Assembly: GCA_013115135.1 (NCBI GenBank)
Contig: JABANP010000116.1
Span: 1-64,000, forward strand
Direction: 5' to 3'
DNA: 64,000 nt
DNA from: Perkinsus olseni
Lineage: Eukaryota; Perkinsozoa; Perkinsida; Perkinsidae
Shown: piece by piece, positions 1-64,000 of the stretch
Layout: each line of letters starts with the position of its first letter
Position numbering within the stretch: position 1 is the stretch's first letter
The notes under the pieces: generated by a model
Databases searched by the model: none
What the model was told of the DNA's origin: nothing
Seen by the model: the letters and a program-made list of their open reading frames with translations, nothing else
Translations under genes and position numbers: made by a program

Positions 1-1606
1 GTATCTTAGGTCGAAGCGTGCAAGATTCATGAGAGCTCTGGTAGTTACGAGTTTGGCGAATCATATTGAGAGGTTGAAGAGCGACATTGTTGGGCTGCAG
101 CATGAGTTGGCGAAGGCGAGGAATGAAAACGTTGCGGTGAGAGGAGGGAAAATTGTGGAATTTTTCTGAAAAATTTAGGAAAATTTTTCGGAAAATTTTG
201 GATTTTTTTATGGGTAACTTGGGAGATTTTCGGAAAAAATACAAGTCGGGAAAAATTAGGAAAATTTCGCGGAAAATTTCTGGCAGAAAAAAAAGGAAAT
301 TACGACTGAAGGTATTTGATTTTTTGTAGTTGCATTTGAAGTACTCGAAGTTGCAGTCGACGGACTCGCGTGGAGAAATTGCAAGATTGCAAGATGAGGT
401 TGAGAAGTTGACCGGCGACTTACGAGCGGTGAGAGAAGCATCCCTAGCGGGATTTACGATGGTAGTGGGTTGGGAGGGATCGAACCGGGGACCTTTCGAT
501 TACCCACTTTTAGGGACGGAGGCCGCAGGAGAAATTCGGCGGGGACGGTTCGGTTGAGTATTTCGCGGATCCGAGCAAGTCGCTCTTAGCGGTGAACTCA
601 ACGGCAGTTGCCGGGTGAGGGAAATCGATCAAAATCGATCGGCTGATCGATTTGGACTTTCAGTGCGACATCGGCTGATCCGACGCTAGCGCACTTGCAA
701 ACAGCGACGACTTTATTGCAGGTCAAATGCAGGGTGCTGGTATCGAACCCGGGACTTCACCATTTTTAGGCACAAGTTTCGGAGGCTTACAGAATGTCGA
801 CGGAGCTCCGCGGAATTTCCGGAAAATCAGAAAATTTTTACCGACCGACGGTTACTACGGGGGATGGTGTTGAGGGAGGTAGAAAAGGGGGAGGGGGTAT
901 TTTTCTTGAGAAAATTATAATTTTTCGTGGGAAGGATGGAAAAATTAATTTTTTCCCGCGTAAAGTTGGTGAAATTCGGATTGTGGCGATGATTTTTTGG
1001 GTGGTCTCGTGCGATATCGTAAAAAATGAAAAATACAAAAATTTGATTTTCCTGTTTTTCCATTTTGTTACAGGCACGTTGAACTCGGTTCACGGAGAGA
1101 GATGGGGAGTTGACAAGCATCTAATGGCGACAGATATCTACGGCGGTAGAAAGCGTGCGCCCTGGTGATCGATTTGTCGATTGATGTGCTAGGTGTCTTT
1201 CCGGCTGATGCGTATCGTTACAATTATAATTATTTTCCGTCACCGGAAGCACCGAAGGAAGCAGCAGATGGTGGAGGAAAGGGCCTCAACGGTAGGACGT
1301 ATCTTAGGTTGAAGCTAGGAAGATACGGATGAGGTCGTTGTTTTAGTGATGTTTGCTGGGGGGAAGAATGAGAGGAGAGCGTCTAATTTCAAATCTGGCG
1401 GTGAATTTTCGAGTAACCGCAGTCATCGTCAAGCGATTGTTGCATCGTCCGGAAGCGCAGCGGGTCGATTTAATTCGACTAAGACGTCGGGGTCAAGGAA
1501 AGGGAGTCGTCAAGGGTCGGTCGTCGTCGGTGGTGATGGGAGAAAGCAGTCGTTGGCGAGTAAATATTTATCGGATCGAAAGAGTTATGTGTCGTCCAGA
1601 GGGTAG
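1..1606 (+). CDS. Coiled-coil protein, 3' part of a multi-exon gene
   Basis: The gene enters from the left edge. Two exons are clear: one ending at 136 (reads ANHIERLKSDIVGLQHELAK and onward) and one at 330-428 (33 codons, LHLKYSKLQSTDSRGEIARL and onward). Both show the heptad pattern and Glu/Lys/Arg content of a coiled coil and end at GT donors. Later exons include one around 1210-1298 (Tyr/Pro rich). It joins across a short intron (about 1299-1344, holding a hairpin introner) to a Ser/Gly/Arg-rich tail that ends with TAG at 1604-1606. The exons between 430 and 1200 are not resolved; that stretch holds two tRNA T-arm-like pieces (near 470-510 and 730-760). No family is recognised. A cytoskeletal or vesicle-tether role would be a guess. 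Confidence 0.45.
1299..1344 (+). repeat. Hairpin introner forming most of an intron
   Basis: A short intron is filled by the recurrent element GTATCTTAGGTTGAAGC ... AAGATAC followed by a GAGGTCG tail. The outer 7 bases pair as an inverted repeat. The same element recurs in both orientations across the introner regions. Confidence 0.65.
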
Positions 1607-1612
1607 GAAGTT

Positions 1613-1653
1613 GACCTGTTTTGTATCTTGCATGCTTGAAGCTGAGATATGAT
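1613..1653 (-). repeat. Hairpin introner, reverse orientation, between two genes
   Basis: TTGACCTGTTTTGTATCTTG ... GAAGCTGAGATAT is the reverse complement of the hairpin element seen at 1299. It lies just after the stop codon of the coiled-coil gene. Confidence 0.55.
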
Positions 1654-1758
1654 GGTCCCTTTGATGTGACAAATTTTTATACGGTGTTGAGAAAGGAGAT
1701 GTTTGGTTTTGGGATGGAAATCGATCAGGTGATCGATTTGGTTCAGTTGGTATTTATC

Positions 1759-3063
1759 ATGTCGCCCCCCTGTCCTCCGTCCGAATTTTGCTCCACTTTT
1801 TCTACGGGCGTCGGAATGGGCACTCGAGCGGTTTGGGAAATTCGTGAAAAATTGGGAGCGAAAAATATCTTTTCGAAGGGACCTCGGCAGAGAATTTATT
1901 TTGATCATGCTGATGGGTTGGAGGGAGTTCTCATAAGGAGTATCTTTCACAGGAAAAGATATGCCTTAACCTCATGCTGGCTTCGGCGGAAGAGGTCGAC
2001 CTTTCCGAGTCGATCAGCGAAAAGATATGCGATGAATTGGGCGAGTTGGATTGGGAGGAAATTGGTAGTAAAGTTCGATTGGCGATGGGAGTTGAAATCG
2101 ATCACGTGATCGATTTTAAGGTCGAGACTCAGCGCAAGGGCAAAAGATTCTCGGGCGTATCTTCTTTTGATATTACTCGAGCTGTCGCGGAAAAGGTATC
2201 TTTTATTTCTGGCGGACGATGGAGAGGTCGAGTTAATCCGAAACCGGCCGTGGTGATAAGAATCTTTATCAATGACGATTGGATTATTGTGGATGTTCCG
2301 GTGATGGGGAGAATCGATCGATCGGGCGGGCGAAAATGCGTCGGACTGGCTAGCCCTGTGGCATGGGCTATGAATAAACAGGCGAGGTCGACCATGGATT
2401 TTATGGGGCTGAAAGATACGCGAGATTTGATAATTTTGGATCCTTTCTGTGGCACGGGTGCGACGATTTTTGAGCGGAGCGAAGCGAAGCGATGGGGAAT
2501 CGGAATTGATTCGGAGAAAAATTTCAGATTGAGAAAATTGATGAGTAATTCGGCGTATCTTTCGGAGGTCGACGTCGATGGTATCTTGGGAGATGGTCGG
2601 AGGTTGTGCATGCGGAAAGATACTTTTGATGTTATAATTTCCGACCTTCCCTTTGGCGTGCAATGGTGCTCGGAAGATACGCAGAAGTTGGAGGATCTCT
2701 ATCGATTAGCTCTCCCTGAGTTTGGGAGACTGTGTAGAGACAGTGGCGTGATGGTAGGTGAAATCGATCACGTGATCGATTTTATAAGTATCTTTTTAGG
2801 TTCTATTGACAAAGGAATCTTTGGTTGATCTTGTGATGGAATCTTTGAGCTCATCATGGACGGTGGTTCATATCAGAAAGGTCAAACTGGGGGAGATGCC
2901 GTCGGCCATTGTAACGATAGTTTCTCGAAAAAATGCAGAAAAATTCCCAAAGTTTAGCGGAGCGAAGCAGAGATTTGACTGGGAGAGTATCCAAGGTCGA
3001 TCCGAGTGGGCGGCATTGAAGTGCAACTTGAGACCGCCTTTGGAGCCGATTGGGTATCTTTGA
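1759..3063 (+). CDS. THUMP-domain class I RNA methyltransferase (THUMPD2/3, Trm14-like)
   Basis: The predicted role is SAM-dependent N2-methylation of guanosine in tRNA or snRNA. This is known for the family and not shown here. From ATG 1759 the N-terminal exon ends in a HADGLEGVL-like segment, as THUMP methyltransferases begin. The next part reads RKGKRFSGVSSFDITRAVAE, matching the conserved THUMP core. The catalytic domain shows motif I LDPFCGTGATIFE, an acidic D-G-R-R stretch and motif IV SDLPFGVQW (D-x-P-F-G). A 46-bp intron at 2754-2799 joins in frame to VLLTKESLVDLVMES and on to a stop at 3061-3063. The junction near 1940-1975 is unresolved: the frame changes and no clean GT-AG pair restores it. 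An in-frame 33-bp palindromic insert sits at about 2088-2120. Confidence 0.75.
2095..2116. repeat. Palindromic element inside methyltransferase coding sequence
   Basis: A perfect 22-bp palindrome AAATCGATCAC/GTGATCGATTT interrupts the THUMP core exactly between KVRLAM and VETQRKGKRF. It is identical to the palindrome in the bona fide intron at 2754-2799. It is open in frame, so it is either translated as 11 extra residues or is a 33-nt intron with odd borders. Confidence 0.7.
2754..2799 (+). repeat. 46-bp intron made of the AAATCGATC palindrome
   Basis: GTAGGTG, the palindrome at 2761-2782, then a TATCTTTTTAG acceptor make up the whole intron of the methyltransferase gene. Removing it joins GVM to VLLTKESL in frame. 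Confidence 0.8.
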
Positions 3064-3417
3064 TCGATTTGGGAGACTTGAGTCGGAGGAGATGCGGGGA
3101 AGGGGGAAAAGATATTTTTAAACAAATATTATTTTTATTTGAAATATCAAATTTTGGTTGTTATGAATGGATCGATCTTCTGTAGATTTTCAGACAAAAA
3201 ACGAGATTTTCGGGGAATTTTGCGAAAAAAACGAAAATTTTTCCGAAAATTATTTTTGGTGCGAAGAGGAGAAAATGAAATATGACGTACGAGTTGACGA
3301 CGAGACACTTTTTTCGGTGAAAAAGCTGGTCATTTCTTGGGAGCGGAAGTTGACTGAAATCGATCGCGTGATCGATTATTGTGGTTCCCATAGTGTTGTT
3401 TGATTTTCCCGGTTTGT

Positions 3418-3769
3418 ATGTTTACTCCCAACGCGGAGAAGACGGTTGAAGGGCAGCAGCAAGAGGAGCCAATCTCCATGGAGGATCTTCAGGAGGGAAC
3501 TCCTGTGCAGAGCAAAGGTAACCCTTTCCGTATCTTCCTTGCTTCAACCTAAGATACCAGAGAGTAATTTAGTTGAATCGATCGCGTGATCGATTTGAGT
3601 ATCTTTAGGTAACCGTAGATGTCTTGAATTGGATTCGGATGCTCTAGTATTTGATGGTGATGATGACGAAAGTCGAGATGTCCTCAGTCCTCTCGGTCAG
3701 GACCACCACCAACCTTCTCACGGTAGTAAGGGGAGAAGGAGAATCTCAGTGACCGAAATTTATCGTTAA
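3418..3769 (+). CDS. Small acidic/polar protein, 86 aa, two exons
   Basis: Exon 1 (3418-3517) and exon 2 (3609-3769) join in frame through a GT-AG intron of 91 bp. This gives 86 residues beginning MFTPNAEKTVEGQQQEEPIS and ending GRRRISVTEIYR. The middle is Asp/Glu rich (DGDDDESRDVL), the tail basic. The intron carries a reverse hairpin introner and a copy of the AAATCGATC palindrome. Its two ends share the 7-bp direct repeat GGTAACC, as expected for an inserted element whose target duplication supplies the splice sites. No domain is recognised. The start was chosen as the first ATG of the open frame. Confidence 0.55.
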
Positions 3770-3960
3770 TTTCGTTTATATCTTATTTTCGTGAGTAAAA
3801 ATTTTACGGTTTTTTTCGTTGTAATATTATCATTTTTGGGTCTATTATGATGACGATGAGTTGATGATTTTTTTCACCAGCGAAATTTATCGTTAAACTT
3901 CGTAAAATTTATGTTTTTTTCGTGAGTAGTAATTTTACGATTCTTTTCGTGGAAAATTAG
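3755..3960. repeat. AT-rich non-coding stretch with an imperfect direct repeat
   Basis: The unit CGAAATTTATCGTTAA ... TTTTCGTGAGTA occurs at about 3755-3830 and again at about 3888-3955. I see no exon with coding character between 3770 and 4415, apart from a third palindrome copy near 4330-4350. Confidence 0.5.
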
Positions 3961-4415
3961 TAATAATTTGGTAGTTCGGGGACGCCGAGGCCCGCGGCCC
4001 GAGGGTGTTGTTATAAGTATGATGGTGTAAACGGCAGAAATTATTAGACGAAAATTCGGTGTAGTTGTTGTCGTGATTAAAAATTTTCCGAACTTTATTT
4101 ACTGCAAGATGCGCAATTTTTTTTCTCTGTGAGGATTCCGTTTCTCCATTTTTTTGTGGAATATTTTTTTGGTTGGAGATGATGGGGAGGAGGTTGTTAT
4201 CATCATAATGATGATGAGCGTGAGGTAGCAGATTCGGTTGTTGATTCTGGTTGATAATTTTACAATTTTTCTTCGCTGTGAGAAGGCGAATCGTTTATAT
4301 AGTATTTTGAGGATGATCAGTGGGTGATGAAATCGATCAAGTGATCGATTATATCTTTGATGTTTATAATTTTTTCTAGAGTCGTTTTCAGATTTTCCGA
4401 CAGCTACGTTCGCGC

Positions 4416-6570
4416 ATGGCGGGAGCGGGAGTAATGATAACCCCGAAGGAATCTTCTTCCAAGGTCGACCATCACGGAGAGGTCGAGGGTGGTGCAAAAG
4501 ATACGCCTGGTGATTGTGGTGGAGATCATTCGATGTTTACGGCGCTGTTGACGCCGGGCGGAGGGGACGAGAAGGAAGGGGATATTTCTAATGGGAGGTG
4601 GGGAGAAAGTCACACCTTCGATCCCGGCATGCTGCATTTTTAGTACTGCTGTTGGTGTAACGCCGACTCCGAAAAAGGAATCTTTGACAAGTCCACCGTG
4701 TAGGTTAACCTATGTTGTGCAAGGTTGACTGAAAGATATGTTCCTTAGCTACTCCTGCGCGAGCGCAAACCTTGGTTATCTTCGATTGGGACGATACCAT
4801 TTGCCCGACCACGTGGGCGAAGGTGAACGGGCTGAATGTAATAACGGGGAGTTTTCAACAACTCTCAAAATACAGGATTGAATTTAACATGACGGGTTGT
4901 TGTAATTCAGAAGTTAACTTTTCGGTAAAGTTTACTTAGGGAGTATCTCTATAACCCCCGACTTACGATCATGAAAGGACGAGAAGATATTTTTCGACAA
5001 TTTCAGTGGTGAAGATATTTTTTTCAAAATTTATTTTATCGAAAATATTAACGATTCGCTCGCACCTGGGCAATACGGTTCAATTTACTTTGCATATCTT
5101 TACGAGTATGAGCATAACGTAGAGAAAAGATATTTCCTCTCACCTTGGAAAATATTTTCAGAAAATTTCACATAAAATTATTTCCGATTTTACTAGTTTT
5201 AGGTTTGCGACCCGTTTGTACCGGAGCAATTCATCGACCCTTTGGCGGAGTTGGCCGAAATGGCGGCGAAGATGATCAGAGTCGCGGCGTCGTTAGGGAA
5301 AGTGGTCATAGTAACGAACGCTCAGGTAGGGAGGGAAAGGGCGTGGGTTCGATCCTCGGCGGGGGTATTTTATTTTCTTCAGGACGGATGGTTCGAGCTG
5401 TCCTGTCGTAAATGGTTGCCTTCTTTGGAGCCCCTGTTTCAAAATTTGGCGGTGCAGATTTGCAGCGCTCGGAGTAATATGGGCGGCGGAGCGAAGCGTT
5501 GAGAAATTGTAAGGAGCAGCAAGATTGCAAGATTTTGTTTGTCTTAGGTGCATTCGAGCATAGGGGTATTAAAAGTCCAGCTGGGTGGAAGGCTCATGCT
5601 TTTAGGGATATTATTGATGGTCAAAGATGTGAGTATCCAAATCGATCGCGTGATCGATTTGGTGATCTTCTAGGTGCTACGCCAATCAGCGGAGTGGACT
5701 TGCAGTTGGTTGAGCAACCATCAAGTGCCGCGGTTAACTTTTGGAATAGTTCGGCGATGCACAGGTGAGTATCTTAGGTTGATGCTGGCATGACATAGGA
5801 TTGAAAGATATCTGATGCATATATCTTAGTATATTAAGTGCGCACAGCGAAGATTTCTGAGGAATCTTGGGTTGATGCCAGGTCATGGCGGAATGTGATA
5901 TCCATCGGCGATTCCCCACACGAACGAGAAGCCCTGATGAGAGTCACTCTGGGAAATATACCGACGAGGAGGACGGCAAACAGCTGGTGCAAAAAGCGCG
6001 CGCCTGGCTGATCGATTTTACGGTTTTCCGATTCAGGATGAAGTCTGTGAAGTTTCTATTGAAACCGGATTTGACGCAGTTGGGAAACGAGATTCAACTT
6101 TTGACGGATTCTCTGGGTAGAAAAATGGAGGGGCCGGGGATCGAACCGGGGATCTCCCTGGTTGAAGTGAAAATAAGTGTTTTTGTTGGTTTATTGGAGT
6201 GCTGATTTGGAGCGTATCTTAGGTCGACCCTAGGCAGTTACACAATCGCTCGATTGAGCGTTTTTAGAACATTGGGTTTGAATAACTAAGACGAGCGGGC
6301 TAGACTATGGGGCGTATCTATGGTTGACCCTTGACAATCACAAAATAGGTCGGTTGATATCCAATTTTTGATCAAGTATTTACCGGTGGGTTGGATCGAT
6401 CCGGGGACCTTTGGGATGATAAATGGTTTCTTTCAGAGCATATCGTAAAACACGACGGTGCCCTCGACCTCGAGCTGCTCACCAACGAAGCCACGCCGCC
6501 GGAGGTTGCTGAGCCGATCGGAGGGGAGGAAGGGCGGAGCGAAGCGATGCAGGAATGCGAAAATTCATGA
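4416..6570 (+). CDS. HAD-superfamily hydrolase, 346 aa, ten exons
   Basis: Exons 4416-4597, 4644-4699, 4749-4837, 5203-5325, 5383-5482, 5548-5628, 5674-5764, 5882-5986, 6037-6116 and 6437-6570 join without a stop into 1041 bp. All four HAD motifs are present: I, VIFDWDDTICP (nucleophile Asp92, Asp94); II, VVIVTNA (Thr147); III, Lys198 in AGWKAHAF; IV, SIGDSPHERE (Asp251). The enzyme should use an aspartyl-phosphate intermediate with Mg2+; the substrate is unknown. The first 80 residues are Gly/Ser/Pro rich and look like linker. One intron (5483-5547) is GC-AG; the rest are GT-AG. The start ATG is the first in the open frame, and an upstream non-coding exon is possible. It is a fine example of how the introner families sit in a single gene. 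Confidence 0.85.
5326..5382 (+). repeat. 57-bp intron holding a tRNA T-arm-like piece
   Basis: This HAD-gene intron contains GGGCGTGGGTTCGATCCTCG, a match to the T-arm and B-box of a tRNA gene, and little else. Its borders are GTAGGG and TTCTTCAG. Confidence 0.65.
5483..5547 (+). repeat. GC-AG intron with GGCGGAGCGAAGCG and AATTGCAAG motifs
   Basis: The intron starts GCGGCGGAGCGAAGCG and carries a GAGAAATTG ... GCAAGATTGCAAGATT piece that recurs elsewhere (8375, 13525; reversed at 8760 and 53380). GC-AG borders are the only ones that keep SARSNMG joined to AFEHRGIK. Confidence 0.6.
5629..5673 (+). repeat. 45-bp intron made of the AAATCGATC palindrome
   Basis: GTGAGTATCC, then AAATCGATC GCG TGATCGATTT, then GGTGATCTTCTAG. 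The element is the entire intron of the HAD gene at this point. Confidence 0.8.
6117..6436 (+). repeat. 320-bp intron with two tRNA-like pieces and two hairpin introners
   Basis: Between exons 9 and 10 of the HAD gene lie GGGGATCGAACCGGGGAT (about 6136, T-arm read backwards), a hairpin introner (GTATCTTAGGTCGACCC, about 6212), another (GTATCTATGGTTGACCC, about 6314) and a second T-arm-like piece (GGATCGATCCGGGGACC, about 6393). Confidence 0.65.
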
Positions 6571-7684
6571 AGTAATACGGGGGAGGGAGGGAGGGCGGAG
6601 CGAAGCGATTCATGAGTGCTAAAAATTCGTGGTCAGTAATAGAGGGGAGGCTGTGTGGGAAATTTTTCGTGGTCAGGTTGTCGCGCGCCACGAAATTGCG
6701 TCGACTAATTTGTATAGCTAACGGGGTTGGGAGTTAAGATTGTTTTGGTATGGATGGTGGTTGTGGTGAAATCGATCAGCTGATCGATAAAAGATACGTT
6801 ATGTTTATGGCAGTCATTGGTTTGTATTGCACGATATTATCATCACTGTTTGATAGGACGCGTTGGGTTGGTAGAATTACTGAAAACGTTGAGAAAGTGC
6901 TAGTGATGTCGAGTTTTCAAGATTTCAATTCACTGGGGGAGGCTATGGATCAATTGAGTTAGGCTGACGGGTGGAGTGGGGAAAATTCACGAAAAAATCG
7001 GGAAAAAACTGAAAAATTTGGAAATTTTTCTACTGTCGAATGAATTTTTCTCTGTCTGATTTTCTTCGACGTGGGTTTTAAGTTTCGTCGTCTTTTGAAA
7101 CGTTTACTGTGCACAATGATTCTCGTGACTGATTCTGTGTTCACCCAGCTTCGACATAAGATACGCTTCACGTCGGCTTCTATCATGCCCTCGGCGTATC
7201 CAAGGTTGACTCGTGCATGGCACACTTCTCGAAGATACGAGCGCTCTCGTGTCACCGTTCTAGGTTGGGGGTGCGCCGGTTTCCTTGGGTGCGACTATCT
7301 GATGAGGGTGAGGGTGTAGCGTCTGTCTCTGTGGTGCTAGCCCTGAGCTATTCTGTATCTTGCGTGCTTCAACCTTGGATATTTGGGTACATCTCTCTGA
7401 GGGTGGAACTCCCGCGCGCCAAGAATTTTCGTTCGGGAGAGATGAAACGGTTGAGTGTTTCACATAAACCGAGAGCGCATCTTTATTTCTGTCGGCTGCA
7501 CGGGTCAACCTTGGATATGCCGGAATTAACACTCCTCTAGAATCCAGTCATGTCCTCGCGTATTTGTTCTCCTCATGCGAGAGGTCCCCGGATCTATTCC
7601 TTGGTGGAGCATCGCCGCGGGTAGGAGAATCTTTAGGTCGAGCGTGCAAGATATACGTTGAGGTCGAAGATTCGCTCTTTCACG
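6571..7684. other. No resolved gene; scattered introner elements
   Basis: Contains GGCGGAGCGAAGCG (6596), a palindrome copy near 6770-6790, and hairpin elements near 7195 and 7345-7375. Possible exon material lies at about 7265-7310 and 7395-7540, but I could not join it into a convincing protein. Confidence 0.4.
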
Positions 7685-8361
7685 ATGTCTGTAGCTACCT
7701 CTACCAGATCTGCTTTGGTGCCGCGCCTTCCTCTTGCTGATGCGAGGAGGAAAATACTAATGCGGAGGTCCTCCCTGAATGTAGGTCCTGGGGATCGAAC
7801 CCGGGTGCATCGATAGACGCGAAGGCCTTTGAGAGGTATCTTTCACAGCTTGACCTATAACAAGAAAGGTCAACCTGCGAAAGATTCCTCCATATTTAAA
7901 TCTTCGCTGTGCGCAGAGGCCCGTCAAAGATATTTCCTTTTCCTTAGGATACGATCATTGCTTCGCCTCCAAGGTCGAGTAGAAGGACCATCATCGTTAC
8001 GGACGACAGCAACGCTCCGCTGTAATTTTGTCGCATGTTTACCATTTTTGTTAGCGGAGCGAAGCTCTTTTTTGAGGTCCACTTCATCATCACAGAAATC
8101 TGAGATTCTACGACTCCCGGCTTTGGTCGTTCGTCAACAAGGGAAGAAGGTCGAGCGTTGTCACTCGGCGCGATCGACAACCAGGCGTCTCGAGTAGGAA
8201 GGGAATCTTGCTCTCTTGCTTCGACTTGCATTTCCTCAATTTTGTTTAGACTGTCTTGCGATCTTGCTCTCACTTGCTTTTCCTCAGAATTTTGGTTGAG
8301 TCTTCTGGTGACTTCCTGACGTTACCCCCGTCATCAGCACGCAAGGAATCTTCCACTTCAT
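7685..8361 (+). CDS. Unknown short basic protein, tentative
   Basis: An ATG at 7685 opens MSVATSTRSALVPRLPLADA and onward, to a GTAGGTCC donor near 7782. The following intron holds a T-arm-like piece (GGGGATCGAACCCGGG, about 7790) and a hairpin element. An acceptor TGCGCAG near 7918 leads to a basic, Leu/Arg/Ser-rich reading. A last exon at about 8280-8361 reads ILVESSGDFLTLPPSSARKE and ends in TAA. Exon limits in the middle are guesses and no family is seen. Confidence 0.3.
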
Positions 8362-9294
8362 AAGGTAAGTGCGTTGCGAAATTGCAAGATTTCCCAAGAG
8401 TGCAAGATTTACCCAAAGATACTTTCAGGTATTGAATTTACTGGTCTGATATCGATCAGTTGATCGATTTTATCTTTTTCCATTTTTTACTTGACCGCTG
8501 CGTAAAATCGATCGGCTTTTTATTTGATAATTTTGGTGCACAACCCTGCATTAAAAAGTCGCAAATTAATGTCGCCGGGGATCGAACCCGGGTGGAAGGA
8601 TTACCGCAGCTATTTATTTCTCACGACACTTAACGCTATATATAGATTATTATTTTATGCTTTGATTGCGGCTGGTGTTTCTAAATCGATCAGCAGGGCG
8701 AGCGCTATCGTCGATATCGTTCAGAATTGAAGTTATTATCTTGGAATCTTGCCCTCACTTGCAATTCCTCAACGTTGTAATTACTGATTGGGAGTCTTTT
8801 GAGGTCAGATGAATTTCATTGAAGTATGAAGGTTTCTTCGATGAAGTTTGTTGTAGTATCTTTTCATGCTGGCATTTCGTGTTGAGCTTAGTTAAATAAT
8901 TCAACCTATTTTGTATCTTCCCGTGATGGACCTTAGATACTTGCCGGTTTAGACAGACCATGTTACTTGTCAAATTATTGTGGGTAGGTATCTTTGCATT
9001 CCATGGTTAGCACGGGTCGACCTAAGATTCCCCAGGATCATAGACGGCACTATTGCGGCCCTGTTTCTTTGCAATGTCGAATTCAGGAAGAGTTGATAGC
9101 ATTAGAGGTCCCGGGTTCTGATCCCGGCAAGGAGCAAATTCAAGAACCATTTTCGACGTCCAACGATATTTGTGCAGAAATGAAAGATTCCTTGATAGTT
9201 CATGCTCGGATTTCACGGGTTAACCTGAGAAGGACTGTGGTGTGGCGTTGTTGGTATCTTTCGCAGCGGAAAGATTTTTTCAAACTCCTCTGAT
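8362..9294. other. Intergenic or intron stretch rich in short elements
   Basis: Holds GCAAGATT-type repeats (8375-8410, 8750-8775), a palindrome copy (about 8453-8472), T-arm-like pieces at 8575-8600 (GGGGATCGAACCCGGG) and 9108-9132 (CCGGG-loop-CCCGG stem intact), and a reverse hairpin element near 8905-8940. No convincing exon was found. Confidence 0.4.
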
Positions 9295-9741
9295 ATGCCC
9301 CTCGCTGGGATGATCGATCCTCAAGTTGAGCTCACTGGTCTGTCGACGAATCTTAACAAGGAGGTAGGAGTATCTTCTGCGAGTGCGCACAGCGAAGGTT
9401 TTTTGGGACTTCAGAAATCCCGTAGCTCAACTCACCATCCAAGACTTCTAATAGTAGAGGACGATGAGAAACTCGGGACGGGGTAAGGACGGCCGCACAA
9501 CCTATTTCGTATCTTACTCGCTTCGACCTAGGATATCTTTCAGGCCCTTATGTTGTCTCCCATTAGTTGGCCGCCATCTCCGCCATAACGCAGCCTCGCG
9601 TGGTCTCATCACCGGAAAACCAGAAGGCGACAAGTGAGTTAGCTTGAGGTCACCAACTTCAAACGTATCTTAGCTCGGACCGTGCACCCTATGAAATATG
9701 TCGGCGCAGGCTCAAGATATTTTACCGTTCCTCCCAGTGAA
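9295..9741 (+). CDS. Unknown protein of about 85 aa, tentative four-exon model
   Basis: Exons 9295-9363, 9415-9482, 9544-9633 and 9710-9741 join in frame through GT-AG introns of 51, 61 and 76 bp, giving MPLAGMIDPQVELTGLSTNL and onward. Exon 2 includes PRLLIVEDDEKL, which resembles the first strand and acidic pocket of a response-regulator receiver domain. The following exons do not continue that fold, so I do not call it. The intron at 9483-9543 holds a reverse hairpin introner. The model may instead skip the TGA at 9739 by another intron. Confidence 0.35.
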
Positions 9742-9901
9742 AAGTGGAACACCTTCTCCACGATGTTCGGTGATTTTCAGTTCTTCCGTGGACTTAGCTC
9801 GGCTTTTCAGCGGCCTTTCTCCACCGTGTGGGAGTATCTTTAGGAATCTTTCCACCACTCAGGTTGAGCTCGAGTTCGACAGAATCTTCCAGATCGGTTA
9901 G

Positions 9902-11500
9902 GCTGGGGGACAGGAGGGCCGCTCCCGTCGGCGGAGGCGGGCAGGTCGAGAAGGGAGGCGACAACAAGCGACGTTATCGTCGCCAAAGATTCGTCAAAAT
10001 CGAGTAGTTCTCCGACGACGGTCTTTGGTTGAGCTAAGCGCGCAGGATAAGGGAATCTTGTGCTCTGTATTCGGCAATGGCCAACCTAGGATACTCCTGA
10101 TCGATGATGCCTTGCTTCAGGATTATAACCGATGACGAAGATATGGCTGAGGCTGGAGATGCGGAAATTAAGAAGTAAGCCTCTGTAACTTTCTTGGTGG
10201 GCTAACGGACGAGCGGCGGTGTAATTCTTTTGGTGCCAGAGGTCGTGGGTTCAATTCCCGGATACTTCATTGTTATTTTCTTTCAAGGCTGTACTCTGCC
10301 GCTGCTGATCGCCGAGACCGTGGAAGTGCCTAAGAATTATTATTAAGTATCCTCAGCAGACCAGAAGCGTATCTTTCATGTCTGCGCAGCCCCATGATGA
10401 GTTCAAGATACCCTAGCCAAAAACTTGCACGGTTTCCATGAGACCGTTGTATGAGACCACGGATTGATGGGGGAAAATCTCCCATTTTTCGGAGAATTTT
10501 TCCTGCCGCGCTATCGTTTAAATTCGTGGCGCGCGCAGTTTTTACGTTACTATTGAGCATACAGTAGAAGTACCATTGATCTTTCTCCAGCTGTTCTACT
10601 CCGTCATTGTCCTCTGTTGTCGCTGCTGCTGCTGTTGCCTCTTCCTTACATGTATCAAGTTTCTTTTCGACGCTCTTGGTGATTGATGATGCTGATGGTG
10701 ATGATGACCTCACTGCCCGCGATGATGACTCGCCGTCGATTTATCGATTTTTTCCGTCTCATAATGATGCACCTTCATGGTCTGTCGCAGTGGTTATCAT
10801 CATCATCATCATCTTTGTCATCACAATCGCTGTTAATTCAACTAATGATGAGTCTTAAAGTAGTGGCAGTTGTATTCTGTTATCGGTGGTGTGGCACGAT
10901 TTAGATCGCTGTCGACGGTTATGATGATGATAATGATGTTGTTGTTTTTCCCATTTTCCCCTGAACTAATTATTATATACTAGTAAGGCTGCAGTATTAC
11001 CCGTAATCATAATCATCATCGTTCGCGTGGCATTCCCGTCCACCCATCCTATCCTCTCCGTGAGAGGCCGTCGGGCCATCGTCAAGTTAGAGTATCTTAG
11101 GCAGCAATGCTCTCTATAGCCTTTCCTTGGTGATGATGGTGGTTCTCAGAATCATTGTCATCATCGAAGGAAGAGCTTTTAATTAGTCATCATTAAAATC
11201 ATAATCGAAGTGACTCCCCGAAGCAGCCGGCGATCGGTGCTATTGTTGCCATCATCGTCTGCATCAAGTTGAAGGTTTTTGTTGATTGCCAAAAGATGAG
11301 TCTTGAGTTCATATCAAGCAGGAGGGCGTATCTTAGGTTGACTTATGCTCGCCACGGAAATCTTTGTCGAGGATTCATCATCAACACTGTTATTAATACA
11401 ACAGTGAATTTTTCCATAATTTTCATTATTTCATTAAACGGCCCTTCCCGGGGATAGAACCGAGGACCTTTTCGTGATGGGTTTCATATTGTTATTTATC
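9902..11500. other. Non-coding stretch with GAT/ATC microsatellite tracts
   Basis: Runs of GATGATG and ATCATCATC occur at about 10685-10735, 10795-10830, 10920-10935 and 11000-11020. Hairpin introners lie at about 10367-10410 and 11090-11110, and 11328-11350 carries GTATCTTAGGTTGAC. T-arm-like pieces are at 10236-10262 and 11449-11472. Some exon may hide around 9910-10020. Confidence 0.4.
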
Positions 11501-12441
11501 ATGTCCATTACACCATCACGTCAACGAGACGTTTCGGCAGTCACAGCCGATACTACTGAGTACAGTACTTCTGAAAATTCCGGGAAGAAGGTAGGCCCTT
11601 TGCGAGCGTGAAATGATTCATACCAAAACTTTCTCAGATCCCACCCGAGCTGCAACTTCCCGAGGGTTCTGAGAACGCAACTTGCAGCACTTCAACGTAA
11701 GTGAATCTTGCCAGGATGAGGAGAAGATCCCGACCTCAAACGAATCTTGCCAGGATGAAGAAAAGATTCTCACTTCGAATGAATCACCACTGAGTATAAC
11801 TCTTGAGTGAAGTTTTCCACAGAGCAGCCACCCAGACGGATCATCTCCCTCATGATTCCTCGAAGTGTTTTCCTCATGCTTCGACCTTGGATACTCGTCC
11901 TTTCCAATACCAGTTCACGTACCATGACTTTACACATACGACTTGCCGATCCTGTTCCGACGAGAGAAATATTATTCTTCTTCTTTAATCGTTTGGGTGA
12001 AATTTTCACACTTACTACTGATATTTAATCGTTTGAGTGAAAAATTCACGCCTCGTCTTTGGTCGAGCTGGAGGGCAGTAAACATCAGTATTCGTCAGAC
12101 CCGTTGGCGCAGAGGTCGGAGTATCAACCGAACTTCGAGGCACAACACAGACTGAGGAGAAAGAGGGTCGGCAACGAGGGAGGTGATCTTGACCTATTTT
12201 GTATCTTCCTCGCTCAACCTCAAGATACCTCATCATCTTTCAGGACGCTGAAACAGCGACCTCCGTCGCTCGACCTGTCCGAGGCATCTGAAGAAAATGC
12301 CACAGCCGTTGTTCACCCAAACGGCACAATAAGCTGGTGCGTATCTTGCACGCATCAACATAAGATTCCTAAATGATGTCAGGTACAGTACTCCATCCGT
12401 CATACCATTCTCGACCATCCAAATCGAGCGACTCTTACCCG
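11501..12441 (+). CDS. Ser/Thr/Glu-rich protein of unknown function, 5' part resolved
   Basis: Exons 11501-11590, 11638-11696, 12244-12336 and 12383-12441 join in frame (MSITPSRQRDVSAVTADTTE and onward, then IPPELQLPEGSENATCSTST, then TLKQRPPSLDLSEASEENAT, then YSTPSVIPFSTIQIERLLP). Introns are 47, 547 and 46 bp. The 547-bp intron starts with two tandem AATCTTGCCAGGATGA units and carries a reverse hairpin introner at 12188-12230. The 46-bp intron is itself a hairpin introner. The phases match at each junction, which supports the model. The gene must continue past 12441, where the phase is 1, but the next exon is not clear. No domain is recognised. Confidence 0.5.
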
Positions 12442-13616
12442 GTAAGTGCCACGATCGACCTTGGATACCAATCTGAGCTACGCGACACTTCATGCGAAAC
12501 GCCGTTCAAAATAACACATTCTGCGTTCGATGATTCTCTGGACTTACTAACGAACGAGCGATTCTTAAATTGAGCAACTAGCGCGTCAGAAATTCGGGGT
12601 GGTTCATCACCACCAATTAACGCGCTCGAAACTCTGTAAATTTTCCGGTCGCAACGTGTCTTACCTTCAGCGATGTGAATGAAACGCTCAGTTGTTTTAG
12701 GACTGAAAAATAGTGAGTCGCATGAAAAAATATCTTCTCGTTTCGGGCTTGGTAAACACGCGAACGTGCGGGAACAACGAATGGTGCGTATCTGTTGGAA
12801 TAATAATAAAAGCACGATCAGTATCCTAGTTTTACGATCATGCTATACACAATGGAGTAGTGGTGAATAATAAACGAAAAAGTGCTCTCTCCAGGGCTTG
12901 AACCCGGGTGCTTCGCTATTCGTTACGAGAGTCAACCAGCGGACAACGATGACCTCAGATCCGTCGTCCTCCTTCAGATTCCCAAAACCTTTCTAAAAGA
13001 GCATCTATGGGTTGATGATGATGGTCAGCTTTACCTTTTTCGCTGATCGCCGTTACCCTCACAGTTGCTCAGCCGTACCATTGCCTTCATCACCCAATGG
13101 TCTCTTGACCGCGGCCTAAAGCCACAACGTAGAGGTTTCACCACATTCACCGTTTCATCGCAGTTTTAGATTTCTTGCTGACTGTTGTGTTCAGTAACAG
13201 AGTATGATGGCATGATCAAACTCATCGGGCTGTGATCGAACTGAAGGCTCTGCATTTTCTGAGTTTTTTTCAACCTGTCTGTGGCGTTGTATATCGAAAT
13301 TGGCCCAGTTGTTCTTGGCACGAAACGGTTTTTCGGTGATATCTTTTGTGAAACGGTTGATCGATTTGATCTAACTACATATCTAGATAATTCCTACAGC
13401 GGATTCAACCTGTATGAGTTAAGTGCTCCTCCCAGTCACTATCCGTATGTAGTTGTATGTCTCTAAACTCATTGCTATTGGGTTTACTCATTACTGTGGT
13501 ATTCCGTATCAAGAGAGCGTTGAGGAAATGCAAGATTGCAAGATTTAGAGGATCCATATTTCGTGTTGACCATACATGATATGTTGGATATTTATTCTTT
13601 CGCTCTTTACGGCTGA
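12442..13616. other. Unresolved stretch, probably intron and intergenic
   Basis: A T-arm-like piece read backwards (GGGCTTGAACCCGGG, about 12893) and GCAAGATTGCAAGATT (about 13530) are present. I found no exon that extends the neighbouring genes with confidence. Confidence 0.3.
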
Positions 13617-15357
13617 GTCGGCCCCCGAGGACGATTATGTCACCGAGTACACAGAGGAGTTCATACAACGACACTCGAAAAAAGTGGGAAATTTCGTCCG
13701 AGTTTGGGACTAATTTACCCATTTTAGGAGTTCTACACCGGGTGTTATTGGACACTACGGCAGATAGGCGAAATTTGCGATTCTCATCCACATTACGACG
13801 AAGGGTTTCAATGCAGGCGGAGCGAAGTTCTAGCTTGGGATTTTCAGGTCGGGTATCTTGAGGTTGAGCGTGTAAGATACGAATCAGGTCGAGCACTGTT
13901 TCAGGCGCGTTTACTAGACTATTATCGACCATCAAGCCCAGGCCATCAGTTTTCGAAGCCGCCGATAGATGAGGTGGTATCTTATGTTCACGCATGCAAG
14001 ATACGAAATAGGTTGCGACGAGCCTTGGCAGGTGTTCTGGCTTCTAAGTGCGACAGAGTCTGATCAAACTGAGACCTTCGCTGCTTGCCCCGGGTTGCTG
14101 GTAACTTCGCTTCTGATGATGGCCGAGATCAGACTACAAATAGATGGTCCGGTAGTGATCGAGAAAAATACAGACAAAAAACGCTTCCGCTCCGCCGTCG
14201 TTGACAGGCTGCCGGTGAATTCTATGCCGATAAAGCAAAAGGGTTCGTCCAGGGCTAGAGAACTCACCAGACGCGATAGGGAATCTTAGGTCGATGTGAG
14301 TTAGATACAGAATAGGTCAAGTTGGCGGCCGTCAGTATTTTTCAGGTACGGCATGTTCCCCGTTGAAGAAGCCTGGGCTTCGTACAACTCCGCCCTGGAA
14401 AATCTACTCGCACGAAATCGGTCTGCCTTCGAGGTCGACTTCGTTATCGCCAAGTGCAACCATACTCTATCTTGGGTGATATCTTAGGTTGATCCTAGTA
14501 AGATACAGAATAGCTAGCTAACTGTCAGTTACGTAACATAACAGTGAGCGACCATTGGCGACTGCACATCATCGACAAATGCGGTGGTAATTTCCCCGAC
14601 GATTTCACCCATCAAGAAATCGTCGACTCCCTCCCTTTCAAGGACGTTATTTTCACGCAACTTACCACCGACCAAACTGACGGGCTCAGCCTCATGACCG
14701 GAGAATGTACGGCGTATCTTTATTACATCCTGGCACGTTACGAAGAGGTCCCTGATTTCGTTATTTTCCTCCACGACGATGCGCCGCGGCATCTTCAAAT
14801 CCCCTTCCTCAACATTGTAACTAAAAGTATCTTTCTCGGCACCTTTCATGCTGACTTTCTACACCTCAACCACGAAAGATACCTTCAGATGAGAACAGAT
14901 TGTCTTTCGCGTGCGCACCAGCGTATCTTCGGTGAAGAACTGAAAACTGATGAATTTCTGAGCAGCTATTGTTGTGGACAATTTGTAGTGAGTCGGAAAT
15001 CGATCATGAAACGGTCGATCGATTTTTATACGAACATGAACAATATTATTCGGACTGGCTGGAATGGCACAGGATGTGAAATTGGCAACATGCCTTGTTA
15101 TATTGCAGAGTTCCTCTGGCAGAAGGTCTTCACAGGTGGGTAGTCGAAAGGTCCCCGGTTCTATCCCGGCACTCGTCATATTAGGTTTGAGCAGCCTGCC
15201 CCTGAGGGCCAGCGACAACTCTCTACCCCTATTCCTTCGCTATGATCACGGCCGGTCGACGCGTCTGCCTTCGCCATTGGAGTTCTCTCTGTACCATATG
15301 AGTCAAAGCTCTTGGCGAGGGAATCTTGTCGGCCCTCAGTCGCCCGTTGATGAGTAG
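13617..15357 (+). CDS. DUF3431-domain protein, probable lumenal glycan-related enzyme
   Basis: The domain lies in the exon ending at 15135: FLHDDAPRHLQIPFL, then LGTFHADFLHLNHERYLQ, then CCGQFVVSRKSIMKRSIDFY, then AEFLWQKVF. These match the order of conserved blocks in DUF3431 (PF11913), a family known in fungi and algae and often thought glycosyltransferase-like; activity is unproven. Upstream exons read EEFIQRHSKKVGNFV, EFYTGCYWTLRQIGE and ARLLDYYRPSSPGHQFS. An exon at 14346-14474 reads GMFPVEEAWASYNSALENLL. The last intron (15136-15184) is only a tRNA-like piece, and the final exon 15185-15357 ends in TAG. The 5' end is not found. The intron at about 14475-14541 has a GTGA direct repeat at its ends and ambiguous borders. 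Confidence 0.65.
13858..14025 (+). repeat. Two successive hairpin introners in DUF3431-gene introns
   Basis: Copies at about 13860-13893 and 13978-14018 each show GTATCTT ... GCAAGATACGAA and a GGTC/GGTT tail. The first is bounded by the 7-bp direct repeat CAGGTCG. Confidence 0.65.
15136..15184 (+). repeat. 49-bp intron made only of a tRNA 3'-half-like piece
   Basis: GTGGGTAGTCGAAAGGTCCC, then CGGTTCTATCCCGGC, then a short acceptor end. The same 24-base core, read backwards, is at about 469-500. Splicing joins KVFTG to LSSLPLRASD in frame. Confidence 0.75.
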
Positions 15358-15456
15358 TTTCGTCTCGCCATGTTACTGTCTCTGTTAATTCCATTATTGC
15401 GTTGACGAGTGGCGAGTTTTACGCGGGAAAAAACCGAAAAAATTTCGGTTTTTTTC

Positions 15457-16397
15457 ATGTCCGCTGTGGGTATTCCGTCGGCCGCCGAGGAGCTCTCGAA
15501 CCTGTTAGAGAAACGAAAGTTGTCGAATGCGGATGAGCGACTGGTGGGGCACCGCTGATTGATGATTGTTCGAGTTCGGGCAGGTGATAATCGCCCATCC
15601 TGATGGAATGAGATCATCCCTGAGGAACTGCAGTATGAATCTCGACGACGACGACGATGCTGTGAAAGTTTGGTAGGCAGCTCTGCAGCATTTCCCGTGC
15701 GAGACCGACACAAGTCAGATATTTTTAGCACGGGGAGTTTCTTCCGTGTGCTAGCCAGTGATTGTGTGGTTTCTGATGCCGGATGAGCCCTTCTGTTCGA
15801 CTCTGGGCTTCCATCGGCTGTCAAACTTGGATTGGCACTCGTCAATCTTGCCCGTGTTTTGTCAACCTTGGTCGTGATACTGTCATTCTTGCATGTTATA
15901 TTTTTGCCCTTGTCAAACTAGGGAGTTTGGACTGACATTCTTGGTGTCATCATATTTCACATTTGCCATCGTTCTTCGTGCACGGGAAATGGTGTAGTCG
16001 TCGAAGGGCATGTTGCCAGTGCGGTGCTGGTGGGCTCTATTCCCTGGGATTTGAACTTTTCCGTCATTCGTCAGGTACGTTTCCAGGGAAGGCGAAGATT
16101 CCCCGGACCTGCTCGAAGTCATCCTCAGTCTGCCATCGACGGGCGCTGAGACGCCCGACGTGATCTGGATTATCCTGGACAAGCACTCTTGTGGAGGACA
16201 TATTGATAAAACTCGAGCGATGAAACTTATCCAAGGTGAGATGTGATGGCGGTGGGAATCGAACCCACGCCCTTTCGATGGTGCAGCGCTTCGCACCACT
16301 CGCCGGACAATATCGGCGTGGAGACTTTGGGAGACGTCGTCTGGTCTCAGATATCTGCGCCCAGCTGCGTATCCAGCTACATGTCCTCTCGGGTTAG
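15457..16397 (+). CDS. Unknown helical protein, ends resolved
   Basis: The start at 15457 reads MSAVGIPSAAEELSNLLEKR and onward, then after a short intron VIIAHPDGMRSSLRNCSMNL followed by an Asp run. The C-terminal exons (about 16080-16235 and 16351-16397) read EDSPDLLEVILSLPSTGAET and onward, then DICAQLRIQLHVLSG with stop TAG. The 115-bp intron between them holds a nearly complete tRNA-like sequence on the - strand. A further tRNA-like piece lies in the intron near 16010-16060. Middle exons (about 15727-15775 and 15925-16000) are uncertain. No family is recognised; the Leu-rich helices suggest a repeat or adaptor protein. Confidence 0.45.
16241..16320 (-). other. tRNA-like sequence on the complementary strand of an intron
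   Basis: Read on the - strand, a perfect 5-bp T-stem with TTCGATT loop (GTGGG/CCCAC) is followed by CGCCATCA. It is preceded by GAGTGGTGCGAAGCGC and TGCACCATCGAAAGG, resembling D- and anticodon-arm remnants. The 5' acceptor strand GATGGCG is not found at the right distance, so it is a tRNA-derived remnant rather than a working gene. Confidence 0.5.
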
Positions 16398-16520
16398 TAT
16401 TTGCGTTGACTCTTTGCGTTGTGTCATTGAATTCACTGAGAACGCGCTCACACAAACAGATTGTTCACAACAACAAATACAAAGACAACAGCATGATTAC
16501 TACTACACCTGAGTAACATC

Positions 16521-17411
16521 TCAAATCGCCCTTAAAATCGCATAAGTATTGTTTTCAGCACTCGCCAGGAATCCGTACCTACCCGACGGGAACCGAAAGA
16601 AGAATCCATAGTAGCATTTCATGTCGAAAAACCACCAAAAACGGTGGTCAGCTTCAGAGGCAGCGACGTCGGCGTAGCGGTATCCTTCGACTCTGATGCC
16701 CCACTTGGAAAGTTTGTACTCGAGACGCATTGGGGGGTCCTGGCTCTCGAATTGGAGATCCCTCGAGGGATAGGCCTCCCAGATAGTGGTCAAGGGAAGA
16801 CTGTACGCTCTGTTGAAGCGATAGGTTACGTAAACAGGATTGGGTGTCGGAGAGAAAAAGCTGAAAGTAAGGTATTCCTCGGGGTCCTCAGATCTCATCT
16901 TGGGAGATGCTTTCACGTCGATCTCGCGAAAGCCCTCGAGCTTATGTTTCATCAGAATTTCATATTGTCGGCCGAAGGGTTGCTCCTTCGTTAGTGTTAG
17001 ACTCTCCTCGATCTTCCCCTGACTCTTCACCCAGGAGCGAACCCGGTTCTTGGCCCTGCAAAAACTGGCCCTGACTCCCTTCTTCTTCTCCTTTATGATG
17101 GGTCCACCAATCGGTGGGTGAGTGACTGTCGAGCAGGTCTGCGTGCGCCTCCTACCGGCATCAGTGACGTTGTAGGCGAGGAAGTTGTTGACATCTCCAC
17201 GAGCCACTCTCACGGCGCACAGGGCTTGGTCTTTAACGTCAAAGCTGCAGTAAAGGTTGTTGTCGTAAAAGCTGGTGTCCCGTGGCGAGTCGTTAACCCA
17301 GGCCACGTCAGCAGCAACCTCGCCGAATCCGCTACGCCCGGGTTTGCTCCTTAGCAGGCTTCGGCCCTGAGCGAGGGCCCCAAGGGTCGCGATGATGGTG
17401 ATGGTCTTCAT
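16521..17411 (-). CDS. Secreted cysteine protein, family A copy 1
   Basis: From ATG at 17411 the protein starts MKTITIIATLGALAQGRSLL, a good signal peptide, giving about 296 residues. The frame is open 30 codons further upstream. Its core NLYCSFDVKDQALCAVRVAR ... RTQTCSTVTHPP matches two other - strand proteins in this window (18675-19968 and 38563-40013) in cysteine spacing: YC, then ALC, then TQTC. The C-terminal part is rich in aromatic beta-strand-like segments (YLTFSFFSPTPNPVYVTYRF). An overlapping frame upstream (17628-17332) also begins with a signal-like MFLRVSLIALALLCSVANQP and may be an alternative first exon. Function unknown; secretion is inferred from the signal peptide. Confidence 0.65.
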   Translation of the reverse strand: MKTITIIATLGALAQGRSLLRSKPGRSGFGEVAADVAWVNDSPRDTSFYDNNLYCSFDVKDQALCAVRVARGDVNNFLAYNVTDAGRRRTQTCSTVTHPPIGGPIIKEKKKGVRASFCRAKNRVRSWVKSQGKIEESLTLTKEQPFGRQYEILMKHKLEGFREIDVKASPKMRSEDPEEYLTFSFFSPTPNPVYVTYRFNRAYSLPLTTIWEAYPSRDLQFESQDPPMRLEYKLSKWGIRVEGYRYADVAASEADHRFWWFFDMKCYYGFFFRFPSGRYGFLASAENNTYAILRAI

Positions 17412-18674
17412 GTTCAACAACGGATGAGGGGGAAAACTGCAATTGCTCGATTTGCTTCGGAATTGTGCTTCGGGGCGGAGCGAAGTTTGCATGTTCGTCA
17501 TTTTCTGCGACGGTCAGTGCGGCCCGCACTGTGCGGGCGAGGGCGCCGTCGTCGTCCGTGCGGACAGCGGGTTGGTTCGCCACTGAGCAAAGCAAGGCTA
17601 GGGCTATCAGCGATACCCGGAGGAACACTCGACCCTAAGGAGTCCTTAGTAAGGACGGCGTTTCCGTCAGGGTGCTCGACGGTCTCGTGAAACGCACTGC
17701 GAGAGCATCTCAGCTTGATGCATGCGCTCGTCAGAGAAGAGCATAGGAAAATTCACGGCAGCAGGACCCAATACCTCGGAGGTATTACCTCCCAGTGTCT
17801 CCCTCGAATCGACCCCGGGACCACCCCCGTGAAAGCGCGACCGCATACCGATATACTATCTTACCCCGGGAAGTCTTTGTACATCCGAAGACCAACGTTG
17901 TTGCATCAGTTGGTCACTGAAAAGACTCCCACCGTAGTAATTTTGACAACTCCGCTGCAGCAGCAGCTGCTGTGATAGAGCATCATGGTACACTATTGAT
18001 GTCACCAAAGTGAAGTACAACTTGCTATCCTCTTGCCTTTGATAGCACGCGCCCGAGTGTGACGCACATAGGACTCCCGAAGTATTCGTTACAGATAAGA
18101 CTTCTCCCGAACCAGATTTTTGTGTACAAGCATTGGAGACGGCAAGCCCCAGAGCCGGTTATGTTGAGTAGCCTTACATCATGTAAGTTACATGGAGCAA
18201 TCCTCAATCCTCAACCGCCATCTGATTCTGAAACACCCGAACAGGTGTACACAACTGACCAAGCCAGAGGTTCACTGAGTCGACTTGACCCTTGCTGTCT
18301 GCTGCATACCAACATGATAGCACTAGATGGCCGCTTCGGGATTGGAATAATAACACGACGCCGGACGGTGGGCGCCGGGCTGCCCATCATTTGAACGATT
18401 TTGCTGCTGAAGACCTCGTGGGAGCGTTATCTTGAGATCTCTTCCAAGTCAAGCGTCAAGCTGATGCAATCAACCCATTCGTTCTCTGACTAGCATCAAA
18501 CAAAGATTCCACAGTCGTGTATCTCGCACAGCTGCTTCGGTGAACGCGATGGAAATGTCGTCGAGGAGCCGCCCGAGGCGTGTAGAGGCGCGGATTGTAC
18601 GGTACTAACGCGAAAGATATCAGCGGCACATCAACATCAAACAGCATGAAGAGGGTCGGTATCTTAGGTTGACC

Positions 18675-19968
18675 CTAAAGCACGGTGATCATCTCGCTCA
18701 TCATTATAGCCCACTTTTCGCCACACTTCATGACAGCGAAAGTGTTGGAGGATTCTTCGAAGGTGAAGAAGAAAAGCTGATCCTTCGACGTCTCTTCATC
18801 CGAACTGCCAGCGTCTTTGAAGTAATACACGTCGTCAGTCGGGAAAATATTATCAGCGACTCTTTTCCCGTCCACAACGACGCTTGCTCTGACGTGCACA
18901 TTCCCTCTCGCACCAGCCCGGACAGTGAATGCTGGCTTCGTGTTGACGTAGTACTTATCAGCGCTCGCATGACGGCCGGGCAGAGCGCGAGTGAACTCCA
19001 AGTCCTTGCTGGGCTTCTCAGGTTTGGTGAAAAAGGCGATGCTGAGCCGATTCCCGCGGAGAGGCTTCACATACAGAGCGGTAACATCGAAGGAGATATC
19101 GCCAAGCTTGATGTCGCACGAGGGAAAAATCAAATGACGAAATTTTTTAACGTTCCTGACTTCGGAGCCATCCCAACTTTGCGTCTCATTCAACTGCTTC
19201 ACCGCGGCCGCCCAGGTTTTTTCGACCTCTTCTGGCCCGCCTTTATGGCGCTCCCCTTTAGGGCGGTAACTGGGGTAAGTGATGATTCGGCATGATCGGG
19301 TCTCTCGGCTCCTTAAACGATGGTGGAAAATGTCGGTGAAATCGGAACTGGGCAGCTTGGCGAGGCATAGCACTCCTTCTGAGAAGTCGTAATGGCAGTA
19401 CACTTCCGCTGGGGTTTCAGAAAGGGGCAACTCTATCTTATCCTTTTTCTTCAATGAGAAGGATGAGAAAATGCTCTTCCTCTCACTGCCCCAGCGTCTG
19501 CTGAAACTACCGTCGACTTGGTCATCACCACCCCTGTCTGACGGGACAGACTCCGTTTTCTCGAAAATACTCGAGAGACGAAGCGAGCTTTCGGAAAGGC
19601 GGTAGCGATCTATTGGACCCTCTCCGTGCTGACTTTGACTTTCCCTTGATGGGAATCGGACTGCTTCTCCCCTCCGAGTTGGACACTTTTGGTGAGGCCG
19701 CTGCGCCGCCCAAACTGGGAGGAAGGCTGCGGGTGCTCCCATGGCGGAAGAACGAAGACGGCTCTTCATCGGAACGGAGATATTGAGGTCGCTTCGGCCG
19801 CCTTCCGAAGTAGCTGGAAACCCTCTTCCATATCGACCATCCTTCTTTCGGAGGCGTGCCTTCCTGGGACAATCCATCGTTATCGTACCCCTCGCCCTTC
19901 AGGGAGCTGCTAGCACCGTGAGTGTAGAAGATGAAGGCGATGAAGAGACGTAGTCTAGAGAAGACCAT
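18675..19968 (-). CDS. Secreted cysteine protein, family A copy 2, frame change in the middle
   Basis: The signal peptide MVFSRLRLFIAFIFYTHGAS opens at 19968 in one frame, with a Ser/Arg/Pro-rich linker. The cysteine domain (AEVYCHYDFSEGVLCLAKLP ... ETRSCRIITYPSYRP ... DEETSKDQLFFFTFE ... AVMKCGEKWAIMMSE) is in another frame that runs to the stop at 18675. The shift falls near 19560-19590, by a very short intron or a frameshift; I could not place it. The domain is about 55% like copy 3 by eye. A hairpin introner (GTATCTTAGGTTGACCC, 18660-18676 on +) overlaps the stop codon, which lies inside the element. Confidence 0.6.
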
Positions 19969-22234
19969 GCCTGGGAGGTGGCAACTTCTCTAAAGAAGCA
20001 TCGAATTCAATTCATTGATAAACCCGAGATGAATTTGGTGTATACAAGAAAAAATTGAAAGAATGTTGCGATGATAGCCGAACTGGAAGCTCAGGGCAAA
20101 AGCCCTTGCCCTGAGCGAGCAAGGGAGAGCTGTTCTGAGTAGAGAAACCCCCGAGAAAAGACCGGTTGCCGAGGGCAAAGGCTCTACTAACCGGCGAGCC
20201 ATTCCGCGACCCAGAGAAATGTGAAGAAGTGATTTGACCGCTAAGTGGGAAGATATAACGAGGAAGACCACCCGCTACACTTCTTCACCCTACATGGAAA
20301 AATGTCCAGCTCGAAACTGAAATCGCTGACGCCGGGGACGCGACTCGCCGCGCCCCTGTCTCGCTCCCCACAGCACGAGTCGCGCAGTCGTCATCGCAAC
20401 TGCATGACGCTCGAAAATGTTTCTTTATACGTCGAGCAGTAAAAGGTACAGCGAGCCCCGTCTTTCTGCTCGAAAGACGCGAGAGTGCACGCCACCAGAC
20501 GATGGTGTCTTGCGCACAGCTGAAGTCCCTATTTGCTCGCTCGGTAGTGCTCTTCGAAGTGACTACATGCAGTCACCGTCGCAGAGATGGATATAAACGA
20601 CGCATATTAAGCGTACATTCGTACCGTTTTCATGGAAATCAATGAGAGCCTATCATTGATGTAAAAGTTACGAGGTTTGTAGACCAGCCCGTAGGAGATG
20701 ACCAGCCTGGCCCGGCCAGGGCAGGGCAGGGCAACCTAGAAGAGAGCAACTGCGCCAGGGTGTTCAAGCGAAGGTCGACAACCCTGCTATAAACTCAGTG
20801 ATGGAAGGAGAACTTCGGGGTATGCTCTTGCTCTGCAAACTTTATACAAAGCTCTCCCCAATGTTGAGTCCACACGTTACTGGGCCGCCTCTGTATCATG
20901 CCGCAGCCTGGCTACTTCCCGGCTTCGAGCTGGAGCTGAGTTGTCACTGCGAAACGCCAAACTTTGGCGGCCCAAGGCTGGAAGGGCCTTCTCCGAAGAG
21001 CATTGAGCGTTAGTATCTGAGTAGTGGATGGGACGAAGTAAAGAAGGGACCAATTGCTACGTCGTATCACTATATGGGCCATATAATATGGCGCACTCCG
21101 CCAAAAGTAGAGGAGTTTCCTGATTCATCATGTACCAGACTAAGAAAAACCGCTAGACAACCCGTCAGTCGGAAAAATGGTGGTAATGGCGAGTGAAGTC
21201 CCAGAATCAGCCTCCGCATACGGCCCCAATTCTGCGGACTCCGCGTCGCAGAACACGGCTCTGGAAACACTGAGAGAACCCCTTACAAGAATTAGTTCGG
21301 TTATTACTGATAACTTATTACAAATAAGTTACTAGGAGAAACCGAAGCCTGATGGCTCTACTAATGACCTATTAGCAGAGCCATCAGGCTTCGGCGCGTC
21401 ATTGGAATTGACCCGGCGCATATGCGTACATATGAAGTTGATCGATCTCTGCGACTTAGCGCCTTTTACTTAGCTAGTATCGGGGACTGTTCGCAGCATC
21501 ATTGAACAGTTGAAACCTAGTCTAACTAACGACGTAAGCGCTCCTACGACTCCTCGAGGAACCCCCGAGGGCCTCGGGCCGAGGCATTGCAGTGACGCAA
21601 TGATTGAGTGACGAACCTTGCGGAAGATAGATGTCCAATTGGTACAGTACCGAGATGAGCAGAAGTGGACACGCACGCACACAGGCTGCGTGACACAGTC
21701 ATGTCTTGGCCATAGAACGATAACTATTCTGTAGTACGCCTAGTCAGTTTCCCCCGGGGTTTAAAACACGTAATAATCGGCTGATATGCTGCCGCCTTCA
21801 TAAAACTATGAAGTCGGCTGCCGGCAGATGTATCTTGTTGAGGATATTCATTCGATTCATCCTTGAGCGCTTACCGTCCACGCATACGTACCGTACGTGA
21901 CGAGGGGCATCACCCAAGGCTGTCTCCTTCTCCACGACGCCACCTTCTCCTTCCAAGCTGGCATGATGCTGGTAGCGGTGGATTTCTCGTGCAATCATCC
22001 AAGAGCTGTCACTATCGAGATTTCTGTTCTTGGAGCGCTCGAGCATCAACCTATGATATCTCTGTAGCATCAACGATGCGAGTGAATGGAAGACACCCTC
22101 ATGTCTCCTTCCGGGCGCGATGATCGATTCAACCACAGCTGACTACGCTGAGCTTAAAGATGGTTCCAAATTCGAGCTGCGATTACATATTTCAATCCGA
22201 ATGCTTTTCTCAGATTTTTTCCTTTTCTTGTTCG
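19969..22234. other. Intergenic, no gene seen
   Basis: Mixed unique sequence with a G/C-rich palindrome (20706-20720) and a hairpin (21342-21394). No frame has coding character. Confidence 0.45.
21342..21394. repeat. Hairpin with 18-bp arms
   Basis: CCGAAGCCTGATGGCTCT (21342-21359) pairs with 21377-21394. The 17-base loop itself has CTAAT/ATTAG pairing. Confidence 0.75.
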
Positions 22235-22838
22235 ATGCCCGCACCGATCATTGTCCTACTGGCCTCGCTGCTCTTCGGTGTGGCTGAGTCCCTCGACGTC
22301 GGCACGTACTGTGCCGCACAGCCCATTGTCAGCTCGAGCGATGAGGCTGCATGCATAGCATTCGACTACAAAGGCCCTCACGATACGAGCCCTTCAGTAC
22401 AACGCTGGCACGTTGAGCATCAGTATGGACTTCGATGGTGTGACAGTCGAGAATAGTGAGATTGTTCTCCGACGCCATCATAAAGAAGAAGATTCCTATT
22501 CGTTCCCCTATCTCGCCAGGAAGTTCCAGCTCAGAGTGGGGATTGACCGCTCTGATACCATCTTCCTACTACCTACCGGTCAAGACGGGTTTTACAAGCT
22601 CACAAAAGACGGATGCCACCCGCCTAAAGGATTCAAAGCTGATTGCAGTGCACATCATAAGCATCGCGCACTCCTGCTGAGCCATTCGCTATATGCTGGA
22701 CGCTTTTCATCTGGCGGTGGCAAGGTTTCTGTTGACTTCAAGTATCCTGTCCGTGGTGGCGGGTACACCCTCTACGACAAGAAGCATTCTGTCTATTACG
22801 TCTCGGGTAATGCTTACCTGAAGTTAGGGAAGAAATAA
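22235..22838 (+). pseudogene. Secreted family B copy with a frameshift
   Basis: The start MPAPIIVLLASLLFGVAESL is a signal peptide, then VGTYCAAQPIV ... EAACIAFDYKG matches the family B start (YC-x-Q-P, AC-I-x-F-D-Y). The frame then breaks near 22385-22405. The remaining family pattern (TLSISMDFDGVTVENSEIVL ... FQLRVGIDRSDTIFLL ... YKLTKDGCHPPKGFKADC) continues in another frame to the stop at 22838. One indel would explain it; a sequencing error cannot be excluded. The C-terminal part is shorter than in the copies at 29125 and 46128. Confidence 0.65.
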
Positions 22839-23739
22839 TCCCGCCCACAGAATTATATCACATCGGTTTTTTTCTACTTTCTCCGTAACAATTTTGATTC
22901 AGGCCCTGAAACTTGATATATGAACTCATCTGACCTTCAGAAAAAAACATAAATATAAACCAGTATCAAACTCGCTCGCCCCAGTAAATTTTATGAAACC
23001 GTCAATTTCAGCACGTTCACAAAATTATATCACATTTCGTAAATTTCGCGATTTGTCCATCCGTGCGAGAGCAAAAAAAAGAAAAAAAATGTAGCATTGT
23101 AAATAGTCTGTGTTTGCATGCGATACCATTATGATTAATGAAGAAGACCACAGCTATGTCTCACGTGGCCGCATCGCCTATCTACTTATTGTGGTTTGGA
23201 GTCGCCTGGCCGTATGGCGGCCGTGAGCGAGAGAGAGAGAGCAGTGCTAGGCTAGCACGAAACGGGTGCAGTGTTCAGCCAATCCACAACTGTCTTTGGG
23301 AGGCCTTCCCTCTTGGTGACCAAGACTTGGTCGGCATGAAGGCCTTATGCCCCAATACATCATCATAAGATATCGTAGATTGCGTTGATACTCGACAATT
23401 CTTGGGGGGCAATTTCCAAGTACCATTTGGAGTCGAATCTAAACCTTGAACTGTTCAAGGTTTAGATTTCAACTTGAATCAAGTTGAACAAGGAAGGTCA
23501 CTTTCCCTTATGTCGTTTGAGAATCTGCGCAATATATATGTTCGTAACTAGTTCTGATTGTTCTGATGACGTCTCTGTCTGTCGGAAGACTAGCCAGTGG
23601 CGGGGGGTTGCTTTATCTAGATCTATTCCCCAAGCAGATTTCCCTTTAGTTATCCTCGCCAACCGATCAATGTCTGGCTTCACTGCGAACTCATATCTCT
23701 CTCTTGCTTCACTCGCTACATATTGCAGAAGGTGACTCA
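22839..23739. other. Intergenic, short inverted repeats only
   Basis: No coding frame stands out. Inverted repeats with single-base centres lie at 23436-23468 and 23468-23488. Confidence 0.4.
23436..23488. repeat. Two adjoining odd palindromes
   Basis: 16-bp arms about a central T at 23452, then 10-bp arms about a central A at 23478. The hexamer TTGAAC, its complement and a later TTGAAC (about 23484) suggest a nested five-part event. Confidence 0.75.
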
Positions 23740-24120
23740 AAGCGGGATTTTCACGACTCGTACACCGAAAACTCGTACATTTTCGACTCATGTCTCGAAT
23801 ACTCGTACACCTTCGACTCGTACACCAAATACCCGTACATCGAGAACTTGAAACTGGGGTTGTGTACGAAATAAGAGTGTATGAAATGCTGGTATACGAG
23901 TTGAAAGTGTGCGACTAAGATGTGTACGGGTGTTATATGTACGGGTGTTACGTATACGAGCGTCATGTATACGAGTTTTATATGTACGAATCTCTCATGT
24001 ATGAGTATTTTGTGTATGACTATTCGGTGTACGAGTATTTCGTGTACGATTAGGAAGTGTATGAGTATTGGAGACATGAGTCGAAAATGAACGACTATTT
24101 GGTGTAGGAAACGTGAACAT
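23740..24120 (-). repeat. Degenerate array of about 15-bp units (pentapeptide-like on the - strand)
   Basis: The + strand repeats CGTACA/CGACTCGTA cores about every 15 bases. Read on the - strand it gives a run of five-residue units of the type VHEIL, VHRIV, IHKIL, VHIKL, VYMTL. The array is open for about 120 codons with no signal peptide or partner domain. Two more arrays of the same period lie at 25982 and 27480. Confidence 0.65.
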
Positions 24121-24834
24121 CCCACGAGTTGTCACTGTACTGAACGATCTCACCGCTCGAAACTCCTGCTATGCAATGTAAAGTATGCATTACTACCTTC
24201 TTGGTGTCGGGAGCCGGAAGAAAAAAGCGGCAGCTCTCGTCGCGAACGATCCATCCTCTGCTGCTTCTTCCCTCCCTTCGTAATTACAGTAATAATTATC
24301 ACGTAGATGATGATCGGTGATCAACCCCGAAATTTCGCCGAACCCACAAGCCTCATGCTCTGGCGGCTTTCCCTGCATCTTACGAATCCAACATCAGCAT
24401 AGGTCACAACCAACCCTTCAACATCTCCTCCCCAATTTCAAACAAAGTCATTCCTTATGCTAGAGTTATGCCATTTTTCGGGAGCTCTTTTTGTACGAAA
24501 CCGCTCTATACGTAAAGCAGCCAGTCCTTGGTGCAGCCGCCAAACACATAGTGACAAAAGGTCAGCCGCATCACAATAAACCACCCCCTTGTTGCCTATA
24601 GGCTATAAACTACGGCAATATAGTAGACCTTCTGAGGAAGTGGGCAGGTGCTCCTGATGAGGTCAAGATTGGCACTCCAGTAAGACAACCCCGCATGCCA
24701 CTATTATGGACTTGAAAAGGAATCCTTTGTTGATCACGATGTCCACCACCTAGAGAAATGACTGATGCGGCCGCTGGTGACCGCGAATCATTCAGTAGGC
24801 CAGTTCGGTTCGGACTCCAAACTCCAAACTTTGG

Positions 24835-24854
24835 AGTATGCCATACTCAGTATG
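24835..24854. repeat. Five-part hexamer insertion, X=AGTATG
   Basis: AGTATG, C, CATACT, C, AGTATG without mismatch. An adjoining odd palindrome with 8-bp arms is at 24821-24837. Confidence 0.85.
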
Positions 24855-24986
24855 GCTCGGGAACTTCGGGAAAAGCGACTCAATAGCCTTGTTCAAATCA
24901 TAAATTAGAGTATCCGCGGATTCATCTCTGGTCCAAAATGACGGTCACGGAACTCAGCAGCAGTTTGGTATTAAGGCTCAATAAGA

Positions 24987-25006
24987 TGACACTGTGTCAT
25001 CGACAC
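24987..25006. repeat. Five-part hexamer insertion, X=TGACAC
   Basis: TGACAC, T, GTGTCA, T, CGACAC; the last copy has one mismatch. Confidence 0.65.
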
Positions 25007-25030
25007 AGTAGGGTGAGGCTAACGATGTTA

Positions 25031-25050
25031 TAGGGAGTCCCTATTAGGGA
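25031..25050. repeat. Five-part hexamer insertion, X=TAGGGA
   Basis: TAGGGA, G, TCCCTA, T, TAGGGA without mismatch. Confidence 0.85.
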
Positions 25051-25598
25051 CTACGGTAGGCCTCGTCGAAGGAAAGATAAGCTCGTACAGCTAGGCCAGT
25101 TAAGCTGGTAGACAATTTCCGACAGGCTTTTGAGTCATCCCATCTGCGGACACATAGTCCGTAACGTGTCAGAAATTTGACAATGAACTCCTCGGGGCGT
25201 CCGTGGAATGGGAGGGGGGTAGACTTGCGTGAGGACTTGATGCTGAAGTCGATATCTTTTCAGTGGCGGGCTGCCAGACTCGGGCATGGTCATGAGGGTA
25301 TGGGCTCCACTTGTTGTAACTCAATAGCCCATAGGATATGGGAGACTGCTCTCATTACACAATGTGAGGAACAATACAGTACAGCGCAATCGATACGGTA
25401 GAGCTATGGGAATTGTGTATAGGAGACAGAAGTGACAGATTATACAACAATATCATATACTTGCTCATCATCTTCGGTAGACTCTATCGGGTGGAGACGG
25501 CAAGATTGTTCAACTGCTCGATAGTATCTCGCAACTGTGGAAGCACCTTCCCTATGTGTAATCGCGCCCTCCGAAGCTATTCTTTCATAGATGCCGGA

Positions 25599-25655
25599 GA
25601 GTGGAATTCGGCTGCTGAATACATACAGTATGTATTCGTCAGCCGAATTCCACTC
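25599..25655. repeat. Long odd palindrome, 28-bp arms
   Basis: Arms 25599-25626 and 25628-25655 about a single central A, with two mismatches. Confidence 0.8.
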
Positions 25656-25981
25656 TGTAACATACTGGATTTCCTCCGGAGTGCGATCCTCCGGGCGTTA
25701 GGACTCGACTCGATGGGGGTAACACTAAAGGCCACAGTGATGAAAGTCGACATCTTATTTGAACTTTCTATACATTCGGCCGCGGCTTCAAACCTGGTCA
25801 AACCGTTATAAACTTGACCGCGGCGTCAACCTTTTTTAGCCAAAAGTTTTGGCCCAGGTTCGACTCCCTGAGTGGATCGGAAATAAGAGCAACGGCCTTG
25901 GAAAGGTACAGCAGGCAGTGAGAGAGATGGCTGAAGCATGCGCGGCCGATTTTCGTCCGGCTGTATGAAGGAGTGGGTATC

Positions 25982-26175
25982 CGAGTTAGTGGTGTACGGG
26001 ATTAGGTGAGAACGAGTTTAGAAACACGGTTGGAACTGTACGAAACGATACTGTTCTGGCTGGCAATGTACCGAGGGCAACTGTACCAGTTGAAACTGTA
26101 CTGGCCGCCGGCCAGTGGCCGAAACTGTACTGGTGGGCACTGTACCGAAGGCCCCCTGTACGAGATGTTCACTCT
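25982..26175 (+). repeat. Array of about 15-bp units with CTGTAC cores
   Basis: CTGTAC recurs at 15-base steps. Translated on + it gives LYETI, LFWLA, MYRGQ, LYQLK, LYWPP-like pentads. Confidence 0.6.
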
Positions 26176-26606
26176 GCACTTTTGCTGGTGCATCTGCTCC
26201 GTACGCTGTGTCGATTTCCCCCTTTCTTTGTAAATTATTTGTGGGTGATTAGATGTTTTTGATTGGCGAGCTTGCTAGCTTGCTGTTCCACTAAAGAACT
26301 CCAATGCCGTTAGCAGCGGCCCTTGTGCCTGCATGCGGCTCCTGTGGTGTACGCGCGCATAAACTGCGTCGTGCGCCCCAGGCACTGTCCGGAGTGTAAC
26401 GAGATGAGTTGAGGCTGTATCGAGTGAGACTGCCGGCATCTGGGACTATAACGACGCGGTGTCTGTGATGAGTGAGCCTCAGGCTCAGTAGACCTTCGTG
26501 AGGTTCCGGAGAGTGATGATGAAGGCCCTCAGCCTCTTCCAGTTCGGCACTTGACGAGACTTTCAGCTCCCCTTGCTAAATCCTCGCCTCCTCTGCCTGA
26601 GGCGGG

Positions 26607-26626
26607 TACTGTGACAGTACTACTGT
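26607..26626. repeat. Five-part hexamer insertion, X=TACTGT, breaks an ORF
   Basis: TACTGT, G, ACAGTA, C, TACTGT without mismatch. Discounting 14 bases restores the frame of the gag-like ORF. Confidence 0.9.
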
Positions 26627-26752
26627 CCCCTCTGTTGGACGTGGGAGTGGTGGTATTCGTGGTGTTCCGTATAGTTACGAACACCCGGGTGACTTTTCGG
26701 TGAAGTACGTTGACGCTCCTGACCATAAGGCTCGTTATTCTTGGGTTTCGAA

Positions 26753-26772
26753 TCACTGGCAGTGATTCACTG
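26753..26772. repeat. Five-part hexamer insertion, X=TCACTG, breaks an ORF
   Basis: TCACTG, G, CAGTGA, T, TCACTG without mismatch. Discounting 14 bases restores the frame of the gag-like ORF. Confidence 0.9.
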
Positions 26773-27243
26773 CTATCCGAATTCTCACGGTCCTGGTAAG
26801 GTTTGGCGTGAGAATTTTGCTTCACAGCGTGAGACCTCGGGTGACGACTGCTAAGCTGGCCTGGTTCATAGCGACCTTGTGAACGACTCCCTTGTTGGTC
26901 GGGTTATAATGTGTCAAGGAATCTTGAATTCCACTGGTGACGCTCACGATGATGTTTACTTACCTTTGGCTTCGGCTTTACTTCGTTATTGCTACGAGTG
27001 TTTTGCCTATCCTTATCTGGTTAGTTATCATTCCAGACAGGCTAGACCATCGGAAGCAGTAATTAATGGTGCTAACCTGCTTTTTGGTGCTGTGAAGTTT
27101 ATTCAATGGACTTCATTGTTAACAAGCTCTACGAAGATTGCCGACAAGCGGCTTTATCTTTGCTTTTAGACCTTCGGGATACTTGTTCTTTTCCGCTATT
27201 AGCATCACCTACCACCATCTAAGAATGTCACCGCCGCCTCTAC

Positions 27244-27263
27244 TGGTGAGTCACCAGTGGTGA
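27244..27263. repeat. Five-part hexamer insertion, X=TGGTGA
   Basis: TGGTGA, G, TCACCA, G, TGGTGA without mismatch, just after the decayed gag-like ORF. Confidence 0.85.
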
Positions 27264-27479
27264 CGATCTAGCACCCCCCAGATCAGGTTGTCTCTGTGGT
27301 GATCCCAGTGCCTAGAGGCTCCAAACACGAATGGAGCCAAGTTGAATAGGTTGGGTATCGCATGGGCGGTACTTTGTCGGAGTTGAGCAGGAGTCTTACA
27401 GGTGAGTAGGTTAGGAGTTCATGCTCGTATTCGCGAGGTGGTGGGTTCCTTTCCTCCGGCAAACATTTTCGTGTCGTAG

Positions 27480-27745
27480 TTCCATATGTACGAACCACTA
27501 TTGGACGAATGAATTTTTTTCGAAAAGATCGTGGCCGAATAGATCACCACGAGCATATCTTTGGATCAACCGCCCATGCACGAAGTAATCGTGTCCGAAA
27601 CCGGTTATGGATGAAACAATCGTGACCGAAACATACACTTTTTCGATGTACGAAAAGATCATGAATGAACCGAAATTTGTACGAAACAATCTTGGACCGA
27701 AGCTGCAGTGGACCAATCGATCATGGACGAATCGCGGTACACCCG
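27480..27745 (-). repeat. Array of about 15-bp units with CGAAACAATC cores
   Basis: CGAA/ATCGTG units recur at about 15 bases. The - strand reads FGPRL, FRTNF, FGHDY, FVHGR, FGHDL-like pentads for about 70 codons. Confidence 0.6.
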
Positions 27746-28338
27746 TTTTACAGCCCTTTTCGTAATTCTGATGGTGGCTTCAGTGGTCTTACTGTGGAAG
27801 AAGACCGTTTCTGTTTTCTCTTGGCCCATGCACGTCTTAAGAATCTCGAACAATATTATGAAGGAATGATATGATATTAAGGAACGATATTCCTTTGGCT
27901 AAGTTCGAAGTCTATAAAATGAGTGGATTAAGACGACCTTGGAACAAGTCATTTCTGCCCGCAAGAACCCTTCCAACAAGACCTTAGCTTGATGTCATGA
28001 TTTTTATCCTTGAAACGTTCATTGGTTCGTTAGACCTTGTTTTGCGGAATGGCGTCAAGCGAGGTATGTAGACATTAGGAAATGGCCTTAAGTTCACTTG
28101 ATTCCTTGCTTCCTTGGATCGCTTGACATTCCTCACCTCGGTCTGAAGCAGACGGTGCTCCATGGATTGACCTTCGTCCCCCTGTAGCGTGATCGAACTC
28201 GGTGTCACGTCACCTTCCGTACTACGGAATCCGTAGGTCACGCACTCCAACTCGCCAACTGCATTCCTTTTGGGGAACTGTGCTAACCTTACGATCTTTG
28301 ACCGGGCGTTGAGTTGATTAGTGAAGCAACGATCTTGG

Positions 28339-28372
28339 TCACTGACAGTGACTCTGAGTCAGTGACTCACTG
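28339..28372. repeat. Nested five-part insertions, X=TCACTG then X=TGACTC
   Basis: The inner event (28349-28368) is TGACTC, T, GAGTCA, G, TGACTC. Discounting its 14 bases leaves TCACTG, A, CAGTGA, C, TCACTG, a second complete event. So one insertion landed in another. Confidence 0.85.
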
Positions 28373-28619
28373 TAGTCTTGCGCACTTCCACAGTCTACAA
28401 TAATGAGTACAGTACGCGCAGTCTAGGGAATGCAAAACTGCTCAGCGCGAGAACTCCTGAACACTCAGAACCCGGGGGTGGTATTAAGGAGTGGACCATT
28501 AGTTACCCCGCAAAAGAAAATGCCTCCAAGTTGAATGCTATTTGAAGCTTCGGGCGTGATTGCCAGTGAGAGACTGCGCAGATAGTGGGGTTTTCCAGTT
28601 CTGGGGCCTGAATATTCCT

Positions 28620-28865
28620 ATACCGTGTGGGCTGTAAGAAAAATGCTTGGTACAGTAACAACAACGCAGTTTCCACGTCACCTACGACAACGTTCCCTCC
28701 CAGGGTGACACGATCATTCCGAAGCGTCACGGTAAAAAAGAAGCCCGCCGACTCTTTCCCTCCTTCAACTTCAAGTTTGAGTTCGAAATATCTAACGGAC
28801 CGTTCGGAACGGTACGACTGACCTTTCCCACGCATCTCGCCTATTATGCACTCATCGCTCTTTGA
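28620..28865 (+). pseudogene. Fragment of secreted family B
   Basis: GDTIIPKRHGKKEARRLFPS, then FNFKFEFEIS, aligns with GDKIVLKRHGKPEGFGLFPF, then FNFKFDLRVS, in the intact copy at 29125. The signal peptide and C-terminal half are missing and the frame stops soon after. Confidence 0.65.
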
Positions 28866-29124
28866 CAAAGGATCTGTGTGCATGCGTGCAACAGAGCATG
28901 CACTGCTTAGCTAATTTTCCTCGTAACAGTAAGCTTGAAAACTTTCCGGCGTGCTTGGGAACTTTAAGTCTCCAGCTGAGCTGCTGAAGACTGAGGCTGT
29001 TTCCTCCGTCAGAGCCCGGCTGTAGACGGAGTCCGTCTCAAGCTCGCTCATCGAATTGCTAATATCTTTCCTATCATATTTTCCAATGCGTGGACATCTC
29101 AGTTGAGCGTTAACCTAACTACCA

Positions 29125-29916
29125 ATGCTGATGTTGCTCTCGAAAGTCACTTCACCATTGGTGCTCATTGGACACGCGGCTTCGGCTCCACCTCACGGTC
29201 GTTACTGCGCCTTCCAACCAATCCTTGGTCGGCCTAACTTGGCTGCCTGCATACAATTGTACTACGGGCCTATCACTGCCAGGCTGGACTACTTCTCCTT
29301 CGATAATCATCATTTCTTCGCGGAATACGATGCTATTGAGCGCGATGGTGACAAGATAGTTCTGAAGCGTCACGGTAAACCAGAAGGCTTCGGCCTCTTT
29401 CCCTTCTTCAACTTCAAATTCGATCTCAGGGTGTCGTCTAACACGATTGAGATTGTTCCCTATGCCACTTCGCTCCAAAAGTTGACTTTTTCGCATGAAA
29501 AATGCACGCCGCCGGAAGGATTGCAGTCTACTTGTTATTTCTCTGGCACTCCCCAAGCTGGTTCTAGGTTTGTGTACACTGGCTATGCCGCAAACGGGAG
29601 CGATACTGCACAGTATACTTTATCTATCGTGGATGACTCCATCACCACCGCTCCGTCTTACCCGACTGCCTCCTCGTTCTTCGACCACGATACCTTCGGC
29701 TATTTCACTAATCTCGGTATTCTCTTTCTCGGACAACCAGACCCTCTTTCTGGTGACCGAGTGACGAAGCTTGTCAATAACCTTCTCCAAACGTCAGAAG
29801 AGCTTTTCGAAGTGGCAGGGGTCTGCCGCCATGATGGAATGAAGAATGAGGCAAAGTTCTACCCTCCTCATAGCTCAGACCCGTATATCATTACTGGTGC
29901 AGGGAACCTTCATTGA
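29125..29916 (+). CDS. Secreted cysteine protein, family B (263 aa)
   Basis: An intact single-exon frame. MLMLLSKVTSPLVLIGHAAS is a signal peptide. The mature part shows the family pattern: RYCAFQPIL, AACIQLYY, an acidic D-G-D-K-I-V-L-K-R-H stretch, FNFKFDLRVSSNTIEIV, LTFSHEKCTPPEGLQSTC. The C-terminal third (FDHDTFGYFTNLGILFLGQP ... VNNLLQTSEELFEVAGVC) is not shared with all copies. It sits 0.3 kb from a fragment of the same family, so local duplication is likely. A secreted lineage-specific protein is inferred; function unknown. Confidence 0.7.
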   Translation: MLMLLSKVTSPLVLIGHAASAPPHGRYCAFQPILGRPNLAACIQLYYGPITARLDYFSFDNHHFFAEYDAIERDGDKIVLKRHGKPEGFGLFPFFNFKFDLRVSSNTIEIVPYATSLQKLTFSHEKCTPPEGLQSTCYFSGTPQAGSRFVYTGYAANGSDTAQYTLSIVDDSITTAPSYPTASSFFDHDTFGYFTNLGILFLGQPDPLSGDRVTKLVNNLLQTSEELFEVAGVCRHDGMKNEAKFYPPHSSDPYIITGAGNLH

Positions 29917-29968
29917 ATATGAATCATTACCCCAATACTATTTGATAGTTGTATTATCCTTCATGATC

Positions 29969-29988
29969 CTCGTAATATGAGGCTCATA
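29969..29988. repeat. Five-part hexamer insertion, X=CTCATA
   Basis: CTCGTA, A, TATGAG, G, CTCATA; the first copy has one mismatch. Confidence 0.65.
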
Positions 29989-30214
29989 TGTCGTGAGAAC
30001 TCTGTCTGCGCAGTTAATTTCAGAATTTCTGCTTTGTATCCATCTCAGCTCATCTCATTGGCATCCGACGGATCCCCAGGACGGGCCTAGTGCGTAATCC
30101 GTTTTCTTGTCTCTTTTTGCTCGGGCATTTCCCAATCTGTAAGTCACGTAACCGTAACCCTAGAAGCAGTTTCGGGGATCTGCTTTCCTGTAGTGTTCCC
30201 GGCTTGACCAAACC

Positions 30215-30390
30215 GTTCACTAGAGCCACCCTTAGAACCCGACGGAAACTGTGACATAGGGGAAAAGGGTTAGACTCTTAATACTTCTTAGATAAACATA
30301 CATTACAACGTAGGTCTCAATAGTGACTACTAGCCTCACGCTGGAGACAATACACAAAGAGCGCTAAGATATCGTGGCCCGTGGGGCCCA
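30215..30390 (+). repeat. Dispersed repeat, partner at 43905-44070
   Basis: Shared blocks include GTAGGTCTCAATAGTGACTA, GAGACAATAC and GCGCTAAGATATC. The two copies are diverged but colinear over about 170 bp. Confidence 0.6.
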
Positions 30391-30554
30391 TAGGGGGTAC
30401 AGGCCATAGGGACAGATCAGCCACAACGATGTATCACAATAGGCAGTCATTGAAGAGGCGGTTCACTACACCCCTGGATGAAAGTGGCTGCCCTATCAGG
30501 TAACGGGGGAGGAGGGGTTTCGGGTTCCCCTTCCACGCTCCACCGCAATGTTTT

Positions 30555-30574
30555 TTCTGTCACAGAAATTCTGT
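30555..30574. repeat. Five-part hexamer insertion, X=TTCTGT
   Basis: TTCTGT, C, ACAGAA, A, TTCTGT without mismatch. Confidence 0.85.
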
Positions 30575-30595
30575 GGCCCCGGGTCAACGAGCCTA

Positions 30596-30615
30596 TCTGA
30601 AGTTCAGATTCTGAA
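30596..30615. repeat. Five-part hexamer insertion, X=TCTGAA
   Basis: TCTGAA, G, TTCAGA, T, TCTGAA without mismatch, 21 bases after the previous one. Confidence 0.85.
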
Positions 30616-31087
30616 CCCGGCGTAGAATAGTTGAGAGAGAATAGGATCGAGATTCTAATGTTCATTTCCACTGAGAGTTCGGGTTGCCGTTTCAGATTAC
30701 TGAACTGTTGTTGGCAACCATGATGACTCAATAACGTAACACTCCCGGATCTGATGCAGATACCGTCTACTGATAATATAGACTTTATTATATAGTTGAG
30801 CGACTGGACCAGCGATAGAATAGCCGAGGCTGTACTCTGATGGTAGTAGTAGTTGATAGTATCAACTTGATACGACGGACGGAATACTCACTCGCAGAAG
30901 GAGCGAGGAGCAGAGCAGATCGGAAAATATTGGGGAATTACTGCAAAGACAAATAGCTACTCACTCACAAGCGCACACAGTCACAACAGCAGATAATCGC
31001 ACCAAATGTCCAGCGCTCGGACTAGCAGTTTCAGACTCGGCAACATGAAACGGTTGTGCCGCGCTAGCCGCGATAATCGATACTTAT

Positions 31088-31600
31088 GTGGCTGGCCAGC
31101 TGGCGGCCCAAGGCGGAAGCCTCTCGGAGGTTAATGCCGAGGGATGCGTCAGTGGTCGAACCCTCACTCGATACTTGAACGCGCAGATGCGCATCGCCAC
31201 CCGTTTCTGGTGGTCTGATGAGAGAGCCAAGTTGGGAACCGCCATTAAGGAGTTCTTTTGTGTCTCCCATGCATCGTTGTGGATTCGCGGAGAAGTCACT
31301 CCGGCGGCCAGTGCTGTGATGTTCGGTCGGGCTATGAGCACTGCGTACCGTTCCCGCTGCGACCTAGCTACCTCCCCGGAGTGTGGCTGCGGTTCCCCGA
31401 TTGGGGATTTCCGCCACTATCTGCAGTCGTGTCCGTTCTTGGCACCTGCGCGGAAGAGGGTGGCCGGGTTAATACCCTTCCATCTCTACAGGATCGTGAC
31501 GGACCTGAAGCGCCGAGAGGCCTTCAACCGTCTTATGAAGGCTATCATGGAGCATCTGGACGTCGCTGCTGCTGCACAGCAAGACGTCCCACCGGATTAG
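31088..31600 (+). mobile_element. 3' end of a non-LTR retrotransposon ORF
   Basis: 170 codons end in CGCGSPIGDFRHYLQSCPFL: C-x-C ... H-x4-C, the C-terminal zinc knuckle seen after reverse transcriptase in R1/I/Jockey-like LINEs. Upstream, RTLTRYLNAQMRIATRFWWS and TAYRSRCDLATSPEC fit the thumb-to-knuckle linker. No reverse transcriptase core (YxDD) lies upstream, so this is a 5'-truncated dead copy, as is usual for LINE insertion. Confidence 0.7.
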
Positions 31601-31792
31601 TGTTGGAGCCAGCCACACTTTAGGTGGCACCTATTAGGTGCGGTGGCAGCCTGTAATTCAGAAGATGCCGCTGCTCTCTAATGGCGGTGGCAACTCGGAG
31701 GAAGGAAGACAGCAGCTGAGGAAGACCGCAGCAGCTGGCGACGGAAGAGGTTTTTGAAGATCACTACTGAGTAAAATTGGCGTGACAGCCGG

Positions 31793-31828
31793 CGCTCTTA
31801 AAGAGCACAAAGAGCGGCTCTTTGTGCT
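31793..31828. repeat. Odd palindromes with GCTCTT hexamer
   Basis: GCTCTT, A, AAGAGC at 31793-31805, followed by 12-bp arms about a central G (31804-31828). Together they look like a five-part event extended by a longer inverted copy. Confidence 0.7.
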
Positions 31829-31959
31829 GAGAGACGTGGCGATTATACCATGTACAGCACGATGTGTAAGGAAAGCTTCCATTGATAATCGATACTTAGA
31901 GACTTAGAGATAGACGGTGTGGTACATTGCGTGCTTCAACGACACGTAGAGCGGGTGAT

Positions 31960-32115
31960 CCTACCAGGCACTTCGAATGTTTCGCCCATCGCTTCCAGCA
32001 TAGGTCATCCTCCAACAATCAGCCACCGGCACGCTGTGCTCTCCGCAGAATGCTGTTCACAACGAACGGGTGTCGAAGAGGTCAGACAGGAACTGTTACC
32101 GGCTACAACCTTCCA
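31960..32115 (+). repeat. Dispersed repeat, partner at 35000-35145
   Basis: Colinear blocks (GTGGCCCATCGCC-like start, CACGCTGTG, CAACGAACGGG, GGTCAGACAG, CGGCTACAACC) lie downstream of each member of the tandem gene pair at 32620 and 35299, marking a shared segmental duplication. Confidence 0.6.
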
Positions 32116-32619
32116 ATGGCATGGGTCACATCAATCGAACGGTTTATCGATTTGGAATTGTTGCTCGCCTTTCGTTTGAGTTCATCACGAAACTCTACCT
32201 TACGGACTTGAGACGAGAAAAAATTCGGTTTGTTAACTTCCAATCAAAGTTTGATATGCAAACGGAATTTTATTGATAATCAAACTGTTACGCAGTGCAG
32301 TTACTGTATTACGGTACTCTCACATGTGCCCTTGAAGAACAATTTCGTAAAGACAAATGCATGAGTGGACCGGCGACCGATCACTAGGACTTCACCCAAG
32401 GCCTAGGTGGATTCCGAGTGCTTCGCCCGGGCCCCACTGGAGCTGCCCCAGGCTGTCATACACAACGCAACATCTTTCGATACCCAAAAAATGATCACAT
32501 GGCTATCGTCCATTGCTGCGAATCTGCCGCATAACCCCGCTAGGGCAGCAAAGTTTTTACTATAATAATTCTGGCTCGCTAGGACACAGAGTGCTCGACA
32601 CATCCTACCTGTAGGACTC

Positions 32620-33672
32620 CTACAATAGGTAGGGCTGACACCGAATAAGTCTGGAAGGCCCAGAAATGTACTTCTCGGTGCCGCAGAAGCTCCAGCGGTC
32701 AAATATTATCGGGGTTCCTTTAAGAATAGACAAGCTGCGCTTATGAATAACCGCAACTTTTCTGAGACCAGTGGGATGGCGTAGTACGTAACGATCACCG
32801 CCTTCGTCCAGTAGCAGCAGGCCAAGACCCGGAGTGTTATTAAAGAGGGTCCCTTGTATCTTCCGAGATGCCACAATTTCATCCTTCCGTGTGTAGCTCA
32901 CAACACACGGTGCTCCGAGTAGCATTGGACTGTCCGACACGACAACGTTGATTCGGACTGACTGCCACACTGAGTTGGACTTGCAGAGGAGATCGACAGC
33001 TCGAGGAGAACGAGGCACCGGGGCAAAGGTAATGAAGGAGAAGTTGCCTTTATCAGCGAGGTAAACTGACCTCACACCATCTGTCAAATCCAATCGTAGC
33101 CAGAAAACTTCAAATGCACCGTTCGGTCCGCGGGTTCCTATAAAGACGGCGTCATGAACGACGATCATACCAGCGATCTCGCCACCACACGAAGCCAGAT
33201 GAGGGATGCTGATTGGCTCCTCCGTCTTCCCACTTGCCATGTCGTGCTGTAACAACACACCACCATTATTATACAGCACATACAGCTTCCGGGTATCCTC
33301 ATCGTAGTAGCACTTGAAAGACTTGTTGCCGGTCGCATCAGTACAGAGTGCCGATACCTCAGTGGAAGAAGGCGTGAGGTCCTTAGCAGCACAGATGCTA
33401 TACAGTCTGATGCATTCTTTGCTGCTGTTGACCTGGTACACGACGCCACAGTCGGTGAATGTAAAGATATCAGCAAAGCACTCGCCAACGAGTATCTTTT
33501 CAGTAGGGCAATCCAAGGTCAGCTCTGCCTTCCTGCAGTACCCCATGATATCCCCCATGAGGTGATGCATCGGCTCCCTACCCTGCTCACCATCCCATAG
33601 CCTCTCGATGGCCATACAACGGAGGGCCTCAAAATGATGGGGGAGTTGGAAGAGGGCCATTACACGATACAC
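32620..33672 (-). CDS. Unknown 350-aa protein, tandem copy 1
   Basis: A single-exon frame from ATG 33672 (MYRVMALFQLPHHFEALRCM and onward) to 32620. It is closely related to the protein at 35299-36324: the first 60 residues are nearly identical (IERLWDGEQGREPMHHLMGD), with LQHDMASGKT and FDRWSF blocks shared further on. Repeating strands (RKLYVLYNNGGVLLQHD, GEIAGMIVVHDAVFIGT, NFSFITFAPVPRSPRAVDLL) resemble beta-propeller blades, but I cannot assign a known propeller family. There is no signal peptide. The start is supported by alignment to copy 2. A five-part insertion lies 16 bp upstream of the ATG and is absent from copy 2. Confidence 0.65.
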   Translation of the reverse strand: MYRVMALFQLPHHFEALRCMAIERLWDGEQGREPMHHLMGDIMGYCRKAELTLDCPTEKILVGECFADIFTFTDCGVVYQVNSSKECIRLYSICAAKDLTPSSTEVSALCTDATGNKSFKCYYDEDTRKLYVLYNNGGVLLQHDMASGKTEEPISIPHLASCGGEIAGMIVVHDAVFIGTRGPNGAFEVFWLRLDLTDGVRSVYLADKGNFSFITFAPVPRSPRAVDLLCKSNSVWQSVRINVVVSDSPMLLGAPCVVSYTRKDEIVASRKIQGTLFNNTPGLGLLLLDEGGDRYVLRHPTGLRKVAVIHKRSLSILKGTPIIFDRWSFCGTEKYISGPSRLIRCQPYLL

Positions 33673-33687
33673 TTAGAGGAAGAAGGG

Positions 33688-33707
33688 TAACACAGTGTTA
33701 TTAACAC
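33688..33707. repeat. Five-part hexamer insertion, X=TAACAC
   Basis: TAACAC, A, GTGTTA, T, TAACAC without mismatch, just upstream of the start codon of the gene at 32620-33672. Confidence 0.85.
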
Positions 33708-34553
33708 TGGCCGAGACTAAGAGTATTAAAATCCCCTATTTGTACCACTCAACTCGACGCTGCTGACAGTAGAAAACTATTCCCTCAAATCTTTGTTGAG
33801 ATTCTCGGCTCAAATGAGCCGTCGCGGAGTAGCATCCTGAAACCAGCCATCGGATGAGAGCCGCTCAGCGGCTGCCGCTGTTACTCATTATGCGCCGACC
33901 GTCTTGTCCCAAGACTCTCGTGTATGCCTGCATAGCTGATTCCCCTCGAGAGAGTAAGCTTAGAAAGTAGAAGACTTTACACCCCTTGTCGCCTTGCGTT
34001 GACTATGAGCAACAAGAGAGAAGCAACAAACGCTGATCGCTGTAGCTCAGCCACGTCACGGGTAATGTCACATCACCCAGTGGATGACACCCACTCTCAC
34101 TGTCACACCAACGTGTTGGAAAAGTACGCTGTTCCGATGTACTTTTGATGCCGGTAGAAGACGAGAGGTGCAATGTGGACAGTGTAATCAAGTGCGGCTT
34201 GACGGCTCGCGAAGACGAAGTTCCTCTACAAGAGAGATACACAACAAGATGGCAAGGGAGACTATTCTCGGAGAGATTACACGGCGGGGGTTTGGGAACC
34301 ATCAACTACAACGCACAAGCTACTGTACTTTATAGACAGTGTAGCAGTTGAAGCACTCATGCAACTAGCCTCTCCAGAGCTCACAAGAGATTCGCGAACC
34401 GGATTGTGGTATTGTCTCCGTCTCCTAACTAAACGCGCTCACTTCACAACCGGTACTGATGTTTATCTCTTAGTAAAATTTGCATTGTTTAATTTGGTAT
34501 TGGTAACCTGCTAACTGAGGATTTGGTCCGGAGTGCCCCGCGGAGAACTTCGT

Positions 34554-34578
34554 CGAGACCTCCATGATGGAGGTCTCG
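34554..34578. repeat. Odd palindrome, 12-bp arms
   Basis: CGAGACCTCCAT about a central G at 34566; perfect. Confidence 0.75.
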
Positions 34579-34999
34579 TGAGTGAGGTCTGAGACTTCAC
34601 TTGAAACTCCATTGGATCCTCAGGCTCCATCAGGAGGCCCGATGGAGAGCAGAATTACTCAAGAGGCTGCTCTGCCGCTACTGTGAAATCTGTACTGTCT
34701 ACGTAACACAATCGAGGTGTCCTCATAGCAGCTTCACATTACTAGCCCATCATCTCTCATCTATCAACTCTTGTATCTGCCCTATCTCGTTCACTATGAG
34801 CCCAATCTAACTAAGTTGTGTTCCACAACTACGCCGACTATAGCGAGATAGTGCACGTTGCCGTTCTACAAGACTCCTTTGCGCATCTACCGTTCCTTCT
34901 CACTCACCATTAGGTAAAATAATTCGGACCCTGATGGCATCGGGGCATGATGCCCCATTGCATGCTTGATTGAATCGTGGAGGGAGTTATCTTATGGGG

Positions 35000-35145
35000 C
35001 ACTTCAATGTGTGGCCCATCGCCATATGCCCTCTAGAAAATTAGCCACCGCCGACACGCTGTGTTCCGGAGAAGGCTGTCAACAATGAACGGGCATCGGA
35101 GTGGTCAGACAGAAACTGTCAACGGCTACAACCCCCACGATTCAC
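35000..35145 (+). repeat. Dispersed repeat, partner of 31960-32115
   Basis: Lies downstream of the second tandem gene as its partner does of the first. It also starts with a worn introner-like TTATCTTATGGGGCACTTCA. Confidence 0.55.
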
Positions 35146-35298
35146 ATGTGGCACTTGCTCAACGCAATTAGCGTAAGGAAACTATGAGCTGTTTCGCGTA
35201 GTGCCATTGTTATAACGCTGCTTGTATCATGACATTATGGGTCGAACTGATCAAACTACGTCGAAATAAACTAGAACTACTCAGCAACTTCGAATAAG

Positions 35299-36324
35299 CT
35301 ATGATAGATAGGGGTGGAAGCGTATCAAACTGCGGCCAGGTCCGGACTTACAGATGATACTAAAACTCCATCGACTGAATACTATCGGAGCAGTTCGAAA
35401 TAAATCTCTCCCAGCCTTATCAATTGTCGCCACCCTTCTGAGCCCTCTAGGATGGCTCGAAAGGAGACGTGGGAGTCTTATCTTCCGACGCTTCACCCCC
35501 TCATCTATCCGGGCACTGAACAGCATCGGGTTGTCTGACCTGATGATATCGATCCGGACTGAGTGCCAGATCCCCTTGAGCTCGTAGAATATATCGATGG
35601 CTTGTGGTTGATGAGGCACCGCAGTGAAGCCGATGAACGAAGACCTGTGCTTCAGGAGCTGGCTGTCTACCTGGTGCTCCTCATTGGTCACCGTGTAGAT
35701 GAGTCTCACTTCCTGAGGTTTGGACAGGCGCACAAGCAAAACCTCGATTCCTTTGGGGTCGCAGTCCTCGTCCAATAACTCCATCCCAACATACAGCCTA
35801 TCATCAATAACGATCATACTCGCTAGGTCGCTACCACGCCAAGTCAGGTGAGGAATCATGATAGGTTCTCCCGTCTTTCCGCTCGCCATGTCGTGCTCCA
35901 AGAGCTCTTCGCCATCATTACACAAAAGGTACAACTTGCGAACATCGGGATTATAGTAAGCTCTCCAAATATAATCCTCGGAAGCATCATTATAGAGGAT
36001 AGTTCGCTCATCAGTTCCCACGGCGCTCATGCAGAGTTTAACCTTGTCATCGGGATCAGGGGAAATCTCGTAGACGATTCCGTCGTCCATGAACACGAAG
36101 TCACCCGAGAGCTCCTTGTAAACAAGTATCTCTTCAGTAGGGCAACCCAAGGTCAGCTCTGCCTTCCTACAGTACCCCATGATATCCCCCATGAGGTGAT
36201 GCATCGGCTCCCTACCCTGCTCACCATCCCATAGCCTCTCGATGGCCATACAACGGAGGGCCTCAAAATGGTGAGGAAGTTGGAAGAGGACCATTACACG
36301 GTACACTGGGGAGGACAAAAGCAC
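35299..36324 (-). CDS. Unknown 341-aa protein, tandem copy 2
   Basis: Paralogue of the 32620-33672 protein, same strand, 1.6 kb away. From 36324 it reads MLLSSPVYRVMVLFQLPHHF; alignment to copy 1 suggests that the first seven residues may be non-coding and the start may be VYRVM-adjacent. Shared blocks: GYCRKAELTLGCPTEEILV, LLEHDMASGKTGEPIMIPHL, FSRWSF. The sequences upstream of both copies also match (ACTCATTATGCGCCGA near 33885 and 36615), so the duplicated unit is about 3 kb and includes the promoter. Function unknown. Confidence 0.65.
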   Translation of the reverse strand: MLLSSPVYRVMVLFQLPHHFEALRCMAIERLWDGEQGREPMHHLMGDIMGYCRKAELTLGCPTEEILVYKELSGDFVFMDDGIVYEISPDPDDKVKLCMSAVGTDERTILYNDASEDYIWRAYYNPDVRKLYLLCNDGEELLEHDMASGKTGEPIMIPHLTWRGSDLASMIVIDDRLYVGMELLDEDCDPKGIEVLLVRLSKPQEVRLIYTVTNEEHQVDSQLLKHRSSFIGFTAVPHQPQAIDIFYELKGIWHSVRIDIIRSDNPMLFSARIDEGVKRRKIRLPRLLSSHPRGLRRVATIDKAGRDLFRTAPIVFSRWSFSIICKSGPGRSLIRFHPYLS

Positions 36325-36668
36325 TTACACTCTCTGTCGAACTCTGCACTATGTACCCCCAACTCGACGCTGCCGACATTCGAAGACTCGCCATTCAAAT
36401 TGACTGTGGAGGTCCTCAGCTCAATAAACGACCAGCCGAGTACTTTTCCGCCTCCTCGGAGCGACAATTCCATCGAGCATTCAGCGCCTGAATCTCAGGC
36501 CAACATTGCAAAACTCTCGAAGAGTTCGTATCGCGCTGGGAGCCTACCCGAGCGACGCGGACCTCGCCTACAACGGATCGTCCCCTCCCAATGGGCCGCT
36601 CTGCCCGCTCAGACTCATTATGCGCCGATCATCTCGTGCTTGCGTGCATAACTAATACTCCACTAAGG

Positions 36669-36693
36669 CACCAGCAGGGGCCCCCGGCTGGTG
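36669..36693. repeat. Odd palindrome, 12-bp arms, one mismatch
   Basis: CACCAGCAGGGG about a central C at 36681. Confidence 0.65.
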
Positions 36694-37626
36694 CCTCTCC
36701 ATCCCCTGCCAGGGAAAGACTTCAACGACAAAGACATGCGATTTGCCATGGACGAATCCGTGATATAGCCGGATGGGCGACGAATTGTAAGAGAATAACT
36801 GGTGTCCCCATGCGCTCACAAAGATCAGTCTCTATTCTAGGACTATGGTCATCGCCCATCCGATCCTGGCCATCACAGACTATCATCCGCCGCTGATAAT
36901 GCCCATTATAGTCACTGCAACATAACTTGCGCATGGTTCATCCCAAGGTACCTTTTTCGTCAGGAGGTGAATCCAACCGGGACCGCCTTTTTCTCGCTGG
37001 GCGCCGTGATCGGTTTCGCCGCTTTATTTCAGCTTGAGCCCAGCGGCCTCTACAATGGACTTTGAAATAGCTCTCTCCTCGTCCCACTCTTCTTAAGACC
37101 TCTTTCACTAACCTTTTAGGAATGACGAATCTTAAGGTAAGAGCCCTCACCTCACAAACATAAGCAACCTCTGAAAGGGTTTCACGAGTCCCTCAGCCGT
37201 GAGTGTAAGGAGACAAACCTTAAAGAGCAACGATAAGTGCGATCTTAAGTACGGACTAAGCGTCATCTTAAGATCTATTAGACGACTTGAGATGGATGTT
37301 GCGCGCAATGCGGAATCCCCGCGCTGCACAAAGATCCTATCGAGCTTTTTTGATCGAAAAAGCGCTAATCAGGAAAACACTGTAATTTGTAGGATCCTGG
37401 AGGGTGCATACTCACGCGGCCTGTGAACCGTGGGTTATAGTTTCCAGCGGAGCGTAGTAAGGCACTTCCACTCACTTTTGGGGGGAGGTAAGGCCGGGGT
37501 AAAGCTGATCGGTCGAGCCTTACCGTAATTTCAAGTAAATCCTTATCAACGTGGCGTAGTGGAACGAACTAACTTCCCAAGGTCTTCATACTACTAGTTG
37601 AGTTAATTGCAAATCAGGGAAGGAAC

Positions 37627-37646
37627 GTACGTGACGTACGGTACGT
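37627..37646. repeat. Five-part hexamer insertion, X=GTACGT
   Basis: GTACGT, G, ACGTAC, G, GTACGT without mismatch. Confidence 0.85.
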
Positions 37647-38023
37647 CGAATGCTCACTTGCCAATGATTCCGCGTGTCCTGAAGCCTTCACTCGGGACTC
37701 GGGGGCCGAACCTGACTTCAACGAGTGCAGAAGCAGACCTACAAAGACATCCTGGTTGTGGGGAAAAGTTGCACACAATTCTTTGCATCACTCCATGATT
37801 CCTTTTGTGTCTCTCCCTCGCTAGCGTAGCTTACCCGTTCATCTTATAACTCAAGCTCCACTGTAAACGAGTCTTGTTGCGTTATGGTAAGGCAACAAGA
37901 ATCGTTTTTCAATCGAACACTGCTGTCTCTCGAAGAGTCGCACTAGCGGGGGGCACAAAGTCGCTAAGATCTCTTCTATTGCTGTGGGGCAACGGTCATT
38001 CCCACGTAGTGAACTCCCTCCGT

Positions 38024-38192
38024 CATGGGTACCATAATTTGTGATACTCTTGTGTGATTCTCTGAGCTAGGCTGTGCATTTGTCTCTCCTCGCTAGACCA
38101 CGTCATTTTCATGTTATTACGATATTGTGGTGCATATTTGAGCGTCAGATCAGTATCTCTTCCTATATCCCTGTTACTGGCTGAAGCATGGT
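38024..38192 (+). repeat. Dispersed repeat, partner at 44437-44610
   Basis: Shared blocks CATAATTTGTGA, GAGCTAGGCTGTGC, CATATTGTGG/GATATTGTGG and CAGATCAG-ATCTCTTCCT are colinear over about 170 bp. Confidence 0.65.
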
Positions 38193-38562
38193 TTGTGCTA
38201 AGTCAAGAGGGAAATAACGGAAATTCCTCCGCATTAACTACGTACAGATAGTGAGACTATCTTCCTCTCCACGTCTTTTCGCGGTAGTGCTTGCAACACG
38301 GATCCCGCGCTTGTTTGCACACAGCGGATCTGTCTCCTAGCACTAGTAGTATTTGTTCATCAGACTTCTATCAGTATCACTAATGTCGGGCTCGAGTGAT
38401 AACTTGACCGAAGTGACAGCTAGAGGAAGGAAACCTTATTTAGAAGATGACCTAACAGCAGGAGATTGAGAGACGCTTCAACTCAAGAGACATCACGTAT
38501 ACATCAACATCGAAGACATCATGAGGGGATTTCGCATCTTAGGTTGAAGCTAGAACTGCATC

Positions 38563-40013
38563 CTACAGCTCACTTATCCAATCACTCATCATCATAGCCC
38601 AGCTGTTGCCATACTTCATCACGGCGATGGTGTCCGAAGCTCCGTTGAAGGTGAAGAAGAAGAGTTGGTTCTTAGAGGTCTCCTCGTCATCCTTGCTCTT
38701 CTTCAACTTGAACACTCGGAGGGAATCCGGGTAAGACACGCCAGAAATCCTCTTCCCACTCACATACACCTTCGCCCGCACCTGCACATTACCCAGCCCG
38801 CCTGCGATGACTTTAAACGGCGGGTCAAAGCTGACATAGACCCGGTCAGCGTGGCTGTGAGCAGCAGGATACAGACGAATGAAGTCCAAGGTCTTGGAAG
38901 GCTTCTCGGGCGCCGTGAAGAAGGCGACGCTCAGAATGTTTCGATGGACAGGCTTCACGTAGAGGGCCGTAACATTGAAGGCAATATCCTTGAGATGAAT
39001 CGCGCACGTTTGAAAAATGAGATGTCGGAATTTTCTCATCAACTTCTGATCATCGGGTTGTTGCCAATTTGTTCTCTTCTTCAACGACTTCCTGGCCGAC
39101 TCCCAGGCTTTCTCGGTCTCCTCTGCGGAGTTGCAGCAGGCCTCCCCTCTATTTTGGAAGCTCGGGAAAGTGAGCACGCCACAGGTCTGTGTCGTCTTAT
39201 TGACAAAGTCGTGCAGGAAGATATCAGTGAAATCAGAATCCGGCAGTTTCGCTAGACAGAGGGCTTGACCTCCCAGGTAGCTGCAGTAGACCTCAGCCGG
39301 AATCTCGGCGCCCGGATGAACCACTTTTATTTTCTTCGTTTTCGTTTTCGCTTTCTCCGCGACCGCGTCCAGCGGTGGCATATCTCTCAGCAAGTCTTCG
39401 GTTGAGACTGACCGCGAAGGAATATCTGGTAAAGGGGGTAACTCATGAAGGAGGTCTCCTTCCTCCTCCTCGGAGCCGAAGATGTCCGAAAGCCGACCCC
39501 TGCCAACAGAACGTACCGACCCAGTAGACGATCTCGAACCGGGATTGAAGAGAGATATGAGCGAGGCCACCGCGGAGTTCCTCTTCCCCTTGCGGTAAAT
39601 GGCGGGGTTGAAGTCACCGGGAGATCCCCAGGTCGATCGGAGCCCAACACCCACATCGACAGAGTTCAGGCTGACATCTGACAGTCGATTCGAAAGACGT
39701 CCATCATCATCTTTTGCCTCCTTAATTTTCTCTTTTTTCGAGCCCTTTTCCTTCTTGTCTTTCTTTTTCTTGTGCTTACTGAATGGCCACAACCCTCTCT
39801 TCTTTTTTTCTTTCTCTCGACGGAGTCTACCGACGACGGCCGTTCTTGCGCCTGAGGCGTCTGCCTTCTTTGCTTCTCGGGATGCCGCATTTGGACTCCA
39901 CTCAGATCAACATCATCGTCCGCCGCAGAAGATGGACCGGCAGCACCGAGGGCGTAGTGAACGCAGACGAGGGCAACAATGACAAGTCGAGAGACTCTGG
40001 TGGTGGTACCCAT
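38563..40013 (-). CDS. Secreted cysteine protein, family A copy 3, with frame change
   Basis: The signal peptide MGTTTRVSRLVIVALVCVHY opens at 40013. A Lys-rich linker (LWPFSKHKKKKDKKEKG) and the cysteine domain run in a second frame to the stop at 38563. The shift lies between about 39800 and 39910, where both frames are open; a short intron is likely because copy 2 shows the same arrangement. Domain blocks: AEVYCSYLGGQALCLAKLPD, TQTCGVLTFPSFQ, DEETSKNQLFFFTFNGASDT, MKYGNSWAMMMSDW. A hairpin introner (GCATCTTAGGTTGAAGC, about 38534) lies just after the stop, as in copy 2. Confidence 0.6.
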
Positions 40014-40421
40014 ACCGGCGAGGAGAGGACGAAGAGATAATACACCTACAAGAAAGAAGCGATGTGTCTCCCTAGAGAAAGCCGTCGGCTGCTACTGAGA
40101 TTAACAACATCGGACTTGATTCATCTGAATGAAAATAAGCGGTAACATGTCATGCAGGAATACACAAAGTGAGGGAGGATGTACCACGTGTTACAGCTGC
40201 TGTTGCTGTCGTATTCGGGACTGTGTGAGGATAGAGAATACTCGCCGGTGGGAGAGCATGAAAGAGGCCCAGCAGGAGTAGGTGTTGAGTCTCTGACGGT
40301 GGAGGACGGAGAAGGGCAGCAGGCAGGAACCTCGGGAGTGGGCCTGACCTGACCTGACAGTAGAGCTCCGGCATCGAGAGGGTCGAAGGCTGAAGCAGTG
40401 GAGCGGCGCCGTGGGCAGAGT

Positions 40422-40552
40422 AATCAAGAAGGAGGGGCTTCCCTATCAAGAAGGAGGGGCTTCCCTATCAAGAAGGAGGGGCTTCCCTATCAAGAAGGAG
40501 GGGCTTCCCTATCAAGAAGGAGGGGTTTCCCTATCAAGAAGGAGGGGCTTCC
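40422..40552 (+). repeat. 22-bp tandem repeat, six copies
   Basis: Unit TATCAAGAAGGAGGGGCTTC plus CC, nearly identical copies; one copy has TTTCC in place of CTTCC. The unit is not a multiple of three. Confidence 0.9.
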
Positions 40553-41122
40553 ATCTTGGTAGGGACGATGAAAGGGTTCGATCTGGGAGTTAGACTCGGA
40601 TGCCCACAGAGGTGAGGTAAGTCAAGCCGGCATGGTGTATCGAAGGAAGTCGAAAGAGCCGTGAGGAGAGGAAAGAAGGAGGCAACGCTACCTGACACAC
40701 TCATTTCGCTCACGACTGAATACATCACACTCGAGGAAGGGCAACACGCACGCGTGCACACAACCCCTCCGAGCTTGAGTTGTTTCATATCTTTCAAGGG
40801 TCGACCTAAGATACGCCGCTATAGGACGAGCTCAGCGGAAGAGACTCCCGCTCAATGGGAAGATGCGCTGCAACGCGAATGATCATCTATTCTGCGCTCG
40901 CCGATCTAATCGATAATCTTCATTTGCGTTAGCGCAGGTTCGAATCCCAGGCCCGGTATTTTTCTGTCATCATTCTTGGTGGCCTTCATAGATCTGTCCT
41001 GCCAGGATCGTCTTTCACACGTCAAAATGAATGCCAGGAGTGCTCCTGAAATTCCGAGGAGACACTTCTATTGACCACCCTCATTTACCCAGTGAGCGGC
41101 AGTTTGAAGAAGCGTTTTGTAA

Positions 41123-43790
41123 ATGGGTGAACCCGACGGCGAGAAGGCGACGTTTTGGTACACGATGGTGGCCTCCACTATGGGCTCGGTGGCGGTCACT
41201 GCAGTCTGCACTCCCTTCGATGTGGTCAAAAATTACTGGCAGGTAACCTCGTTTGTATCTTCCTAGGATCAACTTAAGATGCGCTTTCCTTTTAGGCATC
41301 ACCTGCTTTGAACCATCAGCGAATCAACACGAGTGGCTTGCAAGTGATGCGGCACATTAAAGACGCTTACGGTTGGCGGGCGTTGTGGAACGGCACAGTT
41401 ACTAGTCTAGTGTATCAAATACCATCAAACTGGGTAGTGGGGAGCACGTTGACCTGTTTCGTATCTTGCATGCTTCAACCTATGATACGTATCTCAGACC
41501 TTCTTTCTACTGTACGAGCGTTGGCGCGAAGATGTCCCTGACGGAGTGGCGAGTGCCGCTGCTCGAGCCACCGCTGTTACTTTGTTTTCTCCCTGTAGGT
41601 TGATCCATACGATTTGCGGGAAATGTGGTATTACTATTTTCAGTGGAATTTCTCCGTACGCGCGTGCAAGCCACGACAGGGATGGGGGAGGGCGCCATGG
41701 CGACGGTGAAGCGAGTTTTGCGAGAAGATTCCTTTTCGAGCTTCTGGCGGGGATTGCTACCAACATTGGTCCGGTAATATCTGGGGAATCTTAGGTTGAA
41801 CACGGTTATATTCAAAAAAGGTCGAAGATACCGGCCATTCAGGCGATTAATTCTCAATGATATTTCTCTTGTCTGAATCTGTTATACCACCGTTTCCTTA
41901 CGGGACTGTTGCCTCCACTCACGAGCACTTTTGGTCCCCTCCACGACAATGGTATTACGCGTAGCTTCCTTGCCGAAGGTCCCGGGTTCGTTCCTTGGTG
42001 GCGTCACTAGTTTAACTGCTCTCCTTTTTCTCCCTGCCTTCATATTTGTGGAGGAGAAGCCCGTCCACGATCCAGTTATAATCAGCCGCGTTTCGCTTGA
42101 TTATAGCTGTTTATGGATTTGATAAAAATATCCTAAGGTTGATTATAGTCGTTCACGGATTCGATGAGGATGTGAAGATATCCTAAGGTTGATTATAGTC
42201 GTTCACGGAATCGGTGAGGATGTGAAGATATCCTAAGGTTGATTATAGTCGTTCACGAATTCGATGAGGATGTGAAGATATCCTAAGGTTGATTATAGTC
42301 GTTCACGGAATCGGTGAGGATGTGAAGATATCCTAAGGTTGATTATAGTCGTTCACGAATTCGATGAGGATGTGAAGATATCCTAAGGTTGATTGTAGTC
42401 GTTCATGGATTTGTTGTTGCCTCAGAGATCTTCCTTTCTCCGCAATCTACTGGTCGCTCTACGAGTACAACAAAAAGCTCTTCTTACCCGACCATGTGGA
42501 ACGTCGAGGGGCCGCGAGATACGCCAATAGCGAGGAGCTCCTGGAACTGGCAGAAAAACAGGTTGGGGTAGTAAAAGTAGCATAAAACGGTTTCACTTCG
42601 ACCTTACTATTAATTGTGATTATTGGACCCTGCTCGTGATGGTCATTCCTAGCTTGCGCGATCGCTTCCGTGCGCTCCTATAGATGAATCGAATAAGTTA
42701 GACAGAAAAAGACCGGGAATCTTCCTGTGAGCTCTCGGAACTCTCGGAATTCGTTTTTGCAACTGCCGAGTAATTTTAGTCGTGAGTTTGCGCGTCTTTC
42801 GCCCTTTTCTGACGGCTTTTATTATTATCTGCTTTCATCACGGGTGGTGCGAAATTTTCCGACTGTACCGAATTTTTTAACGACTTTCTTATCGTTTTGC
42901 TGGCTGTGCCGTTACCACGGAATGTCCTTCTTACCATCCCTTGCGAGATGGGTTATCGAGGGGATATCTTGGGGAATCTTAGGTTGACGCGAGGAAAACA
43001 CGAAAATGTGTGGTATCTTAGGTTAATCAGCCGGTCACATGGATAGAAACCTTCGGGTTCTCCTTCCTTAATGGGGCGGTATGCGGCACAATCGCAGCAG
43101 CCGCGACGCATCCGTTCGATATGGTCAAAACTCAATTACAAACAGCCACTCGGCCGAACAAACAACACACTAACGTGGCTAAACGGTAAGTGGATTAGCG
43201 GGCGCCCGAGTGATCGATTATTGATATTGGGCGGCAGTGCAACCTCGACCTGGTTGAAGGATATCGGCTTGATTCCGGCGATACTTGGACCAACTGGGAC
43301 CTGCCGTCAGACGGCTTTTTATTTTACCACTATAACTGATTTTATGAGAGACTCGCCGTAGGGAGGGGAGGAGGATGTATGGTCGCTTCTCGTCATAATC
43401 GATCATCCGGGCGTGCGCTTTTTCCATATGAAGGTTTTTGAAGTATTTGGCTTCAGGATTCATACGACTGGGTCGGCGATGATGGCGATTTTCAAAGAGT
43501 ATCGCTTACGTGGATTTACTGTTGGTTTGGGACCCCGGCTATTGAAGGTGCGTATCATAGGTTGAAGGGTGGAAGATACGAAATAGGTCGTGCAGGTCAT
43601 TCCTGGATGTGCAATTATGCTTGGAACCTATGAGTTCTGCCATGCAGTGGCTGATAGCCTCGAGCTCGACAGAGTTTTGAAGGTGGGCCAGAGACAAAAA
43701 ACTCAGTCGGTTGAACTTGCCGAATTTTTCAGGACCAGAAGGCTGAGCTTCCGTCGTCGTCGAAGTCCACAGGATAACCCTCGTCATTAG
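41123..43790 (+). CDS. Mitochondrial carrier, SLC25A39/40 (Mtm1)-like, eight exons
   Basis: Exons 41123-41242, 41296-41433, 41498-41594, 41644-41773, 42426-42561, 43031-43185, 43457-43547 and 43596-43790 join in frame into 353 residues. The three carrier signatures are present: CTPFDVVKNYWQ (Pro31), FSPLEFLRTRVQA (Pro118) and THPFDMVKTQLQ (Pro235). The second halves FSSFWRGLLPTLVRDLPFSA and GLGPRLLKVIPGCAIMLGTY are also typical. SLC25A39/40 and yeast Mtm1 act in mitochondrial glutathione, manganese or iron handling. The assignment to this branch rests on the ARATAVTLFSPLEFLRT and DLPFSAIYWSLYE blocks and needs a tree. Introns of 48-64 bp hold single introners; one of 652 bp holds a tandem array. 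Confidence 0.88.
41243..41295 (+). repeat. 53-bp intron holding a reverse hairpin introner
   Basis: GTAACCTCGTTTGTATCTTC ... CAACTTAAGATGC followed by a pyrimidine tract and TTTTAG. The element takes up about 70% of the intron. Confidence 0.8.
42123..42412 (+). repeat. 50-bp tandem array grown from an introner inside a carrier intron
   Basis: ATCCTAAGGTTGATTATAGT starts a unit repeated at 42129, 42179, 42229, 42279, 42329 and 42379 (spacing 50). It contains TCCTAAGGTTGA and AAGATATCC, matching the hairpin introner, so a single element was amplified in place. The intron (41774-42425) also holds a T-arm-like piece (GGTCCCGGGTTCGTTCC, about 41979). Confidence 0.85.
43548..43595 (+). repeat. 48-bp intron made of one hairpin introner, with GTGC direct repeat
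   Basis: GTGC, then GTATCATAGGTTGAAGGG ... GGAAGATACGAAATAGGTC, then GTGCAG. The 4-bp repeat GTGC on both sides looks like a target duplication that supplied the splice sites. Confidence 0.8.
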
Positions 43791-43904
43791 CGGCCGTTGA
43801 ATTCATCGTCACTTCTGTTACACCGTTAAATTGCCTGTTTTATTCCTACCACCCATTGCGCGTCGTTTCTGCGGTGGAAAGTGTTCTCTTTGGAGTTGAG
43901 GACC

Positions 43905-44070
43905 ACACCGTTCGCTTGAGGCCCCAGTCTCGCCGGAGGCTGTGATATAGGTGAAAGAGGTCAGGCTCTTCGTTGCGTCTTTACGGCGCATTTAATATAC
44001 GTACATTGAGTAGGTCTTAATAGCGACTACTTGCTAGAGACAATACGCGAGGGGCGCTGAGATATCATTG
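43905..44070 (+). repeat. Dispersed repeat, partner of 30215-30390
   Basis: Colinear with the earlier copy (GAGTAGGTCTTAATAGCGAC, GAGACAATACGCGAGGGGCG). Confidence 0.6.
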
Positions 44071-44436
44071 ACGTGCACGCGTAGAGTCATGCCAGGATGA
44101 TGTGTCCTAGCAAGCCACTAAGCATCAACCGTCTGCTTAGTCTCAACAACCGCGTCCTAATTCCTAAATCCTAAATGTTAAGATCCTAATGTCCTACCCT
44201 CATGTCCTTTGCTTAGGAATCGGTCCATGTGAAAACCATAAGGCCTAAAAAGGCGTCCCAACCCCTTTGGATCCTAAGGAAAATTGTCCTATGAAATAAG
44301 CCCCAGGAATAGAGTTATCAAGTGCGCGGAGGCGAGCGAAGTTGGAGACACGAATCTAAAACGTGCACACAACAATGATTCGTGATGGCACTCGATATGC
44401 GCCATCACCTTGTGCATGCGTGCATAGGAGAATCAT

Positions 44437-44610
44437 ACCGGTGGTATGAGCATCATAATTTGTGACACTCTTGTGTAATTGTCAGAGCTAGGCTGTGCGT
44501 TTGTCCTCCTATCTAGACGACACCATTTCAATGTATTACCATATTGTGGTTGCATCAGATCAGAATCTCTTCCTCTCTCCGGGATGTAGTACCGTGGTTG
44601 AAACATTGTT
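44437..44610 (+). repeat. Dispersed repeat, partner of 38024-38192
   Basis: Colinear with the earlier copy. It has an extra short inverted repeat (CATACCG/TGGTATG) near 44437 that the partner lacks. Confidence 0.6.
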
Positions 44611-44939
44611 GATGTAAGATATAATAGATGGTCACTAGGTGATGTGCTGGTCTGAAGCTCTGGTCTCAGTACTTGTCACACAGAAAGGCCTATCTACGAG
44701 AGGGCGACACACATATGAAAGCTCCTTATATGGGTTCATCCGCCCGCGTTATTTGGTTCTGAGGGACAGAGCGCTTTCAAACATTCCGGAGCTCCTCCTC
44801 AGTAGTCTCTCTGGTATGATACCGGACGGAATTCACTACAAAGGCGTACAGGGTTAGCATGCTCGTCGGGAGTGGGCAAGATACTCATTTCGATTGACAC
44901 TAAACCCAACTAAGGATAGCAGCTTTGGCAACACATTCC

Positions 44940-44959
44940 CAGAGAGTCTCTGGCAGAGA
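44940..44959. repeat. Five-part hexamer insertion, X=CAGAGA
   Basis: CAGAGA, G, TCTCTG, G, CAGAGA without mismatch. Confidence 0.85.
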
Positions 44960-45419
44960 CTGCTGACAATGACCTGAGATGACTGATGAAGTTGGTTGGG
45001 GTGCCAACATAACATAAGAGCTTCCTCCAGGCAAGACTCGTAATCGATCGTTGAACGCATATGCACAGAAGCTACGCTTCGGTACTCGGCGCTCGCCATT
45101 CCTTGATAGGGCCAGTGTAAGTGACTGGCTGCTTGAGACCACAACACCCGGGTTTTGCCACGTGGAGTCCGATCTCTCATCTGCTGTCTTCTAATCATCC
45201 GCCACTTAGCTTAACTTCAGTGTAGCTTCTTGCCGGAGCAAATGTCTACGTCGCTGATCCTATCTGTTTTCCAGTATGAAATGTCACATTACAGGAGTCC
45301 CTCAGACTCCCTGCATACTCATGCACGCGAGGGCAAGGCGCATAGAGAAGTCAGATGACTATCTGATACTGATGATACGTAGTAGCAGTAAAGGTAAGTG
45401 TCACTATAGTGCACTTGTT

Positions 45420-46127
45420 TCTCGCACCCTTGCGCTCGCGTATGTGAGTATGCGTGCTAAGTCGCGATCGAAAGTGTCCCTCCTCTTGACCTTCATAGAC
45501 GAGAAATAAGAAGAAGGACTGTACGTGGAGACCGGCGGTCTCGGGAGTTCTCAACGTATCGACCCACACGGTAAGGTGCAAGTCCGAACTTAGTTCGCCG
45601 CCTCCAGGACGTGATGGGAGATTGTACATAGCGCGGCCAGGGTGACAATTGGGACAGTCAGGTGTCCCCTGGGCGAACCTATGATACCAGCAATAATGGC
45701 CATGGTGGACAAGGAAGGAGGTATCCATTAACTCGACTTGCTCAGCTATTGGACTATCGTCACAATTGCCTTCAACGAGTGGGCATATCCCCTCTGACGA
45801 TTCACCGGTTCCAGACTTGCATCCCGTGTACCTTACAGGGGGCGTGCAAGCGCATGCGTTCTTCCCGCTATGAGCAGTTAAGCTGAGCATAGCTCTTTTT
45901 TATGAACCTCGACTACGTTTACATCCGAGTTCTTCCTCGACGCCACAGCACTGTATCGGGTTCGAGTGCACGAGTCATGCACTCGAACCCGATACATTGC
46001 ATACAGTGATGCAGCATGACAATATATTCTCGAATAACTCTTCGGCTGTGCTGAAGAGGAGCTTCCGGCAACGCTGAGGTCCCACTCGTTGATTCTCTGC
46101 TCAGTAAAGTTTCGTCGATCCCAATCG
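45420..46127 (+). repeat. Upstream segment of family B copy, present three times in the window
   Basis: The stretch before the gene at 46128 is repeated before the truncated copy at 51024 (about 50330-51023) and, inverted, before the broken copy at 60502-61410 (about 61411-62060). Landmarks are TGAGTATGCGTGCTAAGTCG, GGCGAACCTATGATACCAGC and CATGCGTTCTTCCCGCTATG. The copies differ by palindromic insertions. Confidence 0.75.
45953..45995. repeat. Long palindrome upstream of family B gene
   Basis: 18-bp perfect arms (GTATCGGGTTCGAGTGCA) about CGAGTCA. Allowing one mismatch the arms reach 21 bp about a single G. The same palindrome is at 61504-61546 but missing at the matching place (about 50930) before the 51024 copy. 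Confidence 0.85.
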
Positions 46128-46946
46128 ATGCTCTTCACCCAACTCTTCGCGGTTGCCTGTGTCCTGTTCCCAGTGGCTGAGTCTCTCACAAAGGGAAAAT
46201 ACTGTGGGCTGCAACAAGTGGCGTTCCGTACGCCCGCCTTGTATGCCTGCATCACTTTCGACTACGACGACTCCTCGAGCAGTGCTACCCTTGGTTACAA
46301 CTCCCGAAACTTCCACTCGCTCACTATAGGGTATGATGATGTGAGCGTGAAGGAAGACGGCGAGATTTCTCTGAAGCGCCAAGGCTTCACTGAGAACGAC
46401 CATCCATTCCCCAATGTCGAGCTTCGCGTCCGTCTAGTGGTCGATGCTGAGAAGAAAGATACCATCAATGTGGTCGACGCGGAAGAGAAGATTCTGTACA
46501 CGCTCACTACGGAGCAATGCCAACGATGCCTTTCTCTGGACGCTGACTGCCGGGCTGAGCCGGCAAACTCTTCGCGTGCCCTACAAGCGACGGACGACGG
46601 CAGCCCCGTTCCCTCAGGGGAATATTATGGAAATTTTTCTACTCATGAAGTCCACTTGTCTGCTTATTATGAGGATCACAGGTTTGGCGAGTACAAGTTC
46701 GTCGGGAAAGGGCCGACTACCTTCGAGTACAACTCTGGTTACACTGATATGGAGCTCGAGCAAACCTTCCCGGGGGACTTCGGCGGCGGCTACGTTCTTG
46801 ATATGGCCTACTTCTGGTCGGAGTACTCGAGAATGCTATTCAGCTTCACGGTAGGCTTTGTCTACTATCCCGGCGTTGGGATGTTCAGCTCGTATTTCGA
46901 TAAGGCGACACAGACCTCAGAATTCAAGCGACTAACTCGCGCTTGA
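46128..46946 (+). CDS. Secreted cysteine protein, family B (272 aa, intact)
   Basis: MLFTQLFAVACVLFPVAESL is a signal peptide; the ATG at 46128 is conserved in the two sister copies, which fixes the start. The mature protein begins KGKYCGLQQVAF and has ACITFDYDD, DGEISLKRQGFTENDHPFPN, LRVRLVVDAEKKDTINVVDA, LYTLTTEQCQRCLSLDADC, then a beta-rich C-terminal half (EYYGNFSTHEVHLSAYYEDH, GKGPTTFEYNSGYTDMELEQ). It is the fullest member of this family here and the template for judging the broken copies. Secreted and lineage-specific by inference; no known domain. Confidence 0.75.
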   Translation: MLFTQLFAVACVLFPVAESLTKGKYCGLQQVAFRTPALYACITFDYDDSSSSATLGYNSRNFHSLTIGYDDVSVKEDGEISLKRQGFTENDHPFPNVELRVRLVVDAEKKDTINVVDAEEKILYTLTTEQCQRCLSLDADCRAEPANSSRALQATDDGSPVPSGEYYGNFSTHEVHLSAYYEDHRFGEYKFVGKGPTTFEYNSGYTDMELEQTFPGDFGGGYVLDMAYFWSEYSRMLFSFTVGFVYYPGVGMFSSYFDKATQTSEFKRLTRA

Positions 46947-47498
46947 AAGAAGGGGTTGTTCTGTGCTGGAAGCTCCGGTACGGAGGCCCTTCGCTGACTG
47001 CATGCGTGCGCAAAAGTCGTTTCGCATTGCTATCGTTACAGCTTTTTCTGTACTACTCAGTTCCACCGCTCACAGAAAAGGTTTTTGAACTCCGTGATGT
47101 GGAATTACGAGTATTGGGCACTTGAGCTTTGCGATTTACGCGTCGTCTTGAAAGTACATTCCGAAGACCTTCAGCGTCCCCGTCTCGCCTCGTCTTGACT
47201 CGAAACTCTCGTGTCTCTCCATCAGAAGAAGTGGTGAGGGAGAGGGTTTCACTGTCTATACATAGTTAATGGAATGCATGCGCCACAGTTGTCAATGCTC
47301 ACTGCATTGCACAGCATAACGCTCTCACACCGTGACAGCGTTGTATCGATGCTGTGGACTCTATACTACGGAGTCTATAGCATTGTATCATCCGGGAGAA
47401 GTTCCCCCCGTTGGTTCATACTTGGGGAGCCAGTCTACGCGGCGAGACCGACAGTAGTGAATCTTGATAATGATGAAGTGTTAGTCAATCCGATTTAA

Positions 47499-47527
47499 AA
47501 TCGGCAACATTCTGAATGTTGCCGATT
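47499..47527. repeat. Odd palindrome, 14-bp arms
   Basis: AATCGGCAACATTC about a central T at 47513; perfect. Confidence 0.75.
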
Positions 47528-48028
47528 GAATTGAAGCCTGAATTGAAGCCTTCAAGCCGTTGCAAATTTGAACCGTACGAACCGTTTGATTTTGCACGTC
47601 AAAATTTGACGATAAAATCGGAGAAAGCTATCAACAAAATCATTTTGTCACAATACCGCTCATTAAAATCAGTGGAAGCCTGTAAACGGTGAACGCCAAG
47701 CGCGCCCACCATGGTCACCTGTTTCTCTAAGAAACAGAAAATTTCTCAAGACCCGATTCATATCAGCTCCACACGTTTCTCATCATTTACCTGACTGCTT
47801 GGCGTAGGCGTTGAGTTTAGCGGTTATTGACTAGAAGGTCGCGCATTCAAACGTTATGATAAATCATCATTGATAGTCTTACTAATATTGTCTTTTTAAC
47901 TGCACCTTGAACTCAATTTTTGCACTGCAATTTCCACTCCAAATTTGTTATCATCGGCGTACAGTCACTCAGGTCTACTTCTCATTCATCGTCATTTGCG
48001 ATCGCTTTGAACCTCGTTGATTGACTCA

Positions 48029-48047
48029 GTGCGAGACAGTCTCGCAC
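48029..48047. repeat. Odd palindrome, 9-bp arms
   Basis: GTGCGAGAC about a central A at 48038; perfect. Confidence 0.7.
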
Positions 48048-48472
48048 TCCCACGAATAATATCTGTCCTAGATCCTCTCGAACGAGGGAGGAGGAAACTT
48101 GTTATATGATAACATATAACACTCAGGGTTCGAAGAAGGCTCCCAGGTAGGCACCTAATAGTACGACATATTGGTACTGTACGAGTGCTGGTACTGCGGC
48201 TCTAGTAGTGGAAGGCGACTCAGGGTGACATCGCGCTGCTCGAGGTTACCTCGCTGTGGCACCTCTAACCTTTAGCTTCCGCAGCTGAAGGAGGAGGTGC
48301 CACAGCTGTAGGGGCCCGCAAGCTGACACACGATTGTGTATTGCACAAAGCTGAGACGATGCTACCAATAGTTGCAACATTGTTGAAACTGAGAAACCTA
48401 TCGATAAGCCTATCTTTGGTAGTACCAAATTACCAAATTGGTACTCACATCTATCGACTGGATCTGGCCGAC

Positions 48473-48492
48473 CCCAGCCGCTGGGGCCCAAC
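48473..48492. repeat. Five-part hexamer insertion, X=CCCAGC
   Basis: CCCAGC, C, GCTGGG, G, CCCAAC; the last copy has one mismatch. Confidence 0.6.
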
Positions 48493-49669
48493 GAAACTCC
48501 TCTTAGGCAGTTCATTTGAGGGATGAAAGTGAATGTAAGAGGTTTGGACTGTAACTTTGTATCAACCCCTCACCTTGTTTGCCGATGCGACGACGGCGAT
48601 GCCGTTGTTGTCCTCAGTGAGGACGAACTTCGTATCAAACTTTCGAAGGTTGGTGCAGGCCGAGGTTGGTCGACTCAGTCGAAACACCCAGTCGACTTAC
48701 CGTGACTTTCTCGATGCTCTCGAACCTTGATACGCGAGCATTTGAAAGTTAGGGTTGCTAACGTTTCCCCGACAGGTCACGAACGGTGACTCACGATACA
48801 CATGTGCCTTTGCAGCTATGCAAAAAAATATTACGGTACAAAAGTGGACTTGTCCTGTGGGTATACGGTTCGGGTGACGGAAATCTATCGGCCTTAGCCT
48901 TGTTCGGACTTGTTGTTGCGCGACCTCTGGATAACCGATGCTACAGCGATGTTATCAGTGCCAAACATCGGAGATCCTATAACGAGAGAGAAGACTATAA
49001 TACCACTCGAGGTTCGCTGATCGAACTTCGCTCATACTAAATATTTCTCAAACCCGCCTCTTATTAGATGGGCTCCTTTCCGACTCCACCAAGGATTGCA
49101 ATAGCGATATGATTGACGGAAAGTCCTTTTCTAAAGAAGCTTTGTGTTGGCAAGTTTTCAGGCGTATTCACCAGCGACAAGCGAATATGAGACGAAAAAT
49201 ATCCTTCTCGAACCAGAAGTTGCCAATTTCTGGTAGGTCAAATTGGAACAGCCATTTTTGGCAAAAGGAGTTTCCGGTGATATCTCTTGTGAAACGGTTG
49301 ATCGACTTAGACTTGTTCGCTGTTTGGGTTCTGATTTTCTGATTTCTGATTGAGGTATGATTCATCACAAAACTCTGTCATCACAAAACCCCCAACGAAA
49401 TCACGAACTGTCCTGACAATGTGTGAGGGAGAGGTGGTCAGACCGCGAGCCGAGTGGGTGGCCATGCTTGTTGAGTATTGCTTGACGGATGGCAATGATA
49501 CTGACCGCTGATTGGGCTAGACACCCGCTCTGACGATTTGAGCTGGCAGCTTCCGTGGTCCACACTGTCGACTCCACAGACTGTACTACAGTCACTGTAG
49601 AGGTGAACAGTTAATTACGCGCATCGCAGCCTTTGGCCGCGCTTCACCCTCTTATCGATCTTGCACAGT

Positions 49670-49692
49670 GTTCGTGTGCAATGCACACGAAC
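49670..49692. repeat. Odd palindrome, 11-bp arms
   Basis: GTTCGTGTGCA about a central A at 49681; perfect. Confidence 0.7.
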
Positions 49693-50111
49693 TAGATACG
49701 AGAATAAATGCCACCAGCAGATCAAACTGGCGCTCAAGAGTCGCTTCCGGAGTCGTTCGAGTTATGACTCGGTCGACCGGGAGTGTGGGGTGAGGACTAA
49801 CAGGTCGAAAACCGGCTTGAGCATAGGCTCAACACTTACGGGCTTCCGAGCGATAGTCTCATTACCTCCTTTGAGAGGCCCAACGCCTCGAAATGCCCCC
49901 CCTCGTAAGGCAATGTCTCCCGATCAACTAAAAGAAAAATTTCTCCGACGCGAGCTCGGACGGATGACTCAGTACTGGTCAGGTCAGCCCTATGCCGCCC
50001 TAGGCAACCGTTTAGTGCCCATGTGTGCGTGTCGAACTCTCTCGCGGCCCCATCCGCTCCCTCGAATCGTCGCCCGACATCTTTACGTATTTTGATTCGT
50101 ACGTACGCATG

Positions 50112-50200
50112 CAGGACATCATGTCCTGGAGAAAATTATGGAGCTCCCATGTCCTGGACATGGGAGCTCCATAATTTTCGTTGATCCGATCAACTTGATC
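50112..50200. repeat. Chain of palindromes: GGACAT, 24-bp arms, TTGATC
   Basis: GGACAT, C, ATGTCC near 50114; then perfect 24-bp arms 50131-50154 and 50156-50179 about one T; then the five-part TTGATC, C, GATCAA, C, TTGATC at 50181-50200. Confidence 0.85.
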
Positions 50201-50524
50201 GGAACATCCACATTCATCTTTCTCTGGACTTCACGTTCGGAGGCTGGCTGGTTCCCGAAGTCCGAGAATGGACGAAATGTTACATCAGGAGGATTCAACC
50301 CTCGGGGGATTGGCCTGCTTGTTTCTCGCATCCTTACGCTCGCATTCTTGAGTATGCGTGCTAGGTCATGATCGAGATTGACTCTCTCCCGTACTCGAGC
50401 AATCAGAAAAAGGGCCGTACGTCGAGACTGATATGTAGTCTCGGGAGATCTCAGTGTATCGAGCTACAGAATGAACAGCTACAGTGCAAGTTTTCCGCCT
50501 CCACGACGTAATTTACGCTCACCG

Positions 50525-50575
50525 CGCTTAGTAGGACCTCTTTTTACGTCACGTAAAAGGAGGTCCTACTAAGCG
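50525..50575. repeat. Long odd palindrome, 25-bp arms, copy-specific insertion
   Basis: Arms 50525-50549 and 50551-50575 about one C with one mismatch. The matching places in the two sister segments (about 45630 and 61880) lack it. Confidence 0.85.
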
Positions 50576-50879
50576 GGGTGAACGTCACACCCGGGACACC
50601 CAACTGTCCCTCAGACGAACCTACGATACCCGTAATAATAACTATCATGCATTAGAACGGAGCGACTCAATGACTCCACCTACTCAGCTATTGGACCATC
50701 GTTACACTGCCTTCAACGATACGGCGTATCACCACTGCCCGGCTTACACCCCGTGTACTCGGCGGTCTCTCACGGGCGTGCATGTGCATGCGTTCTTCCC
50801 GCTATGAGCAGTCAAGCTGAACATATCATGTTCAACATAGCTCTTTCTCCTGAACCTCGAGTTCCTTCAGTGACGGACC

Positions 50880-50899
50880 TTCACAATGTAAACTTTACA
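50880..50899. repeat. Five-part hexamer insertion, X=TTTACA, copy-specific
   Basis: TTCACA, A, TGTAAA, C, TTTACA (one mismatch in the first copy). Sister segments at about 45918 and (inverted) 61577 have a single TTTACA here. Confidence 0.8.
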
Positions 50900-51023
50900 T
50901 CCGTCTTGAGTTCTTGTTCGAACGATCAGCACTATCGAAAATAACTCCTCGGCTGTGCCGAGGAGGAGCTTCCAGCAATATTGAGGTCCAACTCGTTATT
51001 TTCTGCTTATTAAAGTTTTGTCG

Positions 51024-51503
51024 ATGCTCTTCACCCAGCTCTTCGTGGTCGCCTGCGCCCTGTTCTCAGTGACTAGTGGTTCCATCACGCCGGGAAAATA
51101 CTGTGGGCTGCAACCGGTGGTTTTGAAGACACCCGGTTATGCTTGCATTATTTTCGACTATGACTCCCCGAGCAGGGCCGCTCTTGCTTGCAAGTCCTTC
51201 AGTTACCACTCGCTCAGTATAAGGTATGATGATGTGAGCTTGAAGGAGGACGGCGAGATTTCTCTGAAGCGTCAAGGCTTCACTGAAAAGGACCATCCAT
51301 TCCCCAATGTCGAGCTTCGCGTCCATCTAGTGGTCGATGCTGTGAACGGTACCATCAATATGGTCGATGGGGACGACAAGGTTCTCTACAATCTCAGTGC
51401 CGAGGAATGCCAACGATCTCTTTCTCTGAACGCTAACTGTACGAAGTTCGCTCTTGATCGCTCCCCTGTAGGCAACGGCCTTATCCTCCAAATAGGCTTC
51501 TGA
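51024..51503 (+). pseudogene. Truncated family B copy (about 160 aa)
   Basis: MLFTQLFVVACALFSVTSGS is the signal peptide, followed by GKYCGLQPVVLKTPGYACII and DGEISLKRQGFTEKDHPFPN as in the 46128 protein. Similarity stops after CQRSLSLNANCTKFA, then a short unrelated tail leads to the stop at 51503. The missing C-terminal half is replaced by a fold-back element that starts 29 bp later. It could still be expressed as a short secreted protein, but it is most simply a truncated copy. Confidence 0.65.
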
Positions 51504-51531
51504 ATGGTGTAGAGTAGAGTGGGTTGAATAG

Positions 51532-51852
51532 GTTTATCGTACAGTACCCGCCATCTCAAGATTGTATTTGCTTTGGTGGACCTCACGCATTCAATTCTCC
51601 GAGTTATGAGCTGAGATTTTGGATATAGATTTGAGATTAGGTTCGGGAAGTCCTTGTCCCAGGTCGCAAGTGATATATATGTACTAAAATTTTCGCCCGC
51701 CCGTTTTTTCGTGAAACGGTCACCCGCCTAAGCCATCGGTCATAGTTAGATACCTCTATATCCAAAATTTCAGCTCATAACTCGGAAAATTGAATGCGTG
51801 AGGTCCGTCGAAGCAAATACAATCTTTAGATGGCGGGTACTGTACGATAAAC
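51532..51852. mobile_element. Fold-back (MITE-like) element with 96-bp arms
   Basis: Arms 51532-51627 (GTTTATCGTACAGTACCCGC and onward to TTTTGGATATA) and 51757-51852 are inverted copies with a few mismatches, around a 129-bp centre. It lies where the C-terminal half of the family B copy should be, so its insertion or a linked deletion truncated the gene. No target duplication was identified. Confidence 0.75.
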
Positions 51853-51960
51853 AGGAGAGGCGTACGGAATGCAATAGCTATGGGACAGAAGCTTTGTAGC
51901 TGTGAAGAATTGTGTGATGGCACAGTGCACACTGACGTTGTAATATACGTCTTATCTTGT

Positions 51961-51993
51961 AAGTGTTTCGGTAAAACTTTTACCGAAACACTT
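51961..51993. repeat. Odd palindrome, 16-bp arms
   Basis: AAGTGTTTCGGTAAAA about a central C at 51977; perfect. Confidence 0.8.
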
Positions 51994-52303
51994 TTACCGT
52001 GAAAGTGGAGTGCTAAGTCTAGGCTAGTGAAGTATGTTCCACTTAGCCATTTGGCCGCGTGGTTAACTTGTATACTTGCGAACCGAAACACCCCGGGTTC
52101 AATCCCCAGGTCTGACTGATGCGCGACACTGTCTCCGGCTACAGCCGATAAACGCTAATGTTCCACAATACTAGTGCACCCGTGATAACTACCGAGCACA
52201 ACACTAACATCTTTGTAACATCATCAACATCATGTGACCTTATCCAGCCAACACTCCCACTACAGCCAACTATTATCCACCTAGTTCAATTTGATTCAGC
52301 TGA

Positions 52304-53353
52304 TTAACTTACATGAATTGCCAACGGCCGCGTTGCTCGCCTCTTGCTGACCTTCCTTTGAAGGGACACCACTCGTGACGGCGGAGTGCCCAGGACCAGT
52401 TCCCACTGCCAGTCACGGTAGCAAAGAAGAAAGTCGTCGAGGCCAAGACGGTCGCCTGGCACCTCCGCCAAGTCCTCGAATGCAGCCAGGGTATCTTCAT
52501 CAATAGTGGGCTCAGGCTTCTCATATTCCACTCTCATTTCGAGGCGCCAGCAGCCCTCAGCGGTTCTGTTCAAGGGGACTACCGGCAGATCGACACGTAC
52601 TTGCCGATCGGGGGCAATCACCGACAGCTGGGCATTCGGCGGTCTGACGGCGAGTTGGATTTCCCTCTGAAGTATCTCAGGTTCACGCTTGCCTTCCACA
52701 AGTCCAACATACAGGCCTTTGGTCGGACCAGCAAGTCCCCGTTTCTTCCCCTTGCTTGCTTTCCCAGGGGAACTTTCGGGCTTGTCAGCGGCAGCCTTGT
52801 TATCAGTCTCCTCGGAACTCTCCGGCACGGCCACCAGCGGGACAGGTCCGTGGAACTCTCTTATATTCAACTCGTCGTCTCGACCAGAGTAAAAGTAAAC
52901 CGCCCATCCGTCAGTCTCGCCGCGGCACAAATGAAGAAGGTTTGTAGGAGATTTTGGTATGTTGTATTCAGAAAACGCTCGTAAAACGGCGGTTTTGTCA
53001 GCGTATCTTAGCTCGAAGCATGCACCATGCGAAAACTCGGCCTTCTCCCTGCGGTCAGTCTTGCGTGAAGATACCATTTCTCTAACCGAAACAAGGAACC
53101 CTCTTCCCGCGAAGCGCCCAAGACTGAGGTTGAATTCAGGTCGCTGGGATTCTTCCTCGGACCAAATACGGAGGTCCAGGTAAGGCAAGTTAGCGACCTT
53201 GGGAAGGTCTTTATTGACGTAGTGGCCGTTCGGCGGTTCGATCCAGGTGAAGTGACGGTCTCGGTATCTTAGGTTGGACCTTACACCCGACGCAGCAGGT
53301 AGGAGTAAGCCTAGATAATAGATGGAGTACATCATGCTAGTTAAGGAAAACAT
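52304..53353 (-). CDS. Secreted protein of unknown family, 349 aa, with introner-like inserts
   Basis: The start MFSLTSMMYSIYYLGLLLPA ends in an AASG signal-cleavage context; Met7 or Met8 are alternative starts. Strand-rich segments (PYLDLRIWSEEESQRPEFNL, LQREIQLAVRPPNAQLSVIA, EGCWRLEMRVEYEKP) flank a Ser/Lys/Pro linker (AAADKPESSPGKASKGKKRG). Two pieces of hairpin introner are read in frame: GVRSNLRYRDR, just after the signal peptide (GTATCTTAGGTTGGACC on +, 53263), and ACFELRYADK (GTATCTTAGCTCGAAGC on +, 53003). The second could be a 48-bp GT-AG intron; both are multiples of three if retained. No known domain. Confidence 0.6.
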   Translation of the reverse strand: MFSLTSMMYSIYYLGLLLPAASGVRSNLRYRDRHFTWIEPPNGHYVNKDLPKVANLPYLDLRIWSEEESQRPEFNLSLGRFAGRGFLVSVREMVSSRKTDRREKAEFSHGACFELRYADKTAVLRAFSEYNIPKSPTNLLHLCRGETDGWAVYFYSGRDDELNIREFHGPVPLVAVPESSEETDNKAAADKPESSPGKASKGKKRGLAGPTKGLYVGLVEGKREPEILQREIQLAVRPPNAQLSVIAPDRQVRVDLPVVPLNRTAEGCWRLEMRVEYEKPEPTIDEDTLAAFEDLAEVPGDRLGLDDFLLCYRDWQWELVLGTPPSRVVSLQRKVSKRRATRPLAIHVS

Positions 53354-53364
53354 ATTTTGCTCGA

Positions 53365-53460
53365 GAGGGGAGACAGATCTTGCATTCTCGGCAACTCTTG
53401 CATTTCCTCAACGCCGGTGAAGACTCGCGGTTCGAATCCCGGTAGCGACATTTTTTGCAA
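53365..53460 (-). repeat. Introner-type cluster with a tRNA T-arm-like piece
   Basis: GATCTTGCATTCTCGG, CTCTTGCATTTCCTCAACG and GCGGTTCGAATCCCGG follow one another, combining the GCAAGATT-type repeat with a B-box-like sequence; GCTCCGCTTC-type motifs (GGAGCGAAGC reversed) follow at 53463. Confidence 0.5.
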
Positions 53461-53643
53461 TTCTTCGCTCCGCTGTTGAACTATCGCGCACGCCCTGCTC
53501 ATCCAAACGCATGTTCGCATTTCGATCTTGCGGCTCACCCCCGGTCCGCTTGCTCTGGTCGTCTCAAACGGCGATGAGCTTTGGCTTGAATATCTTCTAA
53601 GCGATGATGTCATGAGTTTCGTAAAGGGTATCTTTTTGTCACC

Positions 53644-54684
53644 ATGAGCTTTCTCGGAAGAGCTTGCCGAGTCGCCTCTCCCTACAGAGGTATCTTCGCC
53701 ATCACTCGACCGGCTCGTGGTGGAATGGGTTCAGGCTTCGGTACTAATACCACACCAATCGCAACTTTCATGATGGCATCCTCCTAGGTACCAGCTACGC
53801 TCACGACCCGAAGTGGATCGAAGACTGGATGTCCAGGAAGCGCGTAGGGGTCGACCGAATGGGTAGGTCGCCGGCGGCCCTCTGCTGCTCACCCTCTGTC
53901 GATGGTCCCCCTCAGATTGGTTCTTCCGAGCCTTCAATCGCCTACGTCTCTACGAGCTCTTCTTCAAGTCTACTCCACGGTAAGATCTTCGTGCTCCCGA
54001 CCTCTCGTGTATCTTTCTTCCCTCTACCTCTCGAGAATCTTCCATGCTCCAACCTCTCGTGTATCTTTCTTCCCTCTACCTCTCGAGAATCTTCCATGCT
54101 CCAACCTCTCGTGTATCTTTCTTCCCTCTACCTCTCGAGAATCTTCCATGCTCCAACCTCTCGTGTATCTTTCTTCCCTCTACCTCTCGAGAATCTTCCA
54201 TGCTCCAACCTCTCGTGTATCTTTCTTCCCTCTACCTCTCGTCTATCTTTCTTCCTTCTACCTCTCGAGTATCTTCCATGCTCCAACCTCTTGTGTATCT
54301 TCTATGCTCCAACCTCTTGTGTATCTTCCATGCTCCAACCTCTCGTGTATCTTTCTTCCCTCTACCTCTCGTGTATCTTTCTTCCTTCTACCTCTCGAGT
54401 ATCTTCCATTCTCCAACCTCTTGTGTATCTTCCATGCTCCCACCTCTTGTGTATCTTCCATGCTCCAACCTCTCGAGTATCTTTCTCCTCCCCAGGTTCT
54501 ACGCGTTCATGGTCATCGGCGGCCTTCTCGGCTCCTACTACTGGAGTCGCTTCTGGGAGCACTACTGGATCCGAGTCAACAAGGGGGTAAGCAGCAAACG
54601 GTCCCAACCGCAGCTTCGCCCATCCGTTCTCTTCAGCGCCTTTACAAGGACGTCCCATACGTCTACCCGCCGCAGGAAGAGTAA
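53644..54684 (+). CDS. QCR9-like subunit of mitochondrial complex III, five exons
   Basis: Exons 53644-53689, 53788-53862, 53916-53979, 54496-54586 and 54637-54684 join in frame into 107 residues. A single membrane segment (FYAFMVIGGLLGSYYWSRFW) is preceded by RLYELFFKSTPR and followed by NKGRLYKDVPYVYPP. The order Y-x-x-F-F-K, helix, W-x3-W, N-x-G-x-L-x-K-D matches QCR9/UQCR10, the small subunit that packs against the Rieske and cytochrome c1 helices. The N-terminal extension is longer than in fungi or animals. Another alveolate respiratory-chain subunit is the alternative. The first intron has GGTA at both ends. Intron 3 is a tandem introner array. The stop TAATG overlaps the next ATG. Confidence 0.6.
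54005..54485 (+). repeat. 52-bp tandem introner array inside the QCR9-like gene
   Basis: Units alternate TCTCGTGTATCTTTCTTCCC and TCTCGAGAATCTTCCATGCT. The GTATCTT and CATGCTCCAACC parts match the reverse hairpin introner. Four regular 52-bp units are followed by rearranged shorter ones. The array is open in all + frames by chance of composition, giving spurious long readings. Confidence 0.85.
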
Positions 54685-54808
54685 TGGCTAGCGGAGAGAA
54701 GAAGTGGGGAAAAGTTGGTATTACTTTTGCTATTATATCTGACACAGGTACAGCCTTCAGTTCGTCACTGATCGCATTGATGCCCAGCGGACCAATTTTG
54801 ATAATATT
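54684..54808 (+). CDS. Start of a further gene, overlapping the previous stop by one base
   Basis: ATG at 54684 shares its A with the TAA of the QCR9-like gene. Exon 54684-54703, a 44-bp GT-AG intron, and exon 54748-54808 give MASGEKKYSLQFVTDRIDAQ and 7 more residues, ending at a GTGAGT donor. The next exon was not found; a candidate acceptor lies at about 55019. One-base overlap of independent genes would fit a polycistronic unit resolved by spliced-leader trans-splicing, which perkinsids and dinoflagellates use; this is inference. Confidence 0.4.
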
Positions 54809-54906
54809 GTGAGTTTCAGAATTGCGTCATCGAACGGGGGATAAGACACCAGCGGGTGATGATCGCCGTTTCGGATGAGAATCTTTTTATTCGCTGAAGA
54901 CCATGA

Positions 54907-55365
54907 TCAACCTCGGGTGTGCGGGATGATTGGCAGGTTGGAGTCAATCCCCAGAACGTATCGCAGGCGAGGGAGAACGGACCGCCTTGGGGACTGATCG
55001 CTCCTTGTTGTTTTATCAGGGTACTTGAGCGCGTGAGGGTTGAGAGTTCGGAGAGGAGCGGTGTGGCTATGGGCCGAATTATTTCCTGCTGATAGTAACA
55101 TGGGCCTTTTTTCATACCACAATTCACCCAACTCCTGGCACTGCTGCTGCTGTTGGGTATCAGCGGCGAACGATGGAGATTCAGGACTAGGTAGTTCGGC
55201 AGGAAGAAATTCTTCGACGGCTTTAACGGCAGAAGCTGTCATCATCAGTGTTGCTGTTGCGGCGTCCTGCTCTCGACTTAGCGACAATAAGGAGCTGAGC
55301 TCACCCGGAGATGGTGACTCCCGTACGGAGGGTCCGTAGGGCCGAGAGCATCCTGCACGAATCAA
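54907..55365 (-). CDS. Ser/Gln-rich open frame, doubtful
   Basis: A 152-codon frame (MIRAGCSRPYGPSVRESPSP and onward) with a Gln run. It has no recognisable domain and overlaps the region where the + strand gene from 54684 should continue, so it may be a chance frame. Confidence 0.2.
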   Translation of the reverse strand: MIRAGCSRPYGPSVRESPSPGELSSLLSLSREQDAATATLMMTASAVKAVEEFLPAELPSPESPSFAADTQQQQQCQELGELWYEKRPMLLSAGNNSAHSHTAPLRTLNPHALKYPDKTTRSDQSPRRSVLPRLRYVLGIDSNLPIIPHTRG

Positions 55366-55651
55366 AATCCGAGTTTGCTTCGATCGCTCTGGGTGTCATC
55401 AATATCGCCACCAGTTATGTCATAATTGTTATGACTCTTAACGGCTGAGCGCTTTTGGTTTCGGGATTCTCAGACTGCGGTTTTGCGGTAGCGGACCGAA
55501 CGAAGGCTCATCGCGGATGCTCCGCGGACCAGAAGTGAAAGAACCTCTTTACTCAGTGTTTGGCGGCTCAACTCACAACGAGCGCTGTGTAAGACGTTGA
55601 GACTAATAGTGTATATTAAGATCTATAAAATCAGGTATACGCTGATTTATG

Positions 55652-55671
55652 GTATTATTAATACCGTATTA
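55652..55671. repeat. Five-part hexamer insertion, X=GTATTA
   Basis: GTATTA, T, TAATAC, C, GTATTA without mismatch. Confidence 0.85.
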
Positions 55672-55905
55672 ATCCCAACGGCGAGGATGAGTCATTTTGA
55701 ATGGCCTTATGGGAGGGATAGGGACGAAATGGAAGTTAACGGAGCGGAGACTAACGAGCCGCTGAAGGGCGGCTACAAAAGGAATCCTGTTGGCGACAAA
55801 TGGCCAGAGAATGGCCGTGCCTCGTCCAAGATTGAGAAGAAGAAGATTTCGTAAGAAGACGTATTGTGTCACGTATCTGTTATTAGGGCACTGATACAGG
55901 TGGTA

Positions 55906-55925
55906 TCAATATTATTGATTCAATA
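55906..55925. repeat. Five-part hexamer insertion, X=TCAATA
   Basis: TCAATA, T, TATTGA, T, TCAATA without mismatch. Confidence 0.85.
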
Positions 55926-56721
55926 AACAATAGGGCATCATGTAAGTTACAGGCGTTGAGATCTCGAGCGGCCCAAGTGTCCTCACTAGCACGTCGTGTC
56001 CCACGGCCCTTGAAGTCTATGAAGGACCTCAAAGGGGAAAATCTACGCAATACTCACGACTCAATCACCTCCGTCATTTGGGAAGGAAGACCCTGTCCTG
56101 GGTGCAGTAAGTACGTCGCTGAGCTCTAGCTGTGAGTCCTCTGCTGTTGCCTTCAGTTATTGTCGTGAGAGTTTATGATATTATTTCAATCTATTATATT
56201 TTATTATTATATTAATATCTGTATCTACTACGACTAATATTATGTAGTTCTACCTATTTACACTATTATTTATACATTCCTAAGGTACTTAAGTTATATA
56301 GTAATGTTGGCAACTCAGTTGAAAGCTGAAAGGGTGAGCAGGGCGACGCTACAGGAGGCTTCCGATAAGACTCGACCTCGCCAGTTCGGTCATCGTTACT
56401 CACTAGCCGACAGCTTGTAGCAGCTTCTGCGCACCGTAGAAGGCAAGCATGTCTATAATACTTACTACTGATTGGTGGCATGTGCTGCTTGCGGGCGTTC
56501 GTCTGTCTGTTTGGCTGCCTAAGGCCATTGATGAACGGTCGTCACTTGTGATCAGTATAATCTACCATCTCAGACGTGAATAATTCCGTTACCACTCAAA
56601 GATAACTACTAATTTTCAGCGCTGTTCACTGGTTCTGGTTTCGGGTTTCTCGTTCCTGCCTTCACCCGCAATTCAGGTTTTCTTCTGTTGCTTTTGCCTG
56701 TCTGTCGCACGCGCTTCCTTG

Positions 56722-56780
56722 GATTTTCGTACCTCTCCCTAGGATTTTGTACCTCTCCCTTCGGATTTTGTACCTCTCCC
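56722..56780 (+). repeat. Short tandem repeat, about 20-bp unit, three copies
   Basis: GGATTTTGTACCTCTCCCT-type units follow one another with small differences. Confidence 0.75.
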
Positions 56781-56962
56781 CGCCCTACAAACACCTTCAG
56801 ATAAAACTTTTCCTGCCTAGAGTGAATAAGGAGCATGTCACCAAGTTTTGCTCCGCACTCTTACGGGAGGTACCATGCGTCAGAGCCTCGTCACAAGGGA
56901 CCTATCAGACGGTAACAACACCACACAGCTGTTGCTGGCAGCAGACTTGCTGCTACTAGGAA

Positions 56963-57000
56963 ACGTGTTGTAGTCTACAACACGTCTACAACTTGTAGAA
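56963..57000. repeat. Odd palindrome with TTGTAG hexamer, extended event
   Basis: 11-bp arms ACGTGTTGTAG about a central T (56963-56985), followed by CTACAA, C, TTGTAG. Reads as a five-part event enlarged by a longer inverted copy. Confidence 0.7.
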
Positions 57001-57507
57001 GAAGATGTAAGTCTCATTGTTATTACTACAACGAATCCCAGGTGATTTTTTTTCAGTTTCACGGTTTCATCGTAAAACGGTTGCTGACCCATCCCAAGCA
57101 ATGTATATACAGGGTGCCGACTTAAAAAGGGCAGACCCCTCATGAATTGTTCGTGCGAACGAGTTGAGAGTTGTCACGCACACCAATCGAAAGCTCTCGT
57201 CGAGCTCTACGCAACCCCGTTCTCAGCGTCGTCTCACTCGATAGTTTCACCCTCGAAATGTCGAACCAAACGCCAAAAAATCGCGAAAAATCGTTGGCAG
57301 AATCACCGAGGCCATGCTGACGCTGTGAATTGCCTACGGGAGGGCACGCCGCTGTGAAGAATGATCGGACTCAGCGCCGTCCTTTTTTCTTTGCCCATGC
57401 CTCAACTCAGCGAACAACAACGTTTCTTCATCGTCTCGATTCGCAGGGATAAACCGGATTGGGGTGCGAGCATGACGAATGCGAGATGAGATCTCCTCGT
57501 GCCCGAA

Positions 57508-57555
57508 ATTTCGCGGTGAAATTTCATGAAATTTCGTGAAATTTCGTGGGTTCTG
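57508..57555. repeat. GAAATTTC-type palindromic repeat
   Basis: GAAATTTC recurs four times within 45 bp, and again three times at about 58210-58250. Confidence 0.6.
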
Positions 57556-57762
57556 TTGAAACGATGAAATCGAACACCCCGGACGATAACGCGCTCTCCC
57601 ACGCCATTATCCAGTGCGCTTAACCAGACCGAGTGCGCCTGGCTTCAAACTATGATTCCAGGGTCTAACATCATCAAAGAAGTGCCATGGTGTTAGAGCC
57701 GGGTGAAATACCATTAGTACTGCTAGTTGATCAAGGCTTGTATGATACAAGATACAAGTTGT

Positions 57763-57781
57763 GAGATACAAGTTGTATCTC
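57763..57781. repeat. Odd palindrome, 9-bp arms
   Basis: GAGATACAA about a central G at 57772; perfect. Confidence 0.7.
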
Positions 57782-58011
57782 GTCAGTTCAGAGTTGGGTT
57801 CCATATCCCGGAGTTATTAATCCGTGGACCCACATTCTCGCTGCAATATTCTGAGGCGGCTAGTTATGGTGGTTATCACTCGAACAGTTCTAATCGAATT
57901 TCAGAGTAACTCAACAAGATCCAGCAAATTGAACTTTCATCTCACGAATCAGGCGACGTATTAGCACTGGTCGCAGCACAGATTAACTAAAACTTCACAA
58001 TGTGGACGAGG

Positions 58012-58049
58012 ATGGACTGTCCATCATGGACACACAGTGTGTCACACAC
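58012..58049. repeat. Two overlapping five-part insertions, X=ATGGAC and X=ACACAC
   Basis: ATGGAC, T, GTCCAT, C, ATGGAC (58012-58031), then ACACAC, A, GTGTGT, C, ACACAC (58030-58049), both without mismatch. Confidence 0.85.
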
Positions 58050-60501
58050 TATCTGGAAGTACAGGGTATATACACTCAGCGGGCTGCCAACATTGATTTG
58101 CCCACATTTATGCAACCGGCAAAACTGTTGAGCGCGACGCAAGACCAATGGAGAGCGAAATTCTTCACGCGCGGAGCGCGTTTAAGATTTGATGGCCCAA
58201 GCGTGCGTTTCATGAAATTTCATGAAATTTCAGCATGAAATTTCGCTTTCATATTTCACAGCGCGTCCACCCCGGTTTTGGCACACGCTGATTGGTAGAC
58301 AACAGCGTAATCCATAGCGTGATCGATATTATCGCACACAGTGACGTATGCACATAGTTATATCCGTCTTTGTGGCCTCTTGTTGTGTCCACAGTGCGGA
58401 ACGGCAAGCGAACTACATAACATTCCGAGCACGCCAGTCCGGCGGGGATGGCCTAACTGGCAGTTCTCGGCAGTTCAAGCCGAAACGGGCACCGTGCAGC
58501 ACGGTCCGTGCTCGTCCCAGTGTGTTAACAGCAGGCGCTCCGCTCTCTTCCGGGTTGCCAGACATTGACAGAACCCCACAATTCAGAACTCGAGCCAAGA
58601 TGGCTACGGACTGACATATAACAATCTCATCGAAACTGATCGCACAACAAGCAACCAGTGTTACTATAGCTAAAAGGGTGCACACTGAGATTGGGAGATA
58701 GACAACAATAAGGCATTCCTCGTCCCAGTGGTGCTGTATATTAATGCAAATCCTGCTCCGATGCACACGACCCACCCTAAACTCGTCGAACTCGACTCGT
58801 CCCGCCCTGCCGATGATAGCTGTGGCTATTGGACTACGAGGCAACAGCAATGCACAGAACGAGTAAGTCCAATACCAAACAAAACCCCCGGGTGGCTGAG
58901 GGTGGGCAAATTTTGTTACGCTCCGTCTATGTTTATGCGTGCAGAGTAGTCTGGGCGACAGCTCCTTCATAAGATCCATCTCACAAGCTCCCTTCGGCGC
59001 TGTGTTCCACGAATGAGTATGTGTAGGTCAACATGTTGCGCGTAGCGTAAAATAGTGGTGCGCCCGGGAGTTGATCTTTGTGCGTGCAAATGTGTACACA
59101 ACCGTTTCGTCGACCGCCTCGGGTGTCGCGTTTCTTATGGCCAAGGAACTCGGCATATATTCGTGTCTCACTTAGATTTGTGCCTCTCTGACATGACTCT
59201 TTTTCGAACCCACCCTCTACCACCCGGGAGGAGACCGGATACCGCCACTTCATGGCGCGTCGAGCGTCACTCGGACAGCCGTGAAAGAGCTACCATCGTG
59301 AGCGATTCGATCGAAATGCTCTACGTGGCGTTCACGCCCACGCTGCTCTAGGATGACTCATCCGATTAGTGCACGGTCCTCGGCCTCGTGTTACGCAGTT
59401 ATGACGGTTCAGGCATTTCCACCGTCACTCCTGCGTTCCACCTCTCCCAAACTCGCGGGAAGTAAAGCGGTTTTTAAGAACAATACAACTCTGCCTGCTC
59501 CTGTCGGCCAGTTTTCAGCTGCGACAGATCGATTGCTCACTTTTTCCTCAGAAAAGGACCTCCATCGCGCATGTCATCCTTTATTCTGATGTTTCCAACG
59601 GTTGGAGACTCCAACCCGAACTCCAACGGTTGCAGTCGAGCAGGCTATTCGTCCCGCCCAACGGCAGCCATTAGTAGCCGTTCAACGGCTCCTAATGTTG
59701 GTTCCCAATCAGCTCTATCGGTTGACGCCTGACGTACTGCCGATGTTTTGGTATGGTGATCGCCACTGGGCCGGTCCCACCGGCGGCTCGCCGCGACCAA
59801 GCGCTCAATTTGGCAAGCTCAGGTTGAAGATGAGGCATTCGAGTGTCTCACCTCGAGAAGCCGAGAAAATTTCTCATCTGACGACTTTACCATCCCAACG
59901 TCCCTCAACCTGTGCTCCCTTCCTTATCGTCTGAGTTGCCATACAGTGCTTGGAATGGCGAACGAGAATCCAATCACTAGATCAGTGTGGTACGCCAACG
60001 GCGTCACACAGTAAACTGCGATGAATCCCGGCATTTGAAGTACTCGAGTCAGATTCGAGGAGAGTGAGAGATGAGTCGTAGGTGCGGCAGGGTTGCCTCT
60101 GAGAGAATCTCACGCCGCTCTTCTAGCGAAGCGTCGCACAAGCGACCGATTCAACGTCTCAAAGAGCCTCACGGAGAAGATCAATCTGTGCTGAGTCAGT
60201 CATCAAGAGTGGGGTTTTCTGGCCGAGTGGTAAGTCGACTGGACAACTCAAGACGCGAGTGATGATGATACTGCTGAAGTTCTCTAGAATGTGTCTTCGA
60301 AGACACTGATCATGACTTAACCTCACATTGTGAGGTCATCGACGATTCCACCTTATGCTTAGTAACATGATTAGCAAGAAGGTGAACCGAGTATCACAAA
60401 AAAAGCTGTGAGCACAGCATGGTGTAACCAGTCATGCGTACGCATGCGGTTCACAAAGGAAGCTCTTTGCTGGAGCTTCCAGCGCAAAACTAGCGCGTCG
60501 T

Positions 60502-61410
60502 TCAGGAACGAAATAGTTCATCCAGAAACGTGGTACCGGTCGGGTTGTCGACATATGAGACAAACAGCTTGTCCAACTCTGCGTCGTAGAAAAAAGTCAC
60601 GTCGAATTTGAACAGCGGTCTTGATTGAGTTAAGTAGAAGCTAGTCGCGTCCAGAGTAAAGCCGAGGGGAAGCTTGTCGAGTTCCAGCCGAGTAGCACCA
60701 GACTTGTACTCGAAGGGAGTCGACGACTTCCCAGAAACCACATACTGGCCCAGCCTGCGAACTTCGTAGTCAGCGGTCAAGCGCACGTCGTGAGTAGGAC
60801 GGAAAGAGTGGTCATATTCCCCTGCGGGAACGGGGCTGCTGTTGTCGACCCCTTGAAGGGCTCGCGAAGAGTTTACCGGCTTCGTCTGGCAGTTAGTTCT
60901 CAGAGAAGCGGCCCGTTGGCATTGCTCGGTAGTGAGCGTGTACAGAATCTCTCTATCCGCGTCGACCATATTCATGGTATCGTCGTTCTCAGCATCGCCC
61001 ACTAGACGGAAGCCTAGCTCGACGTTGGGGAACGGATGGTCGTTTTCAGTGAAGCCTTGGCGCTTTAGTGAAATCTCACCGTCTCTCTTGACGCTCACTT
61101 CATCATACCCTATAGGGCATGATGATATCAATCATCATATCTGTATCAGATAGGTCATCAGGTATCAAGGTATATCATGTCCTTGATATACCCTATCAAC
61201 CCGAATACCCGAATACATCGTAGAGTCGTAGTCGAAAATAATGCAAGCATAGAAGGCGGGTTTGAGAAAGCCCACCTGTTGCAGCCCACAGTATTTTTTA
61301 TCGGGTGTGAGAGACTCAACCTTCACTGAGAACAGGACGCAGGCAATCGCGAAGAGTTGGGTGAAGAGCATCGGTTGGGATCGACAAAACTTTACTGAGC
61401 GGAGAATCAA
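60502..61410 (-). pseudogene. Family B copy broken by a palindrome-rich insertion
   Basis: From 61410 the copy reads MLFTQLFAIACVLFSVKVES and KKYCGLQQVGFLKPAFYACI up to FDYDSTMYSG. It breaks at about 61105-61205 and resumes with YDEVSVKRDGEISLKRQGFT through LYTLTTEQCQRAASLRTNC to the stop at 60502. The break replaces about 20 residues of the intact 46128 protein with about 90 bp of nested inverted repeats that bring stops. The C-terminal half is otherwise open, so the lesion is recent. The segment is an inverted duplicate of 45420-46946. Confidence 0.75.
61105..61205. repeat. Nested inverted repeats disrupting a family B gene
   Basis: CATCATACCCTA/TAGGGCATGATG, TATCTG/CAGATA and GGTATATCA/TGATATACC follow one another inside the broken gene. 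The intact copy at 46128 has only CTATAGGGTATGATGATG at the matching place. Confidence 0.7.
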
Positions 61411-61503
61411 CGAGTGGGACCTCAGCGTTGCCGGAAGCTCCTCTTCAGCACAGCCGAGGAGTTATTCAAGAATATATTGTCATGCGGCATCACTGTATGC
61501 AAT

Positions 61504-61546
61504 GTATCGGATTCGAGTGCATGACTCGTGCACTCGAACCCGATAC
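61504..61546. repeat. Long palindrome, sister of 45953-45995
   Basis: Arms of 18 bp with one mismatch about TGACTCG; same position relative to the family B gene as its sister. Confidence 0.8.
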
Positions 61547-61935
61547 AGTGTTGTGGGGTCGAGGAAGAACTGGGATGTAAAGGTAGTCGAGGTTCAGGAA
61601 AAAGAGCTATGCTAAGCTTAACTGCTCATAGCGGGAAGAACGCATGCGCTTGCACGCCCGCTGTAAGGTACACGGGATGCAAGTCTGGAACTGGTGAATC
61701 ATCAGAGGGGATATGCCCTCTCGTTGGGGGCAGTTGTCACGATAGTCCAATAGCTGAGCAAGTCGAGTTAATGTATAGCTCCCTCCAAGTCCACCATGGA
61801 CATTATTGCGGTTGCCGGTACCAGAGGTTCACCTAGGGGACACCTGACTGTCCCGAGTGTGACCCTGGCCGCGCCATGTACAATCTCCCATCACGTCCTG
61901 GAGGCGGCGAACTAAGTTCGGACTTGCAACTCACC

Positions 61936-61955
61936 GTGTAGCCTACACGGTGTAG
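61936..61955. repeat. Five-part hexamer insertion, X=GTGTAG, copy-specific
   Basis: GTGTAG, C, CTACAC, G, GTGTAG without mismatch. The sister segment near 45560 has a single CCACAC/GTGTGG. Confidence 0.85.
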
Positions 61956-62060
61956 ATACGTTGAGAACTCCCGAGACTGCCGATCTTCCAGTACGGTCCT
62001 TCTTCTTATTTTTCGTCTACGAAGGTCAAGGAGAGGGGCACTTTCGATCGCGACTTAGCA

Positions 62061-62095
62061 CGCATAGTATGCGTCGCATACAGTATGCGGCATAC
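62061..62095. repeat. Two overlapping five-part insertions, X=CGCATA and X=GCATAC
   Basis: CGCATA, G, TATGCG, T, CGCATA (62061-62080), overlapping GCATAC, A, GTATGC, G, GCATAC (62076-62095). The sister segment near 45448 has one GTATGC only. Confidence 0.85.
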
Positions 62096-62147
62096 TGACG
62101 TACGCGAGGGCAAGGACGGGGGAAAGACACAGAAGATTATGACGTCT

Positions 62148-62190
62148 CCTTGTCCAGGACAAGGACATACAGGACAAGTTGTCCTGTATG
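62148..62190. repeat. Odd palindromes with TTGTCC hexamer, extended event
   Basis: 8-bp arms about A at 62156, then 12-bp arms about G at 62178; both perfect. Confidence 0.75.
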
Positions 62191-62265
62191 CGCAGCTGTC
62201 CCGGCGCATTTCAACGCTGTCCATTGGGATTCTGAATGATATAGTTCTAATGAGGTATCTGTTGC

Positions 62266-62285
62266 CTCGCGGCGCGAGGCTCGCG
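62266..62285. repeat. Five-part hexamer insertion, X=CTCGCG
   Basis: CTCGCG, G, CGCGAG, G, CTCGCG without mismatch. Confidence 0.85.
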
Positions 62286-62367
62286 CAACTTACGTCAAGT
62301 TACTTGACTTAAAGTCACAATGTGTTGCTTCTCCATTGTTGCTCGTACTACGAGCTTGTGTTGCAAC

Positions 62368-62404
62368 ACTTGTGTTGACTACGAGGCTCGTAGTCAACAC
62401 AAGT
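62368..62404. repeat. Odd palindrome, 18-bp arms
   Basis: ACTTGTGTTGACTACGAG about a central G at 62386; perfect. Confidence 0.8.
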
Positions 62405-63455
62405 TTGGAGAGGTGCCAAAGCGTCTCGTTCCTCCTTAGCTAGCTCTCACGGGAGAATGAGCTATGCACGCATACACAATGCGATCAGTGCATGACGAAA
62501 TTCTCATGATGCTGAGATTAAACCTCAGAGATCCGGAGCGCATTGTGCGACTCTGCTCTGTCCGAGAAGAAAATTCATTTCATACTGGTCGCCGTGAAGC
62601 AAGAGTGGTAAAGCCGTGGGTAGATAGCCTTGCGGTACATCACTCGAGGCGCCTGACCTGACATGACTTGAAGCGCAGCTTTCTAAACGTCATTCCATAC
62701 CAGCGAGGTCACCCACCCAACGGACTTTAGCAGCATCGGTCCCTCACCGTATGCATGCTACACCAATCTCAACTTACGAAGCTACGGTAGCCGTTGTACA
62801 AGTTGAACGTATACGTATTCTAACTAGGTAAATTCAGTCCAGGGCGGTGTTTCGGTCGTCATTGACGATTAATCAAATCTTATCAAATCCTTTGTTTCAG
62901 AGGCTAACAGTGTTCACGCTGAGCTATGATGCTCTCTAGGAGTGCTCGTTACTGAGGCAGTTGAGCAGAGTACAACACCTAGGCTGCCAACTCACGAAGA
63001 CATCTGTTCAACATTTGCCGTCGTGCAACATGCAATCACCGGCAGTGCCGGTCCGGCCCTCAGTCCAGATGGTAATATGGTATCATTGGCAATTATTCAT
63101 TGCCAGTGGCAATTTGCAACGTATACGCTCGTCAACCCCAGATCCTCGCTGGTCGTCCATCGAGCGAAGAGCGCCGCAAGGTAACCTTTTTGTAGCCCGA
63201 ACCTTCCGAAGGTTTGACAACACACGCTTGCTCGATAATAACGGGTCCAGGCGGGGGTGCAGTATTTGCTCGCATAAGAGTCTCGCAGCTTCTTGGATAA
63301 TAACTCCCACCCTTTCTGGAGCGGCATGGCTCAATAGCATCATCGTCAGAGGGCTTGATAGATGAGCCATCTGGACGCAGTTCATAACTTTGATCCAGTG
63401 ACTCTCGTTCCAATCATCCAAACTACCCCATTTAAATCCCATTTCGAGCAAAAAG

Positions 63456-63516
63456 CACCAAAAGAGTAGACCACTTTACCACTAGCCTAGTGGTAAAGTG
63501 GTCTACTCTTTTGGTG
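63456..63516. repeat. Longest odd palindrome, 30-bp perfect arms
   Basis: Arms 63456-63485 and 63487-63516 about one C. The innermost hexamer CACTAG occurs once more just after the right arm (63519-63524), as in the five-part events. Confidence 0.85.
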
Positions 63517-64000
63517 GGGCACTAGGAGTAGCCAACACAAGACCCGTGGTTTGGCCATAGAGCCTAAACCGACCAAAGCCAAGCATAATAAGCCAAACCC
63601 AGTATTAAGTTAACACAGACCCGGGTTGAGTCAGATTAACGTGATTAATGAGTTCTAAATTATACGATAAAACTCTACGATCATACTAGCGTCGCAGCTT
63701 AAGTAGTGCGAGCTGCGCGCCACAGACGACGGACTGACACAATCGGGGACAGACTAGATAGGCGATACGGCACAATAACCAGAAGTATATCATGAGGGTT
63801 CCCGAGCTTTCTGAGAGCCTTCTCATTGAGCTAGTCGCCATCAGACGTCGGGCTCGTTGTAACCAGTACCGAGTCCAGGAAGTTGAATCTGGATGATGCA
63901 CCACGTCACGAGTCAGTGGTAAATTCAGGGAAGGATTGGGCGAAACTTCTTTCTTTCCAAAATTTCAAGAAAAATTTCCATAAATTCCGGGAATTCAGGA

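What the first reader, a model, noticed from the sequence alone, without database searches (positions are those of the whole stretch)
24821..62404. A recurrent 14-bp insertion signature: X, n, rc(X), n', X with X = 6 bp
At more than twenty sites a hexamer is followed by one base, its exact reverse complement, one base and the hexamer again. Examples by hexamer: AGTATG 24835, TAGGGA 25031, TACTGT 26607, TCACTG 26753, TGGTGA 27244, TTCTGT 30555, TCTGAA 30596, TAACAC 33688, GTACGT 37627, CAGAGA 44940, TTGATC 50181, GTATTA 55652, TCAATA 55906, ATGGAC 58012, ACACAC 58030, GTGTAG 61936, CGCATA 62061, GCATAC 62076, CTCGCG 62266. The hexamers are unrelated to each other, so the element carries no fixed sequence; what is conserved is geometry. 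Each equals a single hexamer plus 14 bp. The pattern fits a 6-nt staggered break whose end is hairpin-capped and reopened (P-nucleotide style, as in hAT excision or V(D)J joining) or a templated fold-back synthesis. I know of no described element with this form.
Basis: partly seen in the sequence, partly recalled or inferred. Interest (0 to 1): 0.95.

Follow-up and report, generated by a model that had tools for sequence, protein, structure and literature searches.

The report
Thousands of identical-form jumping-gene exit scars
The genome of what looks like an oyster-parasite relative (Perkinsus) carries very many 14-base scars, all built to one plan, that are best read as marks left where a hAT-type jumping gene hopped in and out again and the cut ends were resealed in one stereotyped way.

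Summary
All 19 listed sites exist; the window holds 34 loose matches, 29 of them in a stricter 22-bp form: Z[1-7] + rc(Z) + Z[2-8], Z any 8-mer. Dinucleotide shuffles give none (0 in 100). Twenty 10-kb pieces elsewhere hold 34 more, so the genome carries roughly 10^4 (extrapolated). Paralogous copies show the empty site, flank-Z-flank, 14 bp shorter, at about 15 places (control 0). The geometry is what hAT transposon excision predicts: 8-bp target duplication, hairpins formed one base into each flank, opened to 3' overhangs, and the two complementary 8-nt overhangs joined. Rarer scars with longer, unequal hairpins independently give the same 8-bp duplication. Z shows the hAT preference nTnnnnAn. 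The genome has hAT transposase domains and a complete resident hAT element with a perfect 8-bp duplication. New are the uniform repair product and the scale, against 19 termini found of the one resident family searched. No filled allele of a scar was found.

The parts
17516..17537 (.). [not shown]
17635..17656 (.). [not shown]
17771..17792 (.). [not shown]
18173..18194 (.). [not shown]
21071..21092 (.). [not shown]
21564..21585 (.). [not shown]
23311..23332 (.). [not shown]
24834..24855 (.). [not shown]
25030..25051 (.). [not shown]
26606..26627 (.). [not shown]
26752..26773 (.). [not shown]
27243..27264 (.). [not shown]
28215..28236 (.). [not shown]
30554..30575 (.). [not shown]
30595..30616 (.). 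[not shown]
30852..30873 (.). [not shown]
31620..31641 (.). scar with one changed base; 14-bp gap in three paralogs (C598, C510, C423)
31793..31823 (.). variable scar, two overlapping hairpin palindromes, 23-bp insertion relative to three paralogs
33859..33880 (.). [not shown]
37626..37647 (.). [not shown]
44939..44960 (.). [not shown]
49579..49600 (.). [not shown]
50180..50201 (.). [not shown]
55651..55672 (.). [not shown]
55905..55926 (.). [not shown]
58011..58032 (.). [not shown]
58029..58050 (.). [not shown]
58491..58512 (.). [not shown]
62060..62081 (.). [not shown]
62075..62096 (.). [not shown]
62147..62190 (.). variable scar: two unequal hairpin palindromes (arms 9 and 12, one-base centres) sharing TTGTCC; 29-bp insertion relative to C12/C192
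62265..62286 (.). [not shown]
62341..62404 (.). complex scar, about 44 bp longer than C12/C192, contains an 18-bp-arm palindrome with one-base centre
63456..63526 (.). [not shown]

Best explanation
Each site is a healed excision scar of a hAT-type DNA transposon. Steps: (1) a hAT element inserts at an 8-bp site Z and duplicates it (Z-element-Z). (2) The transposase nicks each flank one base outside the element and the freed 3' end attacks the opposite strand, so the element leaves and each flank ends in a hairpin: ...Z[1-7] joined to rc(Z) on the left, the mirror image on the right. (3) A host nuclease opens the hairpins away from the tip, leaving 3' overhangs. (4) Because the two duplicated Z copies face each other in opposite sense, the overhangs rc(Z) and Z are complementary; they anneal and are sealed, giving Z[1-7]+rc(Z)+Z[2-8], a net +14 bp. 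When the hairpins are opened further out and joined without this annealing, longer unequal palindromes result. Shown by sequence: empty site Z, the 8-bp unit, the one-base centres and their complementarity, the variable scars, the target preference, a resident element with a matching 8-bp duplication. Inferred: that a hAT transposase did the cutting, and the annealing step.
For: Geometry: strict form 29 in the window and 34 in 200 kb elsewhere, shuffles 0. Empty sites: 24 matches for 18 of 108 tested scars, about 15 distinct places since some are one place in overlapping or orthologous loci; 0 matches for displaced control strings; the empty 8-mer equals Z in 20 of 24. Perfect palindromes with a one-base centre and arms of 7 to 28: 279 against 15 in one Markov shuffle of the same 274,000 bases; the next largest excesses are spacer 0 (32 against 9) and spacer 3 (40 against 12). 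Two-palindrome scars with complementary centres, same 274,000 bases less a masked array: a shared core of 6 bp (8 minus one base per side) 64 times at the exact spacing and 10 times at longer spacings; for cores of 4, 5, 7 and 8 bp the counts at spacings of 3 or more are 17, 9, 3 and 0 against shuffle means 17, 4.7, 0 and 0.3. At the exact or longer spacings with the 6-bp core, centres are complementary on both sides in 74, mixed in 2, identical in 0. T at position 2 and A at position 7 of Z together in 14 of 65 sites against 6.0% background, P about 3e-5, the published Hermes/hAT target nTnnnnAn (PMC10368747, PMC2803484, passages). hAT dimerisation domain PF05699 at 21 places in the genome, a lower bound. 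Complete resident element L029 982-2845, 1,864 bp, GTCTGATG on both sides, terminus TAGAGACGGGCAAATTTACGG, with the hAT C-terminal domain inside. Ac/Ds footprints are described as palindromes centred on the complement of the base next to the transposon (PMC5873905).
Against: No site was found that is a scar in one copy and still holds the element in another (three machine candidates, all judged from their positions to be tandem copies or the scar itself). Scans for terminal inverted repeats with an 8-bp duplication in about 320 to 340 kb found none; but the scanned set contained the real L029 element and missed it because its two termini differ, so this zero is weak. The L044 and L045 hAT loci showed no such ends. 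In L029 only the C-terminal hAT domain was recognised, so that copy may not be autonomous; no transposase was shown to be intact. Known hAT footprints are varied (28 kinds in 128 in Candida, PMC5873905), here 64 of 74 detected two-hairpin scars at these spacings are one kind. C12 and C192 differ by 71 substitutions over 4.5 kb but by no 14-bp indel.
Confidence: 0.86

Rival explanations
1. Replication template switching: the polymerase turns back for eight bases on the other strand and returns, as in small inverted triplications.
For: The product is formally a tiny inverted triplication (Z, rc(Z), Z); such events are described genome-wide, with flanking duplications from 7 bp upwards (PMC13334657, passages read).
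Against: Published events have median 148/160/148 bp with 30-bp spacers and broad size spread; here the 8-bp unit and one-base offsets are fixed, scars with two far-apart hairpin tips keep the same 8-bp unit, and Z has the hAT target bias.
Confidence: 0.06
2. Excision scars of another superfamily with 8-bp duplications (MULE, Merlin, or an unknown one).
For: MULE domains are abundant here, 38 matches, several in long frames; the MULE Muta1 makes 8 or 9-bp duplications (PMC5225508, passages).
Against: In PMC5225508 Muta1 showed no apparent target sequence preference and, with flanking duplications, about 90% precise excision, and the word hairpin does not occur in the text. Merlin domain PF12762: 0 matches. 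The one complete element with an 8-bp duplication that I found is hAT.
Confidence: 0.06
3. Insertion and removal of an introner-like or programmed-elimination element by a domesticated hairpin-making transposase (Kat1-like), not by a selfish hAT element.
For: Estimated scars far outnumber resident elements found; Kat1 is a domesticated hAT that makes hairpin-capped breaks (PMC4763223, passages).
Against: Scars avoid long reading frames (1 of 65 in frames of 250 aa or more, 10.2 expected), differ between paralogs, and have no fixed sequence, which is not what a programmed site looks like; a resident hAT family with near-identical copies exists.
Confidence: 0.05

Closest known systems
Ac/Ds (hAT) excision footprints in plants, yeast and Candida albicans
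   Same: palindromic P-nucleotides centred on the complement of the base next to the transposon; hairpin intermediates; frequent microhomology in plants and yeast (PMC5873905, passages)
   Different: there footprints are many and varied, with palindromes mostly short in Candida and up to 20 nt in yeast; here one full-length product, +14 bp, dominates (64), and shorter products that keep the 6-bp core are few (5 at spacings 3 to 5 against a shuffle mean of 0.7)
Hermes / Kat1 hAT transposases
   Same: hairpins on the flanking DNA (PMC4763223, PMC2803484); 8-bp duplication with nTnnnnAn (PMC10368747, PMC2803484); passages read
   Different: biochemistry there; here only the sequence record, and the enzyme has not been tested
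V(D)J coding joints (P-nucleotides)
   Same: hairpin ends opened off-centre leave palindromes (recalled)
   Different: no duplicated target on both sides, so no rc(Z)-to-Z annealing and no stereotyped length (recalled)
Small inverted triplications
   Same: direct-inverted-direct form (PMC13334657, passages)
   Different: much larger at the median, variable, with spacers

Membership tests
hAT excision footprint | 8-bp target duplication | tested here: met
   exact form and 10 variable scars imply 8 bp; other core lengths at or near chance; empty site is the single 8-mer
hAT excision footprint | palindromes centred on the complement of the base bordering the element (one-base hairpin offset) | tested here: met
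   definition from PMC5873905
hAT excision footprint | target preference nTnnnnAn | tested here: met
   14 of 65 against 6.0% background
hAT excision footprint | hAT transposase genes in the genome | tested here: met
   21 PF05699 matches; PF14291 + PF05699 in one 581-aa reading; catalytic intactness not tested
hAT excision footprint | resident hAT element with 8-bp duplication | tested here: met
   one complete element, L029 982-2845, GTCTGATG both sides
hAT excision footprint | a filled allele at a scar site (corroborating, not defining) | tested here: inconclusive
   none for 108 scars within the roughly 0.3 Mb held of 61.5 Mb
hAT excision footprint | cut made by the transposase in vitro or in vivo | not testable with these tools
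   -
MULE footprint | no target sequence preference, mostly precise excision (Muta1) | tested here: not met
   [not shown]
Merlin footprint | Merlin transposase present | tested here: not met
   PF12762 0 matches
Small inverted triplication | variable units with spacers of tens of bp | tested here: not met
   fixed 8-bp unit, one-base offsets

The most novel reading that the evidence does not exclude
Hit-and-run transposition: in this lineage the element re-excises almost at once, perhaps before its 8-bp target gaps are fully filled (the 3' end after seven filled bases is exactly the end needed for the hairpin), so that insertion attempts leave a +14-bp scar and hardly ever a resident copy. 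The process would then be a major class of small insertion mutation in non-coding DNA.
Probability: 0.15. Interest if true: 0.85.

Novelty: new variant of a known kind. Interest (0 to 1): 0.62.

Why it matters
A footprint class usually studied in reporter assays is here a genome-wide fossil record with a self-checking signature (22 bp in which 14 bases are dictated by the other 8), so insertion sites, target preference and hairpin-opening polarity can be read from an assembly alone. The stereotyped product suggests that hairpin ends in this alveolate are opened to 3' overhangs long enough to anneal across the duplication. In two of the four duplicate pairs aligned it makes 14 bp the commonest indel above 2 bp. 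It also warns that such scars can be mistaken for regulatory palindromes.

Tried and rejected
Chance: rejected (0 in 100 shuffles). Copies of one repeated element: rejected, no Z occurs more than twice among the 91 exact sites (redundant loci included). RNA elements: no Rfam match at gathering score in the window. Resident elements by terminal repeat plus duplication scan: none at strict or relaxed settings, a scan that also missed the real L029 element. A 297-bp insertion in C92/C557/C103 was followed as a possible filled site; its ends GGGCCTATTTCA...TGAAATAGGCCC and a duplication of about 3 bp make it another family. The 305-bp difference at window 56301 against C370 showed no 8-bp duplication by eye. 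MULE and Merlin considered. In one search, with minimum score 13, 268 of 269 raw hits are off the exact spacing and most have a shared core of 11 or more; those came from tandem arrays, mainly L042 ~2000, window ~40400 and L020 ~8400, and were set aside; of the 15 with a 6-bp core, 10 have complementary centres on both sides. In one search two other categories were also in excess: 'same' centres at short spacings, and 'mix' (58 at core 4/spacing 9, 132 at core 5/spacing 8). I read the mix peaks as other registers of the exact scars and the same peaks as tandem or simple repeats, without testing this apart. Twelve complementary-centre hits with the 6-bp core at spacings 1 and 2 (5 and 7) were not counted; their chance level was not printed. 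The window array 40401-40600 was masked. PDB search with the 668-aa hAT frame of L044 found nothing at E 0.01. Scans see only scars that keep the whole 6-bp core; trimmed footprints would be missed. In one search the pair L028/L031 (73% alike) has two 14-bp indels but four of 4 bp.

Full report

WHY hAT. Suppose an element with an 8-bp duplication Z leaves by the hAT route: nick one base inside the flank, hairpin on the flank. The left flank then reads Z[1-7] joined to rc(Z), the right flank the mirror image. If both hairpins are opened towards the chromosome so that 3' overhangs remain, the overhangs are rc(Z) and Z, fully complementary, and joining them gives exactly the 22-bp form. [quoted passage not shown] the one-base nick of Hermes itself is recalled. 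Independent evidence comes from scars whose two hairpins were opened at unequal, longer distances. At 62147-62190 a 9-bp-arm palindrome is followed by a 12-bp-arm palindrome; the insertion relative to C12 is 29 bp = 10 + 13 + 6. At 63456-63526 one hairpin has a 30-bp arm and the insertion is 40 bp, three bases of it unexplained. Over 274,000 bases (200 masked), pairs of one-base-centre palindromes with complementary centres and a 6-bp shared core number 64 at the exact spacing, 10 at longer spacings and 5 at spacings 3 to 5 (shuffle mean 0.7 for all of these together), while cores of 4, 5, 7 or 8 bp are at or near chance. Six plus the one base lost on each side is 8. Perfect palindromes with a one-base centre are 279 against 15 shuffled, for arms of 7 to 28.

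TARGET AND ELEMENT. Pooling both strands, Z reads G-rich at 1, T-rich at 2, pyrimidine at 3, and the mirror image at 6 to 8; T2 with A7 occurs in 14 of 65 non-redundant sites against 6.0%, the Hermes/hAT preference nTnnnnAn (PMC10368747, PMC2803484, passages). The genome has at least 21 matches to the hAT dimerisation domain. Five of these loci share one terminus. In L029 the element is complete: TAGAGACGGGCAAATTTACGG at 982, its partner ending at 2845, GTCTGATG immediately outside both, 1,864 bp, with the hAT C-terminal domain in a 225-aa frame; a second frame tested had no Pfam match, so the copy may not be autonomous. Ac itself begins with a similar TAGGGATGAAA (recalled). The genome-wide pattern search found 19 termini of this family with up to 3 mismatches. 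A second hAT family begins with the same 14 bases (L031, L045).

REPAIR. The genome has one Ku match, one SNM1/Pso2/Artemis-type DRMBL match and one Mre11 match, so hairpin-opening and end-joining candidates exist. At the exact or longer spacings with the 6-bp core the centres are complementary on both sides in 74 scars, mixed in 2 and identical in none, which says that openings leave 3' overhangs (inference). The scarcity of scars with fewer than eight added bases fits annealing across the duplication, but scars that lost part of the core cannot be seen by these scans.

WHERE. Exact scars avoid long six-frame reading frames, used as a stand-in for genes: 1 of 65 in frames of 250 aa or more (10.2 expected), 5 of 65 in frames of 200 aa or more (13.6 expected), 6 of 65 in frames of 150 aa or more (20.7 expected). 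A frameshifting 14-bp insertion would be selected against in genes, so this is expected for a neutral scar.

ORGANISM. The genome holds 85 copies of CCGTAGCCATCTTGGCTCAAG, all with C at the position where I allowed C or T. PMC3101222 and PMC9399869 give this sequence within spliced leader 1 of Perkinsus marinus, and PMC9399869 gives T for dinoflagellates (passages). The organism is therefore a Perkinsus or close kin; the species was not determined, and the protein database that might have named it was off.

WHAT IS NEW. Excision footprints of hAT elements are known. What I did not find described in my searches (open-licence papers only, mostly listings and passages) is a genome in which one full-length footprint dominates and runs to about 10^4 copies while the matching residents are few. 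The ratio suggests short residence of each insertion (inference; only one terminus family was counted, and other families may have been missed or lost).

Noticed in passing
window 58744-58889: 146 bp 100% identical to an inner part of the resident hAT element L029 (1983-2128); the stretch recurs near-identically on C631, C549, C236, C908 and C248, and no match to it is listed for the C370, C12 or C192 duplicates.
   Followed up: partly
window 1-17500: No exact scar in the first 17.5 kb, then one per about 1.6 kb; density is equally uneven in other contigs.
   Followed up: partly
window 58011-58050 and 62060-62096: Overlapping scars: second events within bases of the first, as if scars or their surroundings are insertion hot spots.
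   Followed up: no
L046, L047, L048 (C92, C557, C103): A 297-bp element with ends GGGCCTATTTCA/TGAAATAGGCCC and a duplication of about 3 bp, absent from the window copy.
   Followed up: partly
G000 whole genome: MULE domain PF10551 at 38 places, several in open frames of 700 to 1,372 aa: possibly intact Mutator-like elements.
   Followed up: no
G000 C268, C41, C270, C871: Spliced-leader copies in regular arrays with steps of about 0.16 and 1.6 kb (C268) or 3.4 kb (C41, C270, C871).
   Followed up: no
window 53985-54486, 42128-42411, 40423-40552: Tandem arrays of 26/52-bp, 50-bp and 22-bp units.
   Followed up: no
window 14514-15140 and 1914-2825: Reading frames with DUF3431 and with an RMKL-like methyltransferase plus a THUMP signal below its cut-off.
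   Followed up: no
window 32620-33672 and 35299-36324: Two related long reading frames close together; the first was tested and has no Pfam match; DNA matches on C20, C370, C12 and C192.
   Followed up: no
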